Source: Thermoanaerobaculum sp.
GTDB lineage: Bacteria > Acidobacteriota > Thermoanaerobaculia > Multivoradales > UBA5704
Length of the DNA: 64,000 nucleotides
Direction of reading: 5' to 3'
Assembly (NCBI GenBank): GCA_021154885.1
Contig: JAJKHS010000077.1
Coordinates: 124,001-188,000, forward strand
Shown here: positions 1 to 64,000 of the stretch, piece by piece
Layout: each line of letters opens with the position of its first letter
Position numbering within the stretch: the stretch's first letter is position 1
Program-made: the position numbers and the translations under genes
Notes under the pieces: generated by a model
What the model was told of the DNA's origin: nothing
The model's input: the letters and a program-made list of their open reading frames with translations, nothing else
Database searches by the model: none

Positions 1-100
1 GGTACGGCGGCCGGATCGGCAGCGCGATCTCCGGGAACGACCCCGCCAGCTCTTCAGCGGGAACGGCGGCGGCTCGGACGCGGTCGCGGGTGGCGGCCAT
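1..100 (-). CDS. 5' end of an unidentified protein (partial)
   Basis: Reading leftward from an ATG whose first base is at 100, the first 33 codons are open and run off the window edge. The predicted N-terminus contains PEIALPIRPPY, a proline-rich start reminiscent of ATP-dependent DNA ligases of the LigD type, but too little is visible to assign a function. A second in-frame ATG lies 10 codons upstream (first base 130), so the start is uncertain. The reading frame shows the strong G/C third-position bias of the neighbouring genes. It points the same way as apaG, which lies upstream of it, so the two could be co-transcribed. Confidence 0.45.
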   Translation of the reverse strand, partial: MAATRDRVRAAAVPAEELAGSFPEIALPIRPPY

Positions 101-188
101 GCCCCAGGAAACAAGCAATGGCCGAGCCATGCACCCCCCTGGGACCGCTGGCGTCCCGCCGGCCTTCTTACTTCTTCTTTCTTCTTTT

Positions 189-572
189 TCAATTCACCGC
201 ATGCGGAACCGCCAGCGAGAACGGCGCGATCTCCGCGTCGAAGCTGTCGCCGTTCTGGAGGACCATGCGGTAGGTGCCCTGCATGGCGCCCACCGGGGTG
301 GTGAGGGGGCAGAAGCTCGTGTACTCGAACTCCTCGCCCGGGGCGAGCACCGGCTTTTCGCCCACCACCCCCGGTCCCTGCACCCGCTGGGTGTCGCCAT
401 TGCCGTCGGTGATGTACCACTCGCGGCTGACGAGCTGGGCGGTCTCGCGGCCGACGTTTGAAATCCGCACGTGGTAGGAGAAGAAGTAGTAGTTCTCCTG
501 GGGAGAGCTGCGCTCTTCGTCGTAGAAGGTCTCCACCTGGACCCGGATGCCACGGGTCGTCGTATCGCTCAT
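189..572 (-). CDS. apaG: ApaG domain protein
   Basis: A 127-residue protein with the single Ig-like beta-sandwich ApaG domain, about the length usual for the family (near 125). The glycine-rich core GPGVVGEKPVLAPGEEFEYT and the following TPVGAMQGTYRM are typical of ApaG. The biochemical role is unsettled: older names refer to Co2+/Mg2+ efflux phenotypes, and the fold is related to domains found in F-box and Myb-like proteins. I chose the ATG giving MSDTTTRG because it matches the usual ApaG start; an in-frame start six codons upstream is possible. It is divergent from the TerC-like gene, with about 75 bases between them. Confidence 0.9.
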   Translation of the reverse strand: MSDTTTRGIRVQVETFYDEERSSPQENYYFFSYHVRISNVGRETAQLVSREWYITDGNGDTQRVQGPGVVGEKPVLAPGEEFEYTSFCPLTTPVGAMQGTYRMVLQNGDSFDAEIAPFSLAVPHAVN

Positions 573-646
573 GGCGCGAAAGTATGTCATGGGCCGCCCG
601 GGTTACAATCCGCCCGCTTGGGACGGCCGGCGAGGAAGGAGGGGAA

Positions 647-1384
647 ATGGACTGGATGACCAGCCCCGAGAGCTGGGTCGCGCTGCTGACCCTGACGGTG
701 CTCGAGATCGTCCTCGGCATCGACAACGTCATCTTCATCTCCATCCTGGTGGGGAAGCTCGCGAAGGCGCAGCAGCCGAAGGCGCGGCGGCTGGGGCTCG
801 GGCTCGCCATGTTCCTGCGCATCGGCCTGCTGGCCTCCCTGGCTTGGATGGCCCGGCTGACGGCGCCGCTGTTCTCGGTGCTCGGCAAAGACATCTCGGG
901 GCGCGACCTGATCCTCCTGGCGGGTGGCCTCTTCCTTCTCACCAAGGCCACCCGCGAGATCCACGAGAAGCTGGAGGGGGAGGAGGGGGAGGCGAGCTCG
1001 CGGGTGGCCGCCTCGTTCGGGGCCGTCATCGCCCAGATCCTGGTGCTCGACATCGTCTTCTCCCTCGACTCGGTGATCACCGCCGTGGGCATGGCCAACC
1101 ACCTGCCGGTGATGATCGCCGCCGTGGTGATCGCCGTGGGCGTGATGATGTTCGCCGCCGGGCCCATCGGCGACTTCGTGGCCCGCCACCCGACGGTCAA
1201 GATGCTGGCCCTGGCCTTCCTCATCCTCATCGGCATGTCGCTGCTCGCCGAGGGGCTCGGCCAGCACATCCCCAAGGGCTACGTCTACTTCGCCATGGCT
1301 TTCTCGGTATTCGTGGAATTCCTGAACCTGCGGATGCGGAAGAAGCAGGGCCAGGCGGTGAAGCTTCATGAGCCGTACGTTTAG
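647..1384 (+). CDS. TerC family integral membrane protein
   Basis: A 245-residue polytopic membrane protein of the TerC/Alx family. The conserved signature EIVLGIDNVIFISIL near residues 18-32 and its second-half counterpart VLDIVFSLDSVITAVGMA are both present; the paired acidic residues in these repeats are thought to bind metal or protons in the membrane. About seven hydrophobic segments can be traced. Family members are linked to tellurite resistance, manganese export and metalation of secreted proteins. The start is set by a strong Shine-Dalgarno (GGAAGGAGGGG) directly upstream; longer upstream readings lack this. The C-terminus (LRMRKKQGQAVKLHEPYV) is short and charged, so the CBS and transporter-associated domains found in some relatives are absent. 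Confidence 0.9.
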   Translation: MDWMTSPESWVALLTLTVLEIVLGIDNVIFISILVGKLAKAQQPKARRLGLGLAMFLRIGLLASLAWMARLTAPLFSVLGKDISGRDLILLAGGLFLLTKATREIHEKLEGEEGEASSRVAASFGAVIAQILVLDIVFSLDSVITAVGMANHLPVMIAAVVIAVGVMMFAAGPIGDFVARHPTVKMLALAFLILIGMSLLAEGLGQHIPKGYVYFAMAFSVFVEFLNLRMRKKQGQAVKLHEPYV

Positions 1385-1467
1385 CAGGGGCCGGGCCGGC
1401 CGCTCAATCTTCGTCGGGGAATTCCATCCTCCCCCCGCCTGTTGCTCCCCGTGGTCGGCCAGGAGCC

Positions 1468-1496
1468 TTGTCAGGAGAGCCGGAATCGGCTAGGCT
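1468..1496 (+). promoter_or_regulatory. Candidate sigma70 promoter for rpmE-DUF1385-prfA
   Basis: TTGTCA (1468-1473) and TAGGCT (1491-1496) are separated by exactly 17 bases and lie about 43 bases upstream of the rpmE start codon. The -35 box is one mismatch from consensus and the -10 box two. It is the best promoter-like pair in the TerC-rpmE gap. This is a sequence match only. Confidence 0.45.
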
Positions 1497-1538
1497 TTCG
1501 GGTTCTTGGAGCCCCAGTCAGAGAAAAGGATCACGATC

Positions 1539-1754
1539 GTGAAGAAAGACATTCATCCCCAGCTCAACATGGTGACCGTCACCTGCGCGTGCGGCAACAC
1601 CTTCGAGACCCACTCGACGAAGGACGAGGTGCGCCTGGAGATCTGCAGCGCCTGCCATCCGTTCTTCTCCGGCAAGCAGAAGCTGATCGACACGGCGGGC
1701 CGCGTCGAGCGCTTCCAGCGCCGGTACAACCGCCCGGCGGCGCCGGCCAGCTAG
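1539..1754 (+). CDS. rpmE: 50S ribosomal protein L31, zinc-binding type
   Basis: A 71-residue L31 of the long-subunit type that carries zinc ligands: CAC near residues 15-17 and CSAC near residues 37-40, followed by HPFFSGKQK, the standard L31 signature. It sits at the central protuberance of the large ribosomal subunit. The start is a GTG placed eight bases after AAAAGGA; this gives [10 protein letters not shown], the usual family N-terminus, whereas a TTG 11 codons upstream would add an atypical extension. The gene begins a cluster with the DUF1385 protein and prfA, an arrangement found in several phyla. Keeping all four cysteines suggests this is the zinc-replete paralogue rather than the zinc-free C-minus form. 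Confidence 0.95.
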
Positions 1755-1816
1755 CGCCACTCCGACCGGCCATCCTCGCAGTCGATGGCCGGGCCGGGGC
1801 GGCTCGAGATCCCATC

Positions 1817-2848
1817 ATGCAGTCGAGCGCCAGTCCAGAGAACGAGCTGCTGGTCGGCGGCCAGGCCCTGATCGAGGGAGTGATGATGCGCTCCCCGGGA
1901 GCCTACGGCGTCGCCGTGCGCCGGCCGGACGGCTCGCTCGCGTTCCAGCGCGGCAAGGTGAACAGCCTCGCCAAGCGCTTCCCCATCCTCAAGCTGCCGG
2001 TGCTGCGCGGTGTCGCCGTGCTGTTCCAGTCGCTCGGTCTCGGCATCCGCTCGCTCAACTTCTCGGCCGAGCAGGCGGTGGCCGCGGCCGAGACGGCCGA
2101 GGCAGAGGACACGGCGCCGGCGCCCGAAGAGGCGAAGAAGGAGACCTCCAACTGGGCCATCGCCGGCTCCATGGCGTTCGGTCTCGGGCTGGGCATCGTG
2201 GTCTTCCTCCTCGCTCCGCTCTGGCTGACCCACCTGGGCGAGAGGTACGTCTTCGGCGGCCATCTGACCAACCTGCAGTTCAACCTGCTGGATGGCGGCC
2301 TGCGGGCCGTGTTCTTCCTCGGCTACATCTTCCTGATCTCGCGGATGAAGGACATCCACCGGGTGTTCCAGTACCACGGGGCCGAGCACAAGGTGGTGTT
2401 CAACTACGAGAAGCGGCTGCCGCTGACGGTCGCCAACGCCCGCGTCCAGAGCCGGCTCCATCCGCGGTGCGGCACGAGCTTCCTGCTCTTCGTGCTGCTG
2501 GTCTCCATCCTGGTCTTCGCGCTGATCCCGAAAACCGCGCCGTTCCTGGTGAAGTTCGGCGGCCGGCTGCTGCTGGTGCCGGCCATCGCCGGCCTTTCGT
2601 ACGAGGTGCTGCGCTTCACGGCGAAGCACCGGGCGGCGCCGCTCTTCGCGGTGCTGGTGGCGCCGGGGCTCGCCCTGCAGCGCATCACCACCCAGGAGCC
2701 GACGGACGACATGCTGGAGGTCGCCATCGCCGCCCTCGAGGAGGCGCTGCGCGAGGATGGTCTCCTGGAGCCTGCGGAGACGTCCATTCCGGTGCCCGCG
2801 ATCATTCCTTCGGAGATGACCGAAGCCGCGGCCCGGGCTTCCCTCTGA
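1817..2848 (+). CDS. DUF1385 (YqhQ-like) membrane protein
   Basis: A 343-residue membrane protein of the DUF1385 family (YqhQ-like). The N-terminal [20 protein letters not shown] and the central [14 protein letters not shown] are the family's most conserved stretches. Hydrophobic segments lie around residues 115-140, 155-175, 218-240 and 245-270. Function is unknown; the gene is often next to rpmE and prfA, as here, and may be translationally or metal related. The start is the ATG at [16 protein letters not shown], since the conserved family N-terminus begins soon afterwards. It follows rpmE by 62 bases and precedes prfA by 10, so a three-gene transcript is likely. Confidence 0.88.
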
Positions 2849-2858
2849 GAACCGCGCC

Positions 2859-3938
2859 ATGATCGAGAAACTCGCCCAACTCGAGAAGACCCACCAGGAG
2901 CTGACCCAGCGGCTCATGGATCCGGCCATCTTCTCGGACCCGAAGGTCTACCGGGAGGTGAACAAGACCCTCTCGGACATCGATCCGGCCGTGAAGCTCT
3001 ACCGGGAGTACGTGAAGGCCGAGCAGCAGAGGCGGGAGAACGAGGAGCTGCTCGCCGGGCTGCCCAAGGACGACGAGCTCCATGCCCTGGCCCAGGACGA
3101 GAAGGAGCAGCTCACCGCCCGCGTCGCGGAGCTGGAGGAGAAGCTCCGGCGCGAGCTGACGCCCAAGGACCCCAACGACGAGCGCAACGTGGTGCTGGAG
3201 ATCCGCGCCGGCACGGGCGGCGACGAGGCCACGCTGTTCGCCGCCGAGCTGTTCCGCATGTACAGCCGCTACGCCGAGACTCAAGGGTGGCGGGTGGAGG
3301 TGATCGACCTCTCGGAGTCGGAGGCCGGCGGGATCAAGGAGATCTCGGCCATCGTCGAGGGCCGGGGCGCCTACAGCCGCCTCAAGTACGAGGGCGGCGT
3401 CCATCGCGTGCAGCGGGTGCCCGCCACCGAGTCCGCCGGCCGCATCCACACCTCGGCGGTAACGGTGGCCGTGCTCCCCGAGGCCGAGGACGTGGAGGTC
3501 GAGGTCGACGAGAAGGACATCCGGGTGGACCGCTTCTGCGCCTCCGGCCCCGGCGGCCAAGGCGTGAACACCACCTACTCGGCCGTACGCCTGACCCACG
3601 TTCCCACCGGGATCGTGGTCTCCTGCCAGGATGAGCGCAGCCAGATCAAGAACAAGGCCAAGGCGCTGCGCGTGCTCAAGGCCCGGATCTACGAGATCGA
3701 GCGCGAGAAGGCCGAGGCCGCCATGACCGAGGAGCGCCGCCGCATGGTGGGCTCGGGCGACCGCTCGGAGAAGATCCGCACCTACAACTTCCCCCAGAGC
3801 CGGGTGACGGACCACCGCATCGGCCTCTCCATCCACCAGCTCCCGACGGTGCTGGAAGGCCATCTCGATCCCCTGATCGAGCCGCTGACCGCCCACTTCC
3901 AGGCGGAGAAGATGGAAGAGCAGGCGCGGGCGCACTGA
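2859..3938 (+). CDS. prfA: Peptide chain release factor 1
   Basis: A 359-residue class I release factor recognising UAA and UAG. The GGQ loop appears in [19 protein letters not shown] near residues 226-244 and contacts the peptidyl-transferase centre; the codon-recognition tripeptide PAT, typical of RF1 rather than RF2 (SPF), lies in [15 protein letters not shown] near residues 186-200. Length and start ([15 protein letters not shown]) are standard. The glutamine of GGQ is the usual target of PrmC methylation, but no prmC-like gene follows within the window; the next gene is an unrelated TPR protein. Confidence 0.97.
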
Positions 3939-4037
3939 GCCCTCGCCCTACCCCGTCTCCCAGAGGCTCCCCCGAAGGGCCGCCCGCCGTTTCTCTTCAT
4001 TGAAGCGAAATCTTTCTCGCTCGTCCGTCACTCCAGT

Positions 4038-4068
4038 TTGGACGGTTCGACAAAGAGCTTCGTATATA
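4038..4068 (+). promoter_or_regulatory. Candidate promoter upstream of the small TPR protein
   Basis: TTGGAC (4038-4043) and TATATA (4063-4068) with a 19-base spacer precede the TPR gene by about 25 bases. The spacer is longer than ideal, but this short A/T-rich patch stands out from the surrounding GC-rich DNA. Confidence 0.35.
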
Positions 4069-4093
4069 GCTTCAAAGAGAGGAGAGAAACCCC

Positions 4094-4525
4094 ATGAAAA
4101 ACCCGTTGGTCGCGTCCGCCCTCGCCCTCCTGCTCGCCGCGCCCGCCCTGGCCCAGATGGGCAGTCCCACGGAGTCGATGGGCCGCTACAACTCCGCCGA
4201 CGAGAAGGCCATGGTTGCCTTCTCGCGCGGGCTGCGGGCGAAAAAGAAGGCGGACGAGTCGAAGGAGCCCAAAGAGAAGGCCAAGCTGTACGAGCAGGCA
4301 AGGGAGGAGCTGTCGAAGTCGCTGGGCTATCAGCAGCATTACGACGGCTTCCTCGCCCTGGGTCAGGTCTACCTCGCCCTCGGCAGGCGGGAATCCGCTC
4401 TGGACGCCTGCCTCCACGCCCAGGCCCTGAAGCCCAGCGGCGAGCCGGCGAAGAGCTGCATCGAGGAGGCCCGGAAAAAGCCCGAGAAGGCCGACACCGA
4501 GACGAAAGCCGGCGGCGGGCGATAG
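4094..4525 (+). CDS. Small secreted TPR-like protein
   Basis: A 143-residue protein with a clear Sec signal peptide (hydrophobic ALALLLAAPALA, cleavage likely after ALA-Q near residue 20). The mature part is helical and lysine/glutamate-rich; residues about 50-115 fit two or three TPR-like helical hairpins (YEQAREELSKSLGY, HYDGFLALGQVYLALGRRES, ALDACLHAQALKP), and the C-terminal tail is charged. It is probably a periplasmic scaffold, but no partner can be named. The start has a purine-rich ribosome binding site (GAGAGGAGAGAAA). It stands between prfA and ackA and ends just before a palindromic repeat element. Confidence 0.7.
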   Translation: MKNPLVASALALLLAAPALAQMGSPTESMGRYNSADEKAMVAFSRGLRAKKKADESKEPKEKAKLYEQAREELSKSLGYQQHYDGFLALGQVYLALGRRESALDACLHAQALKPSGEPAKSCIEEARKKPEKADTETKAGGGR

Positions 4526-4556
4526 GAGGGCGATAGGCGGGGCCACAAGACTAACC

Positions 4557-4617
4557 ACTCCCTCTTCTCCCGGAGGACGGGGGGAGGCTGGGAGAAGAGG
4601 GCCGGGGTGATGAGGGC
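4557..4617 (+). repeat. Palindromic intergenic repeat, copy A
   Basis: Perfect 12-base inverted arms (CCCTCTTCTCCC and GGGAGAAGAGGG) enclose about 18 purine-rich bases and are followed by CCGGGGTGATGAGGGC. The same unit recurs four more times in the window. It lies between the TPR gene and ackA and could act as a hairpin in the transcript. Confidence 0.85.
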
Positions 4618-4653
4618 TTCGGAGCGAACCCGGCTCGGATAGGATCACTCCCC

Positions 4654-5889
4654 ATGAAAGTCCTCGTCCTCAACTGCGGCAGCTCGTCCCTCAAGTTCCA
4701 GCTCATCGAGACGGACGAGCAGACCGCTCGCGAGGGGACGGACCGCACCCTGGCCAAGGGACTGGTGGAGGACACCGGCGGTACCGCCACCCTCCACTAC
4801 GAGGCCGAGGGCAGGAAGCCCCTGCGCGACGCCATCGGCGCGTTCCAGCACAAGACCGCCGTCGAGAAGGCGCTCGCCGTGCTCACTGATCCGGAGACCG
4901 GCGTCATTCCCCATAAGGACGAGATCGGCGCCGTGGGTCACCGCGTCGTCCATGGCGGCGAACGGTTCAAGACGTCGGTGCTCATCGACGAAGGGGTGAT
5001 CGACGGGATCGAGGCCAACATCGCCCTCGCGCCGCTCCACAATCCGGCCAACCTCCAGGGCTACCGCGCGGCCAGGGCCGTGCTGCCGGACGCGCCGCAG
5101 GTCGCGGTCTTCGACACCTCGTTCCATCAGACCATGCCGCCGGAGGCTTACCTCTACGCCCTGCCCTACGACCAGTACCAGCGCTTCGGCATCCGCCGGT
5201 TCGGCTTCCACGGCACGTCCCACCGCTTCGTCTCCGGCCGTGCCGCCGTCCTCCTGGGCCGCCCGTTGGACGATCCCGGGCTGCGTCTCATCACCTGTCA
5301 TCTCGGCAACGGCGCCTCGGTCTGCGCCATCCGCGGCGGCCGGTCGGTGGACACCTCCATGGGCTTCACCCCCCTGGAGGGGCTGGTGATGGGTACCCGC
5401 TGCGGCGACCTCGATCCCGCGGCGCTGCTCTACCTCATGGGCCGCGAGGAGCTGGGCGCCGCCGAGGCCAGCGCCCTGATGAACAAGCGCAGCGGCCTGC
5501 TCGGGCTCTCGGGGCTCTCCCACGACATGCGTACGCTGCTGGAGGCGGAGGAGAAGGGGAACGACCGCGCCCGCCTTGCCATCGACGTGTTCTGCTACCG
5601 GCTGCGAAAGTACATCGCCTCCTACGTGGGCGCCCTGGGCGGCGTGGACGCCCTGGTCTTCGCCGGCGGCATCGGCGAGAACTCGCCACCGGTACGCGAG
5701 CGGAGCCTCCACGGCCTGGACGCCCTGGGCCTCACCGCCGATCCCGCCCGCAACGAAGCGGCCCGGGGCACCGAGGCCGAGATCTCCCCCGATGGCGCCC
5801 GCTCCCGGGTCTTCGTGATCCCCACCGACGAAGAGCTGCTGATTGCGCGGGATTCGTTCCGGATTGTCAGCGGGCTCAGCGGGCTGTAG
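4654..5889 (+). CDS. ackA: Acetate kinase
   Basis: A 411-residue acetate kinase (ASKHA fold) that interconverts acetyl phosphate plus ADP with acetate plus ATP in the cytoplasm. The first family signature VLNCGSSSLKFQL is at residues 4-16 and the second, GFHGTSHRFV, near residues 187-196; VVHGGERF, the FDTSFHQTMP stretch and the nucleotide-binding FAGGIGENS are all conserved. Length is a little above the usual 400. No phosphotransacetylase is beside it, but a phosphoketolase, which makes acetyl phosphate directly, lies convergently 0.6 kb away. Together they would form the end of a phosphoketolase pathway giving ATP and acetate from xylulose 5-phosphate. Confidence 0.96.
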   Translation: MKVLVLNCGSSSLKFQLIETDEQTAREGTDRTLAKGLVEDTGGTATLHYEAEGRKPLRDAIGAFQHKTAVEKALAVLTDPETGVIPHKDEIGAVGHRVVHGGERFKTSVLIDEGVIDGIEANIALAPLHNPANLQGYRAARAVLPDAPQVAVFDTSFHQTMPPEAYLYALPYDQYQRFGIRRFGFHGTSHRFVSGRAAVLLGRPLDDPGLRLITCHLGNGASVCAIRGGRSVDTSMGFTPLEGLVMGTRCGDLDPAALLYLMGREELGAAEASALMNKRSGLLGLSGLSHDMRTLLEAEEKGNDRARLAIDVFCYRLRKYIASYVGALGGVDALVFAGGIGENSPPVRERSLHGLDALGLTADPARNEAARGTEAEISPDGARSRVFVIPTDEELLIARDSFRIVSGLSGL

Positions 5890-5895
5890 CCCGCT

Positions 5896-6456
5896 CTACT
5901 CCGGTGGGAAGGCGTCGGAGACTCGGAAGACCCAACCCGGGACGACTGGAGTGGCGTTGAGGGTGTCGGAGAGCGTCAGGATCTCCGGTGACAGGTTGGG
6001 GCGATGCACCAGGAACACCTGCTTCTTGGGATCCGCCACGATGACGAGTTGGACGCCAGCGCGAAGCCAGACAAGGACCTTCTCCTCCACGTCGGCATAG
6101 CCGTCGGATGGGGAGACGACTTCGACGACGAGATCCGGTGCGCCAGGGAAGTGCTTCTCTTGGGAGAAGTTGGCGGTTTGAAAGCGGGCCTTGGAAACGA
6201 AGGCCACGTCCGCGCCCCGAACTTCATCGGGATCGGAATGGAGGAGGAATCCCGTCTCGGCCGCAACCACGATGCCGAAATCGCTGGCTTGGACGTGGGC
6301 CGTGAGATGGTAGCCGATACGGTTGGCGATCCTGCCGTGGCGAAAGCCGGGTAGGGGCATGCGCCGAAGCTCTCCTCGAACGAGCTCATACCGCCAGCCG
6401 TCATCGGGCATGCGGAGAAGATCGTCTGCGGTCACCAGATGAGTGCCGACTGACAT
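5896..6456 (-). CDS. Uma2 family (DUF820) endonuclease-like protein
   Basis: A 186-residue protein of the Uma2/DUF820 family, a PD-(D/E)XK nuclease-fold group abundant in cyanobacteria and some other phyla. Visible family features are TADDLLRMPDDGWRYELVRGEL at the N-terminus, the acidic strand GADVAFVSK and the PDLVVEVVSPSD strand holding the presumed catalytic acid and glutamate. Biological role is unknown; family members are often found with mobile elements. The start giving MSVGTHLVTADDLL is preferred; an in-frame start eight codons upstream exists. It converges on ackA with only six bases between the stops and sits downstream of the phosphoketolase gene on the same strand (30 bases from its stop). 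Confidence 0.82.
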   Translation of the reverse strand: MSVGTHLVTADDLLRMPDDGWRYELVRGELRRMPLPGFRHGRIANRIGYHLTAHVQASDFGIVVAAETGFLLHSDPDEVRGADVAFVSKARFQTANFSQEKHFPGAPDLVVEVVSPSDGYADVEEKVLVWLRAGVQLVIVADPKKQVFLVHRPNLSPEILTLSDTLNATPVVPGWVFRVSDAFPPE

Positions 6457-6485
6457 AGCGGACAGAGTATCACGACTCACTGACC

Positions 6486-8921
6486 CTACTGATCCCCAGC
6501 CGTCCCCTCCGCGTCGTTGCTCGTCCGCTTCCCGCCTCCGGACGGCGCCCCCTGGCCGCCCCAGCTCCAGTTCTTGATCTCGGGCATGTCGTCCCCGTGC
6601 CTCTCGATATACTGCTTGTGATCGATCAGCTTGTTCCGCAGCGCCTGCTTGACATAGGCGGCCTTGGGTCCGAGCTTGGGGACGCGATCGATCACGTCCT
6701 CCACGAGATGGAAGCGGTCGAGGTCGTTGCGCACCACCATATCGAAAGGCGTGGTGGTCGTTCCTTCTTCTTTATAGCCCCGCACGTGGAGGTTGTCGTG
6801 GTTCGTCCGCCGGTAGGTGAGGCGGTGGACGAGCCACGGGTAGCCGTGGAAGGCGAAGATGACCGGCTTGTCGCGGGTGAAGAGGACGTCGAAGTCCTTG
6901 TCCGGCAGGCCGTGCGGGTGCTCCGAGCGCGGCTGCAGGGTCATCAGGTCGACGACGTTGACCACCCGCACGCAAAGGTCCGGCAGCTCGCGGCGGATCA
7001 GATCCACGGCCGCCAGCGTCTCCAGCGTCGGCACGTCGCCGGCGCAGGCCATCACCACGTCGGGCTCGCCGCCCTGGTCGTTGCTCGCCCACTCCCAGAT
7101 GCCGATGCCCGCCGTGCAGTGCTTCACCGCCTGGTCCATGTTCAGCCACTGCGGCGCCGGCTGTTTGCCGCAGACGACGACGTTGACGTACTGCCGGCTG
7201 CGCAGACAGTGATCGGTCACCGAGAGGAGGCAGTTCGCGTCCGGCGGCAGGTAGACGCGCACCACCTCGGCCTTCTTGTTCGCCACGTGATCGATGAACC
7301 CCGGGTCCTGGTGGCTGAAACCGTTGTGGTCCTGACGCCAGACGTGGGAGGTCAGCATGTAGTTGAGCGATGCGATGGGCCGCCGCCAGGGGATCTCCCG
7401 CGTCGTCTTCAGCCACTTCGCGTGCTGGTTGAACATCGAGTCCACGATGTGGATGAACGCTTCGTAACACGAGAAGAAGCCGTGCCGGCCGGTAAGCAGG
7501 TACCCCTCCAGCCACCCCTGGCACTGATGCTCGGAGAGCACCTCCATCACCCGGCCGTCGGGCGCGACGTCCTCGTCCGTGGGCTGGATTTCGGCGACCG
7601 ATTCCCGGCTGGTGGCTTCGAAGACGTCATTCCAGCGGTTCGACGCCGTCTCGTCCGGGCTGAAAAGACGGAAGTTGCGAGAGCCGGCGTTGCGTTTCAG
7701 CACGTCGCGCAGGAGCTTCCCCTGCACCCGGGTGGCCTCGGCGAGCGTGGCGCCCGGCGACGGCACGTCCACCGCGTAGTCGCGGAAGTCGGGCAGGCGC
7801 AGGTCGCGCAGCAGGACGCCGCCGTTGGTGTGGGGGTTGGCGCTCATTCGCCGCTCTCCCTGCGGCGCCAGCTCGGCGATCTCCGGCCGCAGCCTGCCCG
7901 TCTCGTCGAACAGCTCCTCGGGATGGTAGCCGCGCATCCAGTCCTCGAGGATCTTCACGTGCCCGGGCTGGTTCATCTCCCCCATGGGCACCTGGTGAGC
8001 GCGCCAGGTCCCCTCGACCGGCTTGCCGTCCACCTCCTTCGGACCGGTCCACCCCTTCGGTGAACGGAGCACGATCATCGGCCAGCACGGGCGCTCTTTG
8101 AAGCCGTTCTCCCGGGCGTCGGCCTGGATGCGCAGGATCTTCGCGATCACCTCGTCCAGCACCGCGGCCATGCGCTGGTGCATGGGCTCGGGATCGCTCC
8201 CCTCCACGTAGTGGGGATCGTAGCCGTACCCCCTCAACAGGCTGTCCAGCTCCGCGTGGGGAATGCGGGCCAAGACCGTGGGGCCGGCGATCTTGTAGCC
8301 GTTCAGATGGAGGATGGGCAGCACGGCGCCGTCGCGCACCGGGTTCAGGAACTTGTTGGAGTGCCAGCTCGTGGCGAGCGGCCCCGTCTCGGCCTCGCCG
8401 TCGCCGATGACGCAGGCGACGATGAGGTCCGGGTTGTCGAACGCCGCGCCGTAGGCGTGGGAGAGGGCGTAGCCGAGCTCGCCCCCCTCGTGGATCGAGC
8501 CCGGCGTCTCGGGCGCCGCGTGGCTCGGGATGCCGCCGGGAAAGGAGAACTGTTTGAACAGGTGCCGCATCCCCTCCTCGTCCTGGGAGACGTTGGGATA
8601 GAGCTCGCTGTAGGTTCCCTCCAGATAGGCGTTGGCCACCACCGCCGGACCGCCGTGGCCCGGGCCGGTGATGTAGAACATGTCGAGGTCGTGCTCCTTG
8701 ATGACCCGGTTGAGATGCACCCAGAGGAAGTTGAGGCCGGGCGTCGTCCCCCAGTGACCCAGCAGACGAGGCTTGACGTCGGAGAGCTCCAGGGGCTTTT
8801 TGAGCAGCGGATTCTTGAACAGGTAGATCTGCCCCACCGAGAGATAGTTCGCGGCGCGCCACCAGGCGTCCATCTTGCGCAGGAGATCGGGAGAGAGCGG
8901 CCCTTCGTCAGGATTCGGCAT
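6486..8921 (-). CDS. xfp: Phosphoketolase (xylulose 5-phosphate / fructose 6-phosphate)
   Basis: An 811-residue thiamine-diphosphate enzyme that cleaves xylulose 5-phosphate (and often fructose 6-phosphate) with phosphate to acetyl phosphate and a shorter sugar phosphate. Both phosphoketolase signatures are present: [16 protein letters not shown], and the cofactor-binding [13 protein letters not shown] a few residues later. Length is normal (about 790-830). The start [16 protein letters not shown] is fixed by a strong GGAGGT site seven bases upstream; a longer frame extends 48 codons further but without family similarity. The first 13 or so codons plus ribosome binding site are duplicated at about 20.31-20.37 kb. 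Acetate kinase close by is the likely metabolic partner. Confidence 0.96.
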
Positions 8922-8952
8922 TTCAGCACCTCCTTCCACCACGGGGTATCCT
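8889..8952. repeat. Direct repeat, left copy (phosphoketolase 5' end and leader)
   Basis: This stretch covers the first codons, ribosome binding site and leader of the phosphoketolase gene. It is matched in the same orientation at 20312-20377 with about three mismatches over the first 58 bases, then a 2-base gap and divergence. The two copies bracket the accessory genes between 9 and 20.3 kb. Confidence 0.8.
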
Positions 8953-9207
8953 GACACACCTGGGACCCAAACAGGCTTGTTTCCGAAGTAGGGAATGTCA
9001 GTTATTTCGCCCTGTCCCTCTACTGTGAGTTTATTCAAGCAGGAGAACGTTGCCGGTGCTTTCAACCAAGTAGTTTCTGACGTTCAGAGATTATGCCGCA
9101 GGTCACTCATGGGAGTAGCGTCCTCACCTACCCAGTTGGGGGGATACCCTGCGCTCCCTGCCCATTCCGGATAGGCGAGTACCAGCCCCCCGGAAAGGAC
9201 GCTGCTC

Positions 9208-9537
9208 ATGTCCCGTCGATCCCGCTTTGCTCTGGCCTCCCTGTGCCTCTGTTTCGCCCTTTGCGGGCCGGTAGCGGCTCAGGCTACCCGCCGTGGGAGC
9301 GAAGCAGGCCACCCTCCGTCCGTCTCCCTGGGGGGGCGTCTCGCTTCTACTCTGTGGAAGCTCCTCGCCGTAGCTGCGAGCTGCGACCTTCGGGGGAGCA
9401 TCGACCTGTGGGGTCGTCCTGCTGCTTTCACGGTTACCCCTGCCTCCCCGGCGACCAGCCAAAACGGCGACACCTCTCCCGCCGGGACCTGCGACAACAG
9501 GGGCACCATCGATCCGTGGGGATGTCCGTCAAGCTAG
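9208..9537 (+). CDS. Small secreted protein with a duplicated CDxRGxIDxWG motif
   Basis: A 109-residue protein with a Sec signal peptide (RRSRFALASLCLCFALCGPVAAQA, cleavage near residue 26). The mature region contains a duplicated motif, CDLRGSIDLWGRP near residues 59-71 and CDNRGTIDPWGCP at the extreme C-terminus, with a low-complexity linker between. The DNA of the two copies is also similar, implying an internal duplication. No family is recognised. A GAAAGGA site nine bases upstream supports the start, and a strong hairpin follows the stop. The next two genes run in the same direction, so the peptide may belong to a three-gene group with a TPR protein and a MerR-like regulator. Confidence 0.55.
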   Translation: MSRRSRFALASLCLCFALCGPVAAQATRRGSEAGHPPSVSLGGRLASTLWKLLAVAASCDLRGSIDLWGRPAAFTVTPASPATSQNGDTSPAGTCDNRGTIDPWGCPSS

Positions 9538-9553
9538 GCATCTAGCCGTTAAA

Positions 9554-9579
9554 ACCGGGGGAACACGCTTTCCCCCGGT
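9554..9579 (+). terminator. Hairpin terminator-like structure
   Basis: A perfect 10-bp stem (ACCGGGGGAA / TTCCCCCGGT) with a 6-base loop begins 16 bases after the stop of the small secreted protein. No T-tract follows, so it could be a weak intrinsic terminator, a processing site or an mRNA stabiliser. Confidence 0.6.
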
Positions 9580-9643
9580 GCCCTCCTGCCTGATCAGCGA
9601 TATACTCTCTTGTCGTTACTACGAAAGGCATGAGGAGACCTCC

Positions 9644-10999
9644 ATGGCCCAGAAGTCGCTGCACCCCACTGCAGACCAGCTATCGCGCTTTCTCCGTGCC
9701 GAGCTAGAGAGATCCGACGCGATCTCGGTAGTCCGTCATCTCTTGAAGGGGTGCCTACAATGCAGGAGCTTCCTGGCGGGTCTGCGAAGAAGGGGCAAGA
9801 AACGAATCAGCGTCGTCCCCGACTATACTGCCGTCTGCCGCAAAGCTGAGTTGGCGGCAATCCTGTCGGATGCTGCGCTCAAGGAGGAGAAACAGATCGC
9901 GACTCAGTTATGGAAAATCCTGGCGGATAGGGATCACCCCACGAGGTTGCTCATCATCAAGAATGACCGGAGGTTCCAGACATGGGGTTTGTACGATCAC
10001 ATCGAGGGACTCATCAGGGGAACGGCAAAGGCGGAGCCATTTAAGGCCGTAGATTTGGCTCATCTCGGATTAGAGCTCGCCTTGCACTTGGATGCTCGCG
10101 AATACGGGGCTGGTCAGGTAAACGATTTCATCGGTTCGGCCTACCGCGGCTTGGCCCATGCCAAGCGAAGGGCAGGGGACCTTCAGGGTGCCGCAGAAGC
10201 ACTGGCGCAAGGCCGCGACTACCTGGGGGAGGGTACAGGCGACCCGGTGGAGGACGCAATGCTGGGGGTAACTACCGCCGCCCTGCTAAACGATATGGGA
10301 GAATTCCGACAGGCGGTAGGTCTCCTAAATTCTGTCCTCCGCCTGTTCCGGTCTATCGATGATGCACGGGGCTTTGCCTATACCCGAATTCAACAAGCCT
10401 CAATCCTTGCCTTCTACGACTCGGCAGAGGCGATCAAGGTGGCAGAAGAAGCGCTCGAAATCCTTCCGGAGTACGATAACTTCGCGGAGCTTTCCGCGAG
10501 ACATACCATTGCATGGTGCTATAACGATTTGGGAGACCACGACGAAGCCCTGCAAATCGTCAGGACGTACGATTATTTGTATGGGCGCTTCGATGATCCA
10601 GTAACGGCCGGTCAGCGTCTCTGGCTGCTGGGAAAAATTTATGCCAAGTCCAGGAGCTATGAAGCCGCCTCGATCGTATTAGACGAAGCCTACGACCTCT
10701 ACCTCTCATCGAATCTCTTCTTCGAGGCTACTCTGATCACCCTGGACCGGATAGAAGTAATGATCTATCGAAAACAGGTAGAAAGGGCCTTGGAAGCCGC
10801 TCGCAAACTTGTCCCTCGGTTCAAGAAGTGGGGACTCAAGCAGGAAGCCATGGATGTCTGGAGGTTAATGATAAGAGCCGTGGAGAATGGCGACTTCTTA
10901 CCGGGCAATATGTCTTCGCGAATCTCTTTCGAGCTACGGCAAACGTGGTTTCCGCGTCCGCCGGGCGTGGATCTGAAGGAGCTCAATCCCACCGCTTGA
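9644..10999 (+). CDS. TPR protein with N-terminal zinc-finger-like segment
   Basis: A 451-residue soluble protein. The N-terminus resembles the short zinc-binding helix-bundle of anti-sigma factors: HLLKGCLQC near residues 31-39 supplies a His-x4-Cys-x2-Cys arrangement. From about residue 130 to 420 the protein is a run of TPR-like helical hairpins (for example VGLLNSVLRLFRSIDDARGF and AEEALEILPEYDNFAELSAR). No membrane segment is seen. The start is the ATG after GAGGAGACCTCC; TATACT at 9601-9606 could be its -10 box. Base composition is clearly less GC-rich than neighbouring core genes, suggesting later acquisition. The MerR-like gene follows after 18 bases, so the pair is probably co-transcribed. 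A sensor or regulatory scaffold role is inference. Confidence 0.72.
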   Translation: MAQKSLHPTADQLSRFLRAELERSDAISVVRHLLKGCLQCRSFLAGLRRRGKKRISVVPDYTAVCRKAELAAILSDAALKEEKQIATQLWKILADRDHPTRLLIIKNDRRFQTWGLYDHIEGLIRGTAKAEPFKAVDLAHLGLELALHLDAREYGAGQVNDFIGSAYRGLAHAKRRAGDLQGAAEALAQGRDYLGEGTGDPVEDAMLGVTTAALLNDMGEFRQAVGLLNSVLRLFRSIDDARGFAYTRIQQASILAFYDSAEAIKVAEEALEILPEYDNFAELSARHTIAWCYNDLGDHDEALQIVRTYDYLYGRFDDPVTAGQRLWLLGKIYAKSRSYEAASIVLDEAYDLYLSSNLFFEATLITLDRIEVMIYRKQVERALEAARKLVPRFKKWGLKQEAMDVWRLMIRAVENGDFLPGNMSSRISFELRQTWFPRPPGVDLKELNPTA

Positions 11000-11017
11000 G
11001 CATGGAGGTGTAAGGAA

Positions 11018-11344
11018 ATGACGGAAAGACCGCTATTCACCTTGCAAGAGATCTCAGAAAAGACGCGCATCAACGCGACTACGTTGTCGCGCTACGCCAA
11101 CCTCTTCGCCGACCGCTTGCCCTGCGAAGGTGAGGGGAGAAAACGACGGTATCCCCCCGAGGCTATCCCCGTATTCCTCAAGCTCAGGGAGGAGGGGCTT
11201 GCCCGGAAGGGAAGGCCCCGGAAGGAGCCTCTAATCGTAAGAGAGCGAGTCTTTACGGGGGATGACCGAGCCATTCTCGGAGAGATCGGCGAAGCTCTGG
11301 TCAAGATTGGTCGGCTCCTGCAGAGGGTAGCAGCTCGCCAGTAG
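11018..11344 (+). CDS. MerR-like helix-turn-helix DNA-binding protein
   Basis: A 108-residue protein whose N-terminal 60 residues fit a MerR/excisionase-type winged helix: FTLQEISEKTRINATTLSRY followed by the turn and GRKRRYPPEAIPVF, where the arginine-rich wing meets the tyrosine typical of MerR proteins. The remaining 45 residues include a basic patch (RKGRPRKEP) and an amphipathic helix suited to dimerisation. There is no obvious metal or ligand domain. It starts 18 bases after the TPR gene with a plausible GGAGGTG site, and shares its lower GC content. It probably regulates its own cluster, but no operator was identified. Confidence 0.7.
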   Translation: MTERPLFTLQEISEKTRINATTLSRYANLFADRLPCEGEGRKRRYPPEAIPVFLKLREEGLARKGRPRKEPLIVRERVFTGDDRAILGEIGEALVKIGRLLQRVAARQ

Positions 11345-11380
11345 GGTAACTTAGCTCTGGGTCCAATCCTCCATGTGCAG

Positions 11381-11398
11381 AATAGGTGCCACGTTCTT
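11381..11398. repeat. 18-nt direct repeat, copy 1
   Basis: AATAGGTGCCACGTTCTT. The consensus AAT[AG][GA]GTGCCACGTTCTT occurs three times in the same orientation (also 13831-13848 and 20269-20286). Copies 1 and 2 bound the block with the Rpn-like nuclease and toxin-antitoxin remnants. The rest of the 11345-11545 gap holds nothing recognisable. Confidence 0.75.
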
Positions 11399-11545
11399 CG
11401 TTGAGCAGGGCTCCGGGTCGGTGTTGGGATGCGCCCTCCTCCGAAGCTCACTCCGCCCTCTTTCTCTCCGCCTCGGCCTGTCGCGGAGCCTGCCGTCTGG
11501 AGTCATCGCTCCGAGCAGCTTCCTTTCGTCACGCGGGGCAAACCG

Positions 11546-11956
11546 CTACGGCGTCGAAGATCGAAAGAGCAGTACGATGGCCGCAGCGCAGAACGCCGAG
11601 TTCATCAGCGCAAAGGCAAGGGTCAGGCTGGAGCGGAGCACGATGTCTCGATAGTAGGCTTGAGGCATGTAGGCCAGCGAGTCGAGCTGCCGCGCAATGT
11701 TCTGCGAGCGTCCAGTGCTGCGAAATGCCGCGGCGACGAACTGCGCGTCAAAAAGGAGGATGGCGACGATCGCACACCAGCGAATGGGCTGGTCTGTCGC
11801 GAAGATCCGTCGAGCTGTTTCTGAGGTGGTCACCCATCCTATGACGAGCAGCAGGGAAGCGGTCACCTTGAACACGGCATCGATCGCGCTGTCGTGATAG
11901 AACTTCAGGCGTTCGTAGAGGAGATCGAACTGCTCTTTGGCGGTCGGCTCGGACAT
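11546..11956 (-). CDS. Small membrane protein, function unknown
   Basis: A 136-residue protein with three probable membrane helices: AVFKVTASLLLVIGWVT (residues about 27-43), WCAIVAILLFDAQFVAAAF (about 60-78) and LTLAFALMNSAFCAAAIVLL (about 110-130). The N-terminal 25 residues are hydrophilic (EQFDLLYERLKFYHDSAID). No family is recognised. It lies alone in the block between two copies of the 18-nt repeat, divergent from the 3' end of the preceding MerR-like gene. A cytosolic N-terminal helix plus a few membrane helices is seen in some toxin and effector proteins, but nothing here proves that. Confidence 0.55.
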   Translation of the reverse strand: MSEPTAKEQFDLLYERLKFYHDSAIDAVFKVTASLLLVIGWVTTSETARRIFATDQPIRWCAIVAILLFDAQFVAAAFRSTGRSQNIARQLDSLAYMPQAYYRDIVLRSSLTLAFALMNSAFCAAAIVLLFRSSTP

Positions 11957-12052
11957 CTGGGCTCCTCGGCAGTAGGATTCAGCGCGAACGCAAGCGCAGC
12001 TTCAGATTATTGCAGCTCGGCCTGCGGACCGTGGGGGCCCACCATGAGGTCC

Positions 12053-12961
12053 TCAGTTCGGCTCGTCGAGGACTGCGGCGACGGAAGCGGCGACGGCGGC
12101 CTTCTCCAGCCAGCGCTCCAGCCGTTCCGGGTCCTTCTGGGACAGGATGCGCTCACGGACGGCATCGGGCACCGCGAGGCCGCGAGCCCGCAGGACGGTC
12201 AGCACGGCGCGCGCCGCCTCCTCGGTCCGTCCCTCGGTCCGTCCCTCGGTGCGCCCCTCGGCGAGTCCCTCGGCACGTCCCTGTGCGACGTACTTCTTCG
12301 CGAAATCGCTCTGGTATTCGTAGCCTTTCATCATCGCCTCCAGCGCGCGGCGAGCCGCCTCGTTCAAAGAATTGTACACGAGATCGTAGTAGAGCCTGAC
12401 CCGGTCGGCGTCGAGCCCCTGGATCGCGGGCAGCACCGCGGCGGCGATCGTCGCTCCCTGCTCGGTCTCGCCGTGCGCCAACGCGGAGAGCACTCCGAGC
12501 TCGGGCCGGCGGGCCGCTTCCTCAGGTTCGGTCACGACTGGAACGGCGGTGCGGCGCAGCACCGGCGAGCGCAGGACGAAGCCGGGGACACCGGTCTCGA
12601 TCGGCTCCGCGCACCACCCGGCGACGGCCGGATCGGGCGCGACGACGAGGAGAGCAGCCGGGCAGCCGTGGAAGGCGCGCGACACGGTCACGTAGGCGGG
12701 CCAACTGAGACGCTTCTTGGGGTCGACCGACAGTTGGACCTCGACGATGACTACCCGGACGGGGGTGTCGCGGTCGAGAAGGAGGACGACGACGTCGGCG
12801 CGGTATTCGGCAGGCTGGATCTCGGTCAAGTCGGCCGAGGCGACACGGGCCTCGGTGTAGGCCGGAAGCGAGATGCCGAGCACCTCGACCAGGATCTCGG
12901 CGGCGAGCGAGGGGCGGTTCTTGAAGAGATCGACGAGGATCTCATGGGCTATCGAGGGCAT
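12053..12961 (-). CDS. Rpn/PD-(D/E)XK nuclease-like protein
   Basis: A 302-residue protein resembling the Rpn/YhgA group of PD-(D/E)XK nuclease-fold proteins, which promote RecA-independent recombination and are spread with mobile DNA. MPSIAHEILVDLFKNRPSLA is a common N-terminus in this group; the putative catalytic acids are in YRADVVVLLLDRD (near residues 56-68) and the strand VVIVEVQLSVDPKKR (near residues 72-86). The C-terminal third contains AEGLAEGRTEGRTEGRTEE, made by a 12-bp DNA repeat. The start giving MPSIAHE is preferred over one six codons upstream because it matches relatives. It lies inside the block bounded by the 18-nt repeats. Confidence 0.72.
   Translation of the reverse strand: MPSIAHEILVDLFKNRPSLAAEILVEVLGISLPAYTEARVASADLTEIQPAEYRADVVVLLLDRDTPVRVVIVEVQLSVDPKKRLSWPAYVTVSRAFHGCPAALLVVAPDPAVAGWCAEPIETGVPGFVLRSPVLRRTAVPVVTEPEEAARRPELGVLSALAHGETEQGATIAAAVLPAIQGLDADRVRLYYDLVYNSLNEAARRALEAMMKGYEYQSDFAKKYVAQGRAEGLAEGRTEGRTEGRTEEAARAVLTVLRARGLAVPDAVRERILSQKDPERLERWLEKAAVAASVAAVLDEPN
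12220..12279 (-). repeat. 12-bp tandem repeat inside the Rpn-like gene
   Basis: Five 12-base units with plus-strand consensus CCTCGG(T/C)NNGTC; the first two are identical. They keep the reading frame and encode a four-residue repeat of the (A/T)EGR type. Copy number could vary by slippage without breaking the frame. Confidence 0.8.
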
Positions 12962-13105
12962 GGCCGGCGATCTTCGCATGCGGGCTGGAAGGGGTCAAAC
13001 CGGAAATTCTGGCATCTTGACGGCCGGACAGGCGAGAGACGGCGTGATTTGATTCGCTCCCTCTCTCGCTTCCAGGAAGGGACGTTTTCGGGGTACTATC
13101 GGGGC

Positions 13106-13327
13106 ATGCAAGTCGCAACCGGAACCGTCGTCAATGGGAAAATCATCGTGGAAGGTGTCTCTCTCACGGAAGGAGCGGTCGTCGCAGTTGTCACTCGCGG
13201 CGCTGACGAGACCTTCTCACTCACGGAGACGCAGGAGAGCGAGCTCCTGGCTGCCATGGCCGAGATCGAGCGGGGTGAGTACGTCACTCTCGAAGAGTTG
13301 CTGCAGTCGTTGCCGAAGCACGGCTGA
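13106..13327 (+). CDS. Antitoxin-like protein of a ParE/RelE-type module
   Basis: A 73-residue protein with a short beta-rich start (ATGTVVNGKIIVEGVSL) followed by an acidic helix (TETQESELLAAMAEIERGEYVTLEELLQSL). The C-terminal pattern ELLAAxAEIERGEYVTxEELL is common in antitoxins paired with ParE/RelE toxins, and the next gene begins two bases after its stop with a ParE-like N-terminus. It therefore looks like the surviving antitoxin of a module whose toxin is truncated. There is no strong ribosome binding site. Operator sites were not identified. Confidence 0.6.
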   Translation: MQVATGTVVNGKIIVEGVSLTEGAVVAVVTRGADETFSLTETQESELLAAMAEIERGEYVTLEELLQSLPKHG

Positions 13328-13329
13328 GC

Positions 13330-13470
13330 ATGGCACTTCGGATCAAGATTTCCGCTCGAGCAGCAAGTCAGCTTCGCAAGGCGGCCGAGTGGTGGGCGCA
13401 GAATCGCCCTGCCGCTCCGGGGGCGATCGGCGCGGACACAGGCCGAAAGCATCCTGAGGGGAGTATCTAG
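13330..13470 (+). pseudogene. Truncated ParE-like toxin fused to a second toxin's tail
   Basis: The first ~33 codons (MALRIKISARAASQLRKAAE, then WWAQNRPAAPGA) match the usual N-terminus of ParE/RelE toxins, but the frame then turns to unrelated sequence and stops after 46 codons, about half the normal length. In another frame, codons 13461-13499 read EYLAEIEEEDDG and stop, with the stop codon overlapping the ATG of the next gene, exactly as a HigB-type toxin gene usually overlaps its XRE antitoxin. The simplest reading is a deletion that joined the head of one toxin gene to the tail of another, inactivating both. The family assignments are inference from short stretches. Confidence 0.5.
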
Positions 13471-13491
13471 CCGAGATTGAGGAGGAAGACG

Positions 13492-13812
13492 ATGGCTAAC
13501 CGTAAGCTGAAGACCTGGGCGGAAGTGAAGGCAAACCGTCCGCTGTCCGCCGCGGCTGAGGCGGCCAACGCAATCTGGGTCGAGCAGCAGATCGTCGAAT
13601 TGAATCTTCAGGCACTCCGACAGCAACTCGGCGTCACGCAGGCCGAGTTGGCTGATGTCTCGGGTTTCGCCCAAGGAGAGATCTCGCGTATCGAGCAACG
13701 GGAAGACCACATGGTTTCCACCTGGAGGCGCCTTATTCGGTCGCTCGGCGGGGATCTCGAGATCCATGCCAGGTTCCCCGATGGCCGCGACATCCGCCTG
13801 ATCGGCGTCTGA
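13492..13812 (+). CDS. XRE-family (HigA-like) antitoxin
   Basis: A 106-residue protein with a Cro/C1-type helix-turn-helix: LRQQLGVTQAELADVSGFAQ, then GEISRIEQRED, near residues 43-73. The N-terminal helix AEVKANRPLSAAAEAANAIW and the C-terminal strand LEIHARFPDGRDIRL are typical of HigA-like antitoxins encoded downstream of their toxin. The ATG follows AGGAGGAAG and overlaps the apparent stop of a lost HigB-like toxin. With its toxin reduced to a tail it would be an orphan that might still repress its own promoter. Confidence 0.78.
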   Translation: MANRKLKTWAEVKANRPLSAAAEAANAIWVEQQIVELNLQALRQQLGVTQAELADVSGFAQGEISRIEQREDHMVSTWRRLIRSLGGDLEIHARFPDGRDIRLIGV

Positions 13813-13830
13813 TCGCCTTAAAGCGAGCCC

Positions 13831-13848
13831 AATAAGTGCCACGTTCTT
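13831..13848. repeat. 18-nt direct repeat, copy 2
   Basis: AATAAGTGCCACGTTCTT, in the same orientation as copies 1 and 3. It lies 18 bases after the XRE antitoxin stop and eight bases from the end of the protease operon, so it forms the junction between two gene blocks. Confidence 0.75.
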
Positions 13849-13855
13849 AAGTGGG

Positions 13856-15046
13856 TCAGGGTGAGCCGTTCCCGCTAAGACGTGAGGCCGCCGCTCGTGC
13901 GTCCTCCGCCTCCGCCGACAGGCCGAGCTTGGCGTAGAGGTCGCGGGCGCGCTCGAAGTGGGCTCGCGCGTCGTCGAAGCGCTTGCGGACGTAGAACGTC
14001 TGGCCGAGGCCGAGCTCCGCCGCGGCTTGTGCGGCGGAGCCAGGGGTGCCCGCCAGCACCCGACGATACTCGCGTTCGGCGGGCTCCGTCAGACCGACGG
14101 TCAGGTAAAGGTCTCCCAGGGTCACTCGGGCTTCGGGAACCTCCCGGGCTTGCAGCGCCTGGTCGTAGTTGGAGATGGCGTCGGCATAGAGCCCGCGCCG
14201 CGCATAGGTCCCGGCGTTCAGGAGAAAGCGGCTCGCTGGGTCCACGGGCAGCGCGGCGATCTGGCGCAGATCCTCCTGCACGCTCCGCTGCTCGTTTCCC
14301 GACAAGAGGTGGATCTGGTAGACCTCCTGGGCCTGACGCAACGGAGCCGTCACGGCTTGGCGGGAACCAAATTTCAGGAAGACAGGTTTTTCAGGCTCCA
14401 GCATGGGCCATTTACCGGAAGGTGCCCAAGAGCAGACGTCGAGATCGTGCCAGGGACCCGACCCGTGGCCACAATGGAGGTCGTCGGCTGCCAATCGGAT
14501 CGACATCCCGGCCGCCCCTCGGATCTCGATCTCATATTCGACGGCGTCCGGCACCTGAGTCCAGACGAGGCGAGGGCGGGCATCCATCACCACCGTGTCG
14601 AGCGGGCTCAAGAGAAAGGGTCCGAGCCGCGGGCTTACATAGCGTGTCTCGAATTCGGCCAGCAGAACTCCGTTCCTGGGGAGGATCCTTCCCGCATCGG
14701 ACGCCAAATTCTGATAGGAGCTGGGTGGAAGTGAAGCGCCTAGCCCGCAGGTCGTTGCCTCAAGGATCCAATCCTGCGGTCTTGTCAGGCTGACCACCTG
14801 ATCCGTCGAGCAGATCACGGTCACCCGCGCGCCGGCGGGTACGTGGACAACCTCCCCCCGGCGAATGATCTGACGCTGCACCGCCCGGCGCACCAGACGA
14901 AATTCCGCCCGGCTTGCCGAGGAAAGGGTCACCGCGCCTTCGATCTGGGTCAGGAGGGCGGTCAGGTCCGCGGGCTTCTGCGCGATGCCCGGGCTCGCCA
15001 GGAGAAAGAGGATGGCTCCAATGCGCCTGGGATCGATCATGGCCAT
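13856..15046 (-). CDS. Secreted TPR protein, last gene of the protease operon
   Basis: A 396-residue protein with a signal peptide (IGAILFLLASPGIAQ, cleavage near residue 23). Residues about 30-250 are beta-rich and include a region similar in layout to FecR-type domains (VVHVPAGARVTVICSTDQVV); VTLSSASRAEFRLVRR and DARPRLVWTQVPDAVEYEIEI suggest further surface-exposed beta domains. Residues about 275-395 form three to four TPR hairpins (SRFLLNAGTYARRGLYADAI, LGDLYLTVGLTEPAEREYRR). It overlaps the end of the CHAT gene by about 10 bases and has a fair GAGGTG ribosome binding site, so it is translated from the same message. Its role is unknown; a periplasmic partner of the other products is likely. 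Confidence 0.68.
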   Translation of the reverse strand: MAMIDPRRIGAILFLLASPGIAQKPADLTALLTQIEGAVTLSSASRAEFRLVRRAVQRQIIRRGEVVHVPAGARVTVICSTDQVVSLTRPQDWILEATTCGLGASLPPSSYQNLASDAGRILPRNGVLLAEFETRYVSPRLGPFLLSPLDTVVMDARPRLVWTQVPDAVEYEIEIRGAAGMSIRLAADDLHCGHGSGPWHDLDVCSWAPSGKWPMLEPEKPVFLKFGSRQAVTAPLRQAQEVYQIHLLSGNEQRSVQEDLRQIAALPVDPASRFLLNAGTYARRGLYADAISNYDQALQAREVPEARVTLGDLYLTVGLTEPAEREYRRVLAGTPGSAAQAAAELGLGQTFYVRKRFDDARAHFERARDLYAKLGLSAEAEDARAAASRLSGNGSP

Positions 15047-16959
15047 GGGGTGCACCTCTGGTTCTTCGCCAGGAGCGCTGCCTCCTTCGCAAGCGGGCTC
15101 AGCGGGCCGGGACTGAGAAGCTCAAATTCTTGCAGCGCCGCGCAGGCATCTTTGGCCCGGCCTGCCGCCGCCTTGGCGACCGCCAGCCAGTAGGTGGCCT
15201 CGGCCTTGCCGGCAAGCTCTGCCGGCGAATAGAGCGGCAGGGCCGCCTCCAGATGAAGGATCGCTTCTTCCGGATGTCCCTCGGCGAGGGCCGCTCTGGC
15301 GAGATTTTTGTGGAGCTTCGCCAGCGTGGGATCGTGGCTCAGGCCGGCCTCGAAAGCCTTGCGGGCTTCGGCCGGCCGGTCGAGCTCGAGGTAGACGTTG
15401 CCGAGCTCGTTGTAAGCGTTCGCATAGCTCGGATCGATCTCGACCGCCCGCCGCAGGCTGGAGAGAGCTTCCTCGTAGCGCTTCTTGCGCGCCAGCAGGT
15501 TGCCGAGATTGTAGTGATGGATAGCTTCCTCAGGGGCTGCTCTCACGGCCGCCTGGAGATGCACGAGGGCCGCCTCATCGTCACCGAGTTGCATTTCCAC
15601 GGCGGCCAGGTTTCCCAACGCCGCAGCGTTGCCCGGATCGATGTCCAGAGCGGAGCGGAGGGCTCTTCGGGCTTCTTCCTTCCTGCCGAGCTTCAGAAGG
15701 CCGATCCCATCATTGGTGAGCCGCATCACTTCGGCGGTGTGGCGCTCTCGCAGCCATCCCGCGGCAAGAGCCCAGACGAGCGCGAGGGCCACGGCAAAAC
15801 CCATCAGAAGAGCAGCGCGGCGAGCCCAGATCGTCGAACGGGGAGCAAAGAGCCTCCCGTCCGAGCTGCGCAGGAACAGGGCGGGCGTTGCCCAGGCGCC
15901 GTCCCCAGGCTCGGTGCGCTGGATCGCGAGGCGGCCCTCGGTCACGGCTGCTTCAATGGGATCTCCGGCCGCCAGCCGCTGATAGAACGTGCGGCTGAAA
16001 GCCACGGCTGCGAGGTCCGACACGGGCCCGCTCATCGCCACGACGGCGGGCACACCGCCCATCACCAGGGACGAGGCCACTCCGGCAAACGGATTCGGCC
16101 CGTGCATCCCGACGGCCTCCGCCGTATGGCAGGCGTTGAGGATGACTAGACGCAGCGACTTGAAATCGTGGAGCATCTGGGCCAGACGCCGCCCCTCGAA
16201 GGATTGGCCGATGCCGTCGCACCGCTCGAAGACGAGCGCTCCCTCGCTGCTCTCATTATCGAACTTCCCATGCCCCATGAAATGGAGGATGTGAAAAGGC
16301 GCCGCGAGCAGGGCTTGACGCATCTCTTCTAATCCCCCTCGCTCCAGGAACACGATCTCGACGCTCTTCTCCTGGCCTTTCCAGGCCTCTTCGAGATTCG
16401 TGCGTTCTCGCGCCACGGCGAGCGACGAGCAATCCGTCGGGCTCGCCGCTACAACGAGAATCCGGAGCCGGCGCGGGCGGGCGATCACTGGCCGCCGTTC
16501 TCGATGCGCCTCGAGAGAGCGGACGACCGGTGTCCGCCGGCTCAGACAGAGAAAGTCCTCCGTCTCGGGGCGACAGAGCAGCTCCCAGGGTAGCTTCTGA
16601 AGAGGCGCCAATTCAGGACGTCGTGGATCGATCGAGATGTTGATCCGCAGGCCTTGATGTTGCCCTCGAAGGCTTCCGAGGCAGGCGTGGAACAGGTTGG
16701 CGGCCTCATCTCTGAACAGCGATCGAAACAACTCCTTTCCTATGTCGAGCGCCGGTGCCTCCCGGGTTGAGAGAGGAGTGTCCAACTCTCGGCTCTCGCC
16801 CGCCCGGCCGGGTCCGGACTCTGCCTCTGCCCAGGGCGGCTCACTGCTCCGGAGGACCTGAAACGTTCCCTGCCCCTCGCCCTGCGGCGATTGCACGGAT
16901 ACGGCATACGAGCCTCCGGAAGAGGGCTCGATGCGCAGCGCGAAGCTCTCATACTTCAT
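15037..16959 (-). CDS. CHAT-domain protease with membrane anchor and TPR repeats
   Basis: A 640-residue protein. Residues about 70-370 form a CHAT (caspase HetF associated with TPRs) domain, a caspase-like cysteine protease: the histidine is in HFMGHGKF (His230) and the cysteine in LVILNACHTAEA (Cys277), so the catalytic dyad is intact. One membrane helix follows (AALLMGFAVALALVWALAAG, about 383-402), and residues 410-635 carry about six TPR hairpins. With the CHAT domain N-terminal and the TPRs beyond the helix, one module is probably cytosolic and the other periplasmic. It starts 21 bases after the caspase-like gene's stop and shares its operon. CHAT proteases often act in regulated cell death or defence; the substrate here is unknown. 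Confidence 0.85.
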   Translation of the reverse strand: MKYESFALRIEPSSGGSYAVSVQSPQGEGQGTFQVLRSSEPPWAEAESGPGRAGESRELDTPLSTREAPALDIGKELFRSLFRDEAANLFHACLGSLRGQHQGLRINISIDPRRPELAPLQKLPWELLCRPETEDFLCLSRRTPVVRSLEAHRERRPVIARPRRLRILVVAASPTDCSSLAVARERTNLEEAWKGQEKSVEIVFLERGGLEEMRQALLAAPFHILHFMGHGKFDNESSEGALVFERCDGIGQSFEGRRLAQMLHDFKSLRLVILNACHTAEAVGMHGPNPFAGVASSLVMGGVPAVVAMSGPVSDLAAVAFSRTFYQRLAAGDPIEAAVTEGRLAIQRTEPGDGAWATPALFLRSSDGRLFAPRSTIWARRAALLMGFAVALALVWALAAGWLRERHTAEVMRLTNDGIGLLKLGRKEEARRALRSALDIDPGNAAALGNLAAVEMQLGDDEAALVHLQAAVRAAPEEAIHHYNLGNLLARKKRYEEALSSLRRAVEIDPSYANAYNELGNVYLELDRPAEARKAFEAGLSHDPTLAKLHKNLARAALAEGHPEEAILHLEAALPLYSPAELAGKAEATYWLAVAKAAAGRAKDACAALQEFELLSPGPLSPLAKEAALLAKNQRCTPWP

Positions 16960-16980
16960 CCGAGGATGTCCCTGTGTCCC

Positions 16981-18636
16981 TCAGTGTTTCGAGGTCTTCT
17001 CATGTCGCACATACGCCAAGGGCAAGCTCATGTCGAAGCCCTGCTCGCTGTAGGATGGGTGCTGTTCTCCCTCCGTCTCTGCCGGTACCTTGGCCTGGAT
17101 GTAGTCGACGAGCTCACCGGCAGTGACCACCCCATCGGCGGGGTTGTCGTCCGCGGCGCCGGCAAGCCCGAGAAGAATCGAATGTGTAAACACCCCATGG
17201 GCGAGCTTCGTGGTTTCCAACGAGCTCTCGTGGGCCTGACTCGCCGTCATCACCAGCCGTCCCTTCTTCCTCGCCAGCACCTCGAGATATTTGTTGAAAA
17301 AGTTGAGGTTCTTTCCGTCGTTCGGTCCGCCCCGGCCCAGGGCGGCGCCGCTGTGGCAGGTATCGGCAAAGATCAGGATGCGCTGGGCGCGAATGGTGTA
17401 GTCCATGACGTTGCCCAGGTCCCACATCGGAATTGCCGTTCCACCCAGATTCCCGACCTGGGAATCGTGCGCCAGGAAGAAGTAGTTGTCAGGATTGGTC
17501 GTATCCTGCACGCCGTGCCCCGCCAGGAAGATCAGGACCATGTCCTCCGGCTGTGTTCCGGCCAGGAAGCTGAAGAGCGCTGTGCGGATTTCCTGATAGG
17601 TTGCGTGCTGATTGTTGAGGAGCCGCACCCGCTCGGGGCGAAACCCTCCCTTTTCAATCAGGAAATCATGGATCGCCTCGGCGTCGCGATCAGCGTACCG
17701 AAGGTTGATGCCGTCGGCTCGATAATTGGAGATTCCGATGACGACCGCCCATTTTTCGCCGACCACCGCGGTGGGTGCGCTGGGAGCTCGCCGGTAGATC
17801 CGGAGTGTGCTGCGGGAGAGCGCCGTGTAACCGTGCATCACCTCGACGTCCAACCGGTTCTGCCCCAGTTTGAGATCGACGTCGCCCTCCAGCGTCGGCA
17901 GGCCTTCGGCAGCGGCTTTCCCGCCCTTACCGCCGGCTCCACTGCTCCAACTGCCGGCGGAGAACGTTCTCTCTGCGCCCTCCTCGCCGGTCCAGTGAAT
18001 CCGTAGCGATACCGATTCCTCCCGGCGGGGGAAGCGCGCCTGGAGGAAGACCCGCTTGGCGGTCGTGACGCCCTTGTCGAGCCTGCTCAGCCGTCCATCC
18101 TCGAGCTCTTCCAAGACCACCAGGCCTTCCGTGCCCATCTCCGTCCGCGCCAAGGAGCCGTCACCACCTTCGAGACGCTGATGGGTCTTCCAGGCCTGCG
18201 GCTCCTTTGGGGGAGCGATGACCCATTTGGCGTACAGTGGATCGGCCCCGGGCTTGGGCACCACCTTGATTTCCACCGTGTTGTCCGCCGCGCTCAAGGC
18301 GTAGTAGCGACCCTGATGGAGGGTGAAATTGATTTCGCAGAGCACCTCGTCCTGGCGGGCCCTGATCGTCTGGACGAGCCCGGTGCCGATGGTGTTGATC
18401 TTTGGAAAGGCCTGATGGATTCGGGTCAACGGGATGTGCAGGACGAGGCGCCGGATGTTCTCGGGCTCAGGGACTCGCAGGACTCCAGGTGCATATCTCT
18501 GAGTACCGAGCTCCGGAAGCTCGAGTTGGATGGTGCCCGGTGAGAGGGTCGCTTCGACACCCTCACCGGGAGTCGTTGAGATCCACAGTCCGGCCAGCAC
18601 CATTCCCAGCAAAACTATCCAGGTTGCGGTTCGCAA
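16981..18636 (-). CDS. Caspase-like (peptidase C14) membrane-anchored protease
   Basis: A 551-residue protein with an N-terminal membrane anchor or signal (TATWIVLLGMVLAGLWIS). Residues about 60-280 are beta-rich and unassigned; residues about 293-545 are a caspase/metacaspase domain beginning EKWAVVIGISNYRADGINL. The catalytic histidine is in IFLAGHGVQD (His374) and the cysteine in IFADTCHSGAAL (Cys427). The acidic S1 pocket typical of arginine/lysine-specific metacaspases cannot be judged by eye. The start is a TTG seven bases after AGGAGG; upstream frames lack a site. It lies 14 bases after the M48 gene and 21 before the CHAT gene, in the same operon. Confidence 0.82.
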   Translation of the reverse strand: MRTATWIVLLGMVLAGLWISTTPGEGVEATLSPGTIQLELPELGTQRYAPGVLRVPEPENIRRLVLHIPLTRIHQAFPKINTIGTGLVQTIRARQDEVLCEINFTLHQGRYYALSAADNTVEIKVVPKPGADPLYAKWVIAPPKEPQAWKTHQRLEGGDGSLARTEMGTEGLVVLEELEDGRLSRLDKGVTTAKRVFLQARFPRREESVSLRIHWTGEEGAERTFSAGSWSSGAGGKGGKAAAEGLPTLEGDVDLKLGQNRLDVEVMHGYTALSRSTLRIYRRAPSAPTAVVGEKWAVVIGISNYRADGINLRYADRDAEAIHDFLIEKGGFRPERVRLLNNQHATYQEIRTALFSFLAGTQPEDMVLIFLAGHGVQDTTNPDNYFFLAHDSQVGNLGGTAIPMWDLGNVMDYTIRAQRILIFADTCHSGAALGRGGPNDGKNLNFFNKYLEVLARKKGRLVMTASQAHESSLETTKLAHGVFTHSILLGLAGAADDNPADGVVTAGELVDYIQAKVPAETEGEQHPSYSEQGFDMSLPLAYVRHEKTSKH

Positions 18637-18650
18637 GGGAAGACCTCCTC

Positions 18651-20120
18651 CTACTGTTTTTTGGGCGACCGTTTCTCTGCCGGCTGGACGCTGCCATCGA
18701 TCTTCGCGTCCGCCGTGAGCTGATTTGGTGCTTCGGATCTCACGTTGTTGACCTTGTACGCGATCCAACTGCGGTCGCCGGTCAGATCGAGGTAGTCGTA
18801 GACAAACGGCATTTCCCGCGGCAGACCACCGCCCGAATTCCGCTGGTAGAGCGCGACATAACTCTTGAGCGCCTTCTGGATCTCGGGATAGCGCTGAGGA
18901 TCCTCGCGGCTCAGCAACTCGACAGCGTACTGGAGGTAAGCTTCGGGGAATCGATGGCGTACATCATCGAACTCCATAGCCGACTTGAGGTAGCCTGCGG
19001 CCCGGGCGGCGTCCTCGTCGGTGCGGCCCACCGTCCGGTAGAGCACCCCGAGACCGTACATGGTGAGCGGATCGTCCGTACGCACGGCGGCCGCCTCCTC
19101 GAGGTTCGCGCGCGCGATGACGAAGAGATCCAGCTTCAAAGCCAGCAGGCCGTTGTCCCGTTTGAGCTCGGACATGAGCTGGCTGTAGCGCGGCGAGGAC
19201 ATCCGGAATCCATTGCCACTGAGGATGCGGGCGACGACCTGCTGGTAGGAGCCACCGAGAAGCTCCTTGACCTTGGCGGAGCGCTGGGGAAGATCGCCGG
19301 CATCCGCGAAGGCCATCTCGACCGCAGCTCCGCTGCGACGAACGATATTGCCGACCTTGGCCATGAGCGTCGGTGCTTCGCGGGCGTCGAAGCCGTGCTG
19401 CAGCAGGACCTGGGCCGCGAACTGGTCCGCCTCGAGCTGGCTCTCCTTTGAAAAGCGTTGGCGCCGGGCGTTTTCAATGACGTTAGCTGCCGCAAGCCCG
19501 ATGGCCGCCCCTACACCGGCATCTTTCTTGCCACCTATGACGCCGCCGGCCACCGCGCCCAGCACCGTCCCGATAATCCGGATCTTGTTGGCCCTCTTCT
19601 CCGCCAGCTTCTCCTGGACGATCTGGTAAAGCTGGTGCGAAAGCAGGACGTGACTTGCCTCGTGCATGAGCAGGAAAGCCATCTGCGACTCGTTGTCGAG
19701 AAGGGAGATCATCCCGGTGCTCAGGTAGACCGTGCCAGTTGGGAGGGAATCAGCATAGGGAAAGGGGTCTTCGACGATCTTGAAGGTAACGAAGACGTTG
19801 TCCGACGCTTCCTTGGGGATGAGGGATTGTCCCAGTCGGTTGACGTAGGCCTGGAGGCTGGGGTTGGGGTAAAGACCTTCCTGATTTCGCTGGACTGCAG
19901 CCTGTGAGCCCTGCGTCACCATCTGTGCCCAGTGTTCTCTGGCATCCTTTTCCTGCGCCTCATCCTTCAGGCTGCTAATCAGGGTTTCCGGATCCCGCTC
20001 GCGCAGAAGGGAGACGAGATCGAGCGCTCCGCTGGCTTGGCCGAGCACCGCTGCCGGCGCCAGGAACAGGAGAGATAAGGCTATCAGGGTGAGGAGGATT
20101 TCTTGGCGTCCAAGTCTCAT
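18651..20120 (-). CDS. M48-family metalloprotease with TPR region (BepA-like)
   Basis: A 489-residue secreted zinc protease. A signal peptide (LLTLIALSLLFLAPAAVLGQ) is followed by an M48 catalytic domain: LLMHEASHVLLSH carries HExxH (His153, Glu154, His157) and SKESQLEADQFAA supplies the third ligand (Glu230). Between them lies a glycine-rich hydrophobic segment, as in periplasmic YfgC/BepA-type enzymes. The C-terminal ~200 residues are helical and TPR-like (LTMYGLGVLYRTVGRTDEDA). BepA enzymes degrade misassembled outer-membrane proteins; here the enzyme heads an operon with two caspase-like proteases. The start MRLGRQE is chosen for its eight-base spacing from AAAGGAG; an ATG two codons upstream is too close. 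Confidence 0.85.
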   Translation of the reverse strand: MRLGRQEILLTLIALSLLFLAPAAVLGQASGALDLVSLLRERDPETLISSLKDEAQEKDAREHWAQMVTQGSQAAVQRNQEGLYPNPSLQAYVNRLGQSLIPKEASDNVFVTFKIVEDPFPYADSLPTGTVYLSTGMISLLDNESQMAFLLMHEASHVLLSHQLYQIVQEKLAEKRANKIRIIGTVLGAVAGGVIGGKKDAGVGAAIGLAAANVIENARRQRFSKESQLEADQFAAQVLLQHGFDAREAPTLMAKVGNIVRRSGAAVEMAFADAGDLPQRSAKVKELLGGSYQQVVARILSGNGFRMSSPRYSQLMSELKRDNGLLALKLDLFVIARANLEEAAAVRTDDPLTMYGLGVLYRTVGRTDEDAARAAGYLKSAMEFDDVRHRFPEAYLQYAVELLSREDPQRYPEIQKALKSYVALYQRNSGGGLPREMPFVYDYLDLTGDRSWIAYKVNNVRSEAPNQLTADAKIDGSVQPAEKRSPKKQ

Positions 20121-20268
20121 GAGCATGACTCCTTTGGGCGTTACGGTTAACCGCCGCGACATTCGGCAAGGTCTCTCCGGCCGGGACCGTCTGAGGCCCC
20201 CGGATCTCAGACCTCGGTAGCGACTTCTTCACTAGACACCATCGCAGTCAAATGTGGGTGTATTCCCC

Positions 20269-20286
20269 AATGGGTGCCACGTTCTT
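20269..20286. repeat. 18-nt direct repeat, copy 3
   Basis: AATGGGTGCCACGTTCTT, in the same orientation as copies 1 and 2. Copies 2 and 3 enclose the complete four-gene protease operon. Confidence 0.75.
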
Positions 20287-20311
20287 GTCGCAGCCACCGA
20301 CCGGCTCGGGC

Positions 20312-20377
20312 GGGAGAGAGCGGCCCTTGGTCGGGATTCGGCATTTCAGCAGCTCCTTCCACCACGGGACGTATCCG
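20312..20377 (-). pseudogene. Remnant of a phosphoketolase 5' end
   Basis: On the minus strand this reads a ribosome binding site, then MPNPDQGPLSPA, nearly the same as the real phosphoketolase start [12 protein letters not shown] at 8921, before passing into unrelated sequence. About 55 of 58 bases match 8889-8946 in the same orientation. No more of the gene is present. It marks the right edge of the accessory region and suggests insertion with flank duplication, or a partial duplication followed by loss. Confidence 0.75.
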
Positions 20378-20515
20378 GCCTTCGATCGGGAAGGGCCCGG
20401 GCTTCTAATACCCGCGCCCCCTTCCGCCGTCTCTCTCAGTACAGCCGGCTGCTGCTTGCGACACCCTCCCTTCGATCGCACACAGCGGAGACCGGCTCAC
20501 TCGACAGGAGGCAAC

Positions 20516-21277
20516 ATGCGTTATCAAGAAGAGACCTCGGCGCGGCGACGGCCGCAATTCATCGGGCTTCTGCTGACCGCAATCCTGGTGGTGACGTCGA
20601 ACACGGGCGCCATCGCGGATTCGATCCGGGCCGTCGAAAATCCTCTCGACGCGCTGGCCAGCACGGCGGCGATCGTCGAAGGAACGATCAGGGAGAACGC
20701 CTATACCTTCGACCCTGCGGCCGGACCCCGCACCGTGGCGACGCTCGCCGACGCCACCGCCGACTTCGGACGGCTCGACGACAAAACACTCCCGTTGGCC
20801 ACGCTCGGCGGCCCCATCTCCGAAAAGCAGGAGCTGTTCATTCCCGAGCTGCCAGTGCTCACGGACGACACGCGCTATCTCGTCTTCCTGACCAATGCGG
20901 ACTGGTTCTTCAGCCCGGTGGTCGAAAACTACGTCTTCCGGCTCGAAACCGATCCGCAGCGCGGGACGGACGTCCTCATCGCCCCGTCCGGCCGAGCGGT
21001 CGTCGGCCTGAGCGCGGACGGGCTGGAATTCTCGCAAGAGCCGGTGGTGGACACGCAGATCGATTTCATCAGCCCGCACGCCAAGCTCCGCCTGCGGGAC
21101 GGAGCTGCCGCGCAACTGGCCACCGCCATGTCGAAGCAGGACTTCCTGGCCGCCGTTCGCGACCTCCTGAAGGCCGCACCGCTCCAGGGCGAGTTCCGCA
21201 GCTCCCCGGCCCGGGACCGCGTCTGGAATCAGATCACCGCCGAGGCAGCGCCGCTTCGCGACGCCAACCCACGTTGA
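20516..21277 (+). CDS. Secreted protein of unknown function
   Basis: A 253-residue protein with a twin-arginine-like or Sec signal (RRRPQFIGLLLTAILVVTSNTGAIA, cleavage near residue 35). The mature part is beta-rich (STAAIVEGTIRENAYTFDPA, TRYLVFLTNADWFFSPVVEN, VFRLETDPQ) and ends in a short helical stretch. The stretch IVEGTIRENAYTFDPAAGPRT followed by TRYLVFLT resembles secreted domains that precede metalloproteases in operons, but no family can be named. ACAGGAGG five bases upstream fixes the ATG. The metzincin gene follows after 29 bases, so the two are likely co-expressed. Confidence 0.7.
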   Translation: MRYQEETSARRRPQFIGLLLTAILVVTSNTGAIADSIRAVENPLDALASTAAIVEGTIRENAYTFDPAAGPRTVATLADATADFGRLDDKTLPLATLGGPISEKQELFIPELPVLTDDTRYLVFLTNADWFFSPVVENYVFRLETDPQRGTDVLIAPSGRAVVGLSADGLEFSQEPVVDTQIDFISPHAKLRLRDGAAAQLATAMSKQDFLAAVRDLLKAAPLQGEFRSSPARDRVWNQITAEAAPLRDANPR

Positions 21278-21306
21278 GCCATTGAGCCTGGAAAGGAATA
21301 TCCGTC

Positions 21307-22338
21307 ATGAACAGGAAAAGCATTCTCGCCGGGGCCGTTCTGCTGAGCGGCTTTCTCATGGCTTCACACGCCCACGCTTTCAGCTTCTTTAAGTGCAATG
21401 GGAACCCGGTCGTTTGGGGCAGCCCCTTCCAAATGGTGCAGAACACGCTCAGCATCCCTTTCGGGACCCCGCCGGAGTCCTCTCTCGACAACGCGATCGG
21501 CCGCTGGAACGGCGTGCAGGGCATGGCGAACATGGTGTCGAAGGCTCCGTTCATCACCATCGGGAGCGACCTCTCCATCGGCGATGGCCAGAATGACGTC
21601 GCCACCACCGGCCGGGCCAAGCTCGGTGGCAACAGTGGCCTCACCTTCCTGATCCACAACCTCTGTGTCCTCAGCTCGTCGTGGGTTGAAGCGGACGTCG
21701 CGGTGGCGAACGATCTCACGTTCGGGCGCGTCGCTGAAGACTCCCTCACCACTACGTCGGGGCGCTCCACGTTCATTCATGAGCTCGGCCATGCGCACGG
21801 TCTCGGCCACGCTCAGGGCTTCAACAACATGCGTGCGTCGCAGCCGCTGCCGCTGGTGGGCGGGCCCAACGAAACCGTCGACGTGCTGCCGGACGACGCG
21901 CGGGCCGGCCGCTTCCTCTACCCGACCGGGAACGGCGAGGTCAACCTGTTTGCCTCGGCCCAGCGCCGGACTTCGAAGGACAAAATCGTGCTGAACAACT
22001 CTGGCACGATCACCGTTTGCTCGAAGGGCGGCGACACCATCACGCTCTTCTCCACGGTCGGCAACAACGGCACCATCACCGCAACGCAGACCGAGCGCTG
22101 GTGGGTCAGCACGAGCAATCAGGCGCACAATGGCGGGACCACGATCTTTCAGTGGAACGGCAGCACGTTCCCCGCCAACACGGTGATCACGCGGCAGGTC
22201 ACGTTCAAGCTGCCCGCTCTGCCCGTCGGCACGTTCTTCGTCTTTCACGGCGTCGACGTGCTCCACGAGGTCCAGGAGTCTCGCGAGGACGACAACAACG
22301 TGCGCGAGGGAGTCCTTCTCCAGGTGAACAACTGCTGA
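21307..22338 (+). CDS. Secreted metzincin-type zinc metalloprotease
   Basis: A 343-residue secreted protein with signal peptide (LAGAVLLSGFLMASHAHAF). The extended zinc motif HELGHAHGLGH is at about residues 158-168 (HExxHxxGxxH), with the methionine of a likely Met-turn in FNNMRAS seven residues later, close for a typical metzincin. The upstream region (SLDNAIGRWNGV) resembles the matrixin-like start of bacterial M10/M12 proteases. The C-terminal ~140 residues look like a CARDB/Ig-like beta domain with LHEVQESREDDNNVREG, common at the end of secreted adhesive proteins. Probably exported and active outside the cytoplasm. It pairs with the secreted gene upstream and converges on exonuclease III with a 12-base gap. 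Confidence 0.82.
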   Translation: MNRKSILAGAVLLSGFLMASHAHAFSFFKCNGNPVVWGSPFQMVQNTLSIPFGTPPESSLDNAIGRWNGVQGMANMVSKAPFITIGSDLSIGDGQNDVATTGRAKLGGNSGLTFLIHNLCVLSSSWVEADVAVANDLTFGRVAEDSLTTTSGRSTFIHELGHAHGLGHAQGFNNMRASQPLPLVGGPNETVDVLPDDARAGRFLYPTGNGEVNLFASAQRRTSKDKIVLNNSGTITVCSKGGDTITLFSTVGNNGTITATQTERWWVSTSNQAHNGGTTIFQWNGSTFPANTVITRQVTFKLPALPVGTFFVFHGVDVLHEVQESREDDNNVREGVLLQVNNC

Positions 22339-22350
22339 GGCCGCGGCGCT

Positions 22351-23106
22351 TTACACCTCGAACCGCGCCACCACCGGCGCATGGTCGCTGGTGCCGACCT
22401 CCGCCAGGACCTGACAGGAACTGGCGGAGGCGGCGAGGGGGTCGCTCGCCAGGATGTAGTCGATGCGCCAGCCGATGTTGCGCTGACGCATATTGCGCCA
22501 GGGGGCCCACCAGGTGAAGAGGTTGTCGTTGTCAGGGTCCTGGGCGCGGCCGACGTCCACCAGGCCGTGGGCGAGGATGGCGTCGAAGGCCTCCCGCTCC
22601 TCGGGGCGCTGGCCGATGACGAAAGGCTTGCGCTCCTTGGGGTGGACGTCGCGGTCGGTGCGGGTGACGTTCATGTCCCCGGCCAGGACGACCCGGCGGC
22701 CGGCCGCGCGCAGCTCGCCGGCCCAGCGCGCCAGGGCGCGGAGGAAGTCCATCTTGGCCGGGAAGTCCTTGCCGCCGTTGGGGACGTAGATGGAGGCCAC
22801 CACCAGGTCCCCCGCCTCGGCGGCGACGATGCGCGTCTCAAGGTCGAAAGGCGGATGGCTGAACCTCGGCTCCTCCGGGAAGGCCTCGCGACGGAGCTGG
22901 AGGCTCACCCCCGAGTACCCGCCGGCGCCGTGCCAGTAGCACCAGTAGCCGTCCAGGTTGCAGACGGTCTCCGGAAGCTGATCGGGCTTGGCCTTGATCT
23001 CCTGCAGACAGACCACGTCCGGCTGGTCGCGGCCCATCCATTCGAGGAACTGCTCCTGCCGGGCGCGGATGCCGTTGACGTTCCAGGTGGCGACGGTGAG
23101 AGCCAT
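22351..23106 (-). CDS. xthA: Exodeoxyribonuclease III
   Basis: A 251-residue exonuclease III/AP endonuclease. Family landmarks in order: TVATWNVNGIRAR (N-terminal strand), PDVVCLQEIKA with the metal-binding glutamate, GVSLQLRREAF, VVLAGDMNVTRTDRDVH, NIGWRIDYILASDP and the C-terminal GTSDHAPVVARFEV with the catalytic histidine. It removes abasic sites and 3' blocks in base-excision repair. The start MALTVATWN is standard; the frame runs further upstream without family similarity. It is divergent from mltA, with a 166-base gap holding both promoters. Confidence 0.94.
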   Translation of the reverse strand: MALTVATWNVNGIRARQEQFLEWMGRDQPDVVCLQEIKAKPDQLPETVCNLDGYWCYWHGAGGYSGVSLQLRREAFPEEPRFSHPPFDLETRIVAAEAGDLVVASIYVPNGGKDFPAKMDFLRALARWAGELRAAGRRVVLAGDMNVTRTDRDVHPKERKPFVIGQRPEEREAFDAILAHGLVDVGRAQDPDNDNLFTWWAPWRNMRQRNIGWRIDYILASDPLAASASSCQVLAEVGTSDHAPVVARFEV

Positions 23107-23272
23107 GACGGGGGAATGATACCAAACGGCGCGAAGAGGCGGGGATTGTTGCGAGGAAGCGTGCCGAGACTCCAAGCGTCCCTTGCCGTCCGAACCGGAG
23201 CGCACGCAGCCGCGATCTGGAGGCAGCCGCTTGAACGGGGAGACCGGGTACCGAGGACGATAAACTCCCGCC

Positions 23273-24612
<1,340 letters not shown>

Positions 24613-24616
<4 letters not shown>

Positions 24617-25413
24617 TTCACCCACGGCCCCTTGCGAACGTTCCGGTCGCGGTCGCCATCGATGACCCGGAAGCCCCGCTTGCGCCGGTTGCGCTCCAGC
24701 TTCTTCTGGATCCACCAGCGCTCCAGCCGCAGCCGCATCTCCCGCAGGGTCCGCCGGCCGCCTTTGGAAATGGAGCCGCTGGAGCGAACATAGAGAAAGG
24801 AGAGCCCCACCGCCGTGCAGATCCCCAGGAACCCGGGGAGGTCCCGCGTGCCGAGGAAGCCCATGAAGCCGAACAGGATCTCCAGCCACAGAAACCACCG
24901 GGCGCGCAGCGGCAGGACGAAGAAGAGGAGGATCGTGGCGTCCGAGTGGGCCGTGGCGAAGGCGGCGATGAAGATCGTCGTCAGGATGAGCTGCCCTTGC
25001 ATGAGCGCGAACGGCACGGGCACCGCCATCAGCCCGGTGACGGTGAGCAGCACGTGCACTCCCACCGCCACCAGTCCGGCCCCCAGGGCCGAAAAGGCGA
25101 TCAGCCGCCAGAAGTGGCGGCGATAGAGGCCGAAGAACACGTCCTTGCCGAACATGTAGAGGATGAGGAACTGCAGCAGGATCCAGATCCCCGCGCTCCC
25201 CGACCCCACGAACGGATACGTGGCGAGCCGCCAGACCTGCGCGCTTCGCCACACCTCCGGAGCCAGGATCAGCGCCTCCGGTATCGCCCGCGTCGACTGG
25301 AAGAACCATAGTGAGAACGTGACGAACAGGACCGCCAGGATGGCGATCAGGTCCCGCGGCGCCGGCCCCGAGAGGCCGAAGTCGATCCGTGAGGGAAAGG
25401 GGTTGCGAGTCAC
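24613..25413 (-). CDS. Rhomboid-like membrane protein, probably without protease activity
   Basis: About 266 residues with six probable membrane helices. The first-loop WR motif (QVWRLATYPFVGSG) and the following ILLQFLILYMFGKDVFFGLY match the rhomboid fold, but the helix that should carry the catalytic GxSG instead reads PVPFALMQGQLILTTIF, with no serine. The second-to-last helices contain TAHSDATILLFFVLPLRARW. The C-terminal ~50 residues are strongly basic (RRTLREMRLRLERWWIQKKL), suggesting a cytosolic tail that binds nucleic acid or lipid. Inactive rhomboids and derlins act as membrane chaperones. The start is uncertain: a GTG after GGAGGACTC is preferred, but the frame extends 58 codons further. 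Confidence 0.65.
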
Positions 25414-25664
25414 CAAGGGCGGAGTCCTCCCAGGGCATCTTAACCCCGAGGGGGCGCTTGGACGTCGTGGTCCAGACGGGATGGCGGGAATCGGGCCGGT
25501 ATGCCCTCCGCAGCCGCCTCGCCCACCCGACATACTTCGCCCGCCATGGACATCTAGAATAGAGCGCTCCGTGGCGCGTGCTAGCATGACCTCCCAAACC
25601 CTACGCCGCTCCCTGCGTATCTAGTAGATGAAGGTCCTTCCCCACACAGATCGGAAAACCCCCC

Positions 25665-26711
25665 ATGTTCGAAGCCTTGAAGTCATCCCCCCGATTCCGG
25701 GTTCAGAGTCCCTTCCTGCAGAGCTTGCGGAGCCGCTTCGGCAAGGTCGGCCTGCGGCTCCTCCTCGTCCTCGTCCCGCTGTTCTTCCTGCGCGCCTGCG
25801 TCCTCACCTACGTTCCGCCCGACAAGATCGGCGTGCGCCAGGTCTCCTATGGCTCGGGCAAGGGCCTGCAGAAGGAGCCCGTGCTCCCCGGCTGGCGCCG
25901 CGAGCTCAGCAGCTACGAGCGGATCTACACCTTCCCCCGCGATATCCAGGCTGTGGAGTTCACCAACAACTCCGCCGAGACAGGAGCCGGGCACCTGCAG
26001 CGGCCGGCGGTGAAGGTGCCGACCGTGGACGGCTATCCCGTGGACGTGGACGTGACGGTGCTCTATCGCATCAAGGACCCCTACCTGCTGGCCTCCAAGT
26101 TCGGACTGAGCAAGGCCTACGAGGAGGCGGTGGTAGTCCGCTTCACGGACCCGACGGTCAAGCAGTACCTGGGCGAGCTGCTGGCCGAGGAGTTCTACCA
26201 CCCGAAACGCCTGGCTCAGGTCGCGGCGCTCAAGGATGCCCTGGCCAAGCGCTTCACGCCCAACGGCCTCGAGCTGAAGGATATCCTCATCCGCCAGTAC
26301 GACTACCCGGATACCTTCCAGGCGTTGACGGAGCAGAAGAAGATCCAGGACCAGTCCGTGCTCACCAACCAGGCCCTGGCCAAGCAGGCCGAGGTCCAGA
26401 CGCGCCTCAACCGGGTGATCGCCGAGGGGCAGAACCTGGTCAACGTCAGCACGGCGGAGTTCAATGCCCAGATCACCGAGATCAACGCCCAGAAGGACCT
26501 CTATCAGCGGCAGAAGAAGGCCGAGGCCGACCTGCTGGTGAAGACGGCCCAGGCCAGCGGCACGGAGCTGGTCAACCGCGCCCTGGAGGGCGCCGGATCG
26601 GCCAAGCTCCTGCGCCTGCGCCGCGGCCTCGCCCTGCTCGAAGGCATCAAGGGCCCGATCTACATCAGCGAAGACCCGACGGATCTGGGCAAGCTGGGGA
26701 GCCCGAAATGA
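25665..26711 (+). CDS. SPFH (prohibitin-like) membrane protein 1
   Basis: A 348-residue protein with one N-terminal membrane helix (LRLLLVLVPLFFLRACVLTY, about residues 29-48) followed by an SPFH/band-7 domain (about 55-230: AVKVPTVDGYPVDVDVTVLYRI, LIRQYDYPDTFQ) and a long helical C-terminus rich in Q, K and E (AEVQTRLNRVIAEGQNLVNV). SPFH proteins assemble into ring- or cage-like membrane scaffolds. It shares organisation with the next gene, which begins in a four-base ATGA overlap, so the two are translationally coupled and may form a hetero-oligomer. The start has no strong Shine-Dalgarno; MFEALKSS fits best. Confidence 0.85.
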   Translation: MFEALKSSPRFRVQSPFLQSLRSRFGKVGLRLLLVLVPLFFLRACVLTYVPPDKIGVRQVSYGSGKGLQKEPVLPGWRRELSSYERIYTFPRDIQAVEFTNNSAETGAGHLQRPAVKVPTVDGYPVDVDVTVLYRIKDPYLLASKFGLSKAYEEAVVVRFTDPTVKQYLGELLAEEFYHPKRLAQVAALKDALAKRFTPNGLELKDILIRQYDYPDTFQALTEQKKIQDQSVLTNQALAKQAEVQTRLNRVIAEGQNLVNVSTAEFNAQITEINAQKDLYQRQKKAEADLLVKTAQASGTELVNRALEGAGSAKLLRLRRGLALLEGIKGPIYISEDPTDLGKLGSPK

Positions 26712-27763
26712 ACGCCCGGAACAGGAAAAGCGTGATGAAAAATCACATGATCCCCCTGCTCGCCCTGACCCTCGCCGCCCTCTACCTGGCCGGGTGCACG
26801 CCGCACACGACCCAGGCCACCGAAGTGGGGGTGAAGTTCAACAAGCTCACCAGGTCGTTCGAGCTCAAGGAGCCCGGCGCCACGCACTTCTTCATGCCGC
26901 TGATCAACGACTGGCAGACGTTCGACATCTCGCTGCGCAGCTTGGTCATGACCGCGAAAGCCCAGCAGGGCGACCGCCAGGGCAAGGACGACCTGCGGTT
27001 CAAGACCAAGGACGGCAACGATATCGAGACCGACGTCACCGTCCGCTGGCGGATCGATCAGACCCAGGTCGCCTACGTCTGGAAGAACGTGGCGCCGGAC
27101 AGCGACACGGTCCAGGAGCATCTGGTGCGGCCGCTGGCCCGCACCTACGTCCGCGACGTGCTCAACCGCCTCAACTCGGAGGACTTCTACAACCCCCGGC
27201 TGCGCTTCGCGGCGGCGAACGACGCCACCCGGCTGCTCTCCACTCACCTGAGCCCCTATGGCATCGTAGTGGAGCAGGTGCTGCTGGGCGACTTCGCCTT
27301 CAAGCCCGAGTACCAGAAGCTGATCAACGCCCGCAAGGAGGCGGAGAAGACGGCCGAGAAGCTGGAGGCGGAGATCCTGGCTACCCAGGAGAAGAACAAG
27401 GCCAACCTGCAATCCAAGGTGGCCGAGCTCACCGAGACGCTGACCCGCTCCCAGGGCGAGCTCGAGCAGGCCAAGCGGGCGGCTGATGCCTACCTCGTCC
27501 AGCACCAGCAGGACGCCCAGGCGACGCTGGCGGAAAAGACGGCCCTCGCGGAGGGGATCCGCAAAGAGCGGGCGGCGCTCAACAGCAGCGCGGGCGACGC
27601 CTACGTCAACCTCCAGCTCATCGAGGCGCTGCAGAAGAAGGAGCTGCGGCAGATCCCCAGGCTGCCCGCCGGCAACGTCATCATCGACGGCAACAAGCTC
27701 CTCCAGCAACTCGGCGTGATCCACTACGAGCTGAACAGGGACACGGAGGAGAAGAAGCCCTGA
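26708..27763 (+). CDS. SPFH (prohibitin-like) lipoprotein 2
   Basis: A 351-residue SPFH protein. A signal sequence ending LAALYLAGCTPH provides a lipobox (LAGC), so the protein is probably a lipoprotein anchored on the outer face of the inner membrane. The SPFH core (about 45-215) includes RFKTKDGNDIETDVTVRWRI and a long helical tail (about 215-330) rich in E/K/A. The first-gene partner is a transmembrane SPFH protein, so this operon may build a two-component periplasmic scaffold. It overlaps the previous gene by four bases and is followed after 16 bases by a small membrane protein. Confidence 0.83.
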   Translation: MNARNRKSVMKNHMIPLLALTLAALYLAGCTPHTTQATEVGVKFNKLTRSFELKEPGATHFFMPLINDWQTFDISLRSLVMTAKAQQGDRQGKDDLRFKTKDGNDIETDVTVRWRIDQTQVAYVWKNVAPDSDTVQEHLVRPLARTYVRDVLNRLNSEDFYNPRLRFAAANDATRLLSTHLSPYGIVVEQVLLGDFAFKPEYQKLINARKEAEKTAEKLEAEILATQEKNKANLQSKVAELTETLTRSQGELEQAKRAADAYLVQHQQDAQATLAEKTALAEGIRKERAALNSSAGDAYVNLQLIEALQKKELRQIPRLPAGNVIIDGNKLLQQLGVIHYELNRDTEEKKP

Positions 27764-27779
27764 GGAGGCTTGTCACACC

Positions 27780-28421
27780 ATGCTGAACGTCGCAGGACCC
27801 GAGTTCGATTTCGGCCCCGTGCTCTACGCCGTGCTCCAGGAGTGCGAGCACGTGCGCCGGGGCCTCGACCCCGGCGAGGCTCCGGAGCGGCTGCTGGAGA
27901 CCGCCCGGCGCAAGCTCGCGGAGATCCGGGAGAGCTACGAGGAGTGCGCCGGCACCCCGCCCTACTGGAGCGATCTGGAGCGGGAGGTGCTGGAGACCTC
28001 CATGCAGCAGTACATCCCCGCCGCTGTCGAGCAGAACCGGCTGGAGACGAGCCGCTACGGCCTCTGGCGAGGGGGCGACCCGGCCGCCCGCGCCCTCTTC
28101 AGCCTCCTGGGCCTGGTGATCGGTGGGCTCATCATCGCCGCTCCGTGGATCCCCATCTTCGAGGACGCCTTCGCCTTCCTCCTGGCGCTGGCCGGCCTTC
28201 TCTATCCGGAGATCAAGAAGACCTTCCTGGACTTCCGCCACTCCCAGCTCCTCAACAAGCTGATCGCGCGGGCGGAGAAGTACCAATACGACAGCCGCAT
28301 CCACTACACCACCGCGGCGAAGCTGGAGGCGGAGCTGGACGCCGTGGGAAAGAAGACACCCGTCGCCGGCCCGCGGGCCGTGGCCGCCCCGACGCCGATG
28401 AGGAACAAGGAGCGCTCATAG
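27780..28421 (+). CDS. Small membrane protein linked to the SPFH pair
   Basis: A 213-residue protein of unknown family. Residues 1-100 are helical and charged (LQECEHVRRGLDPGEAPERL, then ARRKLAEIRESYEEC). Two adjacent hydrophobic segments at about 105-145 (LFSLLGLVIGGLIIAAPWIP and AFAFLLALAGLLYPE) form a membrane hairpin, and the C-terminus is helical and basic (LNKLIARAEKYQYDSRIHY). It begins 16 bases after the second SPFH gene with a GAGGAGG site, so the three are probably one operon and this protein may sit in or regulate the SPFH assembly. Its stop lies just before a large inverted repeat. Confidence 0.62.
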   Translation: MLNVAGPEFDFGPVLYAVLQECEHVRRGLDPGEAPERLLETARRKLAEIRESYEECAGTPPYWSDLEREVLETSMQQYIPAAVEQNRLETSRYGLWRGGDPAARALFSLLGLVIGGLIIAAPWIPIFEDAFAFLLALAGLLYPEIKKTFLDFRHSQLLNKLIARAEKYQYDSRIHYTTAAKLEAELDAVGKKTPVAGPRAVAAPTPMRNKERS

Positions 28422-28427
28422 GCGCCC

Positions 28428-28590
28428 TAGGAGCCTGCGCGGCAGAAAGCTTGGTGATGACCCCCGGCTCTCTCGGAAAGCAGGGACAACAGGGACACGA
28501 AGAAGACCAGAGAGCAGAGCTTTTCTTGTCCCTGATGTCCCTGAAGTCCCTGTTGTCCCTGACTTCGGCTTTCTGCCGCGCAGGCTCCTA
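28428..28590. repeat. 163-bp nested inverted repeat between convergent genes
   Basis: Outer arms of 23 perfect bases (28428-28450 and 28568-28590, core GAGCCTGCGCGGCAGAAAGC) enclose inner arms (CAGGGACAACAGGGAC near 28481 and its complement near 28547-28562). The right half also holds four tandem units of TCCCTGNNG type. The right outer arm includes the stop codon of the PIN toxin gene. It could form a long hairpin in either transcript or a cruciform in DNA. It may be a bidirectional terminator or a small non-autonomous mobile element. Confidence 0.85.
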
Positions 28591-29013
28591 CCCGAACGGA
28601 TTCTCCACTCGCACCCCTTCATACGTCCGCCCGGCGGGAAGCGACTCCGAGAGTACGCGGGTACAGTCCGCCCGGCGGGCGGCTTCGAGGATGGCGGCGT
28701 CCCAGGGGGAAAGCTCCTCGCGCTCGGCGAGACTGACGGCGGCGGAGACGAGGTCGGTGTCCACCTCCACGAGATGCCACTCGCGGAGGGCGCGGACGTA
28801 GTCGGCGGCCTCCATGGTAGAGAGCTTCACCTCGGCCCGGCGGGTGAGGACGTCGTAGAGCTCCACCAAGACCTGGGTGCTGGTGGCATAGCACCCCTCG
28901 ACGAACCCGCGTTCGACGATGGAGCGGGCCAGCCGCTGCTTCTCGGGGTGATCGGCGCAGACTGCATAGGCGAGCACACTGGTGTCGACGAAAGCGGCGA
29001 GCTCACCTTTCAT
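28588..29013 (-). CDS. PIN-domain (VapC-like) ribonuclease toxin
   Basis: A 141-residue PIN-domain protein. The first catalytic acid is in FVDTSVLAYAV (Asp10), a second in TSTQVLVELYDVL (Glu near 51) and a third in LSPWDAAILEAARRADC (Asp near 104). The usual fourth acid lies in an LSED-like site, which here reads LSES, so one position may be altered. VapC toxins cleave tRNA or rRNA. The gene overlaps the upstream antitoxin by 11 bases. Its stop codon lies within the arm of the large inverted repeat, so the toxin's own transcript ends there. Confidence 0.86.
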   Translation of the reverse strand: MKGELAAFVDTSVLAYAVCADHPEKQRLARSIVERGFVEGCYATSTQVLVELYDVLTRRAEVKLSTMEAADYVRALREWHLVEVDTDLVSAAVSLAEREELSPWDAAILEAARRADCTRVLSESLPAGRTYEGVRVENPFG

Positions 29014-29239
29014 GGAGCCGCTCCCTTCCCGGGAGGGCCTGCCCGAGGCGGACCTGGGGCTTGTCGAGGAGCTTCTTGACGTCGTGCCAGGCTTCCAAGC
29101 GCTTGCGCTCCTGCCGGACTATCTGCTTGAGGAACTGGCGGACCATCTCGTTGACAGACGTATGCCGCCTCACCGCCACCGCGTGCGCCTCCTCCAACAG
29201 CTCCTGCTCGATGCTGAGAGCCAGCGTCTGCCGATTCAT
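29003..29239 (-). CDS. VapB-like antitoxin
   Basis: A 78-residue protein with a ribbon-helix-helix-like N-terminus (NRQTLALSIEQELLEEAHAVAV then RRHTSVNEMVRQFLKQIV) and a C-terminal toxin-binding tail (HDVKKLLDKPQVRLGQALPGRE). This layout is typical of antitoxins in VapBC modules. It starts with a GGAGGG site seven bases upstream and overlaps the PIN toxin by 11 bases, giving translational coupling. It should repress its own promoter; no operator was picked out in the 90 bases upstream. Confidence 0.8.
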   Translation of the reverse strand: MNRQTLALSIEQELLEEAHAVAVRRHTSVNEMVRQFLKQIVRQERKRLEAWHDVKKLLDKPQVRLGQALPGRERLHER

Positions 29240-29330
29240 GGTTCCCTCCGGGAGCGACAGGGGACCATAGCATGGAACGGGGGTGGCTCAGCGTCACTAC
29301 TTCCACGCGGCTGGCAAGTGTGCCTTCGCC

Positions 29331-31571
29331 TCAAGGCCTCAGAGGCTCCCCCGTTTGGGGTATGGGCAAAGCACCCGGAAGCGGTGGTAGATAGGCCATC
29401 ACGAGGAGGCGATCTCCCGCCTCAAGAACCCAGCCCGGGGCTCCCCGGCGGGGATTGGTGAGCATCCGCGACCTGCCATCGATCATTCTCTGCACGCCGA
29501 CGGGCACCAACGGCTCGTCGGGGTAGGTCTTGAGGACCATGGCGGCGTAGTCGCGGAAGGTCATCCCGAGGGCTCCGGGAGGAAGGTCGAGCGTGTACAT
29601 CTCGTTCGTCACGGGCGAGATCTTGAGCAGCTCGGAATAGAAGCCGACGATCCCCGCGCTGAGCGCCGCCTGGGACAAGAGGAACGTCCGGATCTGCATC
29701 CCGGAGATCGGCTCGAGGAGCCCTGGAAAGTCCTTCGCCAGCTCCTCAAGGACCGACTGGTTGGCTGGATCGGTCAGCTCCGCGACGACATGGAGATCGG
29801 TACGCCCCACCTCGCGGGCAATCTTGCGCAGCATCAGGACAGAGCGGATGGTGCGCTCGTCTCCGTGCTCGTCGTTGCTGAGGATCAGGATGGAGCGGGT
29901 ATCGGCAGCGTTCGCATTGCACAGCGCCCGCTCGTCGGTGGGGTTGCCCACACTGATGAAGAAGTCTTCGAAGGCTTCGTCGCGGCCGCTGCCCGCTTCC
30001 TTGAAGCGCCGTAGCTCCATCGATTCGTCGTCGGTGAGCACGACAACGACGAAAGTCCCCTCCCGTTCGCGGATAATCGGATGATGGAGCTCGCGGACCA
30101 CATCGGCGGCGCGCGGGCTCCAGTTCAGCAGCAGGAAATGATCTTTTAGATTGTACGGCATACGCTTCTCCCTGTGGATGAAGAACCGAGCCATCCAGCC
30201 GGATGTCACGGCGAAGAAGGCCGGGCCGAGGAGGAGGCCCAGGGCGGCGACGATCCGGCCCTCTTCGGTGTAGGGGGAACGCCCTTCCAGACCGCTGAAC
30301 AGGTAGATGGTGATGGACCAGAACGACTCGCCGAGGGTAGAGAAGTGCTCGTTGATCCCGCGTTCGAGGAGATATGTGGTGAGCGTCACGAGCGCGATCC
30401 CCAGAGCGAGGAGGAGCGCGAGCAGGAACGGGAGCCTGTCTTGGCGCCACAGGATGCGGACCTGCTCGTGCCAGCCACGCTGGTATCCCCAAAATCCGAG
30501 GGTGGAGAGCGCAAGGAGCAGGGCTATCCATTTGATCAGCGGCCGGAGGCGCGGCCAGAGAGGGTCGTCGACCTCGACGCCCGCCAGGAAGTGGAGCTTG
30601 GATTTCCCGAGGGGAGCAGCCTCGGGGGAGTTGTCCGGGATCTTGCAGGCCGTTTTGCCGGCGACCGCTTCTCGGTTTTTGGCAACCAGCCTTGCCCAGG
30701 CCTCGCGCGTCGCCTGCAGCAGAAACCGGGCCGTCTCCGGGTGCTCGTTCTCGCGGGCCAGGAACAGGACAGGGACGGCGATCGTCGCCACCGGCTCGGA
30801 CTGGTTCGCGTAGGTGTTGGCTGGAATTCGGCCGAGGACAGTCTGCCGCCGGTAGTGCGTCTCCTCTTCCGCGGTCAACTCGCGAAGCGTCTTGGGATCG
30901 AGAGGGAGGAGCGAGACCGTCCCGGAGCCCATCAACTCACAGATTGGCGGGAGGCCTGGGGTTGCGACGAGCATCGCCACGTCCAGCCGGTCGTTGCGAA
31001 ATTCTTGGATGAGAAGGTCGACGGGGATCGACCCCTTAGCCTCCGTGCGAGGGCTCGCTGACGAGAGCAGGATCCGCCCTCCGAGCGACGAGAGCGGAGT
31101 CCCCAGGCTGTCCAGAAAGCGGCTGGCTGTCAGGCGAGTCCCGCTGCCCGGTTCCCCCACCCACCACAGCCTCAGCCGGGCGAGATCGCTCGTCTGCTCC
31201 ACGTGCACGGAGTCGCGTACAAAGATGTGAAGATACTCAAAGAAGATCCGGCCAACGACCTTCACGCGCGTGCCTGGGGTATTGAGGAAGTATTCGCTGA
31301 CCACGTCCTGTTGCGCCAAGGCGAAGCGGACCTCCCCCCTCTCGAGCTTCTCCAGACTCTCTTCAACTCCTTGAGTCATGACGGGGTGGACCCCGCGCGC
31401 TGGAACCTCTTGCGCGACGGCCCCTGCCAGGCGCCAGTACATGCCGTCCGCGCGGCCGGCAGCAATCGTGATCGGCCTTTGGGCCTCAGCGACGGAGCCC
31501 CAGAGGAGAGCCGCGGCGAGGCCGACCACCCATCGCCGATGAGGAGGAGGATGATGAAGTGCCGACGTCAT
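29331..31571 (-). CDS. Predicted TAXI-gated ion channel with cytosolic RCK domain
   Basis: A 746-residue fusion. After a signal peptide (VVGLAAALLWGSVAEAQ), residues about 33-320 form a TAXI-type periplasmic binding domain (PITIAAGRADGMYWRLAGAV, FALAQQDVVSEYFLN). A helix (about 347-366) leads to a two-helix pore module: TM about 380-403, pore loop FWSITIYLFSGLEGRSPYTE, TM about 440-465. A cytosolic RCK/TrkA-N-like domain follows (HFLLLNWSPRAADVVRELHH, RSILILSNDEHGDERTIRSV) with a C-terminal regulatory domain. The loop lacks the canonical TVGYG K+ filter (SGLEG instead), so ion selectivity is unclear. Known families supply each domain; the combined ligand-gated-channel reading is inference. 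It is divergent from the tubulin-like operon. Confidence 0.78.
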   Translation of the reverse strand: MTSALHHPPPHRRWVVGLAAALLWGSVAEAQRPITIAAGRADGMYWRLAGAVAQEVPARGVHPVMTQGVEESLEKLERGEVRFALAQQDVVSEYFLNTPGTRVKVVGRIFFEYLHIFVRDSVHVEQTSDLARLRLWWVGEPGSGTRLTASRFLDSLGTPLSSLGGRILLSSASPRTEAKGSIPVDLLIQEFRNDRLDVAMLVATPGLPPICELMGSGTVSLLPLDPKTLRELTAEEETHYRRQTVLGRIPANTYANQSEPVATIAVPVLFLARENEHPETARFLLQATREAWARLVAKNREAVAGKTACKIPDNSPEAAPLGKSKLHFLAGVEVDDPLWPRLRPLIKWIALLLALSTLGFWGYQRGWHEQVRILWRQDRLPFLLALLLALGIALVTLTTYLLERGINEHFSTLGESFWSITIYLFSGLEGRSPYTEEGRIVAALGLLLGPAFFAVTSGWMARFFIHREKRMPYNLKDHFLLLNWSPRAADVVRELHHPIIREREGTFVVVVLTDDESMELRRFKEAGSGRDEAFEDFFISVGNPTDERALCNANAADTRSILILSNDEHGDERTIRSVLMLRKIAREVGRTDLHVVAELTDPANQSVLEELAKDFPGLLEPISGMQIRTFLLSQAALSAGIVGFYSELLKISPVTNEMYTLDLPPGALGMTFRDYAAMVLKTYPDEPLVPVGVQRMIDGRSRMLTNPRRGAPGWVLEAGDRLLVMAYLPPLPGALPIPQTGEPLRP

Positions 31572-31895
31572 CGATGTCTCGCCCTTCGAGAGGCACACCA
31601 GTTAGACACCGACTCGGGAAGAATTAGTGAGGCGCAACGTTTCGGTCGGCAGCCCTTGGGATCATTTGGAAATATGAATAAGCAATATACTTGACATTAA
31701 AACTCTTCCACCATAGCATGAAAGTTGTCGACCTCATGTGATGGAGCGAGCGGCTGTCTTCCTCGTCCACCCATAAACAAAGGGAGGCCCCGTGGTGTCT
31801 CTGTAGATCCACTGCAGGGCAGTGGCGGCAATGGCCTTCCCTCAAGGGGAGATGAGACGTTGAGGCTAGAACATTCAGAGGAGGAGGACCAGGCA
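31572..31895. other. 324-base divergent promoter region
   Basis: It separates the leftward channel gene from the rightward seven-gene operon. It is less GC-rich than its flanks, has no credible gene, and carries the strong promoter candidate described separately. Confidence 0.6.
31691..31719 (+). promoter_or_regulatory. Strong sigma70-like promoter for the tubulin-like operon
   Basis: A perfect TTGACA (31691-31696), a 17-base spacer and TAGCAT (31714-31719, two mismatches to TATAAT). It lies about 175 bases upstream of the first operon gene, leaving a long leader. It is the best consensus match seen in the window. Confidence 0.6.
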
Positions 31896-32993
31896 GTGAG
31901 CCGGTCTGGTAGCGGAGCCCGACACGGGGCGCTCTCGGGGTGCCTCTGGTTCCTGCTCTGGACACTCGGCTTGCCGCTGGCGGCGCAGGGTCCGACACCG
32001 GGGCTCGCCCCGCAAACGATCCATCTCCGCGGCGGCGAGCGCCGGGACGTCTACATCAACCTCGGCGCCGACAACCGGCCGGACGTCGAGCTCCAGGCGC
32101 GGCTGAGCCGGGTTGGCGCATGGCCTGACATGAAACGCGTCCGCCTCGACATCGTCCGCAACGCCACGCAGGATCTCGGGACGGAAACCGTTCTCCACTA
32201 CGTCCCCGGGGGGCGCGTGCTCTGGTTGGAAGCTGCCGCCGACCGCTGCGCGCCCGCCGGGATCTACCACGCAACCGTCGACGTGTCGATCGTAGAACCT
32301 GGTCAGACCGCCGTCGTTAAGGCGCCTCCCATCTCTCTCAACATTGAGATCGCCGACAGTTGGGCCTGCGGAATAGGTCGCGCCCAACACATCCTCTTGC
32401 CGCTTCCCCTGGCGCTCGGTTTTTTCTTTCTTTTGACCTCCGTCACGCACAGCCGGCGTCTATCCATGGACCGTCTCGCCAAGCGGCTTCAGCACCTTAC
32501 GTGGAATGGTAGCGGCGAGCCAGGGATCACCAAGGACGAGGTCGACGTCCTCGGCAAGCTCGCCGAGAAATTGAGGTCCGTCGATCGGGTGAAGGTGTGG
32601 CTTGCCGCCAATCCCCTCCGTTTCGGCTGGCTGGCCTATGAAGAGACCGTCGAGATCATGTTGCGCGGCCCCAGCCTGGAGGGCCTCACCTTCACGGCGG
32701 TGGCGCCGCACTCCTGGGACGCGCCCGCCGAAGGTCATCTCTACGCCCGAGCTAAGACCGATGGAAGCGTTGACCTTCTTGGCGTTCCGGACCGCAACAA
32801 CAAGCTCTCCGGGCTTGATCTGTACGGACCGCCTCGCGACTTCGGATCCGGGAGGGAGGTCCGTAACCTGGACCTGGTCTACTCCTCTGCCGCAAAGCTA
32901 CCTGGCCGGCCGGCAGGGTGGAGGCTTCTCAAAGTGCAGATCCGAAAGAGCCCGGGAGCGGCTTCGGGGCTCGCGGCGGAGACGCGGCGATGA
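31896..32993 (+). CDS. Membrane protein sharing a cytosolic module with the VWA protein
   Basis: A 365-residue protein beginning with GTG eight bases after AGGAGGAGG. A signal peptide (GCLWFLLWTLGLPLAAQ) leads to a periplasmic beta domain (about 30-160), then one membrane helix (HILLPLPLALGFFFLLTSV, near 167-185) and a cytosolic C-terminus. That tail contains WLAANPLRFGWLAYEETVEI, closely paralleling WLRSNPLRFGLPGGRYHETV in the VWA protein two genes on; both are preceded by similar LAKRLQHLTW / LATKLKPLVW stretches. The shared module probably binds the same partner, perhaps the tubulin-like protein. No named family was recognised. First gene of the operon; it overlaps the next gene by four bases. 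Confidence 0.65.
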   Translation: MSRSGSGARHGALSGCLWFLLWTLGLPLAAQGPTPGLAPQTIHLRGGERRDVYINLGADNRPDVELQARLSRVGAWPDMKRVRLDIVRNATQDLGTETVLHYVPGGRVLWLEAAADRCAPAGIYHATVDVSIVEPGQTAVVKAPPISLNIEIADSWACGIGRAQHILLPLPLALGFFFLLTSVTHSRRLSMDRLAKRLQHLTWNGSGEPGITKDEVDVLGKLAEKLRSVDRVKVWLAANPLRFGWLAYEETVEIMLRGPSLEGLTFTAVAPHSWDAPAEGHLYARAKTDGSVDLLGVPDRNNKLSGLDLYGPPRDFGSGREVRNLDLVYSSAAKLPGRPAGWRLLKVQIRKSPGAASGLAAETRR

Positions 32994-33760
32994 GATTCCT
33001 GGAAGGAGTCCTGATGAACCTCCTCGCCAGTATTCTGCTCTGGCTGGGAGGGCTCTTGCTGGGCAAAACGTTCGACTTCGGGGTTAGTGATGTCAAGCCC
33101 GTTGAGATCCCTTGCTGTCAGATCATCAACACCTATGTCAACCAACCCCCCCAGTCGAGATTTGACCCTCCCGATCCGCCACCCAAGACGGACACTCAGG
33201 TCTTGAGTGCTCTCCAGTGTACGGATCACCAGGGTCACAAGGGCGCTTTCCGAGCCATGGTGTTCCTCGACAGCTACAACTGGGTGCGCGGCAGCACTGA
33301 GCTCGTCGAGTTCAACGGCCAGGTCATTCCCTACTTCCTCACGGTTCTCCGCCAGGAGCCAGTGCAGAAGATTCTCGCGGGAGCGGAGGAGATCGTTGCC
33401 GTGGGAACCGCCTCTTGTGAATCGCCGCTGGGACCCCTGGTCGAGAACCACCGGGCGGAGGAGCGCGCCGAACAGCTCGTCCGCTGGATCGAGGAATCCC
33501 GCGCTCAGTTGCCCAGCCGCCCCGGTCCGATGCGGAACGTGATTCCTCTCAACCTTGGAGGCTTCACCAAGGAGTGTCCGAAGTCCGAGGCGGCCGAGAC
33601 CTCTCGGCAAAGACGCCTCGTCCTGATCGCGGTCACCGACAGGCAGAAGGACCTCGACCTCGAGTCGTGCCTCCAGGAGAGGATGAAAGAAGATTCCTCC
33701 CTCAAGTTCCTGACCGACAACTATTCGAGATTCGATCTGGACGCCGGCTGGAAGATCTGA
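32990..33760 (+). CDS. Membrane-anchored OmpA-like protein
   Basis: A 256-residue protein with one N-terminal membrane helix (LMNLLASILLWLGGLLLGKT). The C-terminal ~150 residues have the order of an OmpA/MotB-like domain: EEIVAVGTASCESPLGPL as the conserved strand and turn, RAEERAEQLVRWIEESRAQL as the RA..L helix, and QRRLVLIAVTDRQKDLDLES as the final strand. OmpA-like domains often bind peptidoglycan, but here the match is distant. It starts in an ATGA overlap with the previous gene and ends directly against the VWA gene. OmpA-family proteins were among the partners reported for one tubulin-like family, which supports the assignment. Confidence 0.6.
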   Translation: MRFLEGVLMNLLASILLWLGGLLLGKTFDFGVSDVKPVEIPCCQIINTYVNQPPQSRFDPPDPPPKTDTQVLSALQCTDHQGHKGAFRAMVFLDSYNWVRGSTELVEFNGQVIPYFLTVLRQEPVQKILAGAEEIVAVGTASCESPLGPLVENHRAEERAEQLVRWIEESRAQLPSRPGPMRNVIPLNLGGFTKECPKSEAAETSRQRRLVLIAVTDRQKDLDLESCLQERMKEDSSLKFLTDNYSRFDLDAGWKI

Positions 33761-36562
33761 ATGAGAACCGGAACCTCAAGATCCGATCGCCAGCGACGCC
33801 CCCTCCTATGGAGGGCCATCGCCGTAGCATGTCTCTTGTCCACCCTTCTGGCGGTCTCGGCCGCCGCACAGTCGACGGCCCGTTCCGCCGAGGTGCGCTC
33901 GGCGCAGTACGTCCTCATCCTCGATGACTCTGGGAGCATGAAGACCACCGACCCGGACCGCCTCAGCCTCTTCGCCGCGCGTTCGCTGGTCAGCATGCTC
34001 GACGACCGCGACGAGGTGTCAGTGGTGCGAATGAACGGCCCTCGCGACGGGGCGCCGCCACCGCCGATCGAACCGCTGCGGAAGAACCGCGCTCAGATCG
34101 ACCAGCTCCTGAATCTCCAAGGGGGGATCGCCGGGTACAGCGCGAAATACACGCCGTGCCGGTCCTCGTTCATGGCGGTCCGGCGGCTGCTCGACGCGGC
34201 GTACCAGCCGGGAGTCTCTCAGGTCGTCATGCTGCTGACCGACGGGCAGTGCGAACCCGCAGAGGAAGAGTTATCGAGTGAGGATTTCCTGAGCGGCCTG
34301 CGCTCCCACGACCAGGGGGCCTTCCAGTTCTACCTGCTGCGCTTCCGCGGCATGCGGTACTCGCCGGCGCTGGTACGCTTGGCCGAGCGCACCGGGGGGA
34401 AAGCGATGGAGGCCGACCCGCGAGATCCGGCATCGATCCTCCAGACCTTCGCCACCGCACTGTCCCGCTCCCAGGGGTACGAAGCTTATCTCCTCTCGCC
34501 GCGCGAGGCCCACCTGGCGGCACACCGCGGCGCCGAACGGGTCCGCCTGCTCGCCATTGCCCCCGACGCCGGCCCCGGCCTCTCATTTTCCGTCCGTAGC
34601 CCGCGGGGTAGTGCCCCGCAGATGCTTGACACTCCCCGCGCCGGCACGCATCAGTACGGCGCCAACGGGAGGGTCTTCCGCTTCGCCGCGCTCGACTACC
34701 GGCCGGACGCCGAGCCGGTCGAGGTGGACGTGCCGGGTGGCGGAGAGCGCTGGAAAGTGGTGGCGCTGCCGGAGTATCGCCTCGCGGTGCGCCGGGCTGT
34801 TCAAGCGGGGAGCTGCGATCGTCCTGGAGCGGAGGTCCAGAGCGCCGAGGTGGGAGCGTCTGTCTGCATGATCGTCGAGCTGGTCAACGCGAGCGGCCAG
34901 GTAGTGGGCGGCGAGGTCACGGGAGGCGACCTGACCGCCCGGGTGCAGATCCGCCGCGCCGACCTGCCGGGCCAGCCGCCGGAGGATCTCGCCGCGAACC
35001 CACTCGCCGCCGGCCAAGCGCGGTTCGGCCTGCCGCGGAGCCACCTGGAGAAGGGGGACTACGAGCTCCAGCCGCTGGTCTCCCTGAGCCTCTCCTCCGG
35101 CGAAGCGATCAAGCTGCGCGGCACACCGGCGTCGCTCGAGGTCTCCTCGGTAGAGATCCATCCCCAACCCGCTCGTCTCGCCTTCGGCAGTTTGCGCCCC
35201 GGCGATCTCGCGCAGAGCCCATTCCGCCTCGCGGGCAACTTCCCGAAGGCGTCCGGGCACCTCGAGCTGGGCGACCGCCCCGATCTGCCGGCCTGCGTGA
35301 CCGCCGAGCTGAGCGGCGTCCTGGAGGGCAAGCCCCAGCCGATCACGCCGGGTCAGGGGTACAACCTCGTGCTGCGCGTCTCTCCCTACTGTGGCCCGCA
35401 GCCGATCGACCGCCCGGTCAACACGGTCCTCCGCCTGGTGCTCGCGGGCGAAGGCGGCCGCCAGCTTCCCGTTATCGAGCTGCCGTTGACCTTCCGGCTG
35501 GACTACCGCATCGACGCCCCCAAGGAGCTGACCGTCAAGGTCCGCGGCGGGCAGGTGGAAGACGTGCCGGTAACGGTGGGCGGCAACTTCCAGAAGCAGG
35601 TGTCGCTGCGCGCCGTGGTGGCCGGCCCGAAAGAGGCCGAGGCGTGGCCGGAGGGCCGCGGCGACCTGGTCCTCGGGTTCGCCGGCGAGGGTTCTGCGAA
35701 GGTGCTGCGCGACAAAGAGGGCGATCCGCTCCTCAATCACGACTTCTCCGCCGGTCCGGGGGCGGCTCCGCTACGGCTGCGCGCCCTCCCCGGCCGCTGC
35801 TGCGCCGCGGGCTCCTTCGCGACCCGCCTGGGGCTCGCCCCCGCCGGCAATCAGCCTCTGCCGCCAGGAGCCCGGCCGCCGGAGCCGGTCGTCGTGCCGG
35901 TGCGCGTCGAGGTCGAGCCGGCCGGCTTCTGGGCCTGCTATGGACCGCGCATCCTCGCGGCGCTGGCCGCCCTGCTGTTGCTCCTGCTCGTCCTGTACTG
36001 CGTGAACATGTTTCGTCACAGCATCTTCCTCAAGCCCGATGCGCTGGCGACGAAGCTCAAGCCCCTGGTGTGGACCGAATACGGCGACGCGGTGGAGCTC
36101 GACAAATCGAAGGGCGAGGTGACGCGGCTGGTGCGCCAGGCCCTGCCGCTGCACCGCCGGGCCAGCGCCTGGCTGCGCTCCAACCCTTTGCGCTTCGGGC
36201 TGCCCGGAGGGCGTTACCACGAGACGGTGGAGATGCTGTTGCAGCCGAGCCGCGACGTGGCCCGCTCTCAGGTCCTCCTGGTGGCCGAAGGCGACGTGCA
36301 GGCGCGGGCGGAGAGCGAGCCGGAGAATTTCCGTCGCCGGCTCTTCGCGATCGCTGCCGGGAAGGTCCTGTTCCTGGCCGTGCCGGATGCGCAGGGCCGC
36401 ATCGGCACCCTGGTCTGGCAGAACGGCTTCCTGCCTTCGGAGTTCGAGGGGGAGCCCGCCCGGCTGCGCGCGGTCAAGCTGCACAGGGCAAAGCTGCTGC
36501 GTTCCCTCGAAGCTTGGGAGACTCATGAGGAAGGCAAAGCCGCCGGCTGGCAGATCGGTTAG
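33761..36562 (+). CDS. Membrane-anchored VWA-domain protein
   Basis: A 933-residue protein. A signal peptide (VACLLSTLLAVSAAAQ) is followed by a VWA domain (about 45-230) with an intact metal-ion-dependent adhesion site, VLILDDSGSM (Asp55, Ser57, Ser59). Residues about 230-720 are several beta-rich domains, probably Ig-like. A membrane helix (RILAALAALLLLLLVLYCVN, near 729-748) leads to a cytosolic tail of about 180 residues that repeats the WLRSNPLRFG...ETVEML module of the first operon gene. The layout places the VWA domain outside and the shared module inside. VWA proteins of this kind are predicted partners of the tubulin-like GTPase. It begins directly after the OmpA-like stop. Confidence 0.85.
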   Translation: MRTGTSRSDRQRRPLLWRAIAVACLLSTLLAVSAAAQSTARSAEVRSAQYVLILDDSGSMKTTDPDRLSLFAARSLVSMLDDRDEVSVVRMNGPRDGAPPPPIEPLRKNRAQIDQLLNLQGGIAGYSAKYTPCRSSFMAVRRLLDAAYQPGVSQVVMLLTDGQCEPAEEELSSEDFLSGLRSHDQGAFQFYLLRFRGMRYSPALVRLAERTGGKAMEADPRDPASILQTFATALSRSQGYEAYLLSPREAHLAAHRGAERVRLLAIAPDAGPGLSFSVRSPRGSAPQMLDTPRAGTHQYGANGRVFRFAALDYRPDAEPVEVDVPGGGERWKVVALPEYRLAVRRAVQAGSCDRPGAEVQSAEVGASVCMIVELVNASGQVVGGEVTGGDLTARVQIRRADLPGQPPEDLAANPLAAGQARFGLPRSHLEKGDYELQPLVSLSLSSGEAIKLRGTPASLEVSSVEIHPQPARLAFGSLRPGDLAQSPFRLAGNFPKASGHLELGDRPDLPACVTAELSGVLEGKPQPITPGQGYNLVLRVSPYCGPQPIDRPVNTVLRLVLAGEGGRQLPVIELPLTFRLDYRIDAPKELTVKVRGGQVEDVPVTVGGNFQKQVSLRAVVAGPKEAEAWPEGRGDLVLGFAGEGSAKVLRDKEGDPLLNHDFSAGPGAAPLRLRALPGRCCAAGSFATRLGLAPAGNQPLPPGARPPEPVVVPVRVEVEPAGFWACYGPRILAALAALLLLLLVLYCVNMFRHSIFLKPDALATKLKPLVWTEYGDAVELDKSKGEVTRLVRQALPLHRRASAWLRSNPLRFGLPGGRYHETVEMLLQPSRDVARSQVLLVAEGDVQARAESEPENFRRRLFAIAAGKVLFLAVPDAQGRIGTLVWQNGFLPSEFEGEPARLRAVKLHRAKLLRSLEAWETHEEGKAAGWQIG

Positions 36563-36611
36563 CCGCGGCTGAGGATCTTGCAACCACGGATTCCGCCGAA
36601 GGAGGCGAGGA

Positions 36612-39600
36612 ATGCCGAGACATCAGAAGGTGGTCATCGAGGAGATGTTGACCAAGCCGAGCGCGGTCTGCCCGACGCTCTTCGTCGGTCTGGGTGGCTG
36701 CGGCTGCCGCCTGGTGAGCCGGGTCGCGCGCCACCTGCAGCGGCGCCCCGACTACGAGGAGCGCTACAAGGCGCTCGTCAAGTTCGCCCTGGTCGACACC
36801 AACGTCAACGAGCTGGAAGGCTTCCGGGAGATGGCGGACAGCACGTTCCTCATCAGCGACTTCGAGAAGGAGGAGTACGCCGATCTCGCCTCCGGGAAGC
36901 TCTTCCTGGAAGCCGACCCCTATTTCACGCAGTGGGTGCCGCAGAACTATCGGTTCCGCGCTGGCGACACGGCCGGCGCCGGGCAGATCCGCATCGAGTC
37001 GCGGCTCGGCGTCTTCTATCAGATGAAGCACAAGGACTTCGTGCCGAAGTTCCGGAGGCTCCTGGAGGATCTCAAGTCGCACGAGTTGGGGCACCGCCGC
37101 CTGGACAGTCAGGAGATCCGCATCGTCATCTGCTACTCGGTGGCCGGCGGCACCGGCTCGGGCTGCCATCTGCCGATCGCCTACCTGCTGCGCGACCTGG
37201 CCAGCGAGCTCGGTAAGCCGCGTCTGATCGGCGTCGCCGTGCAGCCGGCGGTCTTCGAGGACAAAACTGGCATCAACCGCGACGGCACGTTCGCCAACGC
37301 CTATGCCGCGCTCAAGGAGACCGAGTACCTGATGAAGCTGGGCGCTCCCGATTCGCGCTTCTTCCCCGAGGAGGGGCTCGCCTTTCATTACGACCCGTCG
37401 GACGTCTCCAAACGGATTGTGCGCCAGCCGCCATTCGAGTTCGTCTACATCGTGGACAAGCCGCAATCGTTCACCGTGCCCGATCCAGTCGAGGCCGCAG
37501 CGGATGGCCTCTATCTTCAGTTCTTCTCCCCGCTCTACTCGTATCAGGCCTCCGACTATGACAACTTCACGCAGCACCAGCGCTTCCTGGTGCCCCACGA
37601 CTTCGAGGCCAAGGGCATTATCGGCTTCACCACATTCTATGGCTCCTATGGAGCTGCGGTGCTCCTCGTGCCTGTCGACGGCCTGGTCGACTTCTGCTCG
37701 CAGTCGGCGGCGCTGTCGCTGATGCGGGCGAGTTTCCTGCGCTCGATCCCTGGCGATGCGATCTATGCGTCGCTGCGCAACGTGCCAGAGCCGTTCTACG
37801 AGGTGGCGCTCGGCAACGAGAAGAATGAAAAGCCGGTCCAGGTAGCGGATTTCCCGAAGAAGGAGAAGGACCAGCGCGAGAGGCTGATCGATCGCTTGTA
37901 CATGAAGCGGGTCCGCCTGCTGGCCGCCTGTGAGTTCGCGGACAATGAGCTGAAGCGCTTCTTCACCCTGTTCCGCCACGGCCACCGGGCGGGCGAGATC
38001 CCGCGATCGGATGGCACCTGGGAGCTCAAGCCGGAGAGGGTCAAGGAGGACCAGGAGCAGCTCGCGCGCAACGGCATGCGCCTTTCGATCGGCGCCATCG
38101 TCCTCCCGACGATCACGAGCGACAATCCCCAGGAGCTTCCCGGCCTGCTGCAGCAAGCCCGCAAGGCGATGGAGCTTCACGCCGAGGAGGACCAGCCGAC
38201 GGCGGCCGGCATTAACCGTGTCTACGACGCGCGGACCCGCGCCTCGGTGTGGCTGGACGAGTTCAAGAGCGTCGGGATGAGAATCCTCAAGAACGGCTAC
38301 AAGAGCGGGACTCTCAGCCATCCCGGGATGGACGCCCTGGTGGAGCTGTCGTTCCTCAACGACGAAGCCGGGGAGGTGGACCTGGCGGCCAAACGCTATG
38401 CCGTGCTGTCCATTCTCGAACGGGTACGCTGGGACGTCACGCCCCCGGAGCGCACCGCTGACTTCGACCTGGGCGAGCACAAGGATACCGACAAGCTCAA
38501 TCCCAAAGAGGTCCCGGCGCTCCTCGAGTCGCTGCAGAGCCAGGCCATCGAGCGGGCGATGCAGATCGTCAAACAGCAGTTCATCGAGTCGCTGGGGGAC
38601 CTGCGCACCAACCTCGACAAGTTCGCCATCACGCAGCGCGAGCTCGAAAAGGGCTTCGACCAGTTGGAGGCCGAGCAACTGAACCGCCTGCGCAAGCTGC
38701 GCGAGGACGGCGGCAAGAGCTCGTCGGCCAACCAGTACGTGCTCGACGCCGAGGCGCTGCAGATCGAGGACGGCCGGCGCATGTGGGACTTTTACTTCGA
38801 GGACAAGATCGCCGAGCTGCCTGATCTCTCGCTCAGCAACCGCGAGATCCAGGTGCTGCTGGGCGACACGGTCACCGCCATGAGCGTGCGCCGCGGCGGC
38901 GCCACCAGCGCCGACCTGGACAAGCTCTTCACCGCACTGCGTGAGCATGTCGAGAAGTTCCTCAGTGCCTGGATCGGCGGCGATCCCCACTCGCCGGACC
39001 GCGAGCGGCGCGACGGTCTGACGCTGTCCGACGCGTTGGAGCTCGAAGTGGTCTACCGCGCCCTCTACCGCAGCAACAGCCCGCAGGTGGAGGCTGGCGG
39101 CGACAAGGAGATCCGCGAGCTGATCGCCACCTATCGCAACCCGACAAATGAGGAGAAGCTTGACCTCAAAGACGAAAGGCACAGCGACTACCTGCGCGAC
39201 AAGATCAAGCGGCTGGTCAAGGAGAAGGCGTCGCTCCTCTGCGTCTACGAGGAAGGACGCGACCAGCACGGCGGCGTGCGGCCGGACAACGTCTTCGTCG
39301 CCGCCATCGACGAGAACTTCAAGAACAGCACGATCGAAGAGGCGATCCGCGGCGCCGATCCCAACCTCACCTGGGTGACGACGGGATGGACCAACCCCAA
39401 GGAGATCATCTTCTACCGCGCGGTCCTCAACGTCCCGCTCTACGTCTTCGGCCGGATGAAGGAGATGAAGGCGGAGTACGAGCGCTTCAAGGCGCTCGCC
39501 AAGCGGCCCAAGGTGCTGCACATCGATCATAACTGGGAGGACATGCTCCCGGATCTCGATCCCGACAGCGCGCAGGAGAACCACCGCCAGCAGCTCCTGC

Positions 39601-40424
39601 GGAACCACGTGATCAACTTCGCGGCGCTGATGACCACACGGCGTCCCGACGGCGGACCGGCCTTCGTCGTCCGCCGCGGTGGCAAGTACTGCCTCTCGGA
39701 TCCGGACTGGGACGGCCTGAGCGACGACGGGGAGTTTGGTGACGACGGCCTGACCCGCCTGGGGGAAACCCTGGCCGACTCGATCCAGCGGCTGCCCGAA
39801 GTGCTGGAGTCGGAAAAGGTCACCTATCTCTCCTACCAGCAGATGCTGCGCGCCGTGCGCGAGGGGCTGGCGCCGGAGGTGCTCGCTGCGGTCGTCGAGC
39901 TGCCGTTCCGCTGGCGCAGTAACCACGACGAATTGCGCAACAAGTACGGTCCCAACCGGACGCCGGTGCAGCAGGAGAAGCTCAAGGACTACGCCGACGC
40001 CTATCAGCGCCTGCGCGAGGCGTTGGAGAAGCTCTACGATCGGCTGAGCAACGTCAGCGTCGAGCAGCGGACGCTCGGCGAGGATCTGGGCGCCAACGCG
40101 GCCAACCTGACGGCCGAGGAGGCGGAGGAGAACCTCGCCCAGAGCATCAAGATCCTTGAGACGTTCTGCGAGGTGTGGAAGGCGCTGGAGAACCCGGATC
40201 AACCGGGAGCCGTGGCGAAGAGCTTCCAGCGGCTGTTTCGTCCTTTGCCGGAGGACAAGCTCAATCGCCTGCTGGAAAAGCTGCGTAGCGGTCCGACACG
40301 GCCGGCCGGAGGAGTGCGGCGAGGGGCGCCGCCGGCGGGAGGGAGCGTCGCGGTTGGCTCCGGGATCGCCGCGGTCGTGCCGGGGAACGGACAGACTCCG
40401 GGCGACAGCCCGGCGGGGAACTGA
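36612..40424 (+). CDS. Large tubulin/FtsZ-like GTPase
   Basis: A 1270-residue protein with an N-terminal tubulin-superfamily domain (about 20-430). The first loop reads LFVGLGGCGCRLVSRVAR (residues 23-40), a DTN follows in KFALVDTNVNE (near 57-67), and the signature GTP-binding loop is YSVAGGTGSGCHLP with GGTGSG at 179-184. A catalytic-loop-like acidic segment follows (AVFEDKTGINRDGTFANAY). The remaining ~840 residues are helical and unassigned, making it several times longer than FtsZ. No membrane helix is seen. It belongs to the 'tubulin-like' families predicted to act in membrane remodelling with VWA and OmpA-like partners. GTPase activity is inferred from motifs only. Confidence 0.85.
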   Translation: MPRHQKVVIEEMLTKPSAVCPTLFVGLGGCGCRLVSRVARHLQRRPDYEERYKALVKFALVDTNVNELEGFREMADSTFLISDFEKEEYADLASGKLFLEADPYFTQWVPQNYRFRAGDTAGAGQIRIESRLGVFYQMKHKDFVPKFRRLLEDLKSHELGHRRLDSQEIRIVICYSVAGGTGSGCHLPIAYLLRDLASELGKPRLIGVAVQPAVFEDKTGINRDGTFANAYAALKETEYLMKLGAPDSRFFPEEGLAFHYDPSDVSKRIVRQPPFEFVYIVDKPQSFTVPDPVEAAADGLYLQFFSPLYSYQASDYDNFTQHQRFLVPHDFEAKGIIGFTTFYGSYGAAVLLVPVDGLVDFCSQSAALSLMRASFLRSIPGDAIYASLRNVPEPFYEVALGNEKNEKPVQVADFPKKEKDQRERLIDRLYMKRVRLLAACEFADNELKRFFTLFRHGHRAGEIPRSDGTWELKPERVKEDQEQLARNGMRLSIGAIVLPTITSDNPQELPGLLQQARKAMELHAEEDQPTAAGINRVYDARTRASVWLDEFKSVGMRILKNGYKSGTLSHPGMDALVELSFLNDEAGEVDLAAKRYAVLSILERVRWDVTPPERTADFDLGEHKDTDKLNPKEVPALLESLQSQAIERAMQIVKQQFIESLGDLRTNLDKFAITQRELEKGFDQLEAEQLNRLRKLREDGGKSSSANQYVLDAEALQIEDGRRMWDFYFEDKIAELPDLSLSNREIQVLLGDTVTAMSVRRGGATSADLDKLFTALREHVEKFLSAWIGGDPHSPDRERRDGLTLSDALELEVVYRALYRSNSPQVEAGGDKEIRELIATYRNPTNEEKLDLKDERHSDYLRDKIKRLVKEKASLLCVYEEGRDQHGGVRPDNVFVAAIDENFKNSTIEEAIRGADPNLTWVTTGWTNPKEIIFYRAVLNVPLYVFGRMKEMKAEYERFKALAKRPKVLHIDHNWEDMLPDLDPDSAQENHRQQLLRNHVINFAALMTTRRPDGGPAFVVRRGGKYCLSDPDWDGLSDDGEFGDDGLTRLGETLADSIQRLPEVLESEKVTYLSYQQMLRAVREGLAPEVLAAVVELPFRWRSNHDELRNKYGPNRTPVQQEKLKDYADAYQRLREALEKLYDRLSNVSVEQRTLGEDLGANAANLTAEEAEENLAQSIKILETFCEVWKALENPDQPGAVAKSFQRLFRPLPEDKLNRLLEKLRSGPTRPAGGVRRGAPPAGGSVAVGSGIAAVVPGNGQTPGDSPAGN

Positions 40425-40426
40425 GC

Positions 40427-43400
40427 TTGTCCCGAGTGTTCCCGGCCCCGGTGATCGTTGTCGGCGTCGGACGCTTCGGCTTGGCGACGCTGGAGCGCCT
40501 CGGCGACGACTGGTCCGGTCTCCGGCTCTCCGGGGCGGACGTCTCGATCGGCAACCTGCGCCTCCTGGCGGTGCGCTCGGCTGGGGCGGCGAACGGCTGG
40601 CGCCGTTTCGAAGAGGACGCCGTCCGCATCGCCGGTCATCTGGGGGACAGCGACCTGCCGTCCCTGGCACTCAACCTCGCGATCGTCCGTTCTCTCGGCC
40701 TCGTCCGCTATCGCGACGGTTGCTATCAGGTCGCCCTGCCGCGCGACGCGGGCGTCGTAGAGGTGGAGATCGAGGCCGCGCCGGGAGCGGACGGCGGCGA
40801 GGAGACCCCGCCGGAGAAGCAGTCGCGGCGCCTGCGCTACTTCGAGTGGCTGCGGCTCGACCCGGATCCGATCGTCGCGGCGGAGCGGCTGCATCACCTT
40901 GCCCAACGCCTGCAGGAGGTCGATCTCTTCATCACGCCGCTGCTCAACCGGGTACGGCAGGGGCACAGCCCGCATACGCTGCTAGCCTGCATCGACCGCT
41001 GCCGCTCTCTCCTCGCAGGGCGGGATCCTGCACCCTGGGACTGGGGGAACCCGGCGAACATCGACCCGCCGGATGGGGAGAGTGTGCCGGTCTCGACTCT
41101 CGTCGCTCCGCAGGAGAAGGAGGAGATGCGCCAGGCTGCGCGTTTCCTCGAAAAGGTGATGGAGCCTCCGCTCGCCGGCTGGAACGAGTGGCTGAGCGGC
41201 GACGAGGAAGCGCCACCAGTGATCAAGAAGTTGGAACCGTTCGTACGGTGCGCCGGCGACCTGTCGTCGCCGCTGGATCCCGCCGAGCTCCTCGGCCGCG
41301 AATGGGAGGTCACTGGCTGGGCGAGCCAGCAGGGACCCTCAGCCGACGATATCTTCATCCCTCTGACTCCCCACCCGTTCCAGTTGGGCCTCTTCGACCT
41401 GGACAATCGGGAGGGCCTGCCGGAGACGACCGTCGAGCTCCTGAGAGGCCGGCTCGGGGATTTTGGCCGGTTCCTGCACGGCGGCCTCGTCCGCCTCTGG
41501 GTGGACCTCCAGCGAGAGAGGGTTGGAGACGTCAACAGCAACATCCTGGAAGAGGCGCGGCAGCGTGACGAGCTGACCGACGCGTTGCGGCAGTCCCTCG
41601 AGGTGCTCGGCGAGATTGTCGTGCACCCGCTCAAGGACGCGCTCCACGAGGTGCCACGCCGGGCCTCCAACTCGGCGGCGGAGACGGATCTGCCCGGCGA
41701 GCCCAGCCGTTTCCTGCGCGGGCTGGAGATCGACGATCCCCGGGAAGAGTCTCCCCGCCAGTGGCTCGAGCGGCGGCTGGCGCACCTTGGTTTCGCAGCG
41801 ACCGCGGAGCCCGGGGAGGAAGGCGCGCCGGCAGGCTCCGCCGAGACCAGCTCTCCGCCGCGGCACGCTCCGCTGTTCGCGGACGTCTGCATCCCGGCCG
41901 GACACGATGGTATGGAAGACAGGACCAAGGAGCCCTTCTCGCCCTTGCGCGAGGCGCTCAACCGGCAGGTCCGCGAGATGTACGGCTTCCGCTTCCTCAC
42001 CCGCTACCGCCAGCGGCCGACCCGGCAGCCGCCACGGCTCACGGTGTTCGTGATCGGCGATATGAGCGAAGCGTTCACCCGCGAAGCCATGCGGCACGTG
42101 CTGCGCGAGATGCATGCTGAGCTTCTGCGCGCCTTCACTCCCATCTTCGAGTCCTACCGGGTGGGGTTCGATCGCTGCCTGTGCGTCACCCCGATCCTCT
42201 GGATGCCCCATCCTGCCGATCCTTTCCAAGGGGAGGACCTCGCGGTCAGCCGCTGCGAGGAGGCGGCGATCATCGACGCCGTCCACGGCATCCGCCGCTG
42301 GGTGGAGTGCGTCCTTCCCGCCGGTCGGCGCAGCATCTCCCAGATCTTCGTCAACAGCCGGGTCACGGATACATCCACCTTGAGCTTGGCCGATGCCCTG
42401 CGCCAGACGCGCGACTTCCTCTCCTTCCAGATCCGCAACGACCTGAGCCAGAACCCGTGGCTTCGCCAGACGTCCATGAGCGCCGGCGGCACCGACCTCT
42501 TTTCCTCGTTCTCCTGCTACGAGATCGACTTTCCGGCCCTGCGCAGCCGCGAATACCTGGCCAACCGCCTGGCGCGTGAGTGCCTGGCCGAGCTCAAGCA
42601 GGGCGAGCATGTGCGCATCGAGCCGCCGGAACCGCTCGCTCCGCCGGCGCTGGACAAGCTCACCGATCAGGCCCGCCAAGTGCTCGGGGGGGTTACCCGG
42701 CAGGCCGGGGACAGCCTCGCGCAGCGGGTCGAGAACCGCTGCCAACTCGAGCCCGGCACTCCCTCACGCGAGATCCTGAAGGCGTTCGACGAGCGCTTCG
42801 AGACCGAGCTGCGGCGCGACGTGTGGGCGACCTGGAGCGAGCTGACAGGCCGCCTGGGACGGGTCGACGCGCTGGTGGACGAGCTGCGTCTCGCAACCTC
42901 GCGCCTGGTGGGCAAAGCGGTCGAGCGGGTGCAGTCCTACAGCGACCATCTGGTCGCGGACTACGCCGGAGCCGGCGGTCTCAAGGCGGCGCAGGCCGCC
43001 TTCCATCAACTGCGGATAGCTACCCAGGAGACCTTCCAGGAGCAGGAGAAGCTGCGCCGCAATCGAGAGGCCCTGTGCGGCCGCCACACGATCCCCGTAC
43101 TGGAACAGCTCAGCCGCGCCCGCCGCGCCGTCCTGACGGCGGCGGAGCGCAAGCCGGATCTCTCTCCCATCCACTTGGGCCTCGCCGTCTGGGCCCTGCT
43201 CAGCCTCGTCCTCGGTGCTCCCGTGGCCCAGGCCATCTCCTACTTCTTCGAGCTCCACCTGCGGCCCAACCTCCTGGAGTGGCTCCTCGGCCCGGGTGGC
43301 GGGATCACCGGCGGCCTGCTCCTGTGGGGCGCGGCGTGGGCTCTGCTGCGCTGGTTCGTGCGCCGGCGCTTCCGCTCCCTGACCCACGCCATCCATGCGA

Positions 43401-44410
43401 TGGCAGAGGAGGTGCGCGCTTTCTTCTGGGGCACCGGCGCTCACCCGGAGAGCGAAGGTCGGCCTTCGGTCCGCTCGTTCCTCGAGAGCCGGCTCGAGCT
43501 GACCGGCGCCGTGGCCACCCGCGGCTTTGCCGCCACCGTCTTCGAGCGCGCTCTTGCCGACTCACAGCTCGCCGACCGCTTGGCCCGCAGCCTCGACGTG
43601 CAGGCCGCGCTCCTGGGACGCAAGAGCGAAGAGCTGGGCGTGCGCGCCACGATGGGGCACGGCAGCGAAAGACGCGAGGATCTGCGCAGTCTGTTTGAGG
43701 GCCGCAGCCGGACTCCCGCCGACCGCCTGATCGATCCCGAGATGCTGCACGACTACTTCCAACGCCGCATCGGCGACGATCTGATCCGTGAAGTCCCTGG
43801 TCTGATCAAGAGCGGGGGAGGGTTCTTCGCTTGGCGCGAGCAGGCCTGCCTGACCGACAGCGAGCGTATCCTCGAATACTGCCGGGCTCACTTCGACGAC
43901 CTGGTCCGCGAGCCGATCTCGAACCAGCACTTTTTCGCCGGCAAGGTCGGGCCGCGCCTCGTGCAGTTCGTCTCCCGTGTCTACCCCAATCTTGGCTTCG
44001 GCGCCGGCTTCAAGGGCTATGAGGGACTGGACCCCGACAACGTCCGCCTGCTCGCCGACGCGACGCTGGTCATCCACAGCGGATTGGAGGACCTCTTCCG
44101 GGAGACCCGGCAAGCACTGCGCAAGGACTGGCCTATGACCGAGACCCTGGAGCTGCACACCGTCGACGTACGGCCCAATGCCGCTTACATGCTGTCGCTC
44201 GTGCAGGGGATCCGGGTCACCAGCCTGCGCAACCTTCGTCGTTTCGAGTCATTCCACAACCGTCCCAACATGCCCGACGACCGTATGTTCCCCCTGTCTC
44301 AGGAGCCTCAGGCCCAGCGCTCGCCGGTCAATCCGCTGACCGGCTATGGGACCATCGGAAGCGACCTCGCCGCCACTGTCTTGGCTCCACCTGACTCCTC
44401 CCGATCATGA
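40427..44410 (+). CDS. Large membrane protein resembling a degenerate tubulin-like paralogue
   Basis: A 1327-residue protein. Its start VIVVGVGRFGLATLERL (residues 9-25) then LRLLAVRSAG parallels VGLGGCGCRLVSRV then VKFALVDTN in the preceding tubulin-like protein, and RCLCVTPILWMPHPADPFQG with RCEEAAIIDAVHGIRRWVEC parallels a later section. The GGTGSG loop is missing, so nucleotide binding may be lost. Two membrane helices lie near residues 917-940 and 957-975 (LAVWALLSLVLGAPVAQAIS; GGLLLWGAAWALLRWF), and long helical stretches fill the rest. Start is uncertain (TTG two bases after the previous stop, or a GTG nine bases later). It could be a membrane-tethering partner of the GTPase. No named family was recognised; the paralogy is inference. 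Confidence 0.6.
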   Translation: MSRVFPAPVIVVGVGRFGLATLERLGDDWSGLRLSGADVSIGNLRLLAVRSAGAANGWRRFEEDAVRIAGHLGDSDLPSLALNLAIVRSLGLVRYRDGCYQVALPRDAGVVEVEIEAAPGADGGEETPPEKQSRRLRYFEWLRLDPDPIVAAERLHHLAQRLQEVDLFITPLLNRVRQGHSPHTLLACIDRCRSLLAGRDPAPWDWGNPANIDPPDGESVPVSTLVAPQEKEEMRQAARFLEKVMEPPLAGWNEWLSGDEEAPPVIKKLEPFVRCAGDLSSPLDPAELLGREWEVTGWASQQGPSADDIFIPLTPHPFQLGLFDLDNREGLPETTVELLRGRLGDFGRFLHGGLVRLWVDLQRERVGDVNSNILEEARQRDELTDALRQSLEVLGEIVVHPLKDALHEVPRRASNSAAETDLPGEPSRFLRGLEIDDPREESPRQWLERRLAHLGFAATAEPGEEGAPAGSAETSSPPRHAPLFADVCIPAGHDGMEDRTKEPFSPLREALNRQVREMYGFRFLTRYRQRPTRQPPRLTVFVIGDMSEAFTREAMRHVLREMHAELLRAFTPIFESYRVGFDRCLCVTPILWMPHPADPFQGEDLAVSRCEEAAIIDAVHGIRRWVECVLPAGRRSISQIFVNSRVTDTSTLSLADALRQTRDFLSFQIRNDLSQNPWLRQTSMSAGGTDLFSSFSCYEIDFPALRSREYLANRLARECLAELKQGEHVRIEPPEPLAPPALDKLTDQARQVLGGVTRQAGDSLAQRVENRCQLEPGTPSREILKAFDERFETELRRDVWATWSELTGRLGRVDALVDELRLATSRLVGKAVERVQSYSDHLVADYAGAGGLKAAQAAFHQLRIATQETFQEQEKLRRNREALCGRHTIPVLEQLSRARRAVLTAAERKPDLSPIHLGLAVWALLSLVLGAPVAQAISYFFELHLRPNLLEWLLGPGGGITGGLLLWGAAWALLRWFVRRRFRSLTHAIHAMAEEVRAFFWGTGAHPESEGRPSVRSFLESRLELTGAVATRGFAATVFERALADSQLADRLARSLDVQAALLGRKSEELGVRATMGHGSERREDLRSLFEGRSRTPADRLIDPEMLHDYFQRRIGDDLIREVPGLIKSGGGFFAWREQACLTDSERILEYCRAHFDDLVREPISNQHFFAGKVGPRLVQFVSRVYPNLGFGAGFKGYEGLDPDNVRLLADATLVIHSGLEDLFRETRQALRKDWPMTETLELHTVDVRPNAAYMLSLVQGIRVTSLRNLRRFESFHNRPNMPDDRMFPLSQEPQAQRSPVNPLTGYGTIGSDLAATVLAPPDSSRS

Positions 44411-47400
44411 CTAGCAACGACCTGCTGGATCTGTTGCGCTCCCTCGTCACCTTGCCGGCCGCTGCCTTCTGGCCGGCGGTGGCCTGGACGCTCGATCGGC
44501 TGCAGGGGATCGGGAGCTTCTGGGGAGGGTTGCTCGCCCTCGCCCTGGTTGCCGCGTCTGCGGGTCTCGCGGTCCTCTGGCAGCGGCGCCTGGTGCGGCT
44601 GATCGACGCCACACCAGCGGCTCCTCTCGGCTTCTTCCGTTTCCTGAAGCTCGAGCTCCTCTACTCCCCGGTGGGAGTGCCTCTCTGGCTGTTCCGCCTG
44701 CCGTGGATGTTGATCCGCGCCCTGGCGGCAGGGGTGCGGTCGGTGACGGGCAAGCTCCGCCGCAAGCGGTCGGACCCGGCCGCTGCTCTGACAGCCGGCG
44801 CGACCGCAGAGGCGCCAGCCGCCAAAGTGAGCACGCCGCCGTCCCCGGCGCCCCCCCTGCTCGTGGCGAGCCTGGGGCCCGGATTCCTGCTCGCCGGTCT
44901 CGGCACGGCAGCGCTCTATGGGGCGGCGCTTCTCGCCGAGCCCCTCCTGCGCCGGAGGCTCGATCTGTCGCCCGGCCTCTCCGCCTGGCAGTACCTCTTC
45001 CTGGGGCGACGGCCGGAGCTTGCCTGGTACCTGCCGCTGAGCCGCTTCCCATTCCTGGGCGCCCTCCTCGTGCTGCTTCTGTGGCTGGCGATCTGGTCGC
45101 TGGTGGGAATCGCCGTCCGGCTCTTCCTGCAGGCGCACCTGGGGCGCAACCTGGCGGCCGATCGCGAAGACGAAGAGGTGCTCCCCTTCTGGCGGCGGTG
45201 GAGCGGCGTGCCGTTCCTGGCCAGCGTGGCGCCCTCGTTTCGTGAGTGGGCCGCGTGGCTGGCGGCCGTGGCCTTTCCGCTCCTGGTCTGGGCCTGGCTG
45301 TCGCTGGGAGGAGATCCGTACCGCCTGCCGCCGTCGCAGTTTTCCGTCGCCCTCCTCCTCTGGACCTCCTGGTCCCTCCATCTCGTATTGCGCGGCGAGG
45401 AGCGCCTGACGCAGGCGCCGGCCGCGGAGCTTCCGGCTGCAGCCGGCCAGGGAGCGGGATGGCCGGACGTCCTGGCTTATCTCGCCAACCGCTGGGGCGT
45501 CGCGCCGCCGCCGCCGCGGGAGACCCGTCCGGTGGAGCCGCGGGAGAGGTCGGAAGCCGACCCGCGCACGGCCGGTGTCCTTTCACCCCTGGTCATCGAG
45601 CTCCTCCCTGGGCCGCGCCCGCAGCACCTGACTCCCATGCAACGCGCCGTGCTGACCCGGCTCGCTCTCCAGGGCTACGTCCACGTCGATCCGCCGATCG
45701 CCCTGCAGGAGCTCACCCTGGGGGAGACCCTGGAAGTGTCTGCGGACCGTAGCGGACAGCGCAGCCGCAACCTGATCGTCCTGGCGCCGGAGGGGGCGGG
45801 CAAGTCGACCCTCGCCCTCCTCGCGGCGGCGAACCATGCCCTCGTGCACACCCGCGGCAGCCTGATCGTGGTGCGTAGCGAGTCCGCCGCCGAAAAACTG
45901 GCCGAACGCTTTCGCCACGCGATCGAGCCGTCGACGCTGCGCTGGAACGTCCGCGTGCGGCGGCCGGGCAGCGACCTGATGACCGATCTCGCCCAGGGGA
46001 TCATCCCGGATGTCGTCTTGTGCTGCCTGCACGATCTGGTGACCACGGTGCTCGACCGGGCCGATACCTTCGCGCCGCTCCTCAGCAACCTCGGTCTCGT
46101 CATCGTCGACGACGTGGAATCCTTCGCCGGACCGGTCGAGGTGCACGCCCAACTCGCCTTCCGGCGTCTGACGCTGCGGCTGCGCGAGCTGATCGGTGTG
46201 CACACGCTGGGAGAGAAGAGCGCGCCGCAGGTCCTGATGCTGGGCGTCGAGAGCATGCACCGCATGCCCGAGTGGGTGCGCAGCCTCTGCGGCGTCGACG
46301 CGGTGGTGCGCAACTTCTCGCGCTCGGGGCGCGAGACCGCCGAGCGCGAAAGGGCCGAGCTGACGGCGAGCGGGACCGCCCTGATCAAGCCGGAACCGCA
46401 GTTGGAGCCAGGCGGCGATCCAGGCGCGGGAGTCCCGGGCTCGGCTGGGCTGGGCCCGGGACAGCTCTCCTATCACCTGCAGGACTTTCAGCATGCGGGT
46501 GAGCCCCTGACTCTGGCCGACCTGGTCGACGCCTGCGAGCAACTCGCCGTCCCCTGGCACTACCGGCTGTGTGGCGACGGCCGGCGCGATCTCGGGCGCG
46601 GGCCGCTCCTGCTGCGGGAAGAGCCGGTGAGCTACCGCGAGTCGCCGGAAGAAGCCTGCGTCGTCCTGCTCGAAGGCAACTGGAGCGAAGTACACCGCGA
46701 GCGCGAGCGGTTGCGCCGGGCCGGTGCGCGTTTCCGGCGCGCGGCGGGGCAGCCTCCGGCCGGAGAGCCGCTCGCCACCGAGCCGATCGCCGTCATCTCG
46801 GTCGTGGAGCCGGGTCTCGAAGAGGTCTTCGACGGCCCCGTGGGCTCGGCCGACCTGGCCGCCAGGCTGGCCTCCCTGCCATGGCCCTTCGTCCGCCCGC
46901 CCACTGGCCTCACCGTCGAGCCCCACCTGTCGGCGGACCTGGTGCAGCACTGGCTCGAAGTTGAGGAGGTCGTCGGCGTCTTCGGCGGCATGTGCGTGCC
47001 GCGTCTGCGCCAGCTGGCGGACCAGCGCCTCCTGCTCTGCGAGCGGCGGACCGACGTCGACGAGCGGTCCAACGAATACGTCGAGAACGTCTTCGTGCGC
47101 GCCCTGTCCGCCGCCGTGCGCCCGGAGGAAGATGCCGCGGGAGGCGGTGCCGATCTGCTCCCTCCCAAAGTGGCGCAGGTCGAGCTCGCCGTCCCGCGCA
47201 CGGTGGCCGTGCGCGACCGGACCCGCCTAGCGAAATTGGCAATGACGGCCGCTGAAACCGCTCACGTGCACTACTATCCAGGGCGCATCTTCCAGGATGC
47301 GCGTGGCATCTTCATCGCGCTGGCGCGCGCGGGTGACGAGGACGCCTCCCCCGGCGCCCTGCCGGCGGGAGACGTGCTCGTCGAGCCCCTGTTGACCGAC

Positions 47401-48216
47401 GAGGTCTCGTCACCGCGGCGGCTGTTCCTCCTCACTCCATTGGCGAGCACGGAGAGCGCCCCGGAGATGGTCCAGGCTGCGGGAGGGAGCTTCCCGTCTC
47501 CCGACCGGGTGCTCCTCGGTCGCTATCCGTTCGACGTCGCCCTCGAGCCGATCGCGGTGCGGATGCGGCCCATCGCCACCTACCGGCTCGACGTCCTGCG
47601 CCGGGATGTGCGCCAGCGGACCCTGCTCGAGTCATCGGTGCGGGCGCGCTACGAGAAGCTCGCCTTCGAGACCGTCGCCTTAGCTCTCGTCCCCAATCCC
47701 GACGCTGGTGTTCCCGGGGTGGCAGAAGGGGGATATTCCGGGCCGGACGAGGCGGTCACGGGGCCCCTCCTCACCTTCGAGGCCGCCCGGCTGCTGGCGG
47801 CCGTGCTGCGCGCTCTCCTCCCCGTGATGTACCGCGGCGCCCGGGAGGGACTCCAGGTGGCGCTGCGCCTCGCCGCGCCGGAGACGGCGCCCCCCGAGAC
47901 CGCGCTCCTGCCCAGCGAAGCCCTCTACCTGTTCGATGCCGATCCCGGGGGGAACGGCATGGCCAGGGCGATCCTCCGCGACGGCCTCGAGCTCCTGCTC
48001 CGCCTCTGTCGCCTGGCGCTCGAACGCGCTCCCTCCCTCGACCTCTTGCGTACCCTTTTCGACGAGTGGGGCGACGAGGCCGAGGTGCTCGCCGAGAGCC
48101 GCGGTGAAGCCGCGTCCGCAGCGGACTGGCAGCGGGCGCAAGGCGTTGCTCTGGCTTGGCTCAACAGCCGTCTCCGTTCCGAGGACGACCTCTCCCGTCG
48201 GGTGCGCCGGTCATGA
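44407..48216 (+). CDS. Polytopic membrane protein with an SF2 MrfA/Hrq1-like ATPase domain
   Basis: A 1269-residue protein. Residues 1-335 hold six or so membrane helices (GGLLALALVAASAGLAVLWQ, FLGALLVLLLWLAIWSLVGI and others). A P-loop NTPase follows: LTPMQRAVL resembles a Q-motif, VLAPEGAGKSTLALL is Walker A (about residues 459-470) and GLVIVDDVESFAGPVEVHAQ is motif II (about 562-580), with the 'gap then RRL' pattern of MrfA/Hrq1 helicases. The C-terminal domain has VHYYPGRIFQDARGIFIAL and LFDADPGGNGMARAIL, close to the MrfA C-terminal (DUF1998) signatures. Helicase activity is not assured: the second motor domain is divergent. A membrane-anchored helicase-like ATPase is unusual. ATGA overlaps link it to both neighbours. 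Confidence 0.72.
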   Translation: MTSNDLLDLLRSLVTLPAAAFWPAVAWTLDRLQGIGSFWGGLLALALVAASAGLAVLWQRRLVRLIDATPAAPLGFFRFLKLELLYSPVGVPLWLFRLPWMLIRALAAGVRSVTGKLRRKRSDPAAALTAGATAEAPAAKVSTPPSPAPPLLVASLGPGFLLAGLGTAALYGAALLAEPLLRRRLDLSPGLSAWQYLFLGRRPELAWYLPLSRFPFLGALLVLLLWLAIWSLVGIAVRLFLQAHLGRNLAADREDEEVLPFWRRWSGVPFLASVAPSFREWAAWLAAVAFPLLVWAWLSLGGDPYRLPPSQFSVALLLWTSWSLHLVLRGEERLTQAPAAELPAAAGQGAGWPDVLAYLANRWGVAPPPPRETRPVEPRERSEADPRTAGVLSPLVIELLPGPRPQHLTPMQRAVLTRLALQGYVHVDPPIALQELTLGETLEVSADRSGQRSRNLIVLAPEGAGKSTLALLAAANHALVHTRGSLIVVRSESAAEKLAERFRHAIEPSTLRWNVRVRRPGSDLMTDLAQGIIPDVVLCCLHDLVTTVLDRADTFAPLLSNLGLVIVDDVESFAGPVEVHAQLAFRRLTLRLRELIGVHTLGEKSAPQVLMLGVESMHRMPEWVRSLCGVDAVVRNFSRSGRETAERERAELTASGTALIKPEPQLEPGGDPGAGVPGSAGLGPGQLSYHLQDFQHAGEPLTLADLVDACEQLAVPWHYRLCGDGRRDLGRGPLLLREEPVSYRESPEEACVVLLEGNWSEVHRERERLRRAGARFRRAAGQPPAGEPLATEPIAVISVVEPGLEEVFDGPVGSADLAARLASLPWPFVRPPTGLTVEPHLSADLVQHWLEVEEVVGVFGGMCVPRLRQLADQRLLLCERRTDVDERSNEYVENVFVRALSAAVRPEEDAAGGGADLLPPKVAQVELAVPRTVAVRDRTRLAKLAMTAAETAHVHYYPGRIFQDARGIFIALARAGDEDASPGALPAGDVLVEPLLTDEVSSPRRLFLLTPLASTESAPEMVQAAGGSFPSPDRVLLGRYPFDVALEPIAVRMRPIATYRLDVLRRDVRQRTLLESSVRARYEKLAFETVALALVPNPDAGVPGVAEGGYSGPDEAVTGPLLTFEAARLLAAVLRALLPVMYRGAREGLQVALRLAAPETAPPETALLPSEALYLFDADPGGNGMARAILRDGLELLLRLCRLALERAPSLDLLRTLFDEWGDEAEVLAESRGEAASAADWQRAQGVALAWLNSRLRSEDDLSRRVRRS

Positions 48217-49358
48217 ACCGCCAAGTCATCTTCTGTCTCCTTCTCCTGATTTCTCTCGGCTTTGTGGGGGCGCTCGCCGGCGGCTGCCAGTCGAGGGCTC
48301 GCGAGCCGCGCCAACTCGCTTTCCCGACCTTTCAGGCCGCGGCGCCATTTCCGGAGTTCCAGAGCGCCGCGGCGATTCCAGAGAGGGCTGAAGGGTCTGC
48401 TCCCAGCCAGTTCACACGCGCTTTGAACGAACAGCCGTCGGCCGCGACGCCCGCTGCGCCGGAAAGTCAGAGCGTGCCCCTCGGCAGCTCGATGACCGCT
48501 CAGATCCCCCCCAGGGAGAAGGACTGGACCTGGTCGCTCGCGGACGGGGCCACCCTCATCGCGCACGCGCCCAACGGCGGCCGTCCGGGGGCTCTGGTTT
48601 ATGTCGAGCCGTTCTCTGCCGACATCCACAACCACCCTTCGACAGAGCATCTCCGTTTCCAGATGACCGTCGATCCCGAGCTCGCCGAGAATTACCTGCG
48701 GCTCACCGCCGCCGACGTGGTCCTGGCCGGCCGGGCCGCCGCCATGCCTCCACTGTCGCGCAGCGAAGCCGCGCGTTGGGCGCAACTGCTCAAGACCCGC
48801 ACCCAGGGGCGCGGTCTCGGCTTTCGGCCGACCCGCAGTTCGTTTACCGGTTGGCGCTGGGTGGGCCGGAACGGGCACGAGGTGACCGTCCGTTGCAGCC
48901 GCTACCTCGGTGTGTGGGCGCAGCCGCGGCCCTGGCCCGCTCCGGTCGCCGCCGCCCTGGCGCGGCTACGGGGTGAGCCCGAAAAGCCGGTCTCCCCACC
49001 CGGGGCGCCAGCGCCCCCCTTTGCGCCAGCCGCGGTACCCGCCGTCGCGGGGGTCTCCTCCTACCTGATTCTGGGCAGCGCCACCGATCGGGATGAGGAG
49101 ACAGGAGTGCATTTTGCCATCCTCTGCGTCCGGGAGCCGCGCTGCCTCGTCTACAAGGAGCTCACGCAGTTCCTCGAATCGATCCAGATTGCCGAGGGCC
49201 CGCAGTTGGACCGTCTGCGCTCGGCGCCACCCGTCCCGTTCCAAAAGTTGGTTCAGGAAACGGGCCTGGAAATCTTATCTGGCTCCGAGTTGCCGGACTT
49301 GTCGAAACGCAATGGAAAACCTGGGACAGGCACGGCGCCCGAGCAGGTGCCTCGTTGA
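48213..49358 (+). CDS. Lipoprotein, last gene of the tubulin-like operon
   Basis: A 381-residue protein with a signal peptide ending in GALAGGCQSRA, an imperfect but plausible lipobox with Cys25 as the lipidated residue. A low-complexity stretch rich in A, P and E covers about residues 30-95. The rest is mixed, with WTWSLADGATLIAHAPNGGR and SSYLILGSATDRDEETGVHF suggesting beta-rich domains. No family is recognised. It starts in the ATGA overlap with the ATPase gene, so it is certainly coupled to the operon. As a lipoprotein it could be the outer-face component that connects the complex to the envelope. Confidence 0.65.
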   Translation: MNRQVIFCLLLLISLGFVGALAGGCQSRAREPRQLAFPTFQAAAPFPEFQSAAAIPERAEGSAPSQFTRALNEQPSAATPAAPESQSVPLGSSMTAQIPPREKDWTWSLADGATLIAHAPNGGRPGALVYVEPFSADIHNHPSTEHLRFQMTVDPELAENYLRLTAADVVLAGRAAAMPPLSRSEAARWAQLLKTRTQGRGLGFRPTRSSFTGWRWVGRNGHEVTVRCSRYLGVWAQPRPWPAPVAAALARLRGEPEKPVSPPGAPAPPFAPAAVPAVAGVSSYLILGSATDRDEETGVHFAILCVREPRCLVYKELTQFLESIQIAEGPQLDRLRSAPPVPFQKLVQETGLEILSGSELPDLSKRNGKPGTGTAPEQVPR

Positions 49359-49413
49359 TCCAAGGGGCCGCGGCCATTGAGCCCCACCCTGGCCCCGTGG
49401 TATCCCTACCCCC

Positions 49414-49998
49414 ATGAGCGCGACGCCCATTCTCGTAGTCGTGGACATGCAGCGCGACTTCATGGAGGAGGGAGCGCTGCCGACGGTGGAGCCCAGCTCG
49501 ATGATCGCGGAGCTCAACGCGGCCATGGAGGCAGCCCGGGAGCGGGGGTTCACCATTGTGGCAACTCGGGACTGGCATCCGGCTGACCATGAGAGCTTCC
49601 AGAAGAGCGGCGGCGTGTGGCCCGATCACTGCGTGGCCAGCACTCCCGGCGCGGAGTTTCATCCCGGGTTACGGTTCCCCGAGTGCGTGGTCGTCGTCTC
49701 GAAGGGGAGCGAACGGGCGGGCCTGGGCTACTCTCCCTTCGAGAACCCCGCCATGGTCGACCTCGTCCGCCGGCACGCCGGGGCCACGGTCTACGTGACC
49801 GGCGTGGCGCTCGAGTACTGCGTCCGCGCCACGTGTCTCGACTCCCTCAAGTATGGCGGCCGGCCGGTCGCGGTGTTGCCCCTGATCCGCGCCGTCAGCC
49901 GCGACGAGGCGGTGGTCAAGGGCGTCGAGGAGGAGCTGACGGCGGCCGGGGTCGTGTGCGTGCCGCAGGTGCCGCCGGAGCTCGGGGGAGGAAGCTGA
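49414..49998 (+). CDS. pncA: Nicotinamidase (PncA-like isochorismatase-fold hydrolase)
   Basis: A 194-residue isochorismatase-fold hydrolase. The catalytic triad is visible: Asp11 in ILVVVDMQRDF, Lys97 in VVSKGSERAG and Cys136 in GVALEYCVRAT. RDWHPADHESF (Asp53, His55) followed by a second histidine near 72 (WPDHC) gives the nicotinamidase metal site. Nicotinamidase converts nicotinamide to nicotinate for NAD salvage; pyrazinamidase activity is a known side reaction. Length is typical for bacterial PncA (190-215). It stands alone, convergent with the amylase gene 12 bases beyond its stop. Confidence 0.85.
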   Translation: MSATPILVVVDMQRDFMEEGALPTVEPSSMIAELNAAMEAARERGFTIVATRDWHPADHESFQKSGGVWPDHCVASTPGAEFHPGLRFPECVVVVSKGSERAGLGYSPFENPAMVDLVRRHAGATVYVTGVALEYCVRATCLDSLKYGGRPVAVLPLIRAVSRDEAVVKGVEEELTAAGVVCVPQVPPELGGGS

Positions 49999-50010
49999 GC
50001 GGTCCGTGGG

Positions 50011-51648
50011 TCAAGAAGAAAGCCGCCAGACTCCGCTGGCTCCCGCCGGGAGGTGGAAGGTCCAGCCTTCCGCTCCCTTCACGACCTTGTCGTCGGGGCC
50101 GAAGAGGCGCTCGGCTGAGCCCGCCTTGAGATCGTAGGGTCCGGCCTGGATTTCCGTGGTGCCCAGGTTGTGGAGGACCAGCACGCGCTCGCCGGCCGTC
50201 TCGCGGACGAAGGCCAGGACGGGCGTGCTGGTCCTGGTCGGGGAGAGGACGGCCAGGGTCCCCTTCATCAGGGCCGGCGAGGCGTGGCGCAGGCGGATCA
50301 AGCGGCGGTAGTGGGAGAGGAGGGAAGCGGGATCGGCCGTCTCCGCCGCCACGTTCGCCGTCCGCCAGCCGGGGGCGAGGTCGAACCAGGGCTTGGCGGC
50401 GGTGGTGAAGCCGGCGTTGGGCGTCGCATCCCAGGGCATGGGGGTGCGCTTGAACGGGTCCGGCCCGCCCGGTCCATTCTGGAGACCCAGCTCCTCGCCA
50501 TAGTAAAGGAAGGGAGCGCCGGGGAGGGTCAGGAGGATGGCGGCAGCAAGCCGGAGCTTCGCGGGATCGTTGCCGAGCTGGGTGGCGAGGCGCGTCTGGT
50601 CGTGGTTGGTGAGGAAGGGGGTGTCGATCACCCCGGACGGATAGGTCTCGTTCACCTCTTCGAGCCGGGCGCCTAGCCCTGAGGCCTCGCCGGCGTTGAG
50701 GCCGTCCAGGATCTCCTTCGCCAGCGGGAAGTCGAAGCTCATGGGCAGCTCGTCGCCGCCGGCGATCTGGGCGGTGGAGCCGAAGTAGGGGGCGATCTGA
50801 TCCTCGCGGTCCGCCGCGTTCTCTCCCACCATCACGGCCTGGGGCTTCGCCTTGCGCACGGCGGCCGCGAGCTCCTTCAAGTAGGCGTGGGTCTGGGGCT
50901 GGTTGTTCTGCATCTCGCCGGGGCCATTGGCGAAGAGGTGGCGGGTGGCGTCGAGGCGGAAGCCGTCCACACCCCTGGCGAGCCAGTGGGTGGCGATGCG
51001 CTTCATCTCCTCGCGCACGGCGGGCTCGTCGTAGTTGAGATCCGGCATGCCGCTCCAGAAGATACCGTAGAAATATTGGCCGTCCTTGTCGTTGTGGTGC
51101 CAGGTGGGGCCGCTCCCCCAGGGCTGGGTCCAGCCGGGATCGTCGCCGCGCCAGACGTACCAGTTGCGGTGGGGGGATTTGGGGGTGGAGGCGGCGTCCA
51201 CGAACCAGGGGTGCTGATTGCTGGTGTGGTTGAGGACGAGGTCGAGGATCACCTTGATGCCGTGCCGGTGAGCCTCGGCGAGGAATTTATCGAAATCCGC
51301 GTCGGTGCCGTAGCCGGGCTCGACCTTTTCGTAGTCGATCGTGTCGTAGCCGTGGTAGCTCGGTGACAGGAAGACCGGCATCAGCCAGAGGGCGTCCACC
51401 CCGAGGTCCTTCAGGTAGTCCATCCTGGCGGTCAACCCCCGGAAGTCGCCGATGCCGTCGGCGTTGGAATCCTGGAAGCTGCGGACGAAGACCTCGTAGA
51501 AGACGGCTCCCCGCGCCCAGTCGTGGTTCCACTGGGGAGGCGGCGCCTGCGCCTGCGCGCGGGTGGAGGACAGGGCCAGCGCGGCGAGGAGGACGAGGAG
51601 GAGGAGGAGACGACGGGGGAGCGGGGTGCGGCCGTCCGGGGAGGTCAT
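50011..51648 (-). CDS. Secreted alpha-amylase family (GH13) glycosidase
   Basis: A 545-residue secreted GH13 enzyme. A signal peptide (LLLLLVLLAALALSSTRAQAQ, cleavage near 33) precedes the (beta/alpha)8 catalytic domain. The four conserved regions are present: DLVLNHTS, GFRLDATRHLF with the nucleophile Asp233, VMVGENAAD with acid/base Glu276, and FLTNHDQTR with Asp350. Length and the QDSNADGIGDFRGL motif place it near oligo-1,6-glucosidase/trehalose-synthase-like enzymes rather than large amylases; substrate is uncertain. The C-terminal ~80 residues form the usual beta domain. A start giving MTSPDGR is used; a longer frame reaches 15 codons upstream. It is divergent from the PBP gene, with two repeat copies between. 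Confidence 0.87.
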   Translation of the reverse strand: MTSPDGRTPLPRRLLLLLVLLAALALSSTRAQAQAPPPQWNHDWARGAVFYEVFVRSFQDSNADGIGDFRGLTARMDYLKDLGVDALWLMPVFLSPSYHGYDTIDYEKVEPGYGTDADFDKFLAEAHRHGIKVILDLVLNHTSNQHPWFVDAASTPKSPHRNWYVWRGDDPGWTQPWGSGPTWHHNDKDGQYFYGIFWSGMPDLNYDEPAVREEMKRIATHWLARGVDGFRLDATRHLFANGPGEMQNNQPQTHAYLKELAAAVRKAKPQAVMVGENAADREDQIAPYFGSTAQIAGGDELPMSFDFPLAKEILDGLNAGEASGLGARLEEVNETYPSGVIDTPFLTNHDQTRLATQLGNDPAKLRLAAAILLTLPGAPFLYYGEELGLQNGPGGPDPFKRTPMPWDATPNAGFTTAAKPWFDLAPGWRTANVAAETADPASLLSHYRRLIRLRHASPALMKGTLAVLSPTRTSTPVLAFVRETAGERVLVLHNLGTTEIQAGPYDLKAGSAERLFGPDDKVVKGAEGWTFHLPAGASGVWRLSS

Positions 51649-51698
51649 GGGAGTATTGTAGAGGCAGGGATCAGGGTTCGTCCCAACGCGCACCTTGG

Positions 51699-51760
51699 GC
51701 CCTCATCACCCCGGCCCTCTTCTCCCAGCCTCCCCCCTGTCCGCCGGGAGAAGAGGGAGT
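51699..51760 (-). repeat. Palindromic intergenic repeat, copy C
   Basis: A minus-strand copy with arms at 51715-51726 and 51746-51757 and the conserved flank GCCCTCATCACCCCGG on its left edge. It faces copy D 50 bases away, so the pair forms a larger inverted repeat. Confidence 0.85.
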
Positions 51761-51809
51761 GGTTTGTCTGGAAGAAACAGCGTTCCCCCGGCTGGACGGT
51801 TGTTGCTTT

Positions 51810-51873
51810 TCTCCCTCTTCTCCCGGTGAGGGGGGTGGGAGGGGACGGGAGAAGAGGGCCGGGGTGATGAGGG
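51810..51873 (+). repeat. Palindromic intergenic repeat, copy D
   Basis: Arms at 51813-51824 and 51847-51858, then CCGGGGTGATGAGGG. It lies 35 bases before the PBP start codon, so a hairpin here would sit in the 5' leader of that message. Confidence 0.85.
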
Positions 51874-51907
51874 TCCTGGCAAGCCCCTTGCTCCCCTGCA
51901 AACAACC

Positions 51908-54832
51908 ATGGAGAGGTCGGACCGCTGGCGCACGCTCTGGAGAGACCTCAAACACCAGGGTCCGCGCCCGCTGGCGCTGTTCCTGGCGATGCTCTGGGCA
52001 GTCGTCCTCTTCTTCGGCTTCTCCTGGTCGCGGTGCTTCTTTTCCACCTGCCCGGACGTGGGGAAGCTCGCGGCGTTCCAGCCCGGCGGCGCGCCGCTGC
52101 TGCTCGACCGCAACGGCGAGGTGTTCGCCGACCTCGCCCCGGCGGAGCGGCAGATCGTCCCCCTCTCCTCCCTGCCCGGCCAGGTGGCCCAGGCTTTTCT
52201 CGCCGTCGAGGACAAGCGCTTCTACGAGCACCGCGGGGTCGACTGGACGCGGGTGGGCGGCGCCGTGCTCGCGGACCTCCACTCCGGCGATTTCACGCAG
52301 GGGTTCAGCACCCTCACCATGCAGCTCGCGCGCAACGTCTTCCCCGAGCGCATCCCCGGCGAGCAGCAGACCACCCGCCGCAAGCTGCTGGAGATCCGGG
52401 TGGCGCAGGAGATCGAAGGCCGGTACTCGAAGGAGGAGATCCTCGAGCTGTACCTCAACCACATCTACTTCGGCAACCGCGCCCGGGGCATCGCGGCGGC
52501 GGCGCGCCAATACTTCGGCGTCCTGGCGAAGGATCTGAGCCTGCCCCAGGCGGCGCTGCTCGCGGCCTTGCCCAAGGCGCCCAGCCACTACGACCCGCGC
52601 CGCCATCCCGACAAGGCCCTGGAGCGCCGCAACCTGGTCCTCTCGCTGATGGAGGAGCAGGGGCGCATCCCGCGGCGAATGGCCGAGGAGGCCAAGACGG
52701 CGCCGCTCGGCATCACCCCCCCGCCGCGCCAGGCGCAGGTGGAGTCGGGGCTCGCCCCCTGGTTCGTCGAGCAGGTGCGGCGCGAGATGGAGGAACGCTT
52801 CGGCTCCAACCTCTACACCCGGCCGCTGCGCATCGTCACGACGCTCGACTCCGCCGCCCAGCGCGCCGCAGAGGAGGAGCTGCGCGGCCAGCTCAAGCGG
52901 GTGGAGAGCGGCGAGCTCGGCGCCTTCGACGGCGCCCGGTACTCCCCGGCAGCCGAGGCGGCGGCGGGCGGTACGAAGTACCTCCAGGGAGCGGCCGTGA
53001 TGCTCGACGCTCGCGACGGCGACGTGCTCGCCTGGGTCGGCGGCCGCGACTACGCGCAGTCGCAGTTCGACCGCGTGGTCCAGGCGCGGCGGCAGCCGGG
53101 GAGCGCCTTCAAGCCGTTCGTCTACGCGGCGGCCCTCGCTCATGGGTGGGTGCTCAGCCAGCCGCTCGTCGACCAGCCGCTGCGGGTGAGGATGTCCAAC
53201 GGCCAGGTCTGGCAGCCGCACAACTTCTCGGACCGCTATGAGGGGCAGATCTCGATGCGCGACGCCCTGGTGCGCTCGAAGAACGTGGCGACCGTGCGCC
53301 TGGCCGACGCCGTGGGCCTGGGCGAGGTCTCCGCTCTGGCCAGGAGAGCCGGCATCGGCGAGCCGATCCCGGCCGTCCCCGCCATCGCCCTGGGCACCGT
53401 GGCGGTCTCGCCGCTGGAGCTGACCTCGGCCTACACGGCCTTCGCCAGCCTCGGACAGGCCGCCGAGCCGCGACTGATCCTGCGGGTGGAGGACGACGAC
53501 GGCAAGGTGCTCTGGAGATCGACGCCGCGCCGGCACCCCGTGCTCGATCCCGCCGTCGCGTACCTGGTGACCAACGTGTTGTCCGATGCGCTGGTGCGGG
53601 GCACCGGCAACCTCGTCCAGCAGACCGGGTTCCACGCTCCGGCGGCCGGCAAGACCGGCACCACCAACGAGGGCGCCGACGCCTGGTTCGTGGGCTATAC
53701 GCCGGAGGTCGTGGCTACCCTCTGGATGGGTTTCGACCAGCCGCGGCCGATTCTCGCGGACGCCACCGGCGGCCGGCTGGTGGCGCCGGCCTGGGGACGG
53801 ATGCTGGCGCGCCTCTACCAGAAGCGGCCCGAGCCCAAGCCGTGGAGCCCTCCCGGCGGCGTGGTGTCCCGTCCGGTGGACCCGGCTACGGGGCTGATCG
53901 TCGCGGCGGGCTGCAACTCGGCGAGCGCTCCGGTCCGCGAGCTGTTCATCGCCGGGAAAGAGCCGGCGGCCTTCTGCCCGGGCCAGGAATCGCCGCCCGG
54001 CGACGGCTTCCCGTCCCACAGCTTGTTGGCCGAGCGCGAGAAGAGCCAGGAGGACGCCAGGAGGGTCGAGCGCCTCGCCAAGGCCGCCCAGGATGAGCAG
54101 CGGCGGCTCCGGAAACAGCAGGAGGCCGAGCGGATCGCGCAGGAGAAGGAGAAGAAGAAGGATCAGCAGGAACAGGCCGCGCTCCAGACGCGCAAAGAGC
54201 GGCTCGCCCGCGAGGAGGCGGCCGCCAGCCGTCGCGAGCGCGAGATCGCGACGCGGGAGGCGGCACTGCGCAAGGCGGAGCTCAACCGCAAGGAGCGGGA
54301 GCTCGCCGCCCGCGAGGAGGCTCTGCGCAAGGCGGAGCGCGACCGGCGGGAGGAGGCGCGGGCGGCCCAGGTGTTGGAGCAACAGCGGGAGCAGCAGCGG
54401 CGCGCCCGCCAGGACCAGGACGAGGAGGCCAGCGCCGACGAAGCACGGCAGGCAGCGCCCGCCGAGGACGACCTCTCCGGCTGGTGGGAGCTGACCAACA
54501 CCATCCAGTCCACCAACTACGAGCAGTACCGGGGTCTCCGCCTGGGCTACCGTCTCCAGCTCGAGCAGGACGGCGACCGGCTCACCGGCCGCGGCCAGAA
54601 GTGGACCGAGGACGGCCGCCCCATCCCGCCGGGAGCGCGCAGCCCGATCAGCGTCACCGGCAGGATCGACGGCCGCCGGGTGACCCTCCAGTTCACCGAG
54701 CGAGGGGCGAGGCGCTCGGCCGCCGGCAGCTTCTCCTGGCAGCTCTCGGCGGACCGCGGGGCGCTGCGCGGCAACTTCTGGAGCGACGCCGCGAACGCGA
54801 GCGGCAGCTCGGTGGCGCGGCGGATGGATTGA
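51908..54832 (+). CDS. Class A penicillin-binding protein with a long coiled-coil tail
   Basis: A 974-residue bifunctional peptidoglycan synthase. After a membrane anchor (PLALFLAMLWAVVLFFGFSW) the glycosyltransferase domain shows FLAVEDKRFYEHRGVD (Glu101) and QGFSTLTMQLARN. The transpeptidase domain has SxxK in PGSAFKPF (Ser399), SKN in VRSKNVAT and KTG in AGKTGTTNEG (near 582). Beyond about residue 700 it departs from typical PBP1A: a highly charged coiled coil of ~140 residues (AREEALRKAERDRREEARAA and similar), then a C-terminal beta domain (GWWELTNTIQSTNYEQYRGL) of ~110 residues. That tail is probably periplasmic. There is no clear ribosome binding site, and a repeat element precedes the start. 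Confidence 0.9.
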   Translation: MERSDRWRTLWRDLKHQGPRPLALFLAMLWAVVLFFGFSWSRCFFSTCPDVGKLAAFQPGGAPLLLDRNGEVFADLAPAERQIVPLSSLPGQVAQAFLAVEDKRFYEHRGVDWTRVGGAVLADLHSGDFTQGFSTLTMQLARNVFPERIPGEQQTTRRKLLEIRVAQEIEGRYSKEEILELYLNHIYFGNRARGIAAAARQYFGVLAKDLSLPQAALLAALPKAPSHYDPRRHPDKALERRNLVLSLMEEQGRIPRRMAEEAKTAPLGITPPPRQAQVESGLAPWFVEQVRREMEERFGSNLYTRPLRIVTTLDSAAQRAAEEELRGQLKRVESGELGAFDGARYSPAAEAAAGGTKYLQGAAVMLDARDGDVLAWVGGRDYAQSQFDRVVQARRQPGSAFKPFVYAAALAHGWVLSQPLVDQPLRVRMSNGQVWQPHNFSDRYEGQISMRDALVRSKNVATVRLADAVGLGEVSALARRAGIGEPIPAVPAIALGTVAVSPLELTSAYTAFASLGQAAEPRLILRVEDDDGKVLWRSTPRRHPVLDPAVAYLVTNVLSDALVRGTGNLVQQTGFHAPAAGKTGTTNEGADAWFVGYTPEVVATLWMGFDQPRPILADATGGRLVAPAWGRMLARLYQKRPEPKPWSPPGGVVSRPVDPATGLIVAAGCNSASAPVRELFIAGKEPAAFCPGQESPPGDGFPSHSLLAEREKSQEDARRVERLAKAAQDEQRRLRKQQEAERIAQEKEKKKDQQEQAALQTRKERLAREEAAASRREREIATREAALRKAELNRKERELAAREEALRKAERDRREEARAAQVLEQQREQQRRARQDQDEEASADEARQAAPAEDDLSGWWELTNTIQSTNYEQYRGLRLGYRLQLEQDGDRLTGRGQKWTEDGRPIPPGARSPISVTGRIDGRRVTLQFTERGARRSAAGSFSWQLSADRGALRGNFWSDAANASGSSVARRMD
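54811..54828. repeat. 18-bp direct repeat at the PBP 3' end, left copy
   Basis: GGTGGCGCGGCGGATGGA, inside the last codons of the PBP gene. It is repeated exactly at 55779-55796, and weaker similarity continues about 35 bases past each copy. The two enclose the VapBC-like pair. Confidence 0.8.
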
Positions 54833-54900
54833 GTCCTTCGGTGGCGCCGCCCTTTCATCCCCAGCTTGACGACCGCGCACAAAAGCATAAAAATGCTGAC

Positions 54901-55173
54901 ATGAGGACCACGATTGATCTCCCCGACGAGCTGCTCCGCCAAGTGAAGGCCAAGGCCGCGCTCGACGGCATGAAGCTGAAGGATCTCATTACCCGGTTCG
55001 TGGAACAGGGGCTGGGGCAGGACGCTCTGCGGTCCGCGGCGCCGCTCAGGCGTCGGCGCAGCGAGCTTCCCGTGGCGCGAGAGGCGACGGGGCGGACGCT
55101 GCCCATCCTGACCAACGCGGACGTCTACCGCATCCTGGAAGAGGAAGAGACCGCCGGTGGCCGGCCTGATTGA
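54901..55173 (+). CDS. VapB-like antitoxin
   Basis: A 90-residue protein with a ribbon-helix-helix start (RTTIDLPDELLRQVKAKAAL then DGMKLKDLITRFVEQGLGQ) and an acidic C-terminal tail (LPILTNADVYRILEEEETA) suited to binding a PIN toxin. The strand MRTTIDLPDELL is a standard VapB N-terminus. It lacks a strong ribosome binding site, and an A/T-rich stretch with ACAAAAGCATAAAAATG precedes it. It overlaps the PIN gene by 17 bases and lies inside the direct-repeat-bounded segment after the PBP gene. Confidence 0.8.
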   Translation: MRTTIDLPDELLRQVKAKAALDGMKLKDLITRFVEQGLGQDALRSAAPLRRRRSELPVAREATGRTLPILTNADVYRILEEEETAGGRPD

Positions 55174-55594
55174 TCTGCCTGACATCAACGTCTGGCTTGC
55201 TTTCAGCGTGGCCGACCATGCACACCACCAAAGGGCGCGCCAATACTGGTACGAGGAATCGGGGGATCAACTCGCCTTCTGCCGCTTGACGGCCCTTGGC
55301 TTCCTGCGCCTTGCCACCAATGCTGGGGCGATGGGCGGACAGCCGCTCACGGTGCGCCAAGCCTGGCAGGCCTATGGCGATTTCCGCCGGCTCCCCGAGG
55401 TGTTGTTGGCCGCCGAGCCGGAGGGTTGCGAGACCTGGCTGGAGCAATGGGCCCTGGGGGTTGGCGCGACTCCCCGCCAATGGACGGACGCCTATCTGGC
55501 CGCCTTCGCCAAAGCGGGCGGATTGCGGCTCGTATCTTTCGACGGAGATTTCACCCACTTCGACGGCCTCGATCTTCTCCGATTGAAAGCGTAG
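55157..55594 (+). CDS. PIN-domain toxin of the TTHA0281/VapC type
   Basis: A 145-residue PIN protein beginning LPDINVWLAFSVADHAHHQR; DINVWLA carries the first catalytic aspartate and the HHxxA stretch is typical of this VapC subgroup. FCRLTALGFLRLATN holds the region usually containing the second acid, and TDAYLAAFAKAGGLRLVSFD the last two. It starts with GTG in an overlap with the antitoxin, so translation is coupled. It is probably an RNase toxin. A 9-bp hairpin follows about 110 bases beyond the stop. Confidence 0.82.
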   Translation: MAGLIDLPDINVWLAFSVADHAHHQRARQYWYEESGDQLAFCRLTALGFLRLATNAGAMGGQPLTVRQAWQAYGDFRRLPEVLLAAEPEGCETWLEQWALGVGATPRQWTDAYLAAFAKAGGLRLVSFDGDFTHFDGLDLLRLKA

Positions 55595-55705
55595 CGAACC
55601 AGGAACTCAAGTCGCATCTCCTCGGGACGCAAGTCCTCAACTTGCTCCCCGGTCCATTCTCTTATTCGCCTTTTGGAATAAACATTGCTTCCTCATTCTC
55701 CCGCT

Positions 55706-55729
55706 GAGAGAGGCCGGTCCGCCTCTCTC
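55706..55729. terminator. Hairpin after the VapBC-like pair
   Basis: A perfect 9-bp stem (GAGAGAGGC / GCCTCTCTC) with loop CGGTCC. No T-run follows, so termination would be weak or factor-dependent. Confidence 0.5.
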
Positions 55730-55778
55730 AAAGCGGACGCGTTCTTTGAGCGCGCAACAGCGGAGTCCAGCTCAGCTA

Positions 55779-55796
55779 GGTGGCGCGGCGGATGGA
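55779..55796. repeat. 18-bp direct repeat at the PBP 3' end, right copy
   Basis: Identical to 54811-54828. It is followed by a diverged copy of the post-stop sequence of the PBP gene. It resembles the second attachment-type copy left when DNA inserts at a gene's 3' end; no integrase is present between the copies. Confidence 0.75.
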
Positions 55797-55823
55797 CTAA
55801 AGTCTCATTCGGTTGCGTCGCCT

Positions 55824-56429
55824 TTAACCCGGCTTGCCACTGCCCCTTCGAGGCAGGTCTTGCGATAAGCTTCCCGAGCCCGAAGCCACACCGCCATTGA
55901 TGACGCGCAGTTGCAGTTCTGGACGCGCCAGCGGGTCAGACAAAGGTTCGGCACCAATGTTACGAAGCTGCTCCTGAAGTTGGTGCCACCACTTGCTTTC
56001 GATTTTTCCTTCACTACGAAGTGCTTGAGCCACTTGGAGGGGATGGATCAACAGGACATAACCAATAAGGTGGTTCCCCTTGGGGGTTACTTGAATGAAT
56101 CCAGCTTTCTCAAGGCTATGGATACGTTCTTGCCAGGTTCTTCTAGAGCGACTCCCCTCATATCCTGAATAATAAGCATGCTCGTCTTCATCGCGGATTT
56201 CAATAATTCCTTGTCCGAAATCTCGCGACAAGAGATCAAGGTATACGGTGGAACAATTGTGATTACCTACGATCTTCTTGTCTGTCGTGAGATGCAAAAT
56301 TAGTGGGAGGAAGCGGGGAGAGCACCAATAGCCCTTTTCCTTAGGGCCCTTCCAAATCCTACCTTCAGAATCGGGCCAAAACTGCTCTCTGAGTTCCTCT
56401 CTTCTCTTGTCGGCCTTCGTATTACCCAT
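55824..56429 (-). CDS. Low-GC orphan, possible winged-helix protein
   Basis: A 201-residue protein of unknown family. The start is fixed by AGGAGGATAGAT before the ATG. The N-terminal half includes GYWCSPRFLPLILHLTTDKK and HNCSTVYLDLLSRDFGQGII; residues about 90-120 (SRRTWQERIHSLEKAGFIQV then TPKGNHLIGYVLLIHP) look like the helix-turn-helix and wing of a winged-helix domain. The C-terminal ~25 residues are low-complexity. Base composition is distinctly less GC-rich than the flanking core genes, so it was probably acquired separately. It ends 28 bases from the right copy of the 18-bp repeat. Confidence 0.55.
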   Translation of the reverse strand: MGNTKADKRREELREQFWPDSEGRIWKGPKEKGYWCSPRFLPLILHLTTDKKIVGNHNCSTVYLDLLSRDFGQGIIEIRDEDEHAYYSGYEGSRSRRTWQERIHSLEKAGFIQVTPKGNHLIGYVLLIHPLQVAQALRSEGKIESKWWHQLQEQLRNIGAEPLSDPLARPELQLRVINGGVASGSGSLSQDLPRRGSGKPG

Positions 56430-56836
56430 ATCTATCCTCCTGAGTAAGATGGCGGAGTCGCGCGCCTCCGCCTATCTTTCGCCTAGCGGCTCCGCCGAGA
56501 CAAAGGGCACAACCGCTCTACGACGACGAAAGCCCTACAGGACTGGCTCATAAGAATCAAGGACTTAGGATCGCAAGTATCGCGCTGCCTCACGGCGCGG
56601 AGTGGCAGTTACGAATTACTCATACGGCGCTTGAGGCACGCAGAACATCCCTCACCGTGCGAAAATTCGCTTCTCTCGTCCATTGTTTTCAATCGTTTAA
56701 AGCTCGGCGTGGTCTCCTCAGGTTCCTTAGTCTGACAGGTCTCCTCGTAAGTTTCCTAGTGGTCTCTCGCGCCAGCCCCCGAACCAACCTTGCCGGCCAA
56801 GTCCTCGCTTCGCTGTCGCCAAGATCCTCCAAACTC
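56430..56836. other. 407-base region without a recognisable gene
   Basis: It is lower in GC than its surroundings. A perfect hairpin GGCGGAG / CTCCGCC occurs at 56451-56472, close upstream of the orphan gene. Several short frames exist on both strands but none has convincing codon use, so it may hold gene remnants. Confidence 0.5.
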
Positions 56837-57841
56837 CTAGCGAGACTCGCCTGCCACGATCGCCCGCGCCAGCTCCACGGCCGACAGCGGCGCGCAGCCC
56901 TCGGCGTTGTTGTTGATGGTGCAGAGGAAGGGCCGGCCCGCGGCCAGGGCGGCGCGGGCGAGGTCCGCCACCGACCGGCGGGAGGCGGGGTCGGGGGCGG
57001 CGAGGCGATTGAAGGGAGCGTAGCGCCGGCCGGCCTCCTCGTAGGTCAGGCCCGGCCCCAGCAGCCAGCGGATGATCGTCATCGGCCCGCGGTCCGAGCC
57101 CGACAGTTGAGCCTGGGCGCGGACGTCGGGCATCCGCGGGTGGACGTTTTGGCAGTGGCAGGCGCCCACGGCGGCCAGGACGTCGCCGTACTCCGCGGTC
57201 ACCAGCTCGCGGTTGCGCAGCTCGACGGCATAGACCGGTCCGCGAGGCAGAGCCGCAAGGAAGACTCCCAAGCGTTCGGCGAACGATCCCGGCGAGCCCA
57301 GGCTCTGGGGGGCGAACTGGAAGAGGAGGGCGCCGCCCCCGGCGCCGATTCCCTCCACGAAAGGCGCCACCACCTGCTCGGCGGTATAGGCGGGATCGAG
57401 GAAGAGGGGGTTGGCTTGGCCGCGGTGGACGCCGTAGCGGTCGTGGTCGGGCCAGCGGGCCACGGTGCAGGCCTCGTGGGCCTTCACCAGGAACTGGAAC
57501 CCCGCCGGCACCGCCTCCCGATACGCCGCCAGCTCCGCCGCCTCGACCGGCGCGTAGTGGGTGCGGTCGACCCCCACGCCCCGGAACAGGGGATGGCGGG
57601 CGTAGGCCGCGAGCCCTTCCCGCGCCAGCTTCGACTGCGAGTACGAGCGGTCCCACACCAGCCCCGCCCAGCCCGGGAAAGACCAGGTCGACCCTCCGAG
57701 GTGGATCTCCGCGGGCAACCGGCGGCCCAGCTCCTCCACCTCCGGCGGCTGGGGGGCGGCCCCGACGCCCTGGCGCTGCGGCTCGGGCGGCGGTCCGAGA
57801 TCGAAGAGGGTGAGCTGGTCGTCCGGCTTGCGGCGCGCCAT
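56837..57841 (-). CDS. DUF72 family protein
   Basis: A 334-residue TIM-barrel-like protein of the DUF72 family (YecE-like). Family features include the EIHLGGSTWSFPGWAGLVWD strand near residue 45, the FQFLVKAHEACTVARWPDHD stretch, YAVELRNRELVTAEYGDVLA and the LCTINNNAEGCAPLSAVELA end. The function is unknown; the family has been linked to sugar-phosphate or nucleic-acid chemistry without firm evidence. The start MARRKPDDQLTLFDLGPPPE gives a short disordered N-terminus; the frame continues 21 codons upstream without family similarity. It is followed upstream by a palindromic repeat and the epimerase gene on the same strand. Confidence 0.85.
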   Translation of the reverse strand: MARRKPDDQLTLFDLGPPPEPQRQGVGAAPQPPEVEELGRRLPAEIHLGGSTWSFPGWAGLVWDRSYSQSKLAREGLAAYARHPLFRGVGVDRTHYAPVEAAELAAYREAVPAGFQFLVKAHEACTVARWPDHDRYGVHRGQANPLFLDPAYTAEQVVAPFVEGIGAGGGALLFQFAPQSLGSPGSFAERLGVFLAALPRGPVYAVELRNRELVTAEYGDVLAAVGACHCQNVHPRMPDVRAQAQLSGSDRGPMTIIRWLLGPGLTYEEAGRRYAPFNRLAAPDPASRRSVADLARAALAAGRPFLCTINNNAEGCAPLSAVELARAIVAGESR

Positions 57842-57925
57842 GCCTCGCAGTTTATTGCGGAAACCCGTATCGCGCCAGTGTCTCGTTGCGGGAAGCGAGC
57901 ACAAGGGGCAGACTTCGACAAACTT

Positions 57926-57988
57926 CTCCCTCTTCTCCCGGCGGACGGGGGGGGAGGCTGGGAGAAGAGGGCCGGGGTGATGAGGGCT
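57926..57988 (+). repeat. Palindromic intergenic repeat, copy E
   Basis: Arms at 57928-57939 and 57960-57971, then CCGGGGTGATGAGGGC, between the DUF72 gene and the epimerase gene. It is very similar to copy A, including the sequence just beyond. Confidence 0.85.
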
Positions 57989-58010
57989 TCGAAGGGCAAG
58001 TCGCCCGTTC

Positions 58011-58985
58011 TTAGCTCGCCTGCAAAAACGCCACCGAGGGCGGCAGCCCCTCGTCCAGCGTCCGCGGGTGCCAGTCCAGCTCCGTCCGCGCCCGGGAGTC
58101 GTCGAACGCCCAGTGGCGCTCCAGGCTGTTGAGCTGCTCGGTGGAGAACGGCGGGCGGAACCCGCGCATCCTGTAGAACGGGCTGGAGAGGATCAGGCCC
58201 GCGCGCGCCACTCCGACCGGCAGGCTCATCCGCGGTGGCTTCACCCCGCCCAGGGCGCAGACGCGGTCGGCGAGGCTGCGCAGGGTGGTGACGTCCCCCG
58301 TCATCAGGTAACCCCGGCCCGGCGGCGCCTTCTCGATCACCTTCAGCATGCCGTCCACCAGGTCGTCGAGGTAGATCCAGGCAGTCTTCTTGTCCGCTCC
58401 CACGAGGACGGGGAAGCGGCCTTTGAGGAAGCCGCGGAGGATGGCGTTCGCCCCCTCCTTTTTTCCCGGCGGGCCGTAGACCAGGCTGGGGAAGACGGTG
58501 TTGACCCGCAGCCCCTTCTTCGCCCACTCCTGGACGGCCTGCTCGCCCGAGTGCTTGGTGGCGCTGTAGAGGGTGGGAAACGGGGTGAAGGGGGGCGCCG
58601 TCTCGTCCACGGCGCGGCCGTCCGGCGGGCTGCCGCCCCACCAGGCCATGGAGGAGACGGAGAGGAAACGGCCGACGCCCAGCTTGAAAGCCAGGGAGGC
58701 CACGTTCTCGCTTCCCTGGACGTTGGCCGTCCGCATCCGCTCAGGCGGACCGGTGAGGTCGAGCTCGGCGGCGGCGTGGATCACCCAGTCGGCGCCGGAC
58801 ATCCCCTCCCGCATGGAGGCGCGGTCCCCCACGTCGCCGGCGAAGGTGGCGATCCCGAGCTGCTTCAGGGGCTCGGCGTTGCTGGTGGGGCGCACCAGGG
58901 CCCGCACCTCGTGCCCCGTCTCCGCAAGGCGGCGAGCCAGGGAGCGACCGATGTAGCCGGTGCCGCCGGTCAGGAAGATCCGCAT
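58011..58985 (-). CDS. NAD(P)-dependent epimerase/dehydratase family protein
   Basis: A 324-residue extended short-chain dehydrogenase. The N-terminal Rossmann motif MRIFLTGGTGYIGRSLARRL binds NAD(P); SVSSMAWWGG carries the conserved serine and LYSATKHSGEQAV the catalytic YxxxK (Tyr-x3-Lys) pair. The substrate is not clear: relatives include sugar-nucleotide epimerases, dihydroflavonol reductase-like proteins and sterol dehydrogenases. The C-terminal half (RLRPPFSTEQ-like region, FDDSRARTELDWHPRTLDEG) follows the usual family ending. It starts at MRIFLTGGTG, the consensus N-terminus; the longer frame upstream is not conserved. Confidence 0.88.
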   Translation of the reverse strand: MRIFLTGGTGYIGRSLARRLAETGHEVRALVRPTSNAEPLKQLGIATFAGDVGDRASMREGMSGADWVIHAAAELDLTGPPERMRTANVQGSENVASLAFKLGVGRFLSVSSMAWWGGSPPDGRAVDETAPPFTPFPTLYSATKHSGEQAVQEWAKKGLRVNTVFPSLVYGPPGKKEGANAILRGFLKGRFPVLVGADKKTAWIYLDDLVDGMLKVIEKAPPGRGYLMTGDVTTLRSLADRVCALGGVKPPRMSLPVGVARAGLILSSPFYRMRGFRPPFSTEQLNSLERHWAFDDSRARTELDWHPRTLDEGLPPSVAFLQAS

Positions 58986-59017
58986 AGCCCTAATCCATAA
59001 ATTTGAAGATGGGAATC

Positions 59018-59157
59018 CCCCATATCCCGTCGCTGTTGTACACAGCGGGACGGGGTTCGGGAGTTGAACCCGTCCCGGAGTCTCAACACTCCGCAATCTC
59101 CTTCAGCTCCCTCTCCTCCCCCCGCACGGCTCCCTCCCCGATGCGGGGCTTTTTTTG
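59018..59157 (+). ncRNA. Structured region with intrinsic terminator, possible small RNA
   Basis: A run of strong hairpins on the plus strand. CCCGT-CGCTGT (from 59027) pairs with ACAGCG-GG-ACGGG; GGGACGGGGTTC (from about 59047) can instead pair with GAACCCGTCCC across the same bases, so the two are mutually exclusive. GGAGT / ACTCC follows, then the terminator. No plus-strand gene ends here, so a short transcript of about 130-150 bases is the simplest explanation. No promoter pair was identified and no known RNA family was recognised. Confidence 0.4.
59118..59157 (+). terminator. Intrinsic terminator, plus strand
   Basis: CCCCGCA (59120-59126) and TGCGGGG (59142-59148) form a 7-bp stem with a 15-base loop, followed by C and TTTTTTT. 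It is the clearest rho-independent terminator in the window. The T-run is only on the plus strand, so it does not serve aconitase. Confidence 0.8.
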
Positions 59158-59194
59158 TTGCGGACCGTCCGGTCATCCGGTAAGCTGACAACGT

Positions 59195-59365
59195 ATGAAG
59201 ACCATCAAAACAGATGTCTTCGTCGCCCAGGACGGCAGAGTCAGGATCGATCTGAAGGTGCGAATCAAGCGCCCTCTGGTCGATTTTCCCGTTCACGATC
59301 TCGGTCCCTGGCCGGAGGATCTGTCTCTGCGGCGGGCGGACCTCTACGGAGAGGACGAGAGGTAA
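59195..59365 (+). CDS. Small antitoxin-like protein, 56 residues
   Basis: A 56-codon frame starting MKTIKTDVFVAQDGRVRIDL and ending DLGPWPEDLSLRRADLYGED then ER. The first strand (MKTIxTxVxVxxDGRV) and the tail (PWPEDLSLRRADLYG) are characteristic of short antitoxins encoded before PIN toxin genes, where the tail binds the toxin. No toxin gene follows; instead the aconitase gene converges 17 bases beyond its stop, so it would be an orphan. There is no convincing ribosome binding site. Family assignment rests on the two motifs only. Confidence 0.45.
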   Translation: MKTIKTDVFVAQDGRVRIDLKVRIKRPLVDFPVHDLGPWPEDLSLRRADLYGEDER

Positions 59366-59381
59366 CGCGCCCCCCCTCTCG

Positions 59382-62153
<2,772 letters not shown>

Positions 62154-62208
62154 GCGATGACGATAACAGCTTTCTCCCGAAGGCGGCGAGCCGGAGTAAG
62201 ATGATCGC

Positions 62209-62802
62209 ATGTCCGTGAGCGACTCCGATCTCGTGACCCCGTTGCTCCTGATGGCCATGCCGCAGGTGCTCGACCCATTCTTCCACCGCAGCGTGGTGCT
62301 GCTGCTCCACCACGAGCCCGAGGGCAGTATCGGCTTCATCGTCAACCGGCCGACGGGAATCAAGGTGAGTGAGATCCTCAAGGGGATGGACGTGGGGTGG
62401 CGCGGGCGGGACGAGACGGTGGCCTACTTCGGCGGTCCGGTGCAGCCGAACCTCGGCACCGTGCTCTTCGCCCCGGTGCTGCCCGCAGGAGGCGAGGAAG
62501 ACACGGCCACCGAAATCGCCCCCGGCGTGGCGCTCACGCAACACATCGGCGATCTCTCCCGCCTGGCCGAGGAGCCGCCCGACCGCTTCCGGCTCCTGCT
62601 CGGCTACGCCGGCTGGGGCGAGGGGCAGCTCATGGAGGAGATCCTCCGCAACGACTGGCTGACGGCGCCGGTGGACAGCGGCCTGATCTTCGCCCCCGAT
62701 CCCGACCAGGTCTGGGCGGCGGCCCTGCGCTCGGTGGGGATCGATCCCGCCGCCCTCCCCTCCTGGATACCGAACGGCGCCTCCGAGGAGTCGGCGAACT
62801 GA
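62209..62802 (+). CDS. YqgE/AlgH family protein
   Basis: A 197-residue protein of the YqgE/AlgH family. The start region [20 protein letters not shown], the central [29 protein letters not shown] and [20 protein letters not shown] are the family's conserved blocks. The structure is known for relatives but the role is unclear; AlgH was named for effects on alginate genes. It starts 55 bases from the aconitase start on the opposite strand. The NUDIX gene follows after 53 bases, so co-transcription is possible. Confidence 0.9.
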
Positions 62803-62855
62803 GCCCACCGCCGCGGGACCCCCGGAGCTTCACCGGACGATCCGAACCGGAGCGC

Positions 62856-63296
62856 ATGAGGACGGAGCACCACCGATCGGCCGGCGGCCTCGTGGTGGAT
62901 GGCTCCCGCATCCTGCTGATCTCGACCCAGGCCGGCCGGCGCTGGCAGCTCCCCAAGGGGCACATCGAGGAAGGGGAGACCGCGGAGCAGGCCGCCCTGC
63001 GCGAGGTGCGGGAGGAGACGGGGGTCACCGGCCGCATGCTGGCCCCCCTCTCGGAGGTGGAGTACTGGTTCGTGGAGAAGGGGGCCCGACGGGTCCATAA
63101 GCGGGTCGACTACTTCCTGCTCGACTACGTCAGCGGCTCGGCCGCCGACTTCGACGCCGGGGAGGTCTCGGGGGCCGAGTGGTTCTCCTGGGACGAGGGG
63201 ATCGCCAAGCTCAGCTTCGACAACGAGCGCCGGGTGGTCGTCCAGGCGCGGGAGATCCTGGAGCCGGGCCTGCGGCGGCGCGGCGAGACGGGATAA
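62856..63296 (+). CDS. NUDIX hydrolase
   Basis: A 146-residue NUDIX protein. The Nudix box is GHIEEGETAEQAALREVREETG (a GX5EX7REUXEEXGU match, with the Nudix glutamates in REVREE), near residues 39-60. The preceding RSAGGLVVDGSRILLIST and the following VEYWFVEKGARRVHKRVDYF suggest a pyrophosphatase of the Ap4A or dinucleoside-polyphosphate type, but substrate cannot be fixed by sight. The ATG giving MRTEHHRSAGG is preferred; the frame runs far upstream through the YqgE gene in another phase, which is a shadow. Confidence 0.88.
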   Translation: MRTEHHRSAGGLVVDGSRILLISTQAGRRWQLPKGHIEEGETAEQAALREVREETGVTGRMLAPLSEVEYWFVEKGARRVHKRVDYFLLDYVSGSAADFDAGEVSGAEWFSWDEGIAKLSFDNERRVVVQAREILEPGLRRRGETG

Positions 63297-63307
63297 GATC
63301 CGCGGCC

Positions 63308-64000
63308 ATGAGTGCCGTGAAAGCGAGCGAGGCGAAACGTTCCAGGCCGGCGCGGCCGGGGATCACTCCCGGCCAGGCGCGGCGGGAGTCCGGCCGGGTG
63401 CGGCGGCAGCGGGTGGCGGAGATCGTGGCGCGCCTGCACCGCGAGGATCCGAACCCGCGCATCGCCCTGGACTTCGCGACGCCCCTCCAGCTCCTGGTGG
63501 CCACCATCCTGGCTGCCCAATCCACGGACGTGCAGATCAACAAGGTCACCCCCTCCCTCTTCCTGCGCTATCCCACGGCCAGGGACTACGCCGCGGCCGA
63601 CCTCGCCGAGCTCGAGGAGTTTGTGAAGAGCACGGGCTTCTTCCGCAACAAGGCCCGGGCCCTGAACAACCTGGGGCGGGCCCTCCTCGAGCGGCACGAC
63701 GGCGAGGTGCCGGCCCGCATGGACGCCCTCGTCGCGCTGCCCGGCGTCGGCCGCAAGACGGCCAACGTCATCCTGGGCAACGCCTTCGGACTGACCGAGG
63801 GGATCGTGGTGGACACCCACGTCCACCGCCTCTCCCGCCGCCTGGGTCTCACCGAAGAGGACGATCCGGAGAAGATCGAGCGGGACCTGATGGCCGTCGT
63901 TCCCAAAGAGGAGTGGACGCTCTTCGCCCTCCTCCTGATCGACCACGGGCGGAAGACCTGCAAGGCCCGCCGGCCCGACTGCGAGCACTGCCCGATCGCC
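63308..64000 (+). CDS. nth: Endonuclease III (3' end beyond the window)
   Basis: The first 231 codons of a DNA glycosylase/AP lyase. The helix-hairpin-helix VALPGVGRKTANVILGNAF contains the catalytic lysine, and GIVVDTHVHRLSRRLGL the catalytic aspartate. The iron-sulfur cluster motif begins at the window edge (CKARRPDCEHC), with the remaining ligand just beyond. It has a 35-residue basic N-terminal extension compared with E. coli Nth. It removes oxidised pyrimidines in base-excision repair. It starts 11 bases after the NUDIX stop. Confidence 0.93.
   Translation, partial: MSAVKASEAKRSRPARPGITPGQARRESGRVRRQRVAEIVARLHREDPNPRIALDFATPLQLLVATILAAQSTDVQINKVTPSLFLRYPTARDYAAADLAELEEFVKSTGFFRNKARALNNLGRALLERHDGEVPARMDALVALPGVGRKTANVILGNAFGLTEGIVVDTHVHRLSRRLGLTEEDDPEKIERDLMAVVPKEEWTLFALLLIDHGRKTCKARRPDCEHCPIA

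Follow-up and report, generated by a model that had tools for sequence, protein, structure and literature searches.

A TAXI solute-binding domain joined to a P-loop pore and an RCK domain in one acidobacterial protein: a putative ligand-gated cation channel

The analysed stretch of DNA (64,000 nucleotides, hereafter the window) carries a gene in which a TAXI domain precedes a membrane pore and a cytosolic RCK domain. The question it raises is whether one protein is gated both by an external ligand and by a cytosolic factor, as the initial annotation had proposed. The ORF of 746 amino acids (29331-31571, minus strand) is intact, with an ATG at 31571 and a stop codon at 29331-29333; an alternative GTG start in the ORF list lies nine codons upstream of this ATG. 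The gene is single copy, as no second match was found in its genome, which is 96.6% complete. The fusion of TAXI, pore and RCK in one intact ORF is confirmed, and the proposed architecture agrees with the domain HMMs, the structure models and ten further genomes. However, the membrane part contains three transmembrane (TM) helices instead of the two first proposed, the additional one at residues 339-366 (Table 1). The earlier impression that such a protein had not been described agrees with a search of open PMC full texts, with subscription papers and most preprints outside its range, in which no hit showed a TAXI-channel fusion in its title or opening abstract lines.

Table 1. Features of the channel gene, with positions in the window and residues of the predicted protein (aa).
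Feature	aa	Position	Strand	Basis
Whole gene, TAXI - TM1 - TM2 - P-loop - TM3 - RCK	746 + stop	29331..31571	-	
N-terminal hydrophobic signal segment	1-30	31482..31571	-	Translation; model helix 11-24, low confidence
TAXI (NMT1_3) periplasmic flytrap domain	32-312	30636..31478	-	PF16868, Foldseek, VIA
TM1, extra helix running outside to inside	339-366	30474..30557	-	Hydropathy, K/R counts, model
TM2, outer pore helix	379-403	30363..30437	-	Hydropathy, both models
Pore helix and filter loop	413-435	30267..30335	-	Models; profile alignment to KcsA and 4h33
Filter FSGLE, at TVGYG position	425-429	30285..30299	-	Alignments
TM3, inner pore-lining helix	436-467	30171..30266	-	Hydropathy, both models
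RCK domain, N and C lobes	476-735	29367..30146	-	PF02254, DMI1 match, VIA

The domain HMMs, which had been named as a check, placed TAXI over its curated Pfam cut-off (PF16868, residues 36-295, E 8e-16, 58.9 bits against 27) and left RCK slightly under the cut-off (PF02254, TrkA_N/RCK, E 2e-4); the window protein's own pore had no Ion_trans_2 or Lig_chan match at E<=1. Since these two HMMs miss it, the window pore taken by itself is assigned from a KCNQ2 match, the models and the family. The NCBIfam model TRAP_TAXI (TIGR02122) gave an E-value of 8e-20 but scored under its curated cut-off (70.9 against 84.35 bits). In the PDB sequence search, TAXI binding proteins matched residues 19-287, the KCNQ2 pore matched residues 391-466 (E 1.4e-6), and MthK matched weakly. 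The best sequence matches of the RCK region (residues 476-739) were the gating rings of DMI1 (5.7e-10 in this search, 2.3e-10 in a second comparison with the RCK) and CASTOR (4e-7). Additionally, a pore profile of 18 family sequences matched K+ channels (E 3.6e-11), and a 23-row profile of pore and RCK matched CASTOR (9e-36), Slo (1.9e-35) and MthK (2.5e-28). The RCK domain of the window protein is of the MthK/CASTOR/Slo type.

Structure prediction, also suggested at the outset, resulted in a pore helix and an inner helix in both AlphaFold models. Model 1 (full length, 10 sequences) had a mean pLDDT of 74.8 and was divided into TAXI (34-304), TM1 (339-366), TM2 (379-403), pore helix (413-425), TM3 (436-467) and RCK from about residue 476; its pTM of 0.42 means that the relative placement of the domains is not fixed by the model. 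Model 2 (pore-RCK, 23 sequences) reached a mean pLDDT of 82.6 and a pTM of 0.64, with the pore helix at 413-426. In Foldseek, model 1 matched the TAXI structure 1us4 (1.8e-17, TMt 0.71) and full-length MthK (1.3e-13), and the best match of model 2 to full-length MthK was 2.9e-15 over about 350 columns, with a TMt of 0.63-0.68 (6oly and 1lnq, the latter at 0.68). In VIA, model 1 was aligned with TAXI structures at Z 23-26 (best 4ddd, Z 25.6, rmsd 2.7 over 267), with MthK 6u68 at Z 16.8 (rmsd 7.9 over 290) and with the DMI1 gating ring at Z 16.5 (rmsd 4.8 over 219). Model 2 gave Z 20.0 for 6u68 (rmsd 8.6 over 310) and Z 19.3 for 6oly (rmsd 5.7 over 303), and its RCK alone was superposed on the MthK RCK with an rmsd of 3.0-3.7. 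The large rmsd of pore and RCK together suggests that the arrangement of one against the other in the model is not that of MthK.

Lysine and arginine residues (K/R) within 15 residues of TM2 numbered 2-6 on the inner side and 0-2 on the outer side in all 11 fusions scanned, so TAXI would lie outside and RCK inside. This topology demands a TM1 between TAXI and the pore, and in 11/11 fusions the hydropathy scan detected a single helix separating TAXI from the pore pair. The TAXI-less relatives L035 and L037, both scanned by hydropathy, harbor the pore pair alone without the extra helix, a pattern that fits a role of this helix in carrying an outside domain. At the cut-off of the Kyte-Doolittle scan, the signal segment of the window protein was not flagged, and that of other fusions (e.g., L063, L034 and L073) was.

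For the ligand pocket, we compared the TAXI domain with VcGluP, a TAXI protein. According to the study of that protein (PMC11574862), glutamate is contacted chiefly by Y45 and Q93, loss of this Tyr and Gln cut binding 213- and 990-fold, and the Tyr and the Gln occur in 78% and 54% of the TAXI sequences surveyed. The equivalents in the window protein are Y45 and Q87, and both residues are conserved in 9/9 rows of our set A3 having the region, as well as in the translations of L153 and L077. E112 is conserved in eight of the nine A3 rows and is Asp in L063, and the equivalent of VcGluP Ser75 is Val69 in the window protein and Ser in the eight other rows. Because two key VcGluP binding residues are retained, glutamate-like amino acids or small carboxylates are our first guess for the ligand. 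A further locus, L041 (6381-8930, plus strand), encodes an 850-aa ORF with PF16868 in three stretches, after which a TM and a cytosolic tail seem to come; it is another TAXI protein not in the usual TRAP form.

The search for the same fusion in other genomes returned ten more, from Acidobacteriota, Planctomycetota, Sumerlaeota and Myxococcota, nine of them with RCK. Counting the window, TAXI and pore thus share an ORF in 11 genomes, and RCK is present in 10 of these. A phylum scan (396 genomes, 34 of them matching at E<=1e-5) added four TAXI-pore-RCK proteins whose ORFs were read, L031, L032, L033 and L034, the N-terminus of L033 being cut by a contig end. The GTDB scan gave 80 loci, with single-ORF fusions including L063 (Planctomycetaceae), L071 (Sumerlaeota), and L073 and L075 (Myxococcota). 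A class scan around one relative matched 15 of 151 genomes and yielded L056, in which TAXI and pore are present and the ORF stops before any RCK; a scan of the L063 phylum matched 20 of 343 genomes and yielded the fusion L153. The Pfam TAXI model matched all ten fusions of set A3 (E<=0.01) and, separately, L153. This is independent support, whereas the E-values of our local TAXI HMM for L031-L034 are circular, the HMM having been built from those rows and the window.

Within the window's order, the fusion was detected in 1 of 72 genomes, and two same-genus genomes, both fragmented, gave no match to the channel gene. The wide scans scored two or three candidates per genome, so fusions may be missed and the gene is perhaps less rare than it appears. 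L034 (6531-9584, minus strand) is a 1018-aa TAXI channel with a second RCK in the same ORF, the only fusion with two. In L077 (Abditibacteriales; 4337-6014, plus strand), TAXI and pore-RCK lie in overlapping frames, and neither the last part of TAXI nor the first helices are present; this broken fusion reflects either decay or an assembly error.

We then placed the fusions among related channels. In a quick tree of 113 rows, the TAXI rows and TAXI-less channels with SGL(D/E/N) filters formed one clade (support 84). A careful tree with 44 of these rows recovered the clade with support of 100/96; its 23 rows comprise 11 TAXI rows (ten fusions and L077) and 12 TAXI-less channels. L056, with too short a match, was not included in either tree, and L032 and L034 are long branches. 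The TAXI-less members (Cloacimonadota, Aminicenantes and others) are two-TM RCK channels with SGLD, SGLE or SGLN filters; they share the clade, the filter type and RCK with the fusions but have no TAXI in the protein. The local TAXI HMM detected no separate TAXI partner in the available flanks of the 12 loci, a weak negative given that several of these loci are short. In the AU test, the 11 TAXI rows as a single clade were not rejected (p-AU 0.259), which does not prove one fusion event.

The initial annotation had set SGLEG against the TVGYG of K+ channels. The loop lacks TVGYG and is of a non-K+ type, as implied there, but the register differs, with FSGLE falling on TVGYG in the alignments. 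The pore profile sets the family filter glycine against the first GYG glycine of KcsA and of 4h33. At this position, column 427, 21 of the 23 clade rows have Gly. At column 429, where GYG has its second glycine, 19 rows carry an acidic residue (10 Glu and 9 Asp), the remainder being Asn (two), Gln (one) and Gly (one). No clade member (0/23) carries a GYG or TVGYG signature. The filters of L073 (TGFED), L075 (TGYED) and L153 (AGYED) look like steps away from TVGYGD. Lig_chan, the glutamate-receptor pore, matched 13 of the 23 rows at E<=1 (best 6.5e-7), although those of its matches that were tabulated protein by protein all fell below the curated cut-off; Ion_trans_2 matched 15 rows, with a weaker best E-value (2.6e-5). 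The glutamate-receptor filter is QGCD; its resemblance to SGLD offers a clue but does not count as a test.

Further filters were noted among the loci. RCK channels with GEP or AEP replacing GYG and with longer N-termini form another non-K+ class (L076, L078, L080-L085, L088-L091, L093, L097, L133 and L136), all cyanobacterial except L136 (Acidobacteria). Their filter is mostly SGEP, with AGEP in L093 and L097 and SAEP in L084, L090 and L091. In L118 (Planctomycetota; 4704-6972, plus strand), an RCK ORF adjoins a second ORF that combines pore and RCK, has SGFD as its filter and matches Lig_chan weakly; the pair is possibly a two-gene channel.

We consider it rather likely that the protein is a tetrameric, TAXI-gated and RCK-regulated cation channel without K+ selectivity. 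Four subunits would build one pore, and TAXI would close around a small extracellular solute, such as a glutamate-like amino acid or another small carboxylate. The closed TAXI would pull on TM1/TM2 and thereby change the TM3 gate, and the RCK ring may act as a cytosolic input or brake. Joint gating by an external ligand and a cytosolic factor, as first proposed, may fairly be suggested for this layout. A ring of four filter glutamates would conduct Na+ or Ca2+ with no preference for K+, and instead of taking up solute the protein would deliver a depolarising or Ca2+ signal.

Unlikely, though worth weighing, is a non-conducting scaffold that relays the ligand state of TAXI to the RCK ring, which would contact another protein. 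The filter varies among members, and column 429 is acidic in 8 of the 11 fusions, the exceptions being L031 (Gln), L033 (Gly) and L056 (Arg); as the acid is absent from these three, some fusions may not conduct. Against a scaffold stand the filter glycine (21/23) and the acid at column 429 (19/23) in the clade, the predicted pore and inner helices, and the window protein itself, in which Pfam detected no effector domain C-terminal of RCK. The chance that the protein is a K+ channel, selective despite its altered filter, is small: RCK domains chiefly regulate K+ channels and the pore profile is nearest to them, but the TVGYG signature is gone from all 23 clade members.

The putative ligand-gated cation channel resembles several known systems in part. 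With MthK and Slo/BK it shares a two-TM P-loop pore followed by RCK, and the fold match extends over the columns given above. Those channels have a TVGYG filter, whereas the window protein has FSGLE, and we know of none with an extracellular ligand domain before an extra TM. The initial annotation had pointed to CASTOR/POLLUX. This link holds for the RCK, nearest by sequence to DMI1/CASTOR, and the non-K+ filter with an acidic residue is a further likeness; CASTOR is Ca2+-selective with the filter ADSGNHA, according to PMC6697748. However, CASTOR/POLLUX/DMI1 have four TM helices, tandem RCK and no TAXI, whereas the window protein has three TM helices and one RCK, and its fold fits MthK equally well or better. 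In the quick tree, tandem-RCK proteins from bacteria whose filters are DPG/DSG belong to a different clade from the TAXI channels. Plain membership in CASTOR/POLLUX is therefore rejected on filter, TM count and tree position, and the RCK kinship is retained.

GluR0 and the ionotropic glutamate receptors likewise combine a periplasmic-binding-protein flytrap with a P-loop pore. Their flytrap is split by the pore, as described in PMC2950845, the main text of which contains none of the words TAXI, NMT1, TrkA, RCK or TRAP. In the window protein, TAXI is contiguous, belongs to another family and stands before an extra TM, with RCK after the pore. This TAXI is not split by the pore, and the window protein is not classed as an ionotropic glutamate receptor.

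The same solute-binding domain occurs in TAXI TRAP transporters and TAXI-GltS fusions, but their partner is an elevator transporter and here it is a channel pore. A TRAP-type permease in place of the channel, the alternative raised by the initial annotation, is rejected: neither the protein nor the whole genome gave a DctM (PF06808) match, the control being positive in 7 of 14 genomes. A second TAXI match was also absent from the genome. Improbable, in our view, is a role in uptake, with TAXI capturing a solute and feeding it through the pore. P-loop filters of the K+-channel type conduct ions, not amino acids, and the membrane part is such a pore with no elevator transporter. The absence of a TRAP permease match from the genome would suit uptake, as would the TAXI-GltS fusion transporters proposed in PMC12344293. 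The latter are the one precedent that we found for TAXI joined to a non-TRAP partner, and the word "channel" is absent from the main text of that paper. An artefact, with unrelated ORFs joined by chance or in a chimeric contig, has a negligible probability: most named members are MAGs and L077 is a broken version, but the gene is internal to a contig of 197,896 bp, L063 aligns with the window protein across residues 10-733 at 40% identity, and recurrence in independent genomes refutes it.

The protein seems to represent a type of ligand-gated ion channel not yet described. To our knowledge, flytrap-gated channels are limited to the glutamate-receptor line, and RCK channels are gated only from inside or by voltage. 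More tentatively, and with some doubt, we suggest that the amino-acid-gated cation channel was invented separately here: a TAXI flytrap, instead of the split one of glutamate receptors, was joined to an RCK channel whose filter had turned from GYG into G-x-(E/D), and the resulting pore would be opened by a solute outside, tuned by the ring inside and permeable to Na+ or Ca2+. If this is true, TAXI proteins gain a signalling role beyond transport. If one protein has both inputs, bacteria would offer a ligand-gated channel with two inputs that is tractable for study, and the filter series GYG, GYE, GFE, GLE and GLD would be useful for work on the loss of K+ selectivity and the gain of divalent permeation.

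Finally, we inspected the surroundings of the gene. No shared neighbour gene was seen among six fusion loci in a reading of their ORF lists alone. PADLOC gave no match for the channel protein or five window neighbours, and Rfam returned nothing in the window. A divergent cluster adjoins the channel gene (31725-40424, plus strand); its products are two proteins without a family assignment, a protein of 933 aa that matches VWA below threshold (0.019) and a tubulin-like protein of 1270 aa (PF13809, 1.1e-45). Directly downstream of the channel gene lies a PIN-domain protein (28588-29013, minus strand; PF01850, 7.8e-11), which resembles the toxin in toxin-antitoxin pairs of the PIN type.

Follow-up and report, generated by a model that had tools for sequence, protein, structure and literature searches.

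We favour, with some reserve, the view that the seven genes described here encode one inner-membrane machine built around a pair of tubulin-superfamily proteins; this preference concerns the architecture and not the biological role. The combination of a tubulin-like GTPase, its apparently disabled, membrane-anchored putative sister, an outward-facing, adhesion-type von Willebrand factor A (VWA) protein and a YprA-like membrane protein was not found described in the literature searched. The open reading frames all lie on the plus strand, between positions 31896 and 49358 of the analysed stretch of 64,000 nucleotides (hereafter, the window), where an earlier sequence-only reading had placed them:

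31896..32993, +, gene 1: membrane protein without a VWA domain, comprising a beta-rich part, one transmembrane (TM) segment and a cytoplasmic tail (HMM, BLAST)
32990..33760, +, gene 2: membrane-anchored, probably periplasmic protein with an OmpA-like motif only (homologue, weak hhalign match)
33761..36562, +, gene 3: VWA protein (Pfam VWA in a homologue)
36612..40424, +, gene 4 (TUB): tubulin-superfamily GTPase of the FtsZl1/Tubulin_2 family (Pfam Tubulin_2, loop conservation)
40427..44410, +, gene 5 (P3): probable GTPase-dead tubulin paralogue (hhalign to TUB, motif table, AF2 secondary structure)
44407..48216, +, gene 6 (P4): polytopic N-terminal membrane part followed by an MrfA/YprA-like helicase fold (DEAD, MZB/DUF1998-like; PDB profile, Foldseek, Pfam)
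48213..49358, +, gene 7: lipoprotein with an N-terminal hydrophobic segment and a GGC lipobox-like cysteine (sequence)

The run is as compact as that reading had claimed, with three ATGA overlaps (32990-32993, genes 1/2; 44407-44410, genes 5/6; 48213-48216, genes 6/7) and no gap larger than 49 bases, the remaining junctions measuring 0 (33760/33761), 49 (36562/36612) and 2 bases (40424/40427). A possible start of gene 1 is the GTG at 31896, which is preceded by AGGAGGAGG. Most of the products are membrane-bound or exported, and the labels membrane protein, VWA, SF2 ATPase and lipoprotein hold for the respective products, with the qualification that the VWA domain of gene 3 is clear only in homologues (1.2e-5), the window copy scoring 0.019, below the Pfam cut-off. 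The gene 3 product consists of a signal peptide, the VWA domain with a DDSGS (MIDAS) sequence, a beta-rich region, a TM segment (residues 731-749) and a C-terminal tail. Judging from HMM and BLAST matches to residues ~590-931 of this protein, gene 1, which has no Pfam match and carries its TM segment at ~223-241 (numbered on the 422-aa ORF), is a paralogue of its C-terminal half. By contrast, the 'OmpA-like' label previously given to gene 2 is unproven: neither homologue matches an OmpA family in Pfam, and comparison with OmpA domains by hhalign yields a weak resemblance over a short motif (P 0.014 vs 0.048 for the best control). The gene 2 homologue in genome G009 is convergent and located just beyond the lipoprotein gene.

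The probable tubulin-superfamily pair

On the strength of its Pfam Tubulin_2 match (PF13809; 1.1e-45, 156.9 bits, cut-off 27), TUB is a member of the FtsZl1/Tubulin_2 family, which bears out the earlier identification of this 1270-residue protein as a tubulin-superfamily GTPase. The GTP loops are intact (T1 GLGGCG, T2 VDTN, T3 AGAGQIR, T4 AGGTGSG) and conserved among TUB homologues. The GGTGSG sequence occupies residues 179-184, as reported before, and corresponds to the family loop GGGTG(S/T)G with the first glycine replaced by alanine, a substitution seen in most of the family members analysed. Besides the tubulin part, the protein contains ~900 further residues; no TM segment is predicted anywhere in TUB. 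A conventional FtsZ is also encoded in the same genome, and hence TUB is not the division FtsZ.

P3 is probably a degenerate second tubulin, one without the GTP loops but with a hairpin in the membrane. It consists of a GxGxFG T1-like loop, an S8-like FxSF...FP motif, a helical region, a TM hairpin (~915-985) and a C-terminal domain, whereas the T2, T3 and T4 signatures are absent. The T4 GGxxGxG loop is missing in all P3 members that cover its position, and P3 would therefore be at most a pseudo-tubulin rather than an active GTPase. The evidence for the tubulin link is moderate, consistent and derived from profiles. In profile-profile comparison by hhalign, P3 matches TUB with P of 3e-5 to 5e-5, such that 'PPRLTVYVVAEMSEPF' is aligned with the T4 strand and 'FATFSCFEIDFP' with S8. 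When the TUB profile was compared with 407 proteins, the top positions among those other than TUB were taken by second tubulin-like genes of G102, G346 and G044, located directly downstream of TUB, followed by the P3 family. In the reciprocal comparison, with the P3 head as reference, TUBs were at the top (Mann-Whitney 1e-18), a ranking to which their place among the longest controls may contribute. The order of strands and helices in the AF2 model of P3 is compatible with a tubulin core carrying an insertion.

Alternatively, P3 could be an unrelated Rossmann-like membrane protein that resembles TUB by chance or through a shared general fold, which we consider unlikely. GxGxxG loops are common among Rossmann folds, single-sequence scores are weak (best 8e-4 vs 3.2e-3 for the best unrelated protein), only 2 of the 22 P3 members match Pfam Tubulin_2, marginally (best 0.07), and Foldseek searches with the P3 model against PDB and BFVD did not confirm the link, returning weak helical-bundle matches at the top and no tubulin. 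However, T1, the T4 strand and S8 are matched in order between P3 and TUB in several tests, both control rankings favour the tubulin link, and clearer second tubulins, both with TM segments, are encoded at the equivalent site downstream of TUB in G102 (Pfam Tubulin_2 2.8e-13) and G346. Two other leads to P3 were set aside: an NCBIfam ZorA1 match (0.23) that falls within the helical stretch was not taken as homology, and Foldseek matches to pore toxins (E 6e-3 and worse, TM ≤0.26) were read as similarity between long helices.

The YprA-like membrane protein

P4 is related to the DUF1998 helicase MrfA/YprA and anchored in the membrane. PDB profiles match it to MrfA (8.9e-12) and to a large defence-type helicase (1.3e-3), and Foldseek retrieves 6znp (2.5e-20, TM 0.60 by target). 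Among the 21 P4 members, DEAD is detected by Pfam in 17 and MZB, weakly, in 8. The fold is shared over most of MrfA, and P4 also has in common with it the segment between motif II and '..G......RRL' as well as an MZB-like C-terminus. The closest known family is thus that of 6znp and the DISARM, Dpd, Druantia and ARMADA proteins (PMC12458937). Unlike MrfA/YprA, P4 is membrane-anchored, has lost the motif II glutamate and retains the cysteines of the four-cysteine zinc site (MZB/DUF1998) only in the G023 member. The window P4 keeps the Walker A sequence APEGAGKST but has DDVE in place of DE in motif II; across the family, 12/20 members, the window copy included, retain the lysine of Walker A and the other 8 have arginine, whereas motif II DE is found in a single member out of 21, the catalytic glutamate being replaced in all others. 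Because Walker A and motif II are not both intact, P4 is best described as a relative of these enzymes and probably not as an active helicase, although, given the members that keep the lysine, it may still bind ATP.

Linkage and spread

The gene order VWA-TUB-P3-P4(-lipoprotein) recurs in other genomes, mostly within the phylum of a named Myxococcales MAG. Recurrence of the last genes of the operon with TUB is what the sequence-only reading had put forward as support for a single system, and conserved linkage is indeed observed: TUB is followed by P3 in all 23 loci where the contig reaches, and P3 by P4 in 12/12 loci of the long subtype and 7/9 of the short one. The long subtype is the closer one, with ~36-60% identity to the window proteins and G646 as an outlier. 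VWA lies directly upstream of TUB in G009, G440, G429, G646, G566 and several short-type loci, but does not adjoin it in G435, G445, G455, G493 and G624; homologues of gene 7 directly follow P4 in G440, G435, G455, G445, G429, G009 and, weakly, G646. An apparent P3-P4 fusion in G792 was rejected, the two lying in different overlapping frames.

TUBs associated with P3 form one side of a tree branch (support 94/93), a partition that 500 random reassignments of the labels never equalled. Across genomes, the pairwise distances obtained for VWA, TUB, P3 and P4 correlate at 0.94-0.98, as shared species history alone can bring about. The spread is patchy, with the system found in 2 of the 40 relatives and 2 of the 297 genomes of the phylum, the source genome included in the counts. 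In the tree, the copies from the window and from G009 are nested among those of another phylum, suggesting that they were acquired by transfer. Mobile carriage was considered and rejected, as P3 had no match in plasmids or phages and TUB none in viral contigs. So was a defence-island context: no recurrent defence genes were found beside the loci, and what does recur next to unrelated loci is a small transposase-like gene as well as protein kinases.

Possible roles

Alpha- and beta-tubulin form pairs, and FtsA and SepF anchor FtsZ; by analogy, P3 might receive TUB at the membrane and assemble with it. Assembly at the inner face would be switched on as TUB binds and hydrolyses GTP, and the VWA protein, with its MIDAS site outside and its tail inside, would sense or bind something at the envelope and control the switch. 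P4 would serve as a membrane-bound nucleic-acid-binding or scaffolding arm, the whole being a machine that senses the envelope and acts on a target at the inner membrane, probably DNA arriving or attached there. Tentatively, such a membrane-bound heteropair of an active GTPase and a GTPase-dead anchor, coupled to a tethered YprA-type DNA-binding protein and an outward VWA sensor, may represent an undescribed class of envelope machine, with second degenerate tubulins being common, unrecognised partners of FtsZl1. FtsZl1 tubulins have been known since 2010, with no demonstrated function in the papers found, and the stable gene core provides a list of partners, namely, a probable pseudo-tubulin membrane anchor and a YprA-type protein that would connect tubulin with nucleic acids. 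Should gene 5 prove to be a tubulin, it would represent a GTPase-dead partner of tubulin anchored in the membrane; should gene 6 bind DNA there, the system would join the fields of the prokaryotic cytoskeleton and YprA-based genome defence.

A role in anti-phage conflict, whereby the outward VWA protein senses attack, TUB assembles and P4 engages incoming DNA at the membrane, is a serious possibility, though short of probable. Operons combining tubulin with extracellular VWA have been predicted to be conflict systems (Kaur et al., 2020; PMC7159879), and proteins related to YprA are described as acting in DNA repair or defence (PMC12458937); the patchy spread and apparent transfer also fit. Like the GAP1-N2 GTPase-centred systems, the window operon combines tubulin with a VWA protein that has a TM segment and an extracellular position (PMC7159879), but it adds the YprA-like membrane protein; the Firmicutes versions of those systems have two tubulin genes. 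The window operon was not seen to encode a TRAFAC GTPase, HSP70 or FNIII-repeat protein, and in Pfam none of the seven products matched a P-loop GTPase family. Unlike YprA-type systems, it has no nuclease or methylase partner, and tubulin and VWA are unmentioned in the YprA-family survey (PMC12458937). The only literature found to join DUF1998 with VWA concerns CoCoNuT, where VWA belongs to a separate TerY-P triad. Against a conflict role stand the lack of a nuclease or effector gene in the operon, of plasmid or phage copies and of any PADLOC system match beyond marginal P-loop hits (E at least 0.037), as well as the degraded catalytic residues of P4. The YprA link of P4 tilts the balance slightly toward conflict, even though no defence neighbours recur.

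Envelope remodelling, or adhesion, is a rather less secure possibility. Under remodelling, TUB filaments together with the VWA and envelope proteins would shape the membrane or make vesicles, and P4 would be only a structural scaffold, as its decayed helicase motifs would allow. Remodelling was predicted for FtsZl1 from genome context (Makarova and Koonin, 2010; PMC2875224), and the sequence-only reading had judged that the operon fits the core of that system. Membership of TUB in the family stands, as do the resemblances to FtsZl1/Tubulin_2 operons: a GTPase with a long C-terminal extension, a VWA partner (gene 3), membrane-bound or exported products and a conventional FtsZ in the same genome. 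The OmpA-family partner, described in several genomes only (PMC2875224), and membrane remodelling itself are not established for the window, and none of the papers found backs the prediction by experiment. Moreover, remodelling leaves a relative of DNA helicases unexplained; the main text of PMC2875224 has neither a helicase-type partner (the word 'helicase' is absent) nor a degenerate second tubulin. Other roles, such as DNA positioning, appear unlikely.

The same genome contains two other Tubulin_2 genes, located beside trypsin-VMAP-C and MoxR-like AAA genes. Unlike such VMAP/MoxR ternary conflict systems, the window operon encodes no VMAP, MoxR or trypsin, and its TUB falls in a different part of the tree from their Tubulin_2 proteins.

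An operon built around a Tubulin_2 GTPase

The window sequence agrees with the seven ORFs, the spacing and the three ATGA overlaps described in the sequence-only reading, and the GGTGSG motif lies where it had been placed, at residues 179-184 of the gene 4 product (TUB). The assignment of TUB to the tubulin superfamily of GTPases also holds: it is a member of the Tubulin_2 (FtsZl1) family (Pfam Tubulin_2, 1.1e-45), and its T1, T2, T3 and T4 GTP-binding loops are kept across the aligned relatives. Judging from sequence, TUB is the sole operon product in which all NTP-binding loops look intact. The host genome also encodes a conventional FtsZ and, on another contig and in a different gene context, carries two further Tubulin_2 genes. 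The gene 3 product combines a signal peptide, a MIDAS-type DDSGS sequence and a TM segment near residues 731-749, and its VWA match is clear in homologues; the gene 1 product is paralogous to the C-terminal half of this protein. A homologue of gene 2 adjoins the operon of genome G009 in convergent orientation, and the OmpA nature previously ascribed to gene 2 is unproven. Gene 7 encodes a lipoprotein and follows the gene for P4 (gene 6) in the majority of long-type loci for which sufficient sequence is available.

Gene 5, encoding P3, was found in only 2 members of a set of 40 relatives and in 2 of the 297 genomes that represent the window's phylum. Since both counts include the window's own genome, G009 is the only other carrier in this group, in which the P3-bearing subtype is thus rare. 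In the phylum of G326, a Myxococcales MAG, 25 of 379 genomes carry gene 5, about half with strong full-length matches and the remainder with a distant short form. The P3 of the short form (ten genomes) is smaller, about 820-900 aa; the segment linking the T1-like loop to the T4 strand is shorter by some 450 residues.

The operon genes are linked across genomes. P3 follows TUB in 23/23 loci where the contig reaches, and P4 follows P3 in all 12 long-type and 7 of the 9 short-type loci, the exceptions being G570, with other genes between the two, and G643, with no P4 within the stretch examined. Gene maps give the order VWA-TUB-P3-P4-lipoprotein in G009, G440, G429 and G646 (lipoprotein match weak in the latter), VWA-TUB-P3-P4 in G566, and TUB-P3-P4-lipoprotein in G435, G445 and G455. 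Sequences associated with P3 form one side of a branch in the tree of TUB (support 94/93) and are united with those of G023 and G203 at 100/99. The window and G009 sequences are nested among those of the other phylum, a placement suggestive of transfer between phyla. Pairwise distances of VWA, TUB, P3 and P4 correlate at 0.94-0.98, a pattern that fits joint inheritance and that species history predicts as well.

P3 as a candidate degenerate tubulin

No Pfam match was obtained for P3. Profile-profile comparison with TUB yields P values of 3e-5 to 5e-5, with the P3 strand PPRLTVYVVAEMSEPF falling on the T4 strand of TUB, FATFSCFEIDFP on the S8 region, and the T1-like GxGxFG loop aligned as well. 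As a control, 407 neighbourhood proteins were scored against the TUB profile. The best non-TUB proteins are encoded directly downstream of TUB in G102 (2e-15), G346 (2e-11) and G044 (7e-6). The P3 members rank next, with a top score of 8e-4, and the best of the unrelated proteins reaches 3.2e-3. In the reverse comparison, against the P3 head, TUBs rank first. The G102 and G346 proteins are clearer second tubulins at the position of P3, both with TM segments. Given the profile match, the controls and these second tubulins, P3 is probably a degenerate tubulin, an identity that we consider moderately supported. The T4 glycine loop is absent in all P3 members covering the region, and T2 and T3 signatures were not seen in P3 members. 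A Foldseek search with the AlphaFold2 model of P3 (mean pLDDT 78, pTM 0.56) retrieved no tubulin from either of two libraries, which counts against a tubulin identity. The modelled order, namely, strand 6-11, helix 12-32 and strand 41-48, then an insertion, then helix 502-526, strand 535-542, helix 546-567, strand 582-590, helix 602-626 and strand 637-641, is in our reading consistent with a tubulin core that contains a long insertion.

Two other genomes of the window's phylum, G346 among them, have a second tubulin-like gene with TM segments immediately after a Tubulin_2 gene:
L087:3553-6798, second tubulin-like gene with TM segments
L082:6486-9677, second tubulin-like gene with TM segments

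A 659-aa gene next after a 930-aa gene has two TM segments and a marginal tubulin match, and in G346 a HerA-type ATPase comes after the second tubulin-like gene.

P4 as an MrfA/YprA relative

P4 has no fitting model in NCBIfam or PADLOC. Of the 21 members of the family, 17 match Pfam DEAD and 8, weakly, the MrfA Zn-binding domain. Against the PDB, the family profile finds MrfA/YprA, of the DUF1998 helicase family, at 8.9e-12 and, at 1.3e-3, entry 9tu7, a DEAD/DEAH helicase chain of 2108 residues that we take to be DruE of Druantia. For the AlphaFold2 model (mean pLDDT 76), the four best Foldseek matches are all MrfA structures (E 2.5e-20 to 3e-14, TM about 0.6 by target), so that the predicted fold is MrfA/YprA-like, with a polytopic membrane region N-terminal to the helicase part. 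In motif II, DD replaces DE in 17/21 members (DE in 1/21), and motif III is unrecognisable in the members examined; the Walker A lysine is present in 12 members, including that of the window, and replaced by arginine in 8 short-type members. We infer that P4 has lost helicase function, with ATP or nucleic acid as possible ligands. The G023 member retains the zinc-site cysteines, which makes ordinary DUF1998 helicases the probable ancestors of the family. The G023 locus, possibly an ancestral form of the arrangement, is as follows:
L055 (G023), three consecutive VWA-type genes ahead of TUB, a P3-like gene (846 aa) and a relative of P4 with zinc-site cysteines

A FadL-type porin gene lies upstream in L055.

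Possible roles and neighbouring genes

Membrane remodelling has been predicted for FtsZl1 from gene context (Makarova and Koonin, 2010; PMC2875224); helicases go unmentioned in the main text of that account. Operons combining tubulin with extracellular VWA proteins are predicted conflict systems, and those with two tubulin genes in Firmicutes provide a precedent for a tandem tubulin pair (Kaur et al., 2020; PMC7159879). Neither tubulin nor VWA is mentioned in a survey from 2025 that covered about 52,000 YprA-like proteins (PMC12458937), and we found no description of the present gene combination in the main texts of the open-licence papers searched. In the simplest model, each functional step of which we infer, P3 would serve as anchor and partner of TUB at the inner membrane, TUB assembly would be under GTP control, the VWA protein would relay a signal from outside via its tail, and P4 would act as the arm that binds nucleic acid or provides a scaffold. 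A conflict role and a remodelling role are not separated by this evidence.

A gene of ~320 aa (518 in G566), which looks like a REP-associated (Y1-type) transposase, is found beside the operon near the lipoprotein/P4 end in G435, G440, G445, G455 and G566. Upstream of the window operon lies a putative toxin-antitoxin pair:
28588-29239, minus strand, a pair of short genes that overlap, predicted PIN-domain toxin and ribbon-helix-helix antitoxin

An Acidobacteriota host is suggested by the acidobact_VWFA model (TIGR03436), which has 21 matches over the cut-off in the window's genome and 0 in 14 control genomes.

Follow-up and report, generated by a model that had tools for sequence, protein, structure and literature searches.

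Gene neighborhood

The window analysed here, a stretch of 64,000 nucleotides of Thermoanaerobaculum DNA, encodes an operon on its + strand, in which a 1270-residue Tubulin_2 (FtsZl1-type) GTPase (36612-40424) matches PF13809 at 1.1e-45 and has an intact GGTGSG box. This confirms that the operon contains a tubulin-like GTPase, as a sequence-only reading of the locus had claimed. Upstream of the GTPase gene are genes for a paralog of the C-terminal half of a vWA-like protein (31725-32993; BLASTP 6e-13, a single comparison), a small membrane protein with no Pfam family over cut-off (32990-33760), and the vWA-like protein itself (33761-36562). The latter has an N-terminal signal or membrane segment, a C-terminal membrane segment identified by hydropathy, and a MIDAS motif, DDSGS, found in 2/2 proteins; its Pfam VWA (0.019) and VWA_2 (0.025) matches are both sub-threshold. 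A weak homolog of the small membrane protein is encoded in genome G009, downstream of the operon and on the opposite strand (BLASTP 2e-12, a single comparison). OmpA-family proteins are frequent, not universal, in FtsZl1 (Tubulin_2) systems, and membership of the small protein in that family was considered and rejected, as neither it nor its G009 counterpart had an OmpA match in Pfam.

Downstream of the GTPase gene is p2 (p1327; 40427-44410), found in the ORF listing and conserved at locus L005, whose product has a GxGxFG N-terminus and, by hydropathy, a C-terminal membrane segment. Pfam finds no family in it. Its N-terminus resembles the tubulin glycine loop, but p2 was rejected as a second tubulin, with hhalign to tubulins giving just 0.05-0.09. 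The gene that is the subject of this analysis follows (44407-48216; ATG start, 1269 amino acids), with ATGA overlaps on both sides, the first with p2 and the second with a gene for a putative lipoprotein (48213-49358) that has a LAGGC lipobox, recognized by eye, and is conserved in G009 (BLASTP 3e-8, a single comparison). A full-length ortholog of the subject protein is encoded at L005 (16061-19735), in a different family of the same order; the 42-43% identity and the conserved gene order indicate that this listed open reading frame is real.

Domain architecture and homology to MrfA

The first 330 residues (44407-45396) form a membrane domain in a hydropathy scan, and the hydrophobic N-terminal segments bear out the membrane anchoring proposed earlier. 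The earlier figure of about six helices is plausible and not exact, as a strict hydropathy scan of residues 1-300 found four strong hydrophobic segments here and six in the ortholog. Pfam DEAD, Foldseek, VIA and windowed identity place a RecA1-like domain at residues about 441-640 (45727-46326), the best-conserved region of the protein, with 52.5% identity to the ortholog vs 35% for the membrane part. It holds a Walker A motif, APEGAGKST (45784-45810, residues 460-468), a motif II, VIVDDVES (46099-46122, residues 565-572), in which DDVE replaces DExH, and an RRL (46162-46170, residues 586-588) that aligns with the RRL after motif II in MrfA. All three had been recognized in the sequence-only reading, and all are conserved in the ortholog, as APEGSGKTT, VVDDVES and RRL.

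Toward the C-terminus, a short block, YPGRIF (47275-47292, residues 957-962), aligns in the sister-branch proteins described below as well, and residues 1131-1201 (47797-48009) are a remnant of MZB, the MrfA Zn-binding domain. The suggested MrfA-like C-terminus thus stands as a worn remnant that keeps PGGNG, and fails as an intact domain: the four cysteines are gone, and the Pfam match to MZB (a DUF1998-type zinc domain) is sub-threshold at 0.076 (14.2 bits vs a cut-off of 24.2) and remains below cut-off, at 0.021, in the genome search.

The protein very probably descends from the MrfA/YprA (DUF1998) family of SF2 helicases and has diverged from it, an assignment of homology from sequence comparison. 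Its Pfam DEAD match is above cut-off (6.4e-7, 29.7 bits vs 26), the ortholog also has one (1.7e-8), and hhalign of the window-branch pair against eight MrfA proteins gave E 6e-6 over 152 columns; a global hhalign of the pair to MrfA failed (E 0.48). The structure models were poor (mean pLDDT 34.2 and 43.7), and the RecA1 part alone was used. Among the Bacillus subtilis MrfA entries compared (6znp, 6znq and 6zns), 6znq ranked first in Foldseek (E 1.8e-5), and four of the top eight rows were chains from the three MrfA entries. VIA on the RecA1 part gave Z 16.8 to MrfA 6znp vs 17.1 to Ski2-type helicases such as Brr2, with which MrfA is therefore tied in this model comparison. The homology that had been proposed is borne out by the DEAD and Foldseek matches; neither a non-helicase NTPase fold nor an absence of DUF1998-like similarity was found. 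Other searches returned little: NCBIfam had no match to the protein, comparison of the window-branch profile alone with solved structures gave nothing beyond chance matches to c-Fos, and a collection scan with the window-branch alignment produced 155 pattern matches with no relative among them.

A sister branch of the operon

A sister branch of the operon, which is counted as new here, has the order vWA, Tubulin_2, p2, membrane protein, and was found in two further members of the Acidobacteriota and in a gammaproteobacterium symbiotic with nematodes; these relatives come partly from metagenome-assembled genomes, and the symbiont genome is a draft. The strict hydropathy scan found three, five and five hydrophobic segments in the first 180 residues of the three sister membrane proteins. 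Among solved structures, MrfA came within reach with the sister-branch profile, which matches 6znp over two collinear stretches (9e-10), and hhalign of a sister pair against MrfA gave 1.3e-15 over 558 columns. MZB was over cut-off in 2/3 of the sister proteins by hmmscan, and in genome G023 by genome search. A Foldseek run with the sister model had nothing at E <= 0.001; MrfA came 15th, at E 0.041.

On the evidence of profile comparisons, a shared operon slot and the tree of tubulins, the membrane proteins of the two branches are related. The two branch profiles align by hhalign at 5.6e-5, and the sister HMM matches the G009 protein at 1.9e-6; a plain BLASTP comparison between the window protein and a sister protein was not significant (0.14), and the alignment of p2 between branches spans just 20 columns. 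In a tree of 21 tubulins, the five whose systems carry an MrfA-derived membrane protein form one clade (support 100/99). The tree was drawn from 26 rows, with duplicates L024, L025 and L027 and the short rows L019 and L021 dropped; L030 contributed no tubulin row. Judged from this tree, the MrfA-derived membrane protein is a fixed partner of one FtsZl1 (Tubulin_2) clade. An MrfA-profile match near the G132 tubulin was rejected as unrelated; it has the usual motifs, and we take it to be RecG.

Loss of helicase motifs

Exact motif patterns were compared in the two window-branch proteins, the three sister proteins and eight MrfA controls; the controls had been filtered for DELH, and all eight fetched had passed. 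Canonical motifs Ia, Ib, III, V and VI were each found in 0/2 window-branch proteins vs 8/8 controls, and motif II reads DDVE in both window-branch proteins vs DELH in every control. Walker A is intact in both (GAGKS/GSGKT), and the Mg-site Asp of motif II is retained. The four-zinc-cysteine pattern was found in 0/2 window-branch proteins, 3/3 sister proteins and 8/8 controls, and Walker A is absent from 3/3 sister proteins. Opposite halves have been lost: the window branch keeps Walker A without the zinc cysteines, and the sister branch the reverse. Canonical forms of Ia and Ib, the nucleic-acid contact motifs, are absent from all five proteins of the two branches.

The second RecA domain had been described as divergent, and the absence of canonical V and VI agrees with this. 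With most helicase motifs gone, it is quite likely that translocation on nucleic acid has been lost. The further suggestion of a functional, substrate-moving helicase-like engine is not supported, since canonical Ia, Ib, III, V, VI, DExH and the zinc cysteines are all missing from both proteins and present in all eight controls; the loss of Walker A from all three sister proteins also speaks against it.

Possible role and alternatives

We propose, at about an even chance, that the protein serves an FtsZl1 tubulin machine as an MrfA-derived membrane scaffold that does not translocate, and in this branch perhaps as an ATP switch. The loss of nearly all DNA-translocation parts favors a membrane scaffold or switch over an unwinding engine, and we hold that role, as an inference, to be evenly balanced. 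An MrfA/YprA-type SF2 helicase would have acquired a multi-pass membrane domain and then become the fixed partner of one FtsZl1 clade. Most likely located in the inner membrane, it would tether the tubulin-like GTPase there, along with p2 and the vWA-like protein, presumably through contact with the tubulin. The P-loop and Mg-site Asp that survive in the window branch might allow switching by ATP binding; ATP hydrolysis would be slow or absent, as the catalytic Glu is replaced by Asp. The sister branch has lost the P-loop and retained the zinc domain. An intact Walker A and a strongly conserved RecA1 suggest a continuing role for nucleotide, one that a mere scaffold could do without.

Alternatively, though we consider it unlikely, the protein could sense nucleic acid as a membrane-tethered component of an anti-invader (conflict) system: DNA or RNA that is incoming or damaged would be bound at the membrane by its MrfA-like canopy, with no translocation, and this would trigger a tubulin/GTPase response. 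In the account of PMC12458937, DISARM, Dpd, Druantia and other systems have MrfA/YprA relatives at their core, tubulin, vWA and GTPase neighborhoods have been interpreted as conflict systems (Kaur et al., 2020; PMC7159879), and the window-type protein is patchily spread (2/148 genomes of the class). The G023 sister operon carries a DO-GTPase2 gene (5.7e-12) and a candidate GAP1 without a Pfam family. Among the window operon proteins scanned, however, there was no DO-GTPase or GAP1, and the tubulin was the sole GTPase found. No effector nuclease was seen, a known defence module was rejected (PADLOC best 0.037 across seven operon proteins), and canonical Ia and Ib are missing from 5/5 proteins.

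The same missing contact motifs weigh against a membrane anchor for DNA that links a site on a chromosome or plasmid to a tubulin-like filament for positioning, a TubZ/TubR-like arrangement with a helicase-derived DNA holder, as does the finding of no relative on viral or plasmid contigs. The family's origin in DNA binding, the adjoining tubulin and the TubZ precedent mentioned in PMC2875224 fit this idea, which we rate as improbable. Least probable by our estimate is a true ATP-driven, membrane-fixed motor for DNA, RNA or protein whose second RecA domain has simply drifted too far for its motifs to be recognized. Walker A in both proteins, the Mg-site Asp and the conservation of RecA1 are consistent with such a motor, but five canonical motifs that all controls have are absent, and the sister proteins that occupy this operon position do without Walker A, so a role common to both branches cannot need ATP-driven movement.

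Returning to the scaffold or switch, we tentatively suggest, a little on the doubtful side of even, that an SF2 helicase was recruited once and domesticated into a membrane part dedicated to a tubulin-like machine, with the two branches then losing opposite halves. If true, the opposite losses would show that shape and binding surfaces suffice, a helicase having become a cytoskeletal membrane adaptor, and the family would exemplify a motor without its motor, reused as a membrane part. FtsZl1 tubulins occur across many bacterial and archaeal lineages, and the literature searched gave no tested function for them; a helicase-derived membrane protein loyal to one FtsZl1 clade would be a concrete biochemical handle, and the two branches a natural experiment separating ATP binding from the zinc domain.

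Comparison with described systems

The protein shares with MrfA/YprA the RecA1 fold, the order Walker A, motif II, RRL, and the MZB PGGxG; the zinc cysteines are common to MrfA and the sister branch and gone in the window branch. It differs in its N-terminal membrane domain and in lacking Ia, Ib, III, V, VI and DExH, and the sister branch differs in the loss of Walker A. In the FtsZl1 systems of Makarova and Koonin (2010; PMC2875224), a single operon combines Tubulin_2, vWA and membrane proteins, and the window operon likewise has a Tubulin_2 GTPase, a vWA-like protein with membrane segments and further membrane proteins, to which it adds the helicase-derived one. The word "helicase" is absent from the main text of that paper, whose Additional file 6 lists associated families without names, and no description of a helicase-derived protein paired with an FtsZl1 tubulin was found in the literature searched, a scope that ends short of this 2010 supplement. 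Tubulin and a membrane vWA, here a vWA-like protein, are also shared with the GAP1-N2 conflict systems, whereas the section of PMC7159879 on tubulin neighborhoods describes no component derived from a helicase. By word counts, the texts searched on the Dpd YprA homolog link it to neither a membrane domain nor a tubulin; it is, however, a YprA relative that has lost its 4-Cys cluster (PMC12458937), as the window branch has.

An MrfA-like membrane protein in a Tubulin_2 operon

The open reading frame at 44407-48216 encodes a membrane-anchored, MrfA-like protein of 1269 amino acids, with a Walker A at residues 460-468, the motif II VIVDDVES at 565-572 and an RRL at 586-588, as the sequence-only reading had described. 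That observation was correct, and all three motifs are conserved in a full-length, 42% identical ortholog (L005:16061-19735), encoded in the same operon of a genome (G009) from another family of the same order. In Pfam searches the protein scored above the cut-off for DEAD (6.4e-7) and below it for MZB, the MrfA zinc domain (0.076). A strict hydropathy scan found four hydrophobic segments in residues 1-300, and six in the ortholog. Identity within this window pair is highest in RecA1 (52.5%), followed by the RecA2-like (44.4%), C-terminal (36.5%) and membrane (35.0%) parts.

The operon comprises seven consecutive genes, all on the + strand, beginning with a gene (31725-32993) whose product is paralogous to the C-terminal half of the vWA-like protein and continuing with a small membrane protein (from 32990), the vWA-like membrane protein (from 33761), Tubulin_2 (from 36612), a protein designated p2 (from 40427), the MrfA-like protein (from 44407) and a putative lipoprotein (from 48213). 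ATGA overlaps in the sequence join the MrfA-like gene to both neighbours, and the proposed company of a tubulin-like GTPase is borne out by the Tubulin_2 gene (PF13809, 1.1e-45). G009 repeats the order vWA, Tubulin_2, p2, MrfA-like protein and lipoprotein. The vWA match of the window's operon is sub-threshold (Pfam, 0.019); the MIDAS DDSGS is intact in the vWA-like proteins (2/2). On the - strand, 29331-31598 encodes a protein of 754 aa. Its residues 44-303 match the NMT1_3 substrate-binding domain (8.4e-16), TrkA_N scores below the cut-off (1.9e-4), and hydrophobic segments were read by eye; the whole resembles a fusion of a periplasmic receptor with an RCK-type potassium channel.

A sister branch with tubulins of the same clade

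In Thermoanaerobaculia bacterium Co_bin.310 (G023; JAUIJL010000016.1), the corresponding position, behind genes for vWA-like, Tubulin_2 and p2-like proteins, is taken by a membrane protein about 978 aa long. Its C-terminus carries ACPCRSELGCERC, and MZB was over the cut-off in the genome search. A 35% identical protein adjoins a p2-like gene in Acidobacteria bacterium PL23a_bin.88 (G253; JANQFM010000894.1), where this gene and the tubulin are on separate contigs, the tubulin stopping at a contig edge. The third member of this sister trio, 31% identical, came from a collection scan and belongs to Candidatus Thiosymbion ectosymbiont of Robbea hypermnestra (Gammaproteobacteria); its gene also follows vWA-like, Tubulin_2 and p2-like genes, the vWA-like gene being assigned by appearance, with no Pfam family. 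Downstream of the Co_bin.310 protein lies a DO-GTPase2 gene (L066:10652-11500, 5.7e-12), linking this clade to the GTPase-centric systems of Kaur et al. (PMC7159879). The Thiosymbion tubulin operon also encodes a protein with a transglutaminase core and a KY-type Ig-like domain (L122:2086-3393; Pfam, 6.3e-15 and 1.6e-20).

We surveyed 25 Tubulin_2 neighbourhoods (12, 9, one with two tubulin genes, and those of the window, G009 and Thiosymbion). The family lay on the tubulin's own contig in 4 of the 25, many of which are broken off at contig ends; in a fifth, that of PL23a_bin.88, it lay on a different contig. A tree of 21 tubulin domains united the tubulins of these five systems in one clade (100/99), within which the window pair and the sister trio each form a group of their own (both 100/100). 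The window's genome has two more Tubulin_2 genes on contig C126 (59031-60038 and 67463-68473), by appearance with a vWA-like gene between them, and the neighbourhood searched holds no helicase-derived gene of this type.

Relationship to MrfA

The two Acidobacteriota sister proteins aligned with MrfA in hhalign over 558 columns (E 1.3e-15), and the window pair over 152 columns, the RecA1 part (6e-6); the two pairs aligned with each other over 146 columns (5.6e-5). A profile of the three sister proteins matched B. subtilis MrfA (6znp, 9e-10) along two collinear stretches, one at motif II and the other at the zinc domain. The structural model of the window protein is poor (mean pLDDT 34.2, with RecA1 blocks at about 43-64); its best Foldseek match was MrfA 6znq (E 1.8e-5, 180 columns, rmsd 3.2). 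In a second look with VIA, MrfA (Z 16.8, 260 residues, rmsd 9.1) was level with the Ski2-type Brr2 (Z 17.1). Taken together, these results leave little doubt that the RecA1 domain is SF2, and on balance they make it MrfA-type. The MrfA link drawn earlier was right.

Motif survival and possible role

Motifs were scored as exact patterns, which degenerate forms can escape, in the window branch (n=2), the sister branch (n=3) and eight MrfA controls from genomes of the phylum. Walker A is present in 2/2, 0/3 and 8/8, respectively, and is replaced by DDCGQxE in 3/3 sister proteins; the zinc cysteines are present in 0/2, 3/3 and 8/8, and DExH in 0/5 over both branches versus 8/8, the control filter having required Walker A, DExH and cysteines, so that these three 8/8 counts are partly by choice. 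Motifs Ia, Ib, V and VI were each found in 0/5 versus 8/8. Motif III was found in 0/2 window proteins and 8/8 controls; in the three sister proteins its pattern matched once, by chance position, away from the motor domain. PGGxG was found in 1/2, 3/3 and 8/8.

The two branches have lost opposite features, catalytic or structural, and have kept the same place in the operon, so any role that they share cannot need ATP-driven translocation or zinc. The helicase-like engine first proposed is not supported. Most simply, the protein would be a scaffold for the tubulin machine, anchored in the membrane, and in the window branch ATP binding may act as an optional switch. The catalytic Glu position of motif II is Asp in this branch, a substitution that slows hydrolysis in P-loop enzymes. 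The main rival is a nucleic-acid sensor in a conflict system: several defence systems have YprA-family proteins at their core (PMC12458937), and a conflict role has been proposed for operons that combine tubulin, vWA and GTPase genes (PMC7159879).

The part of Makarova and Koonin (2010; PMC2875224) covered describes Tubulin_2/vWA/GTPase/OmpA systems and predicts membrane remodelling; "helicase" appears nowhere in its main text. Nor was a helicase found in the part of the FtsZl1 paper covered (PMC5898192), and the main text of the 2025 YprA preprint (PMC12458937) is without "transmembrane", "tubulin" and "vWA". In the main-text passages covered and among the matches listed, no account of a DUF1998/YprA-tubulin or Tubulin_2-helicase pairing was found, nor, judged by title, one of YprA at the membrane; earlier notice is possible.

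Distribution

Counting the window's own genome in each set, the window-type protein is full length in 2/396 genomes of the phylum (any match in 5, three of them short), 2/148 of the class (any match in 3) and 2/98 relatives (any match in 4). Neither of the two genomes searched from the same genus contains it, and a plasmid search found no relative. Tubulin_2 occurs in 28/396 phylum genomes, 23 over the cut-off. The genome search found the sister type full length in 2/396 phylum genomes, with any match in 68, nearly all short and mostly to the zinc-domain part; in the class of the Thiosymbion genome it is full length in 1/229, with any match in 8.
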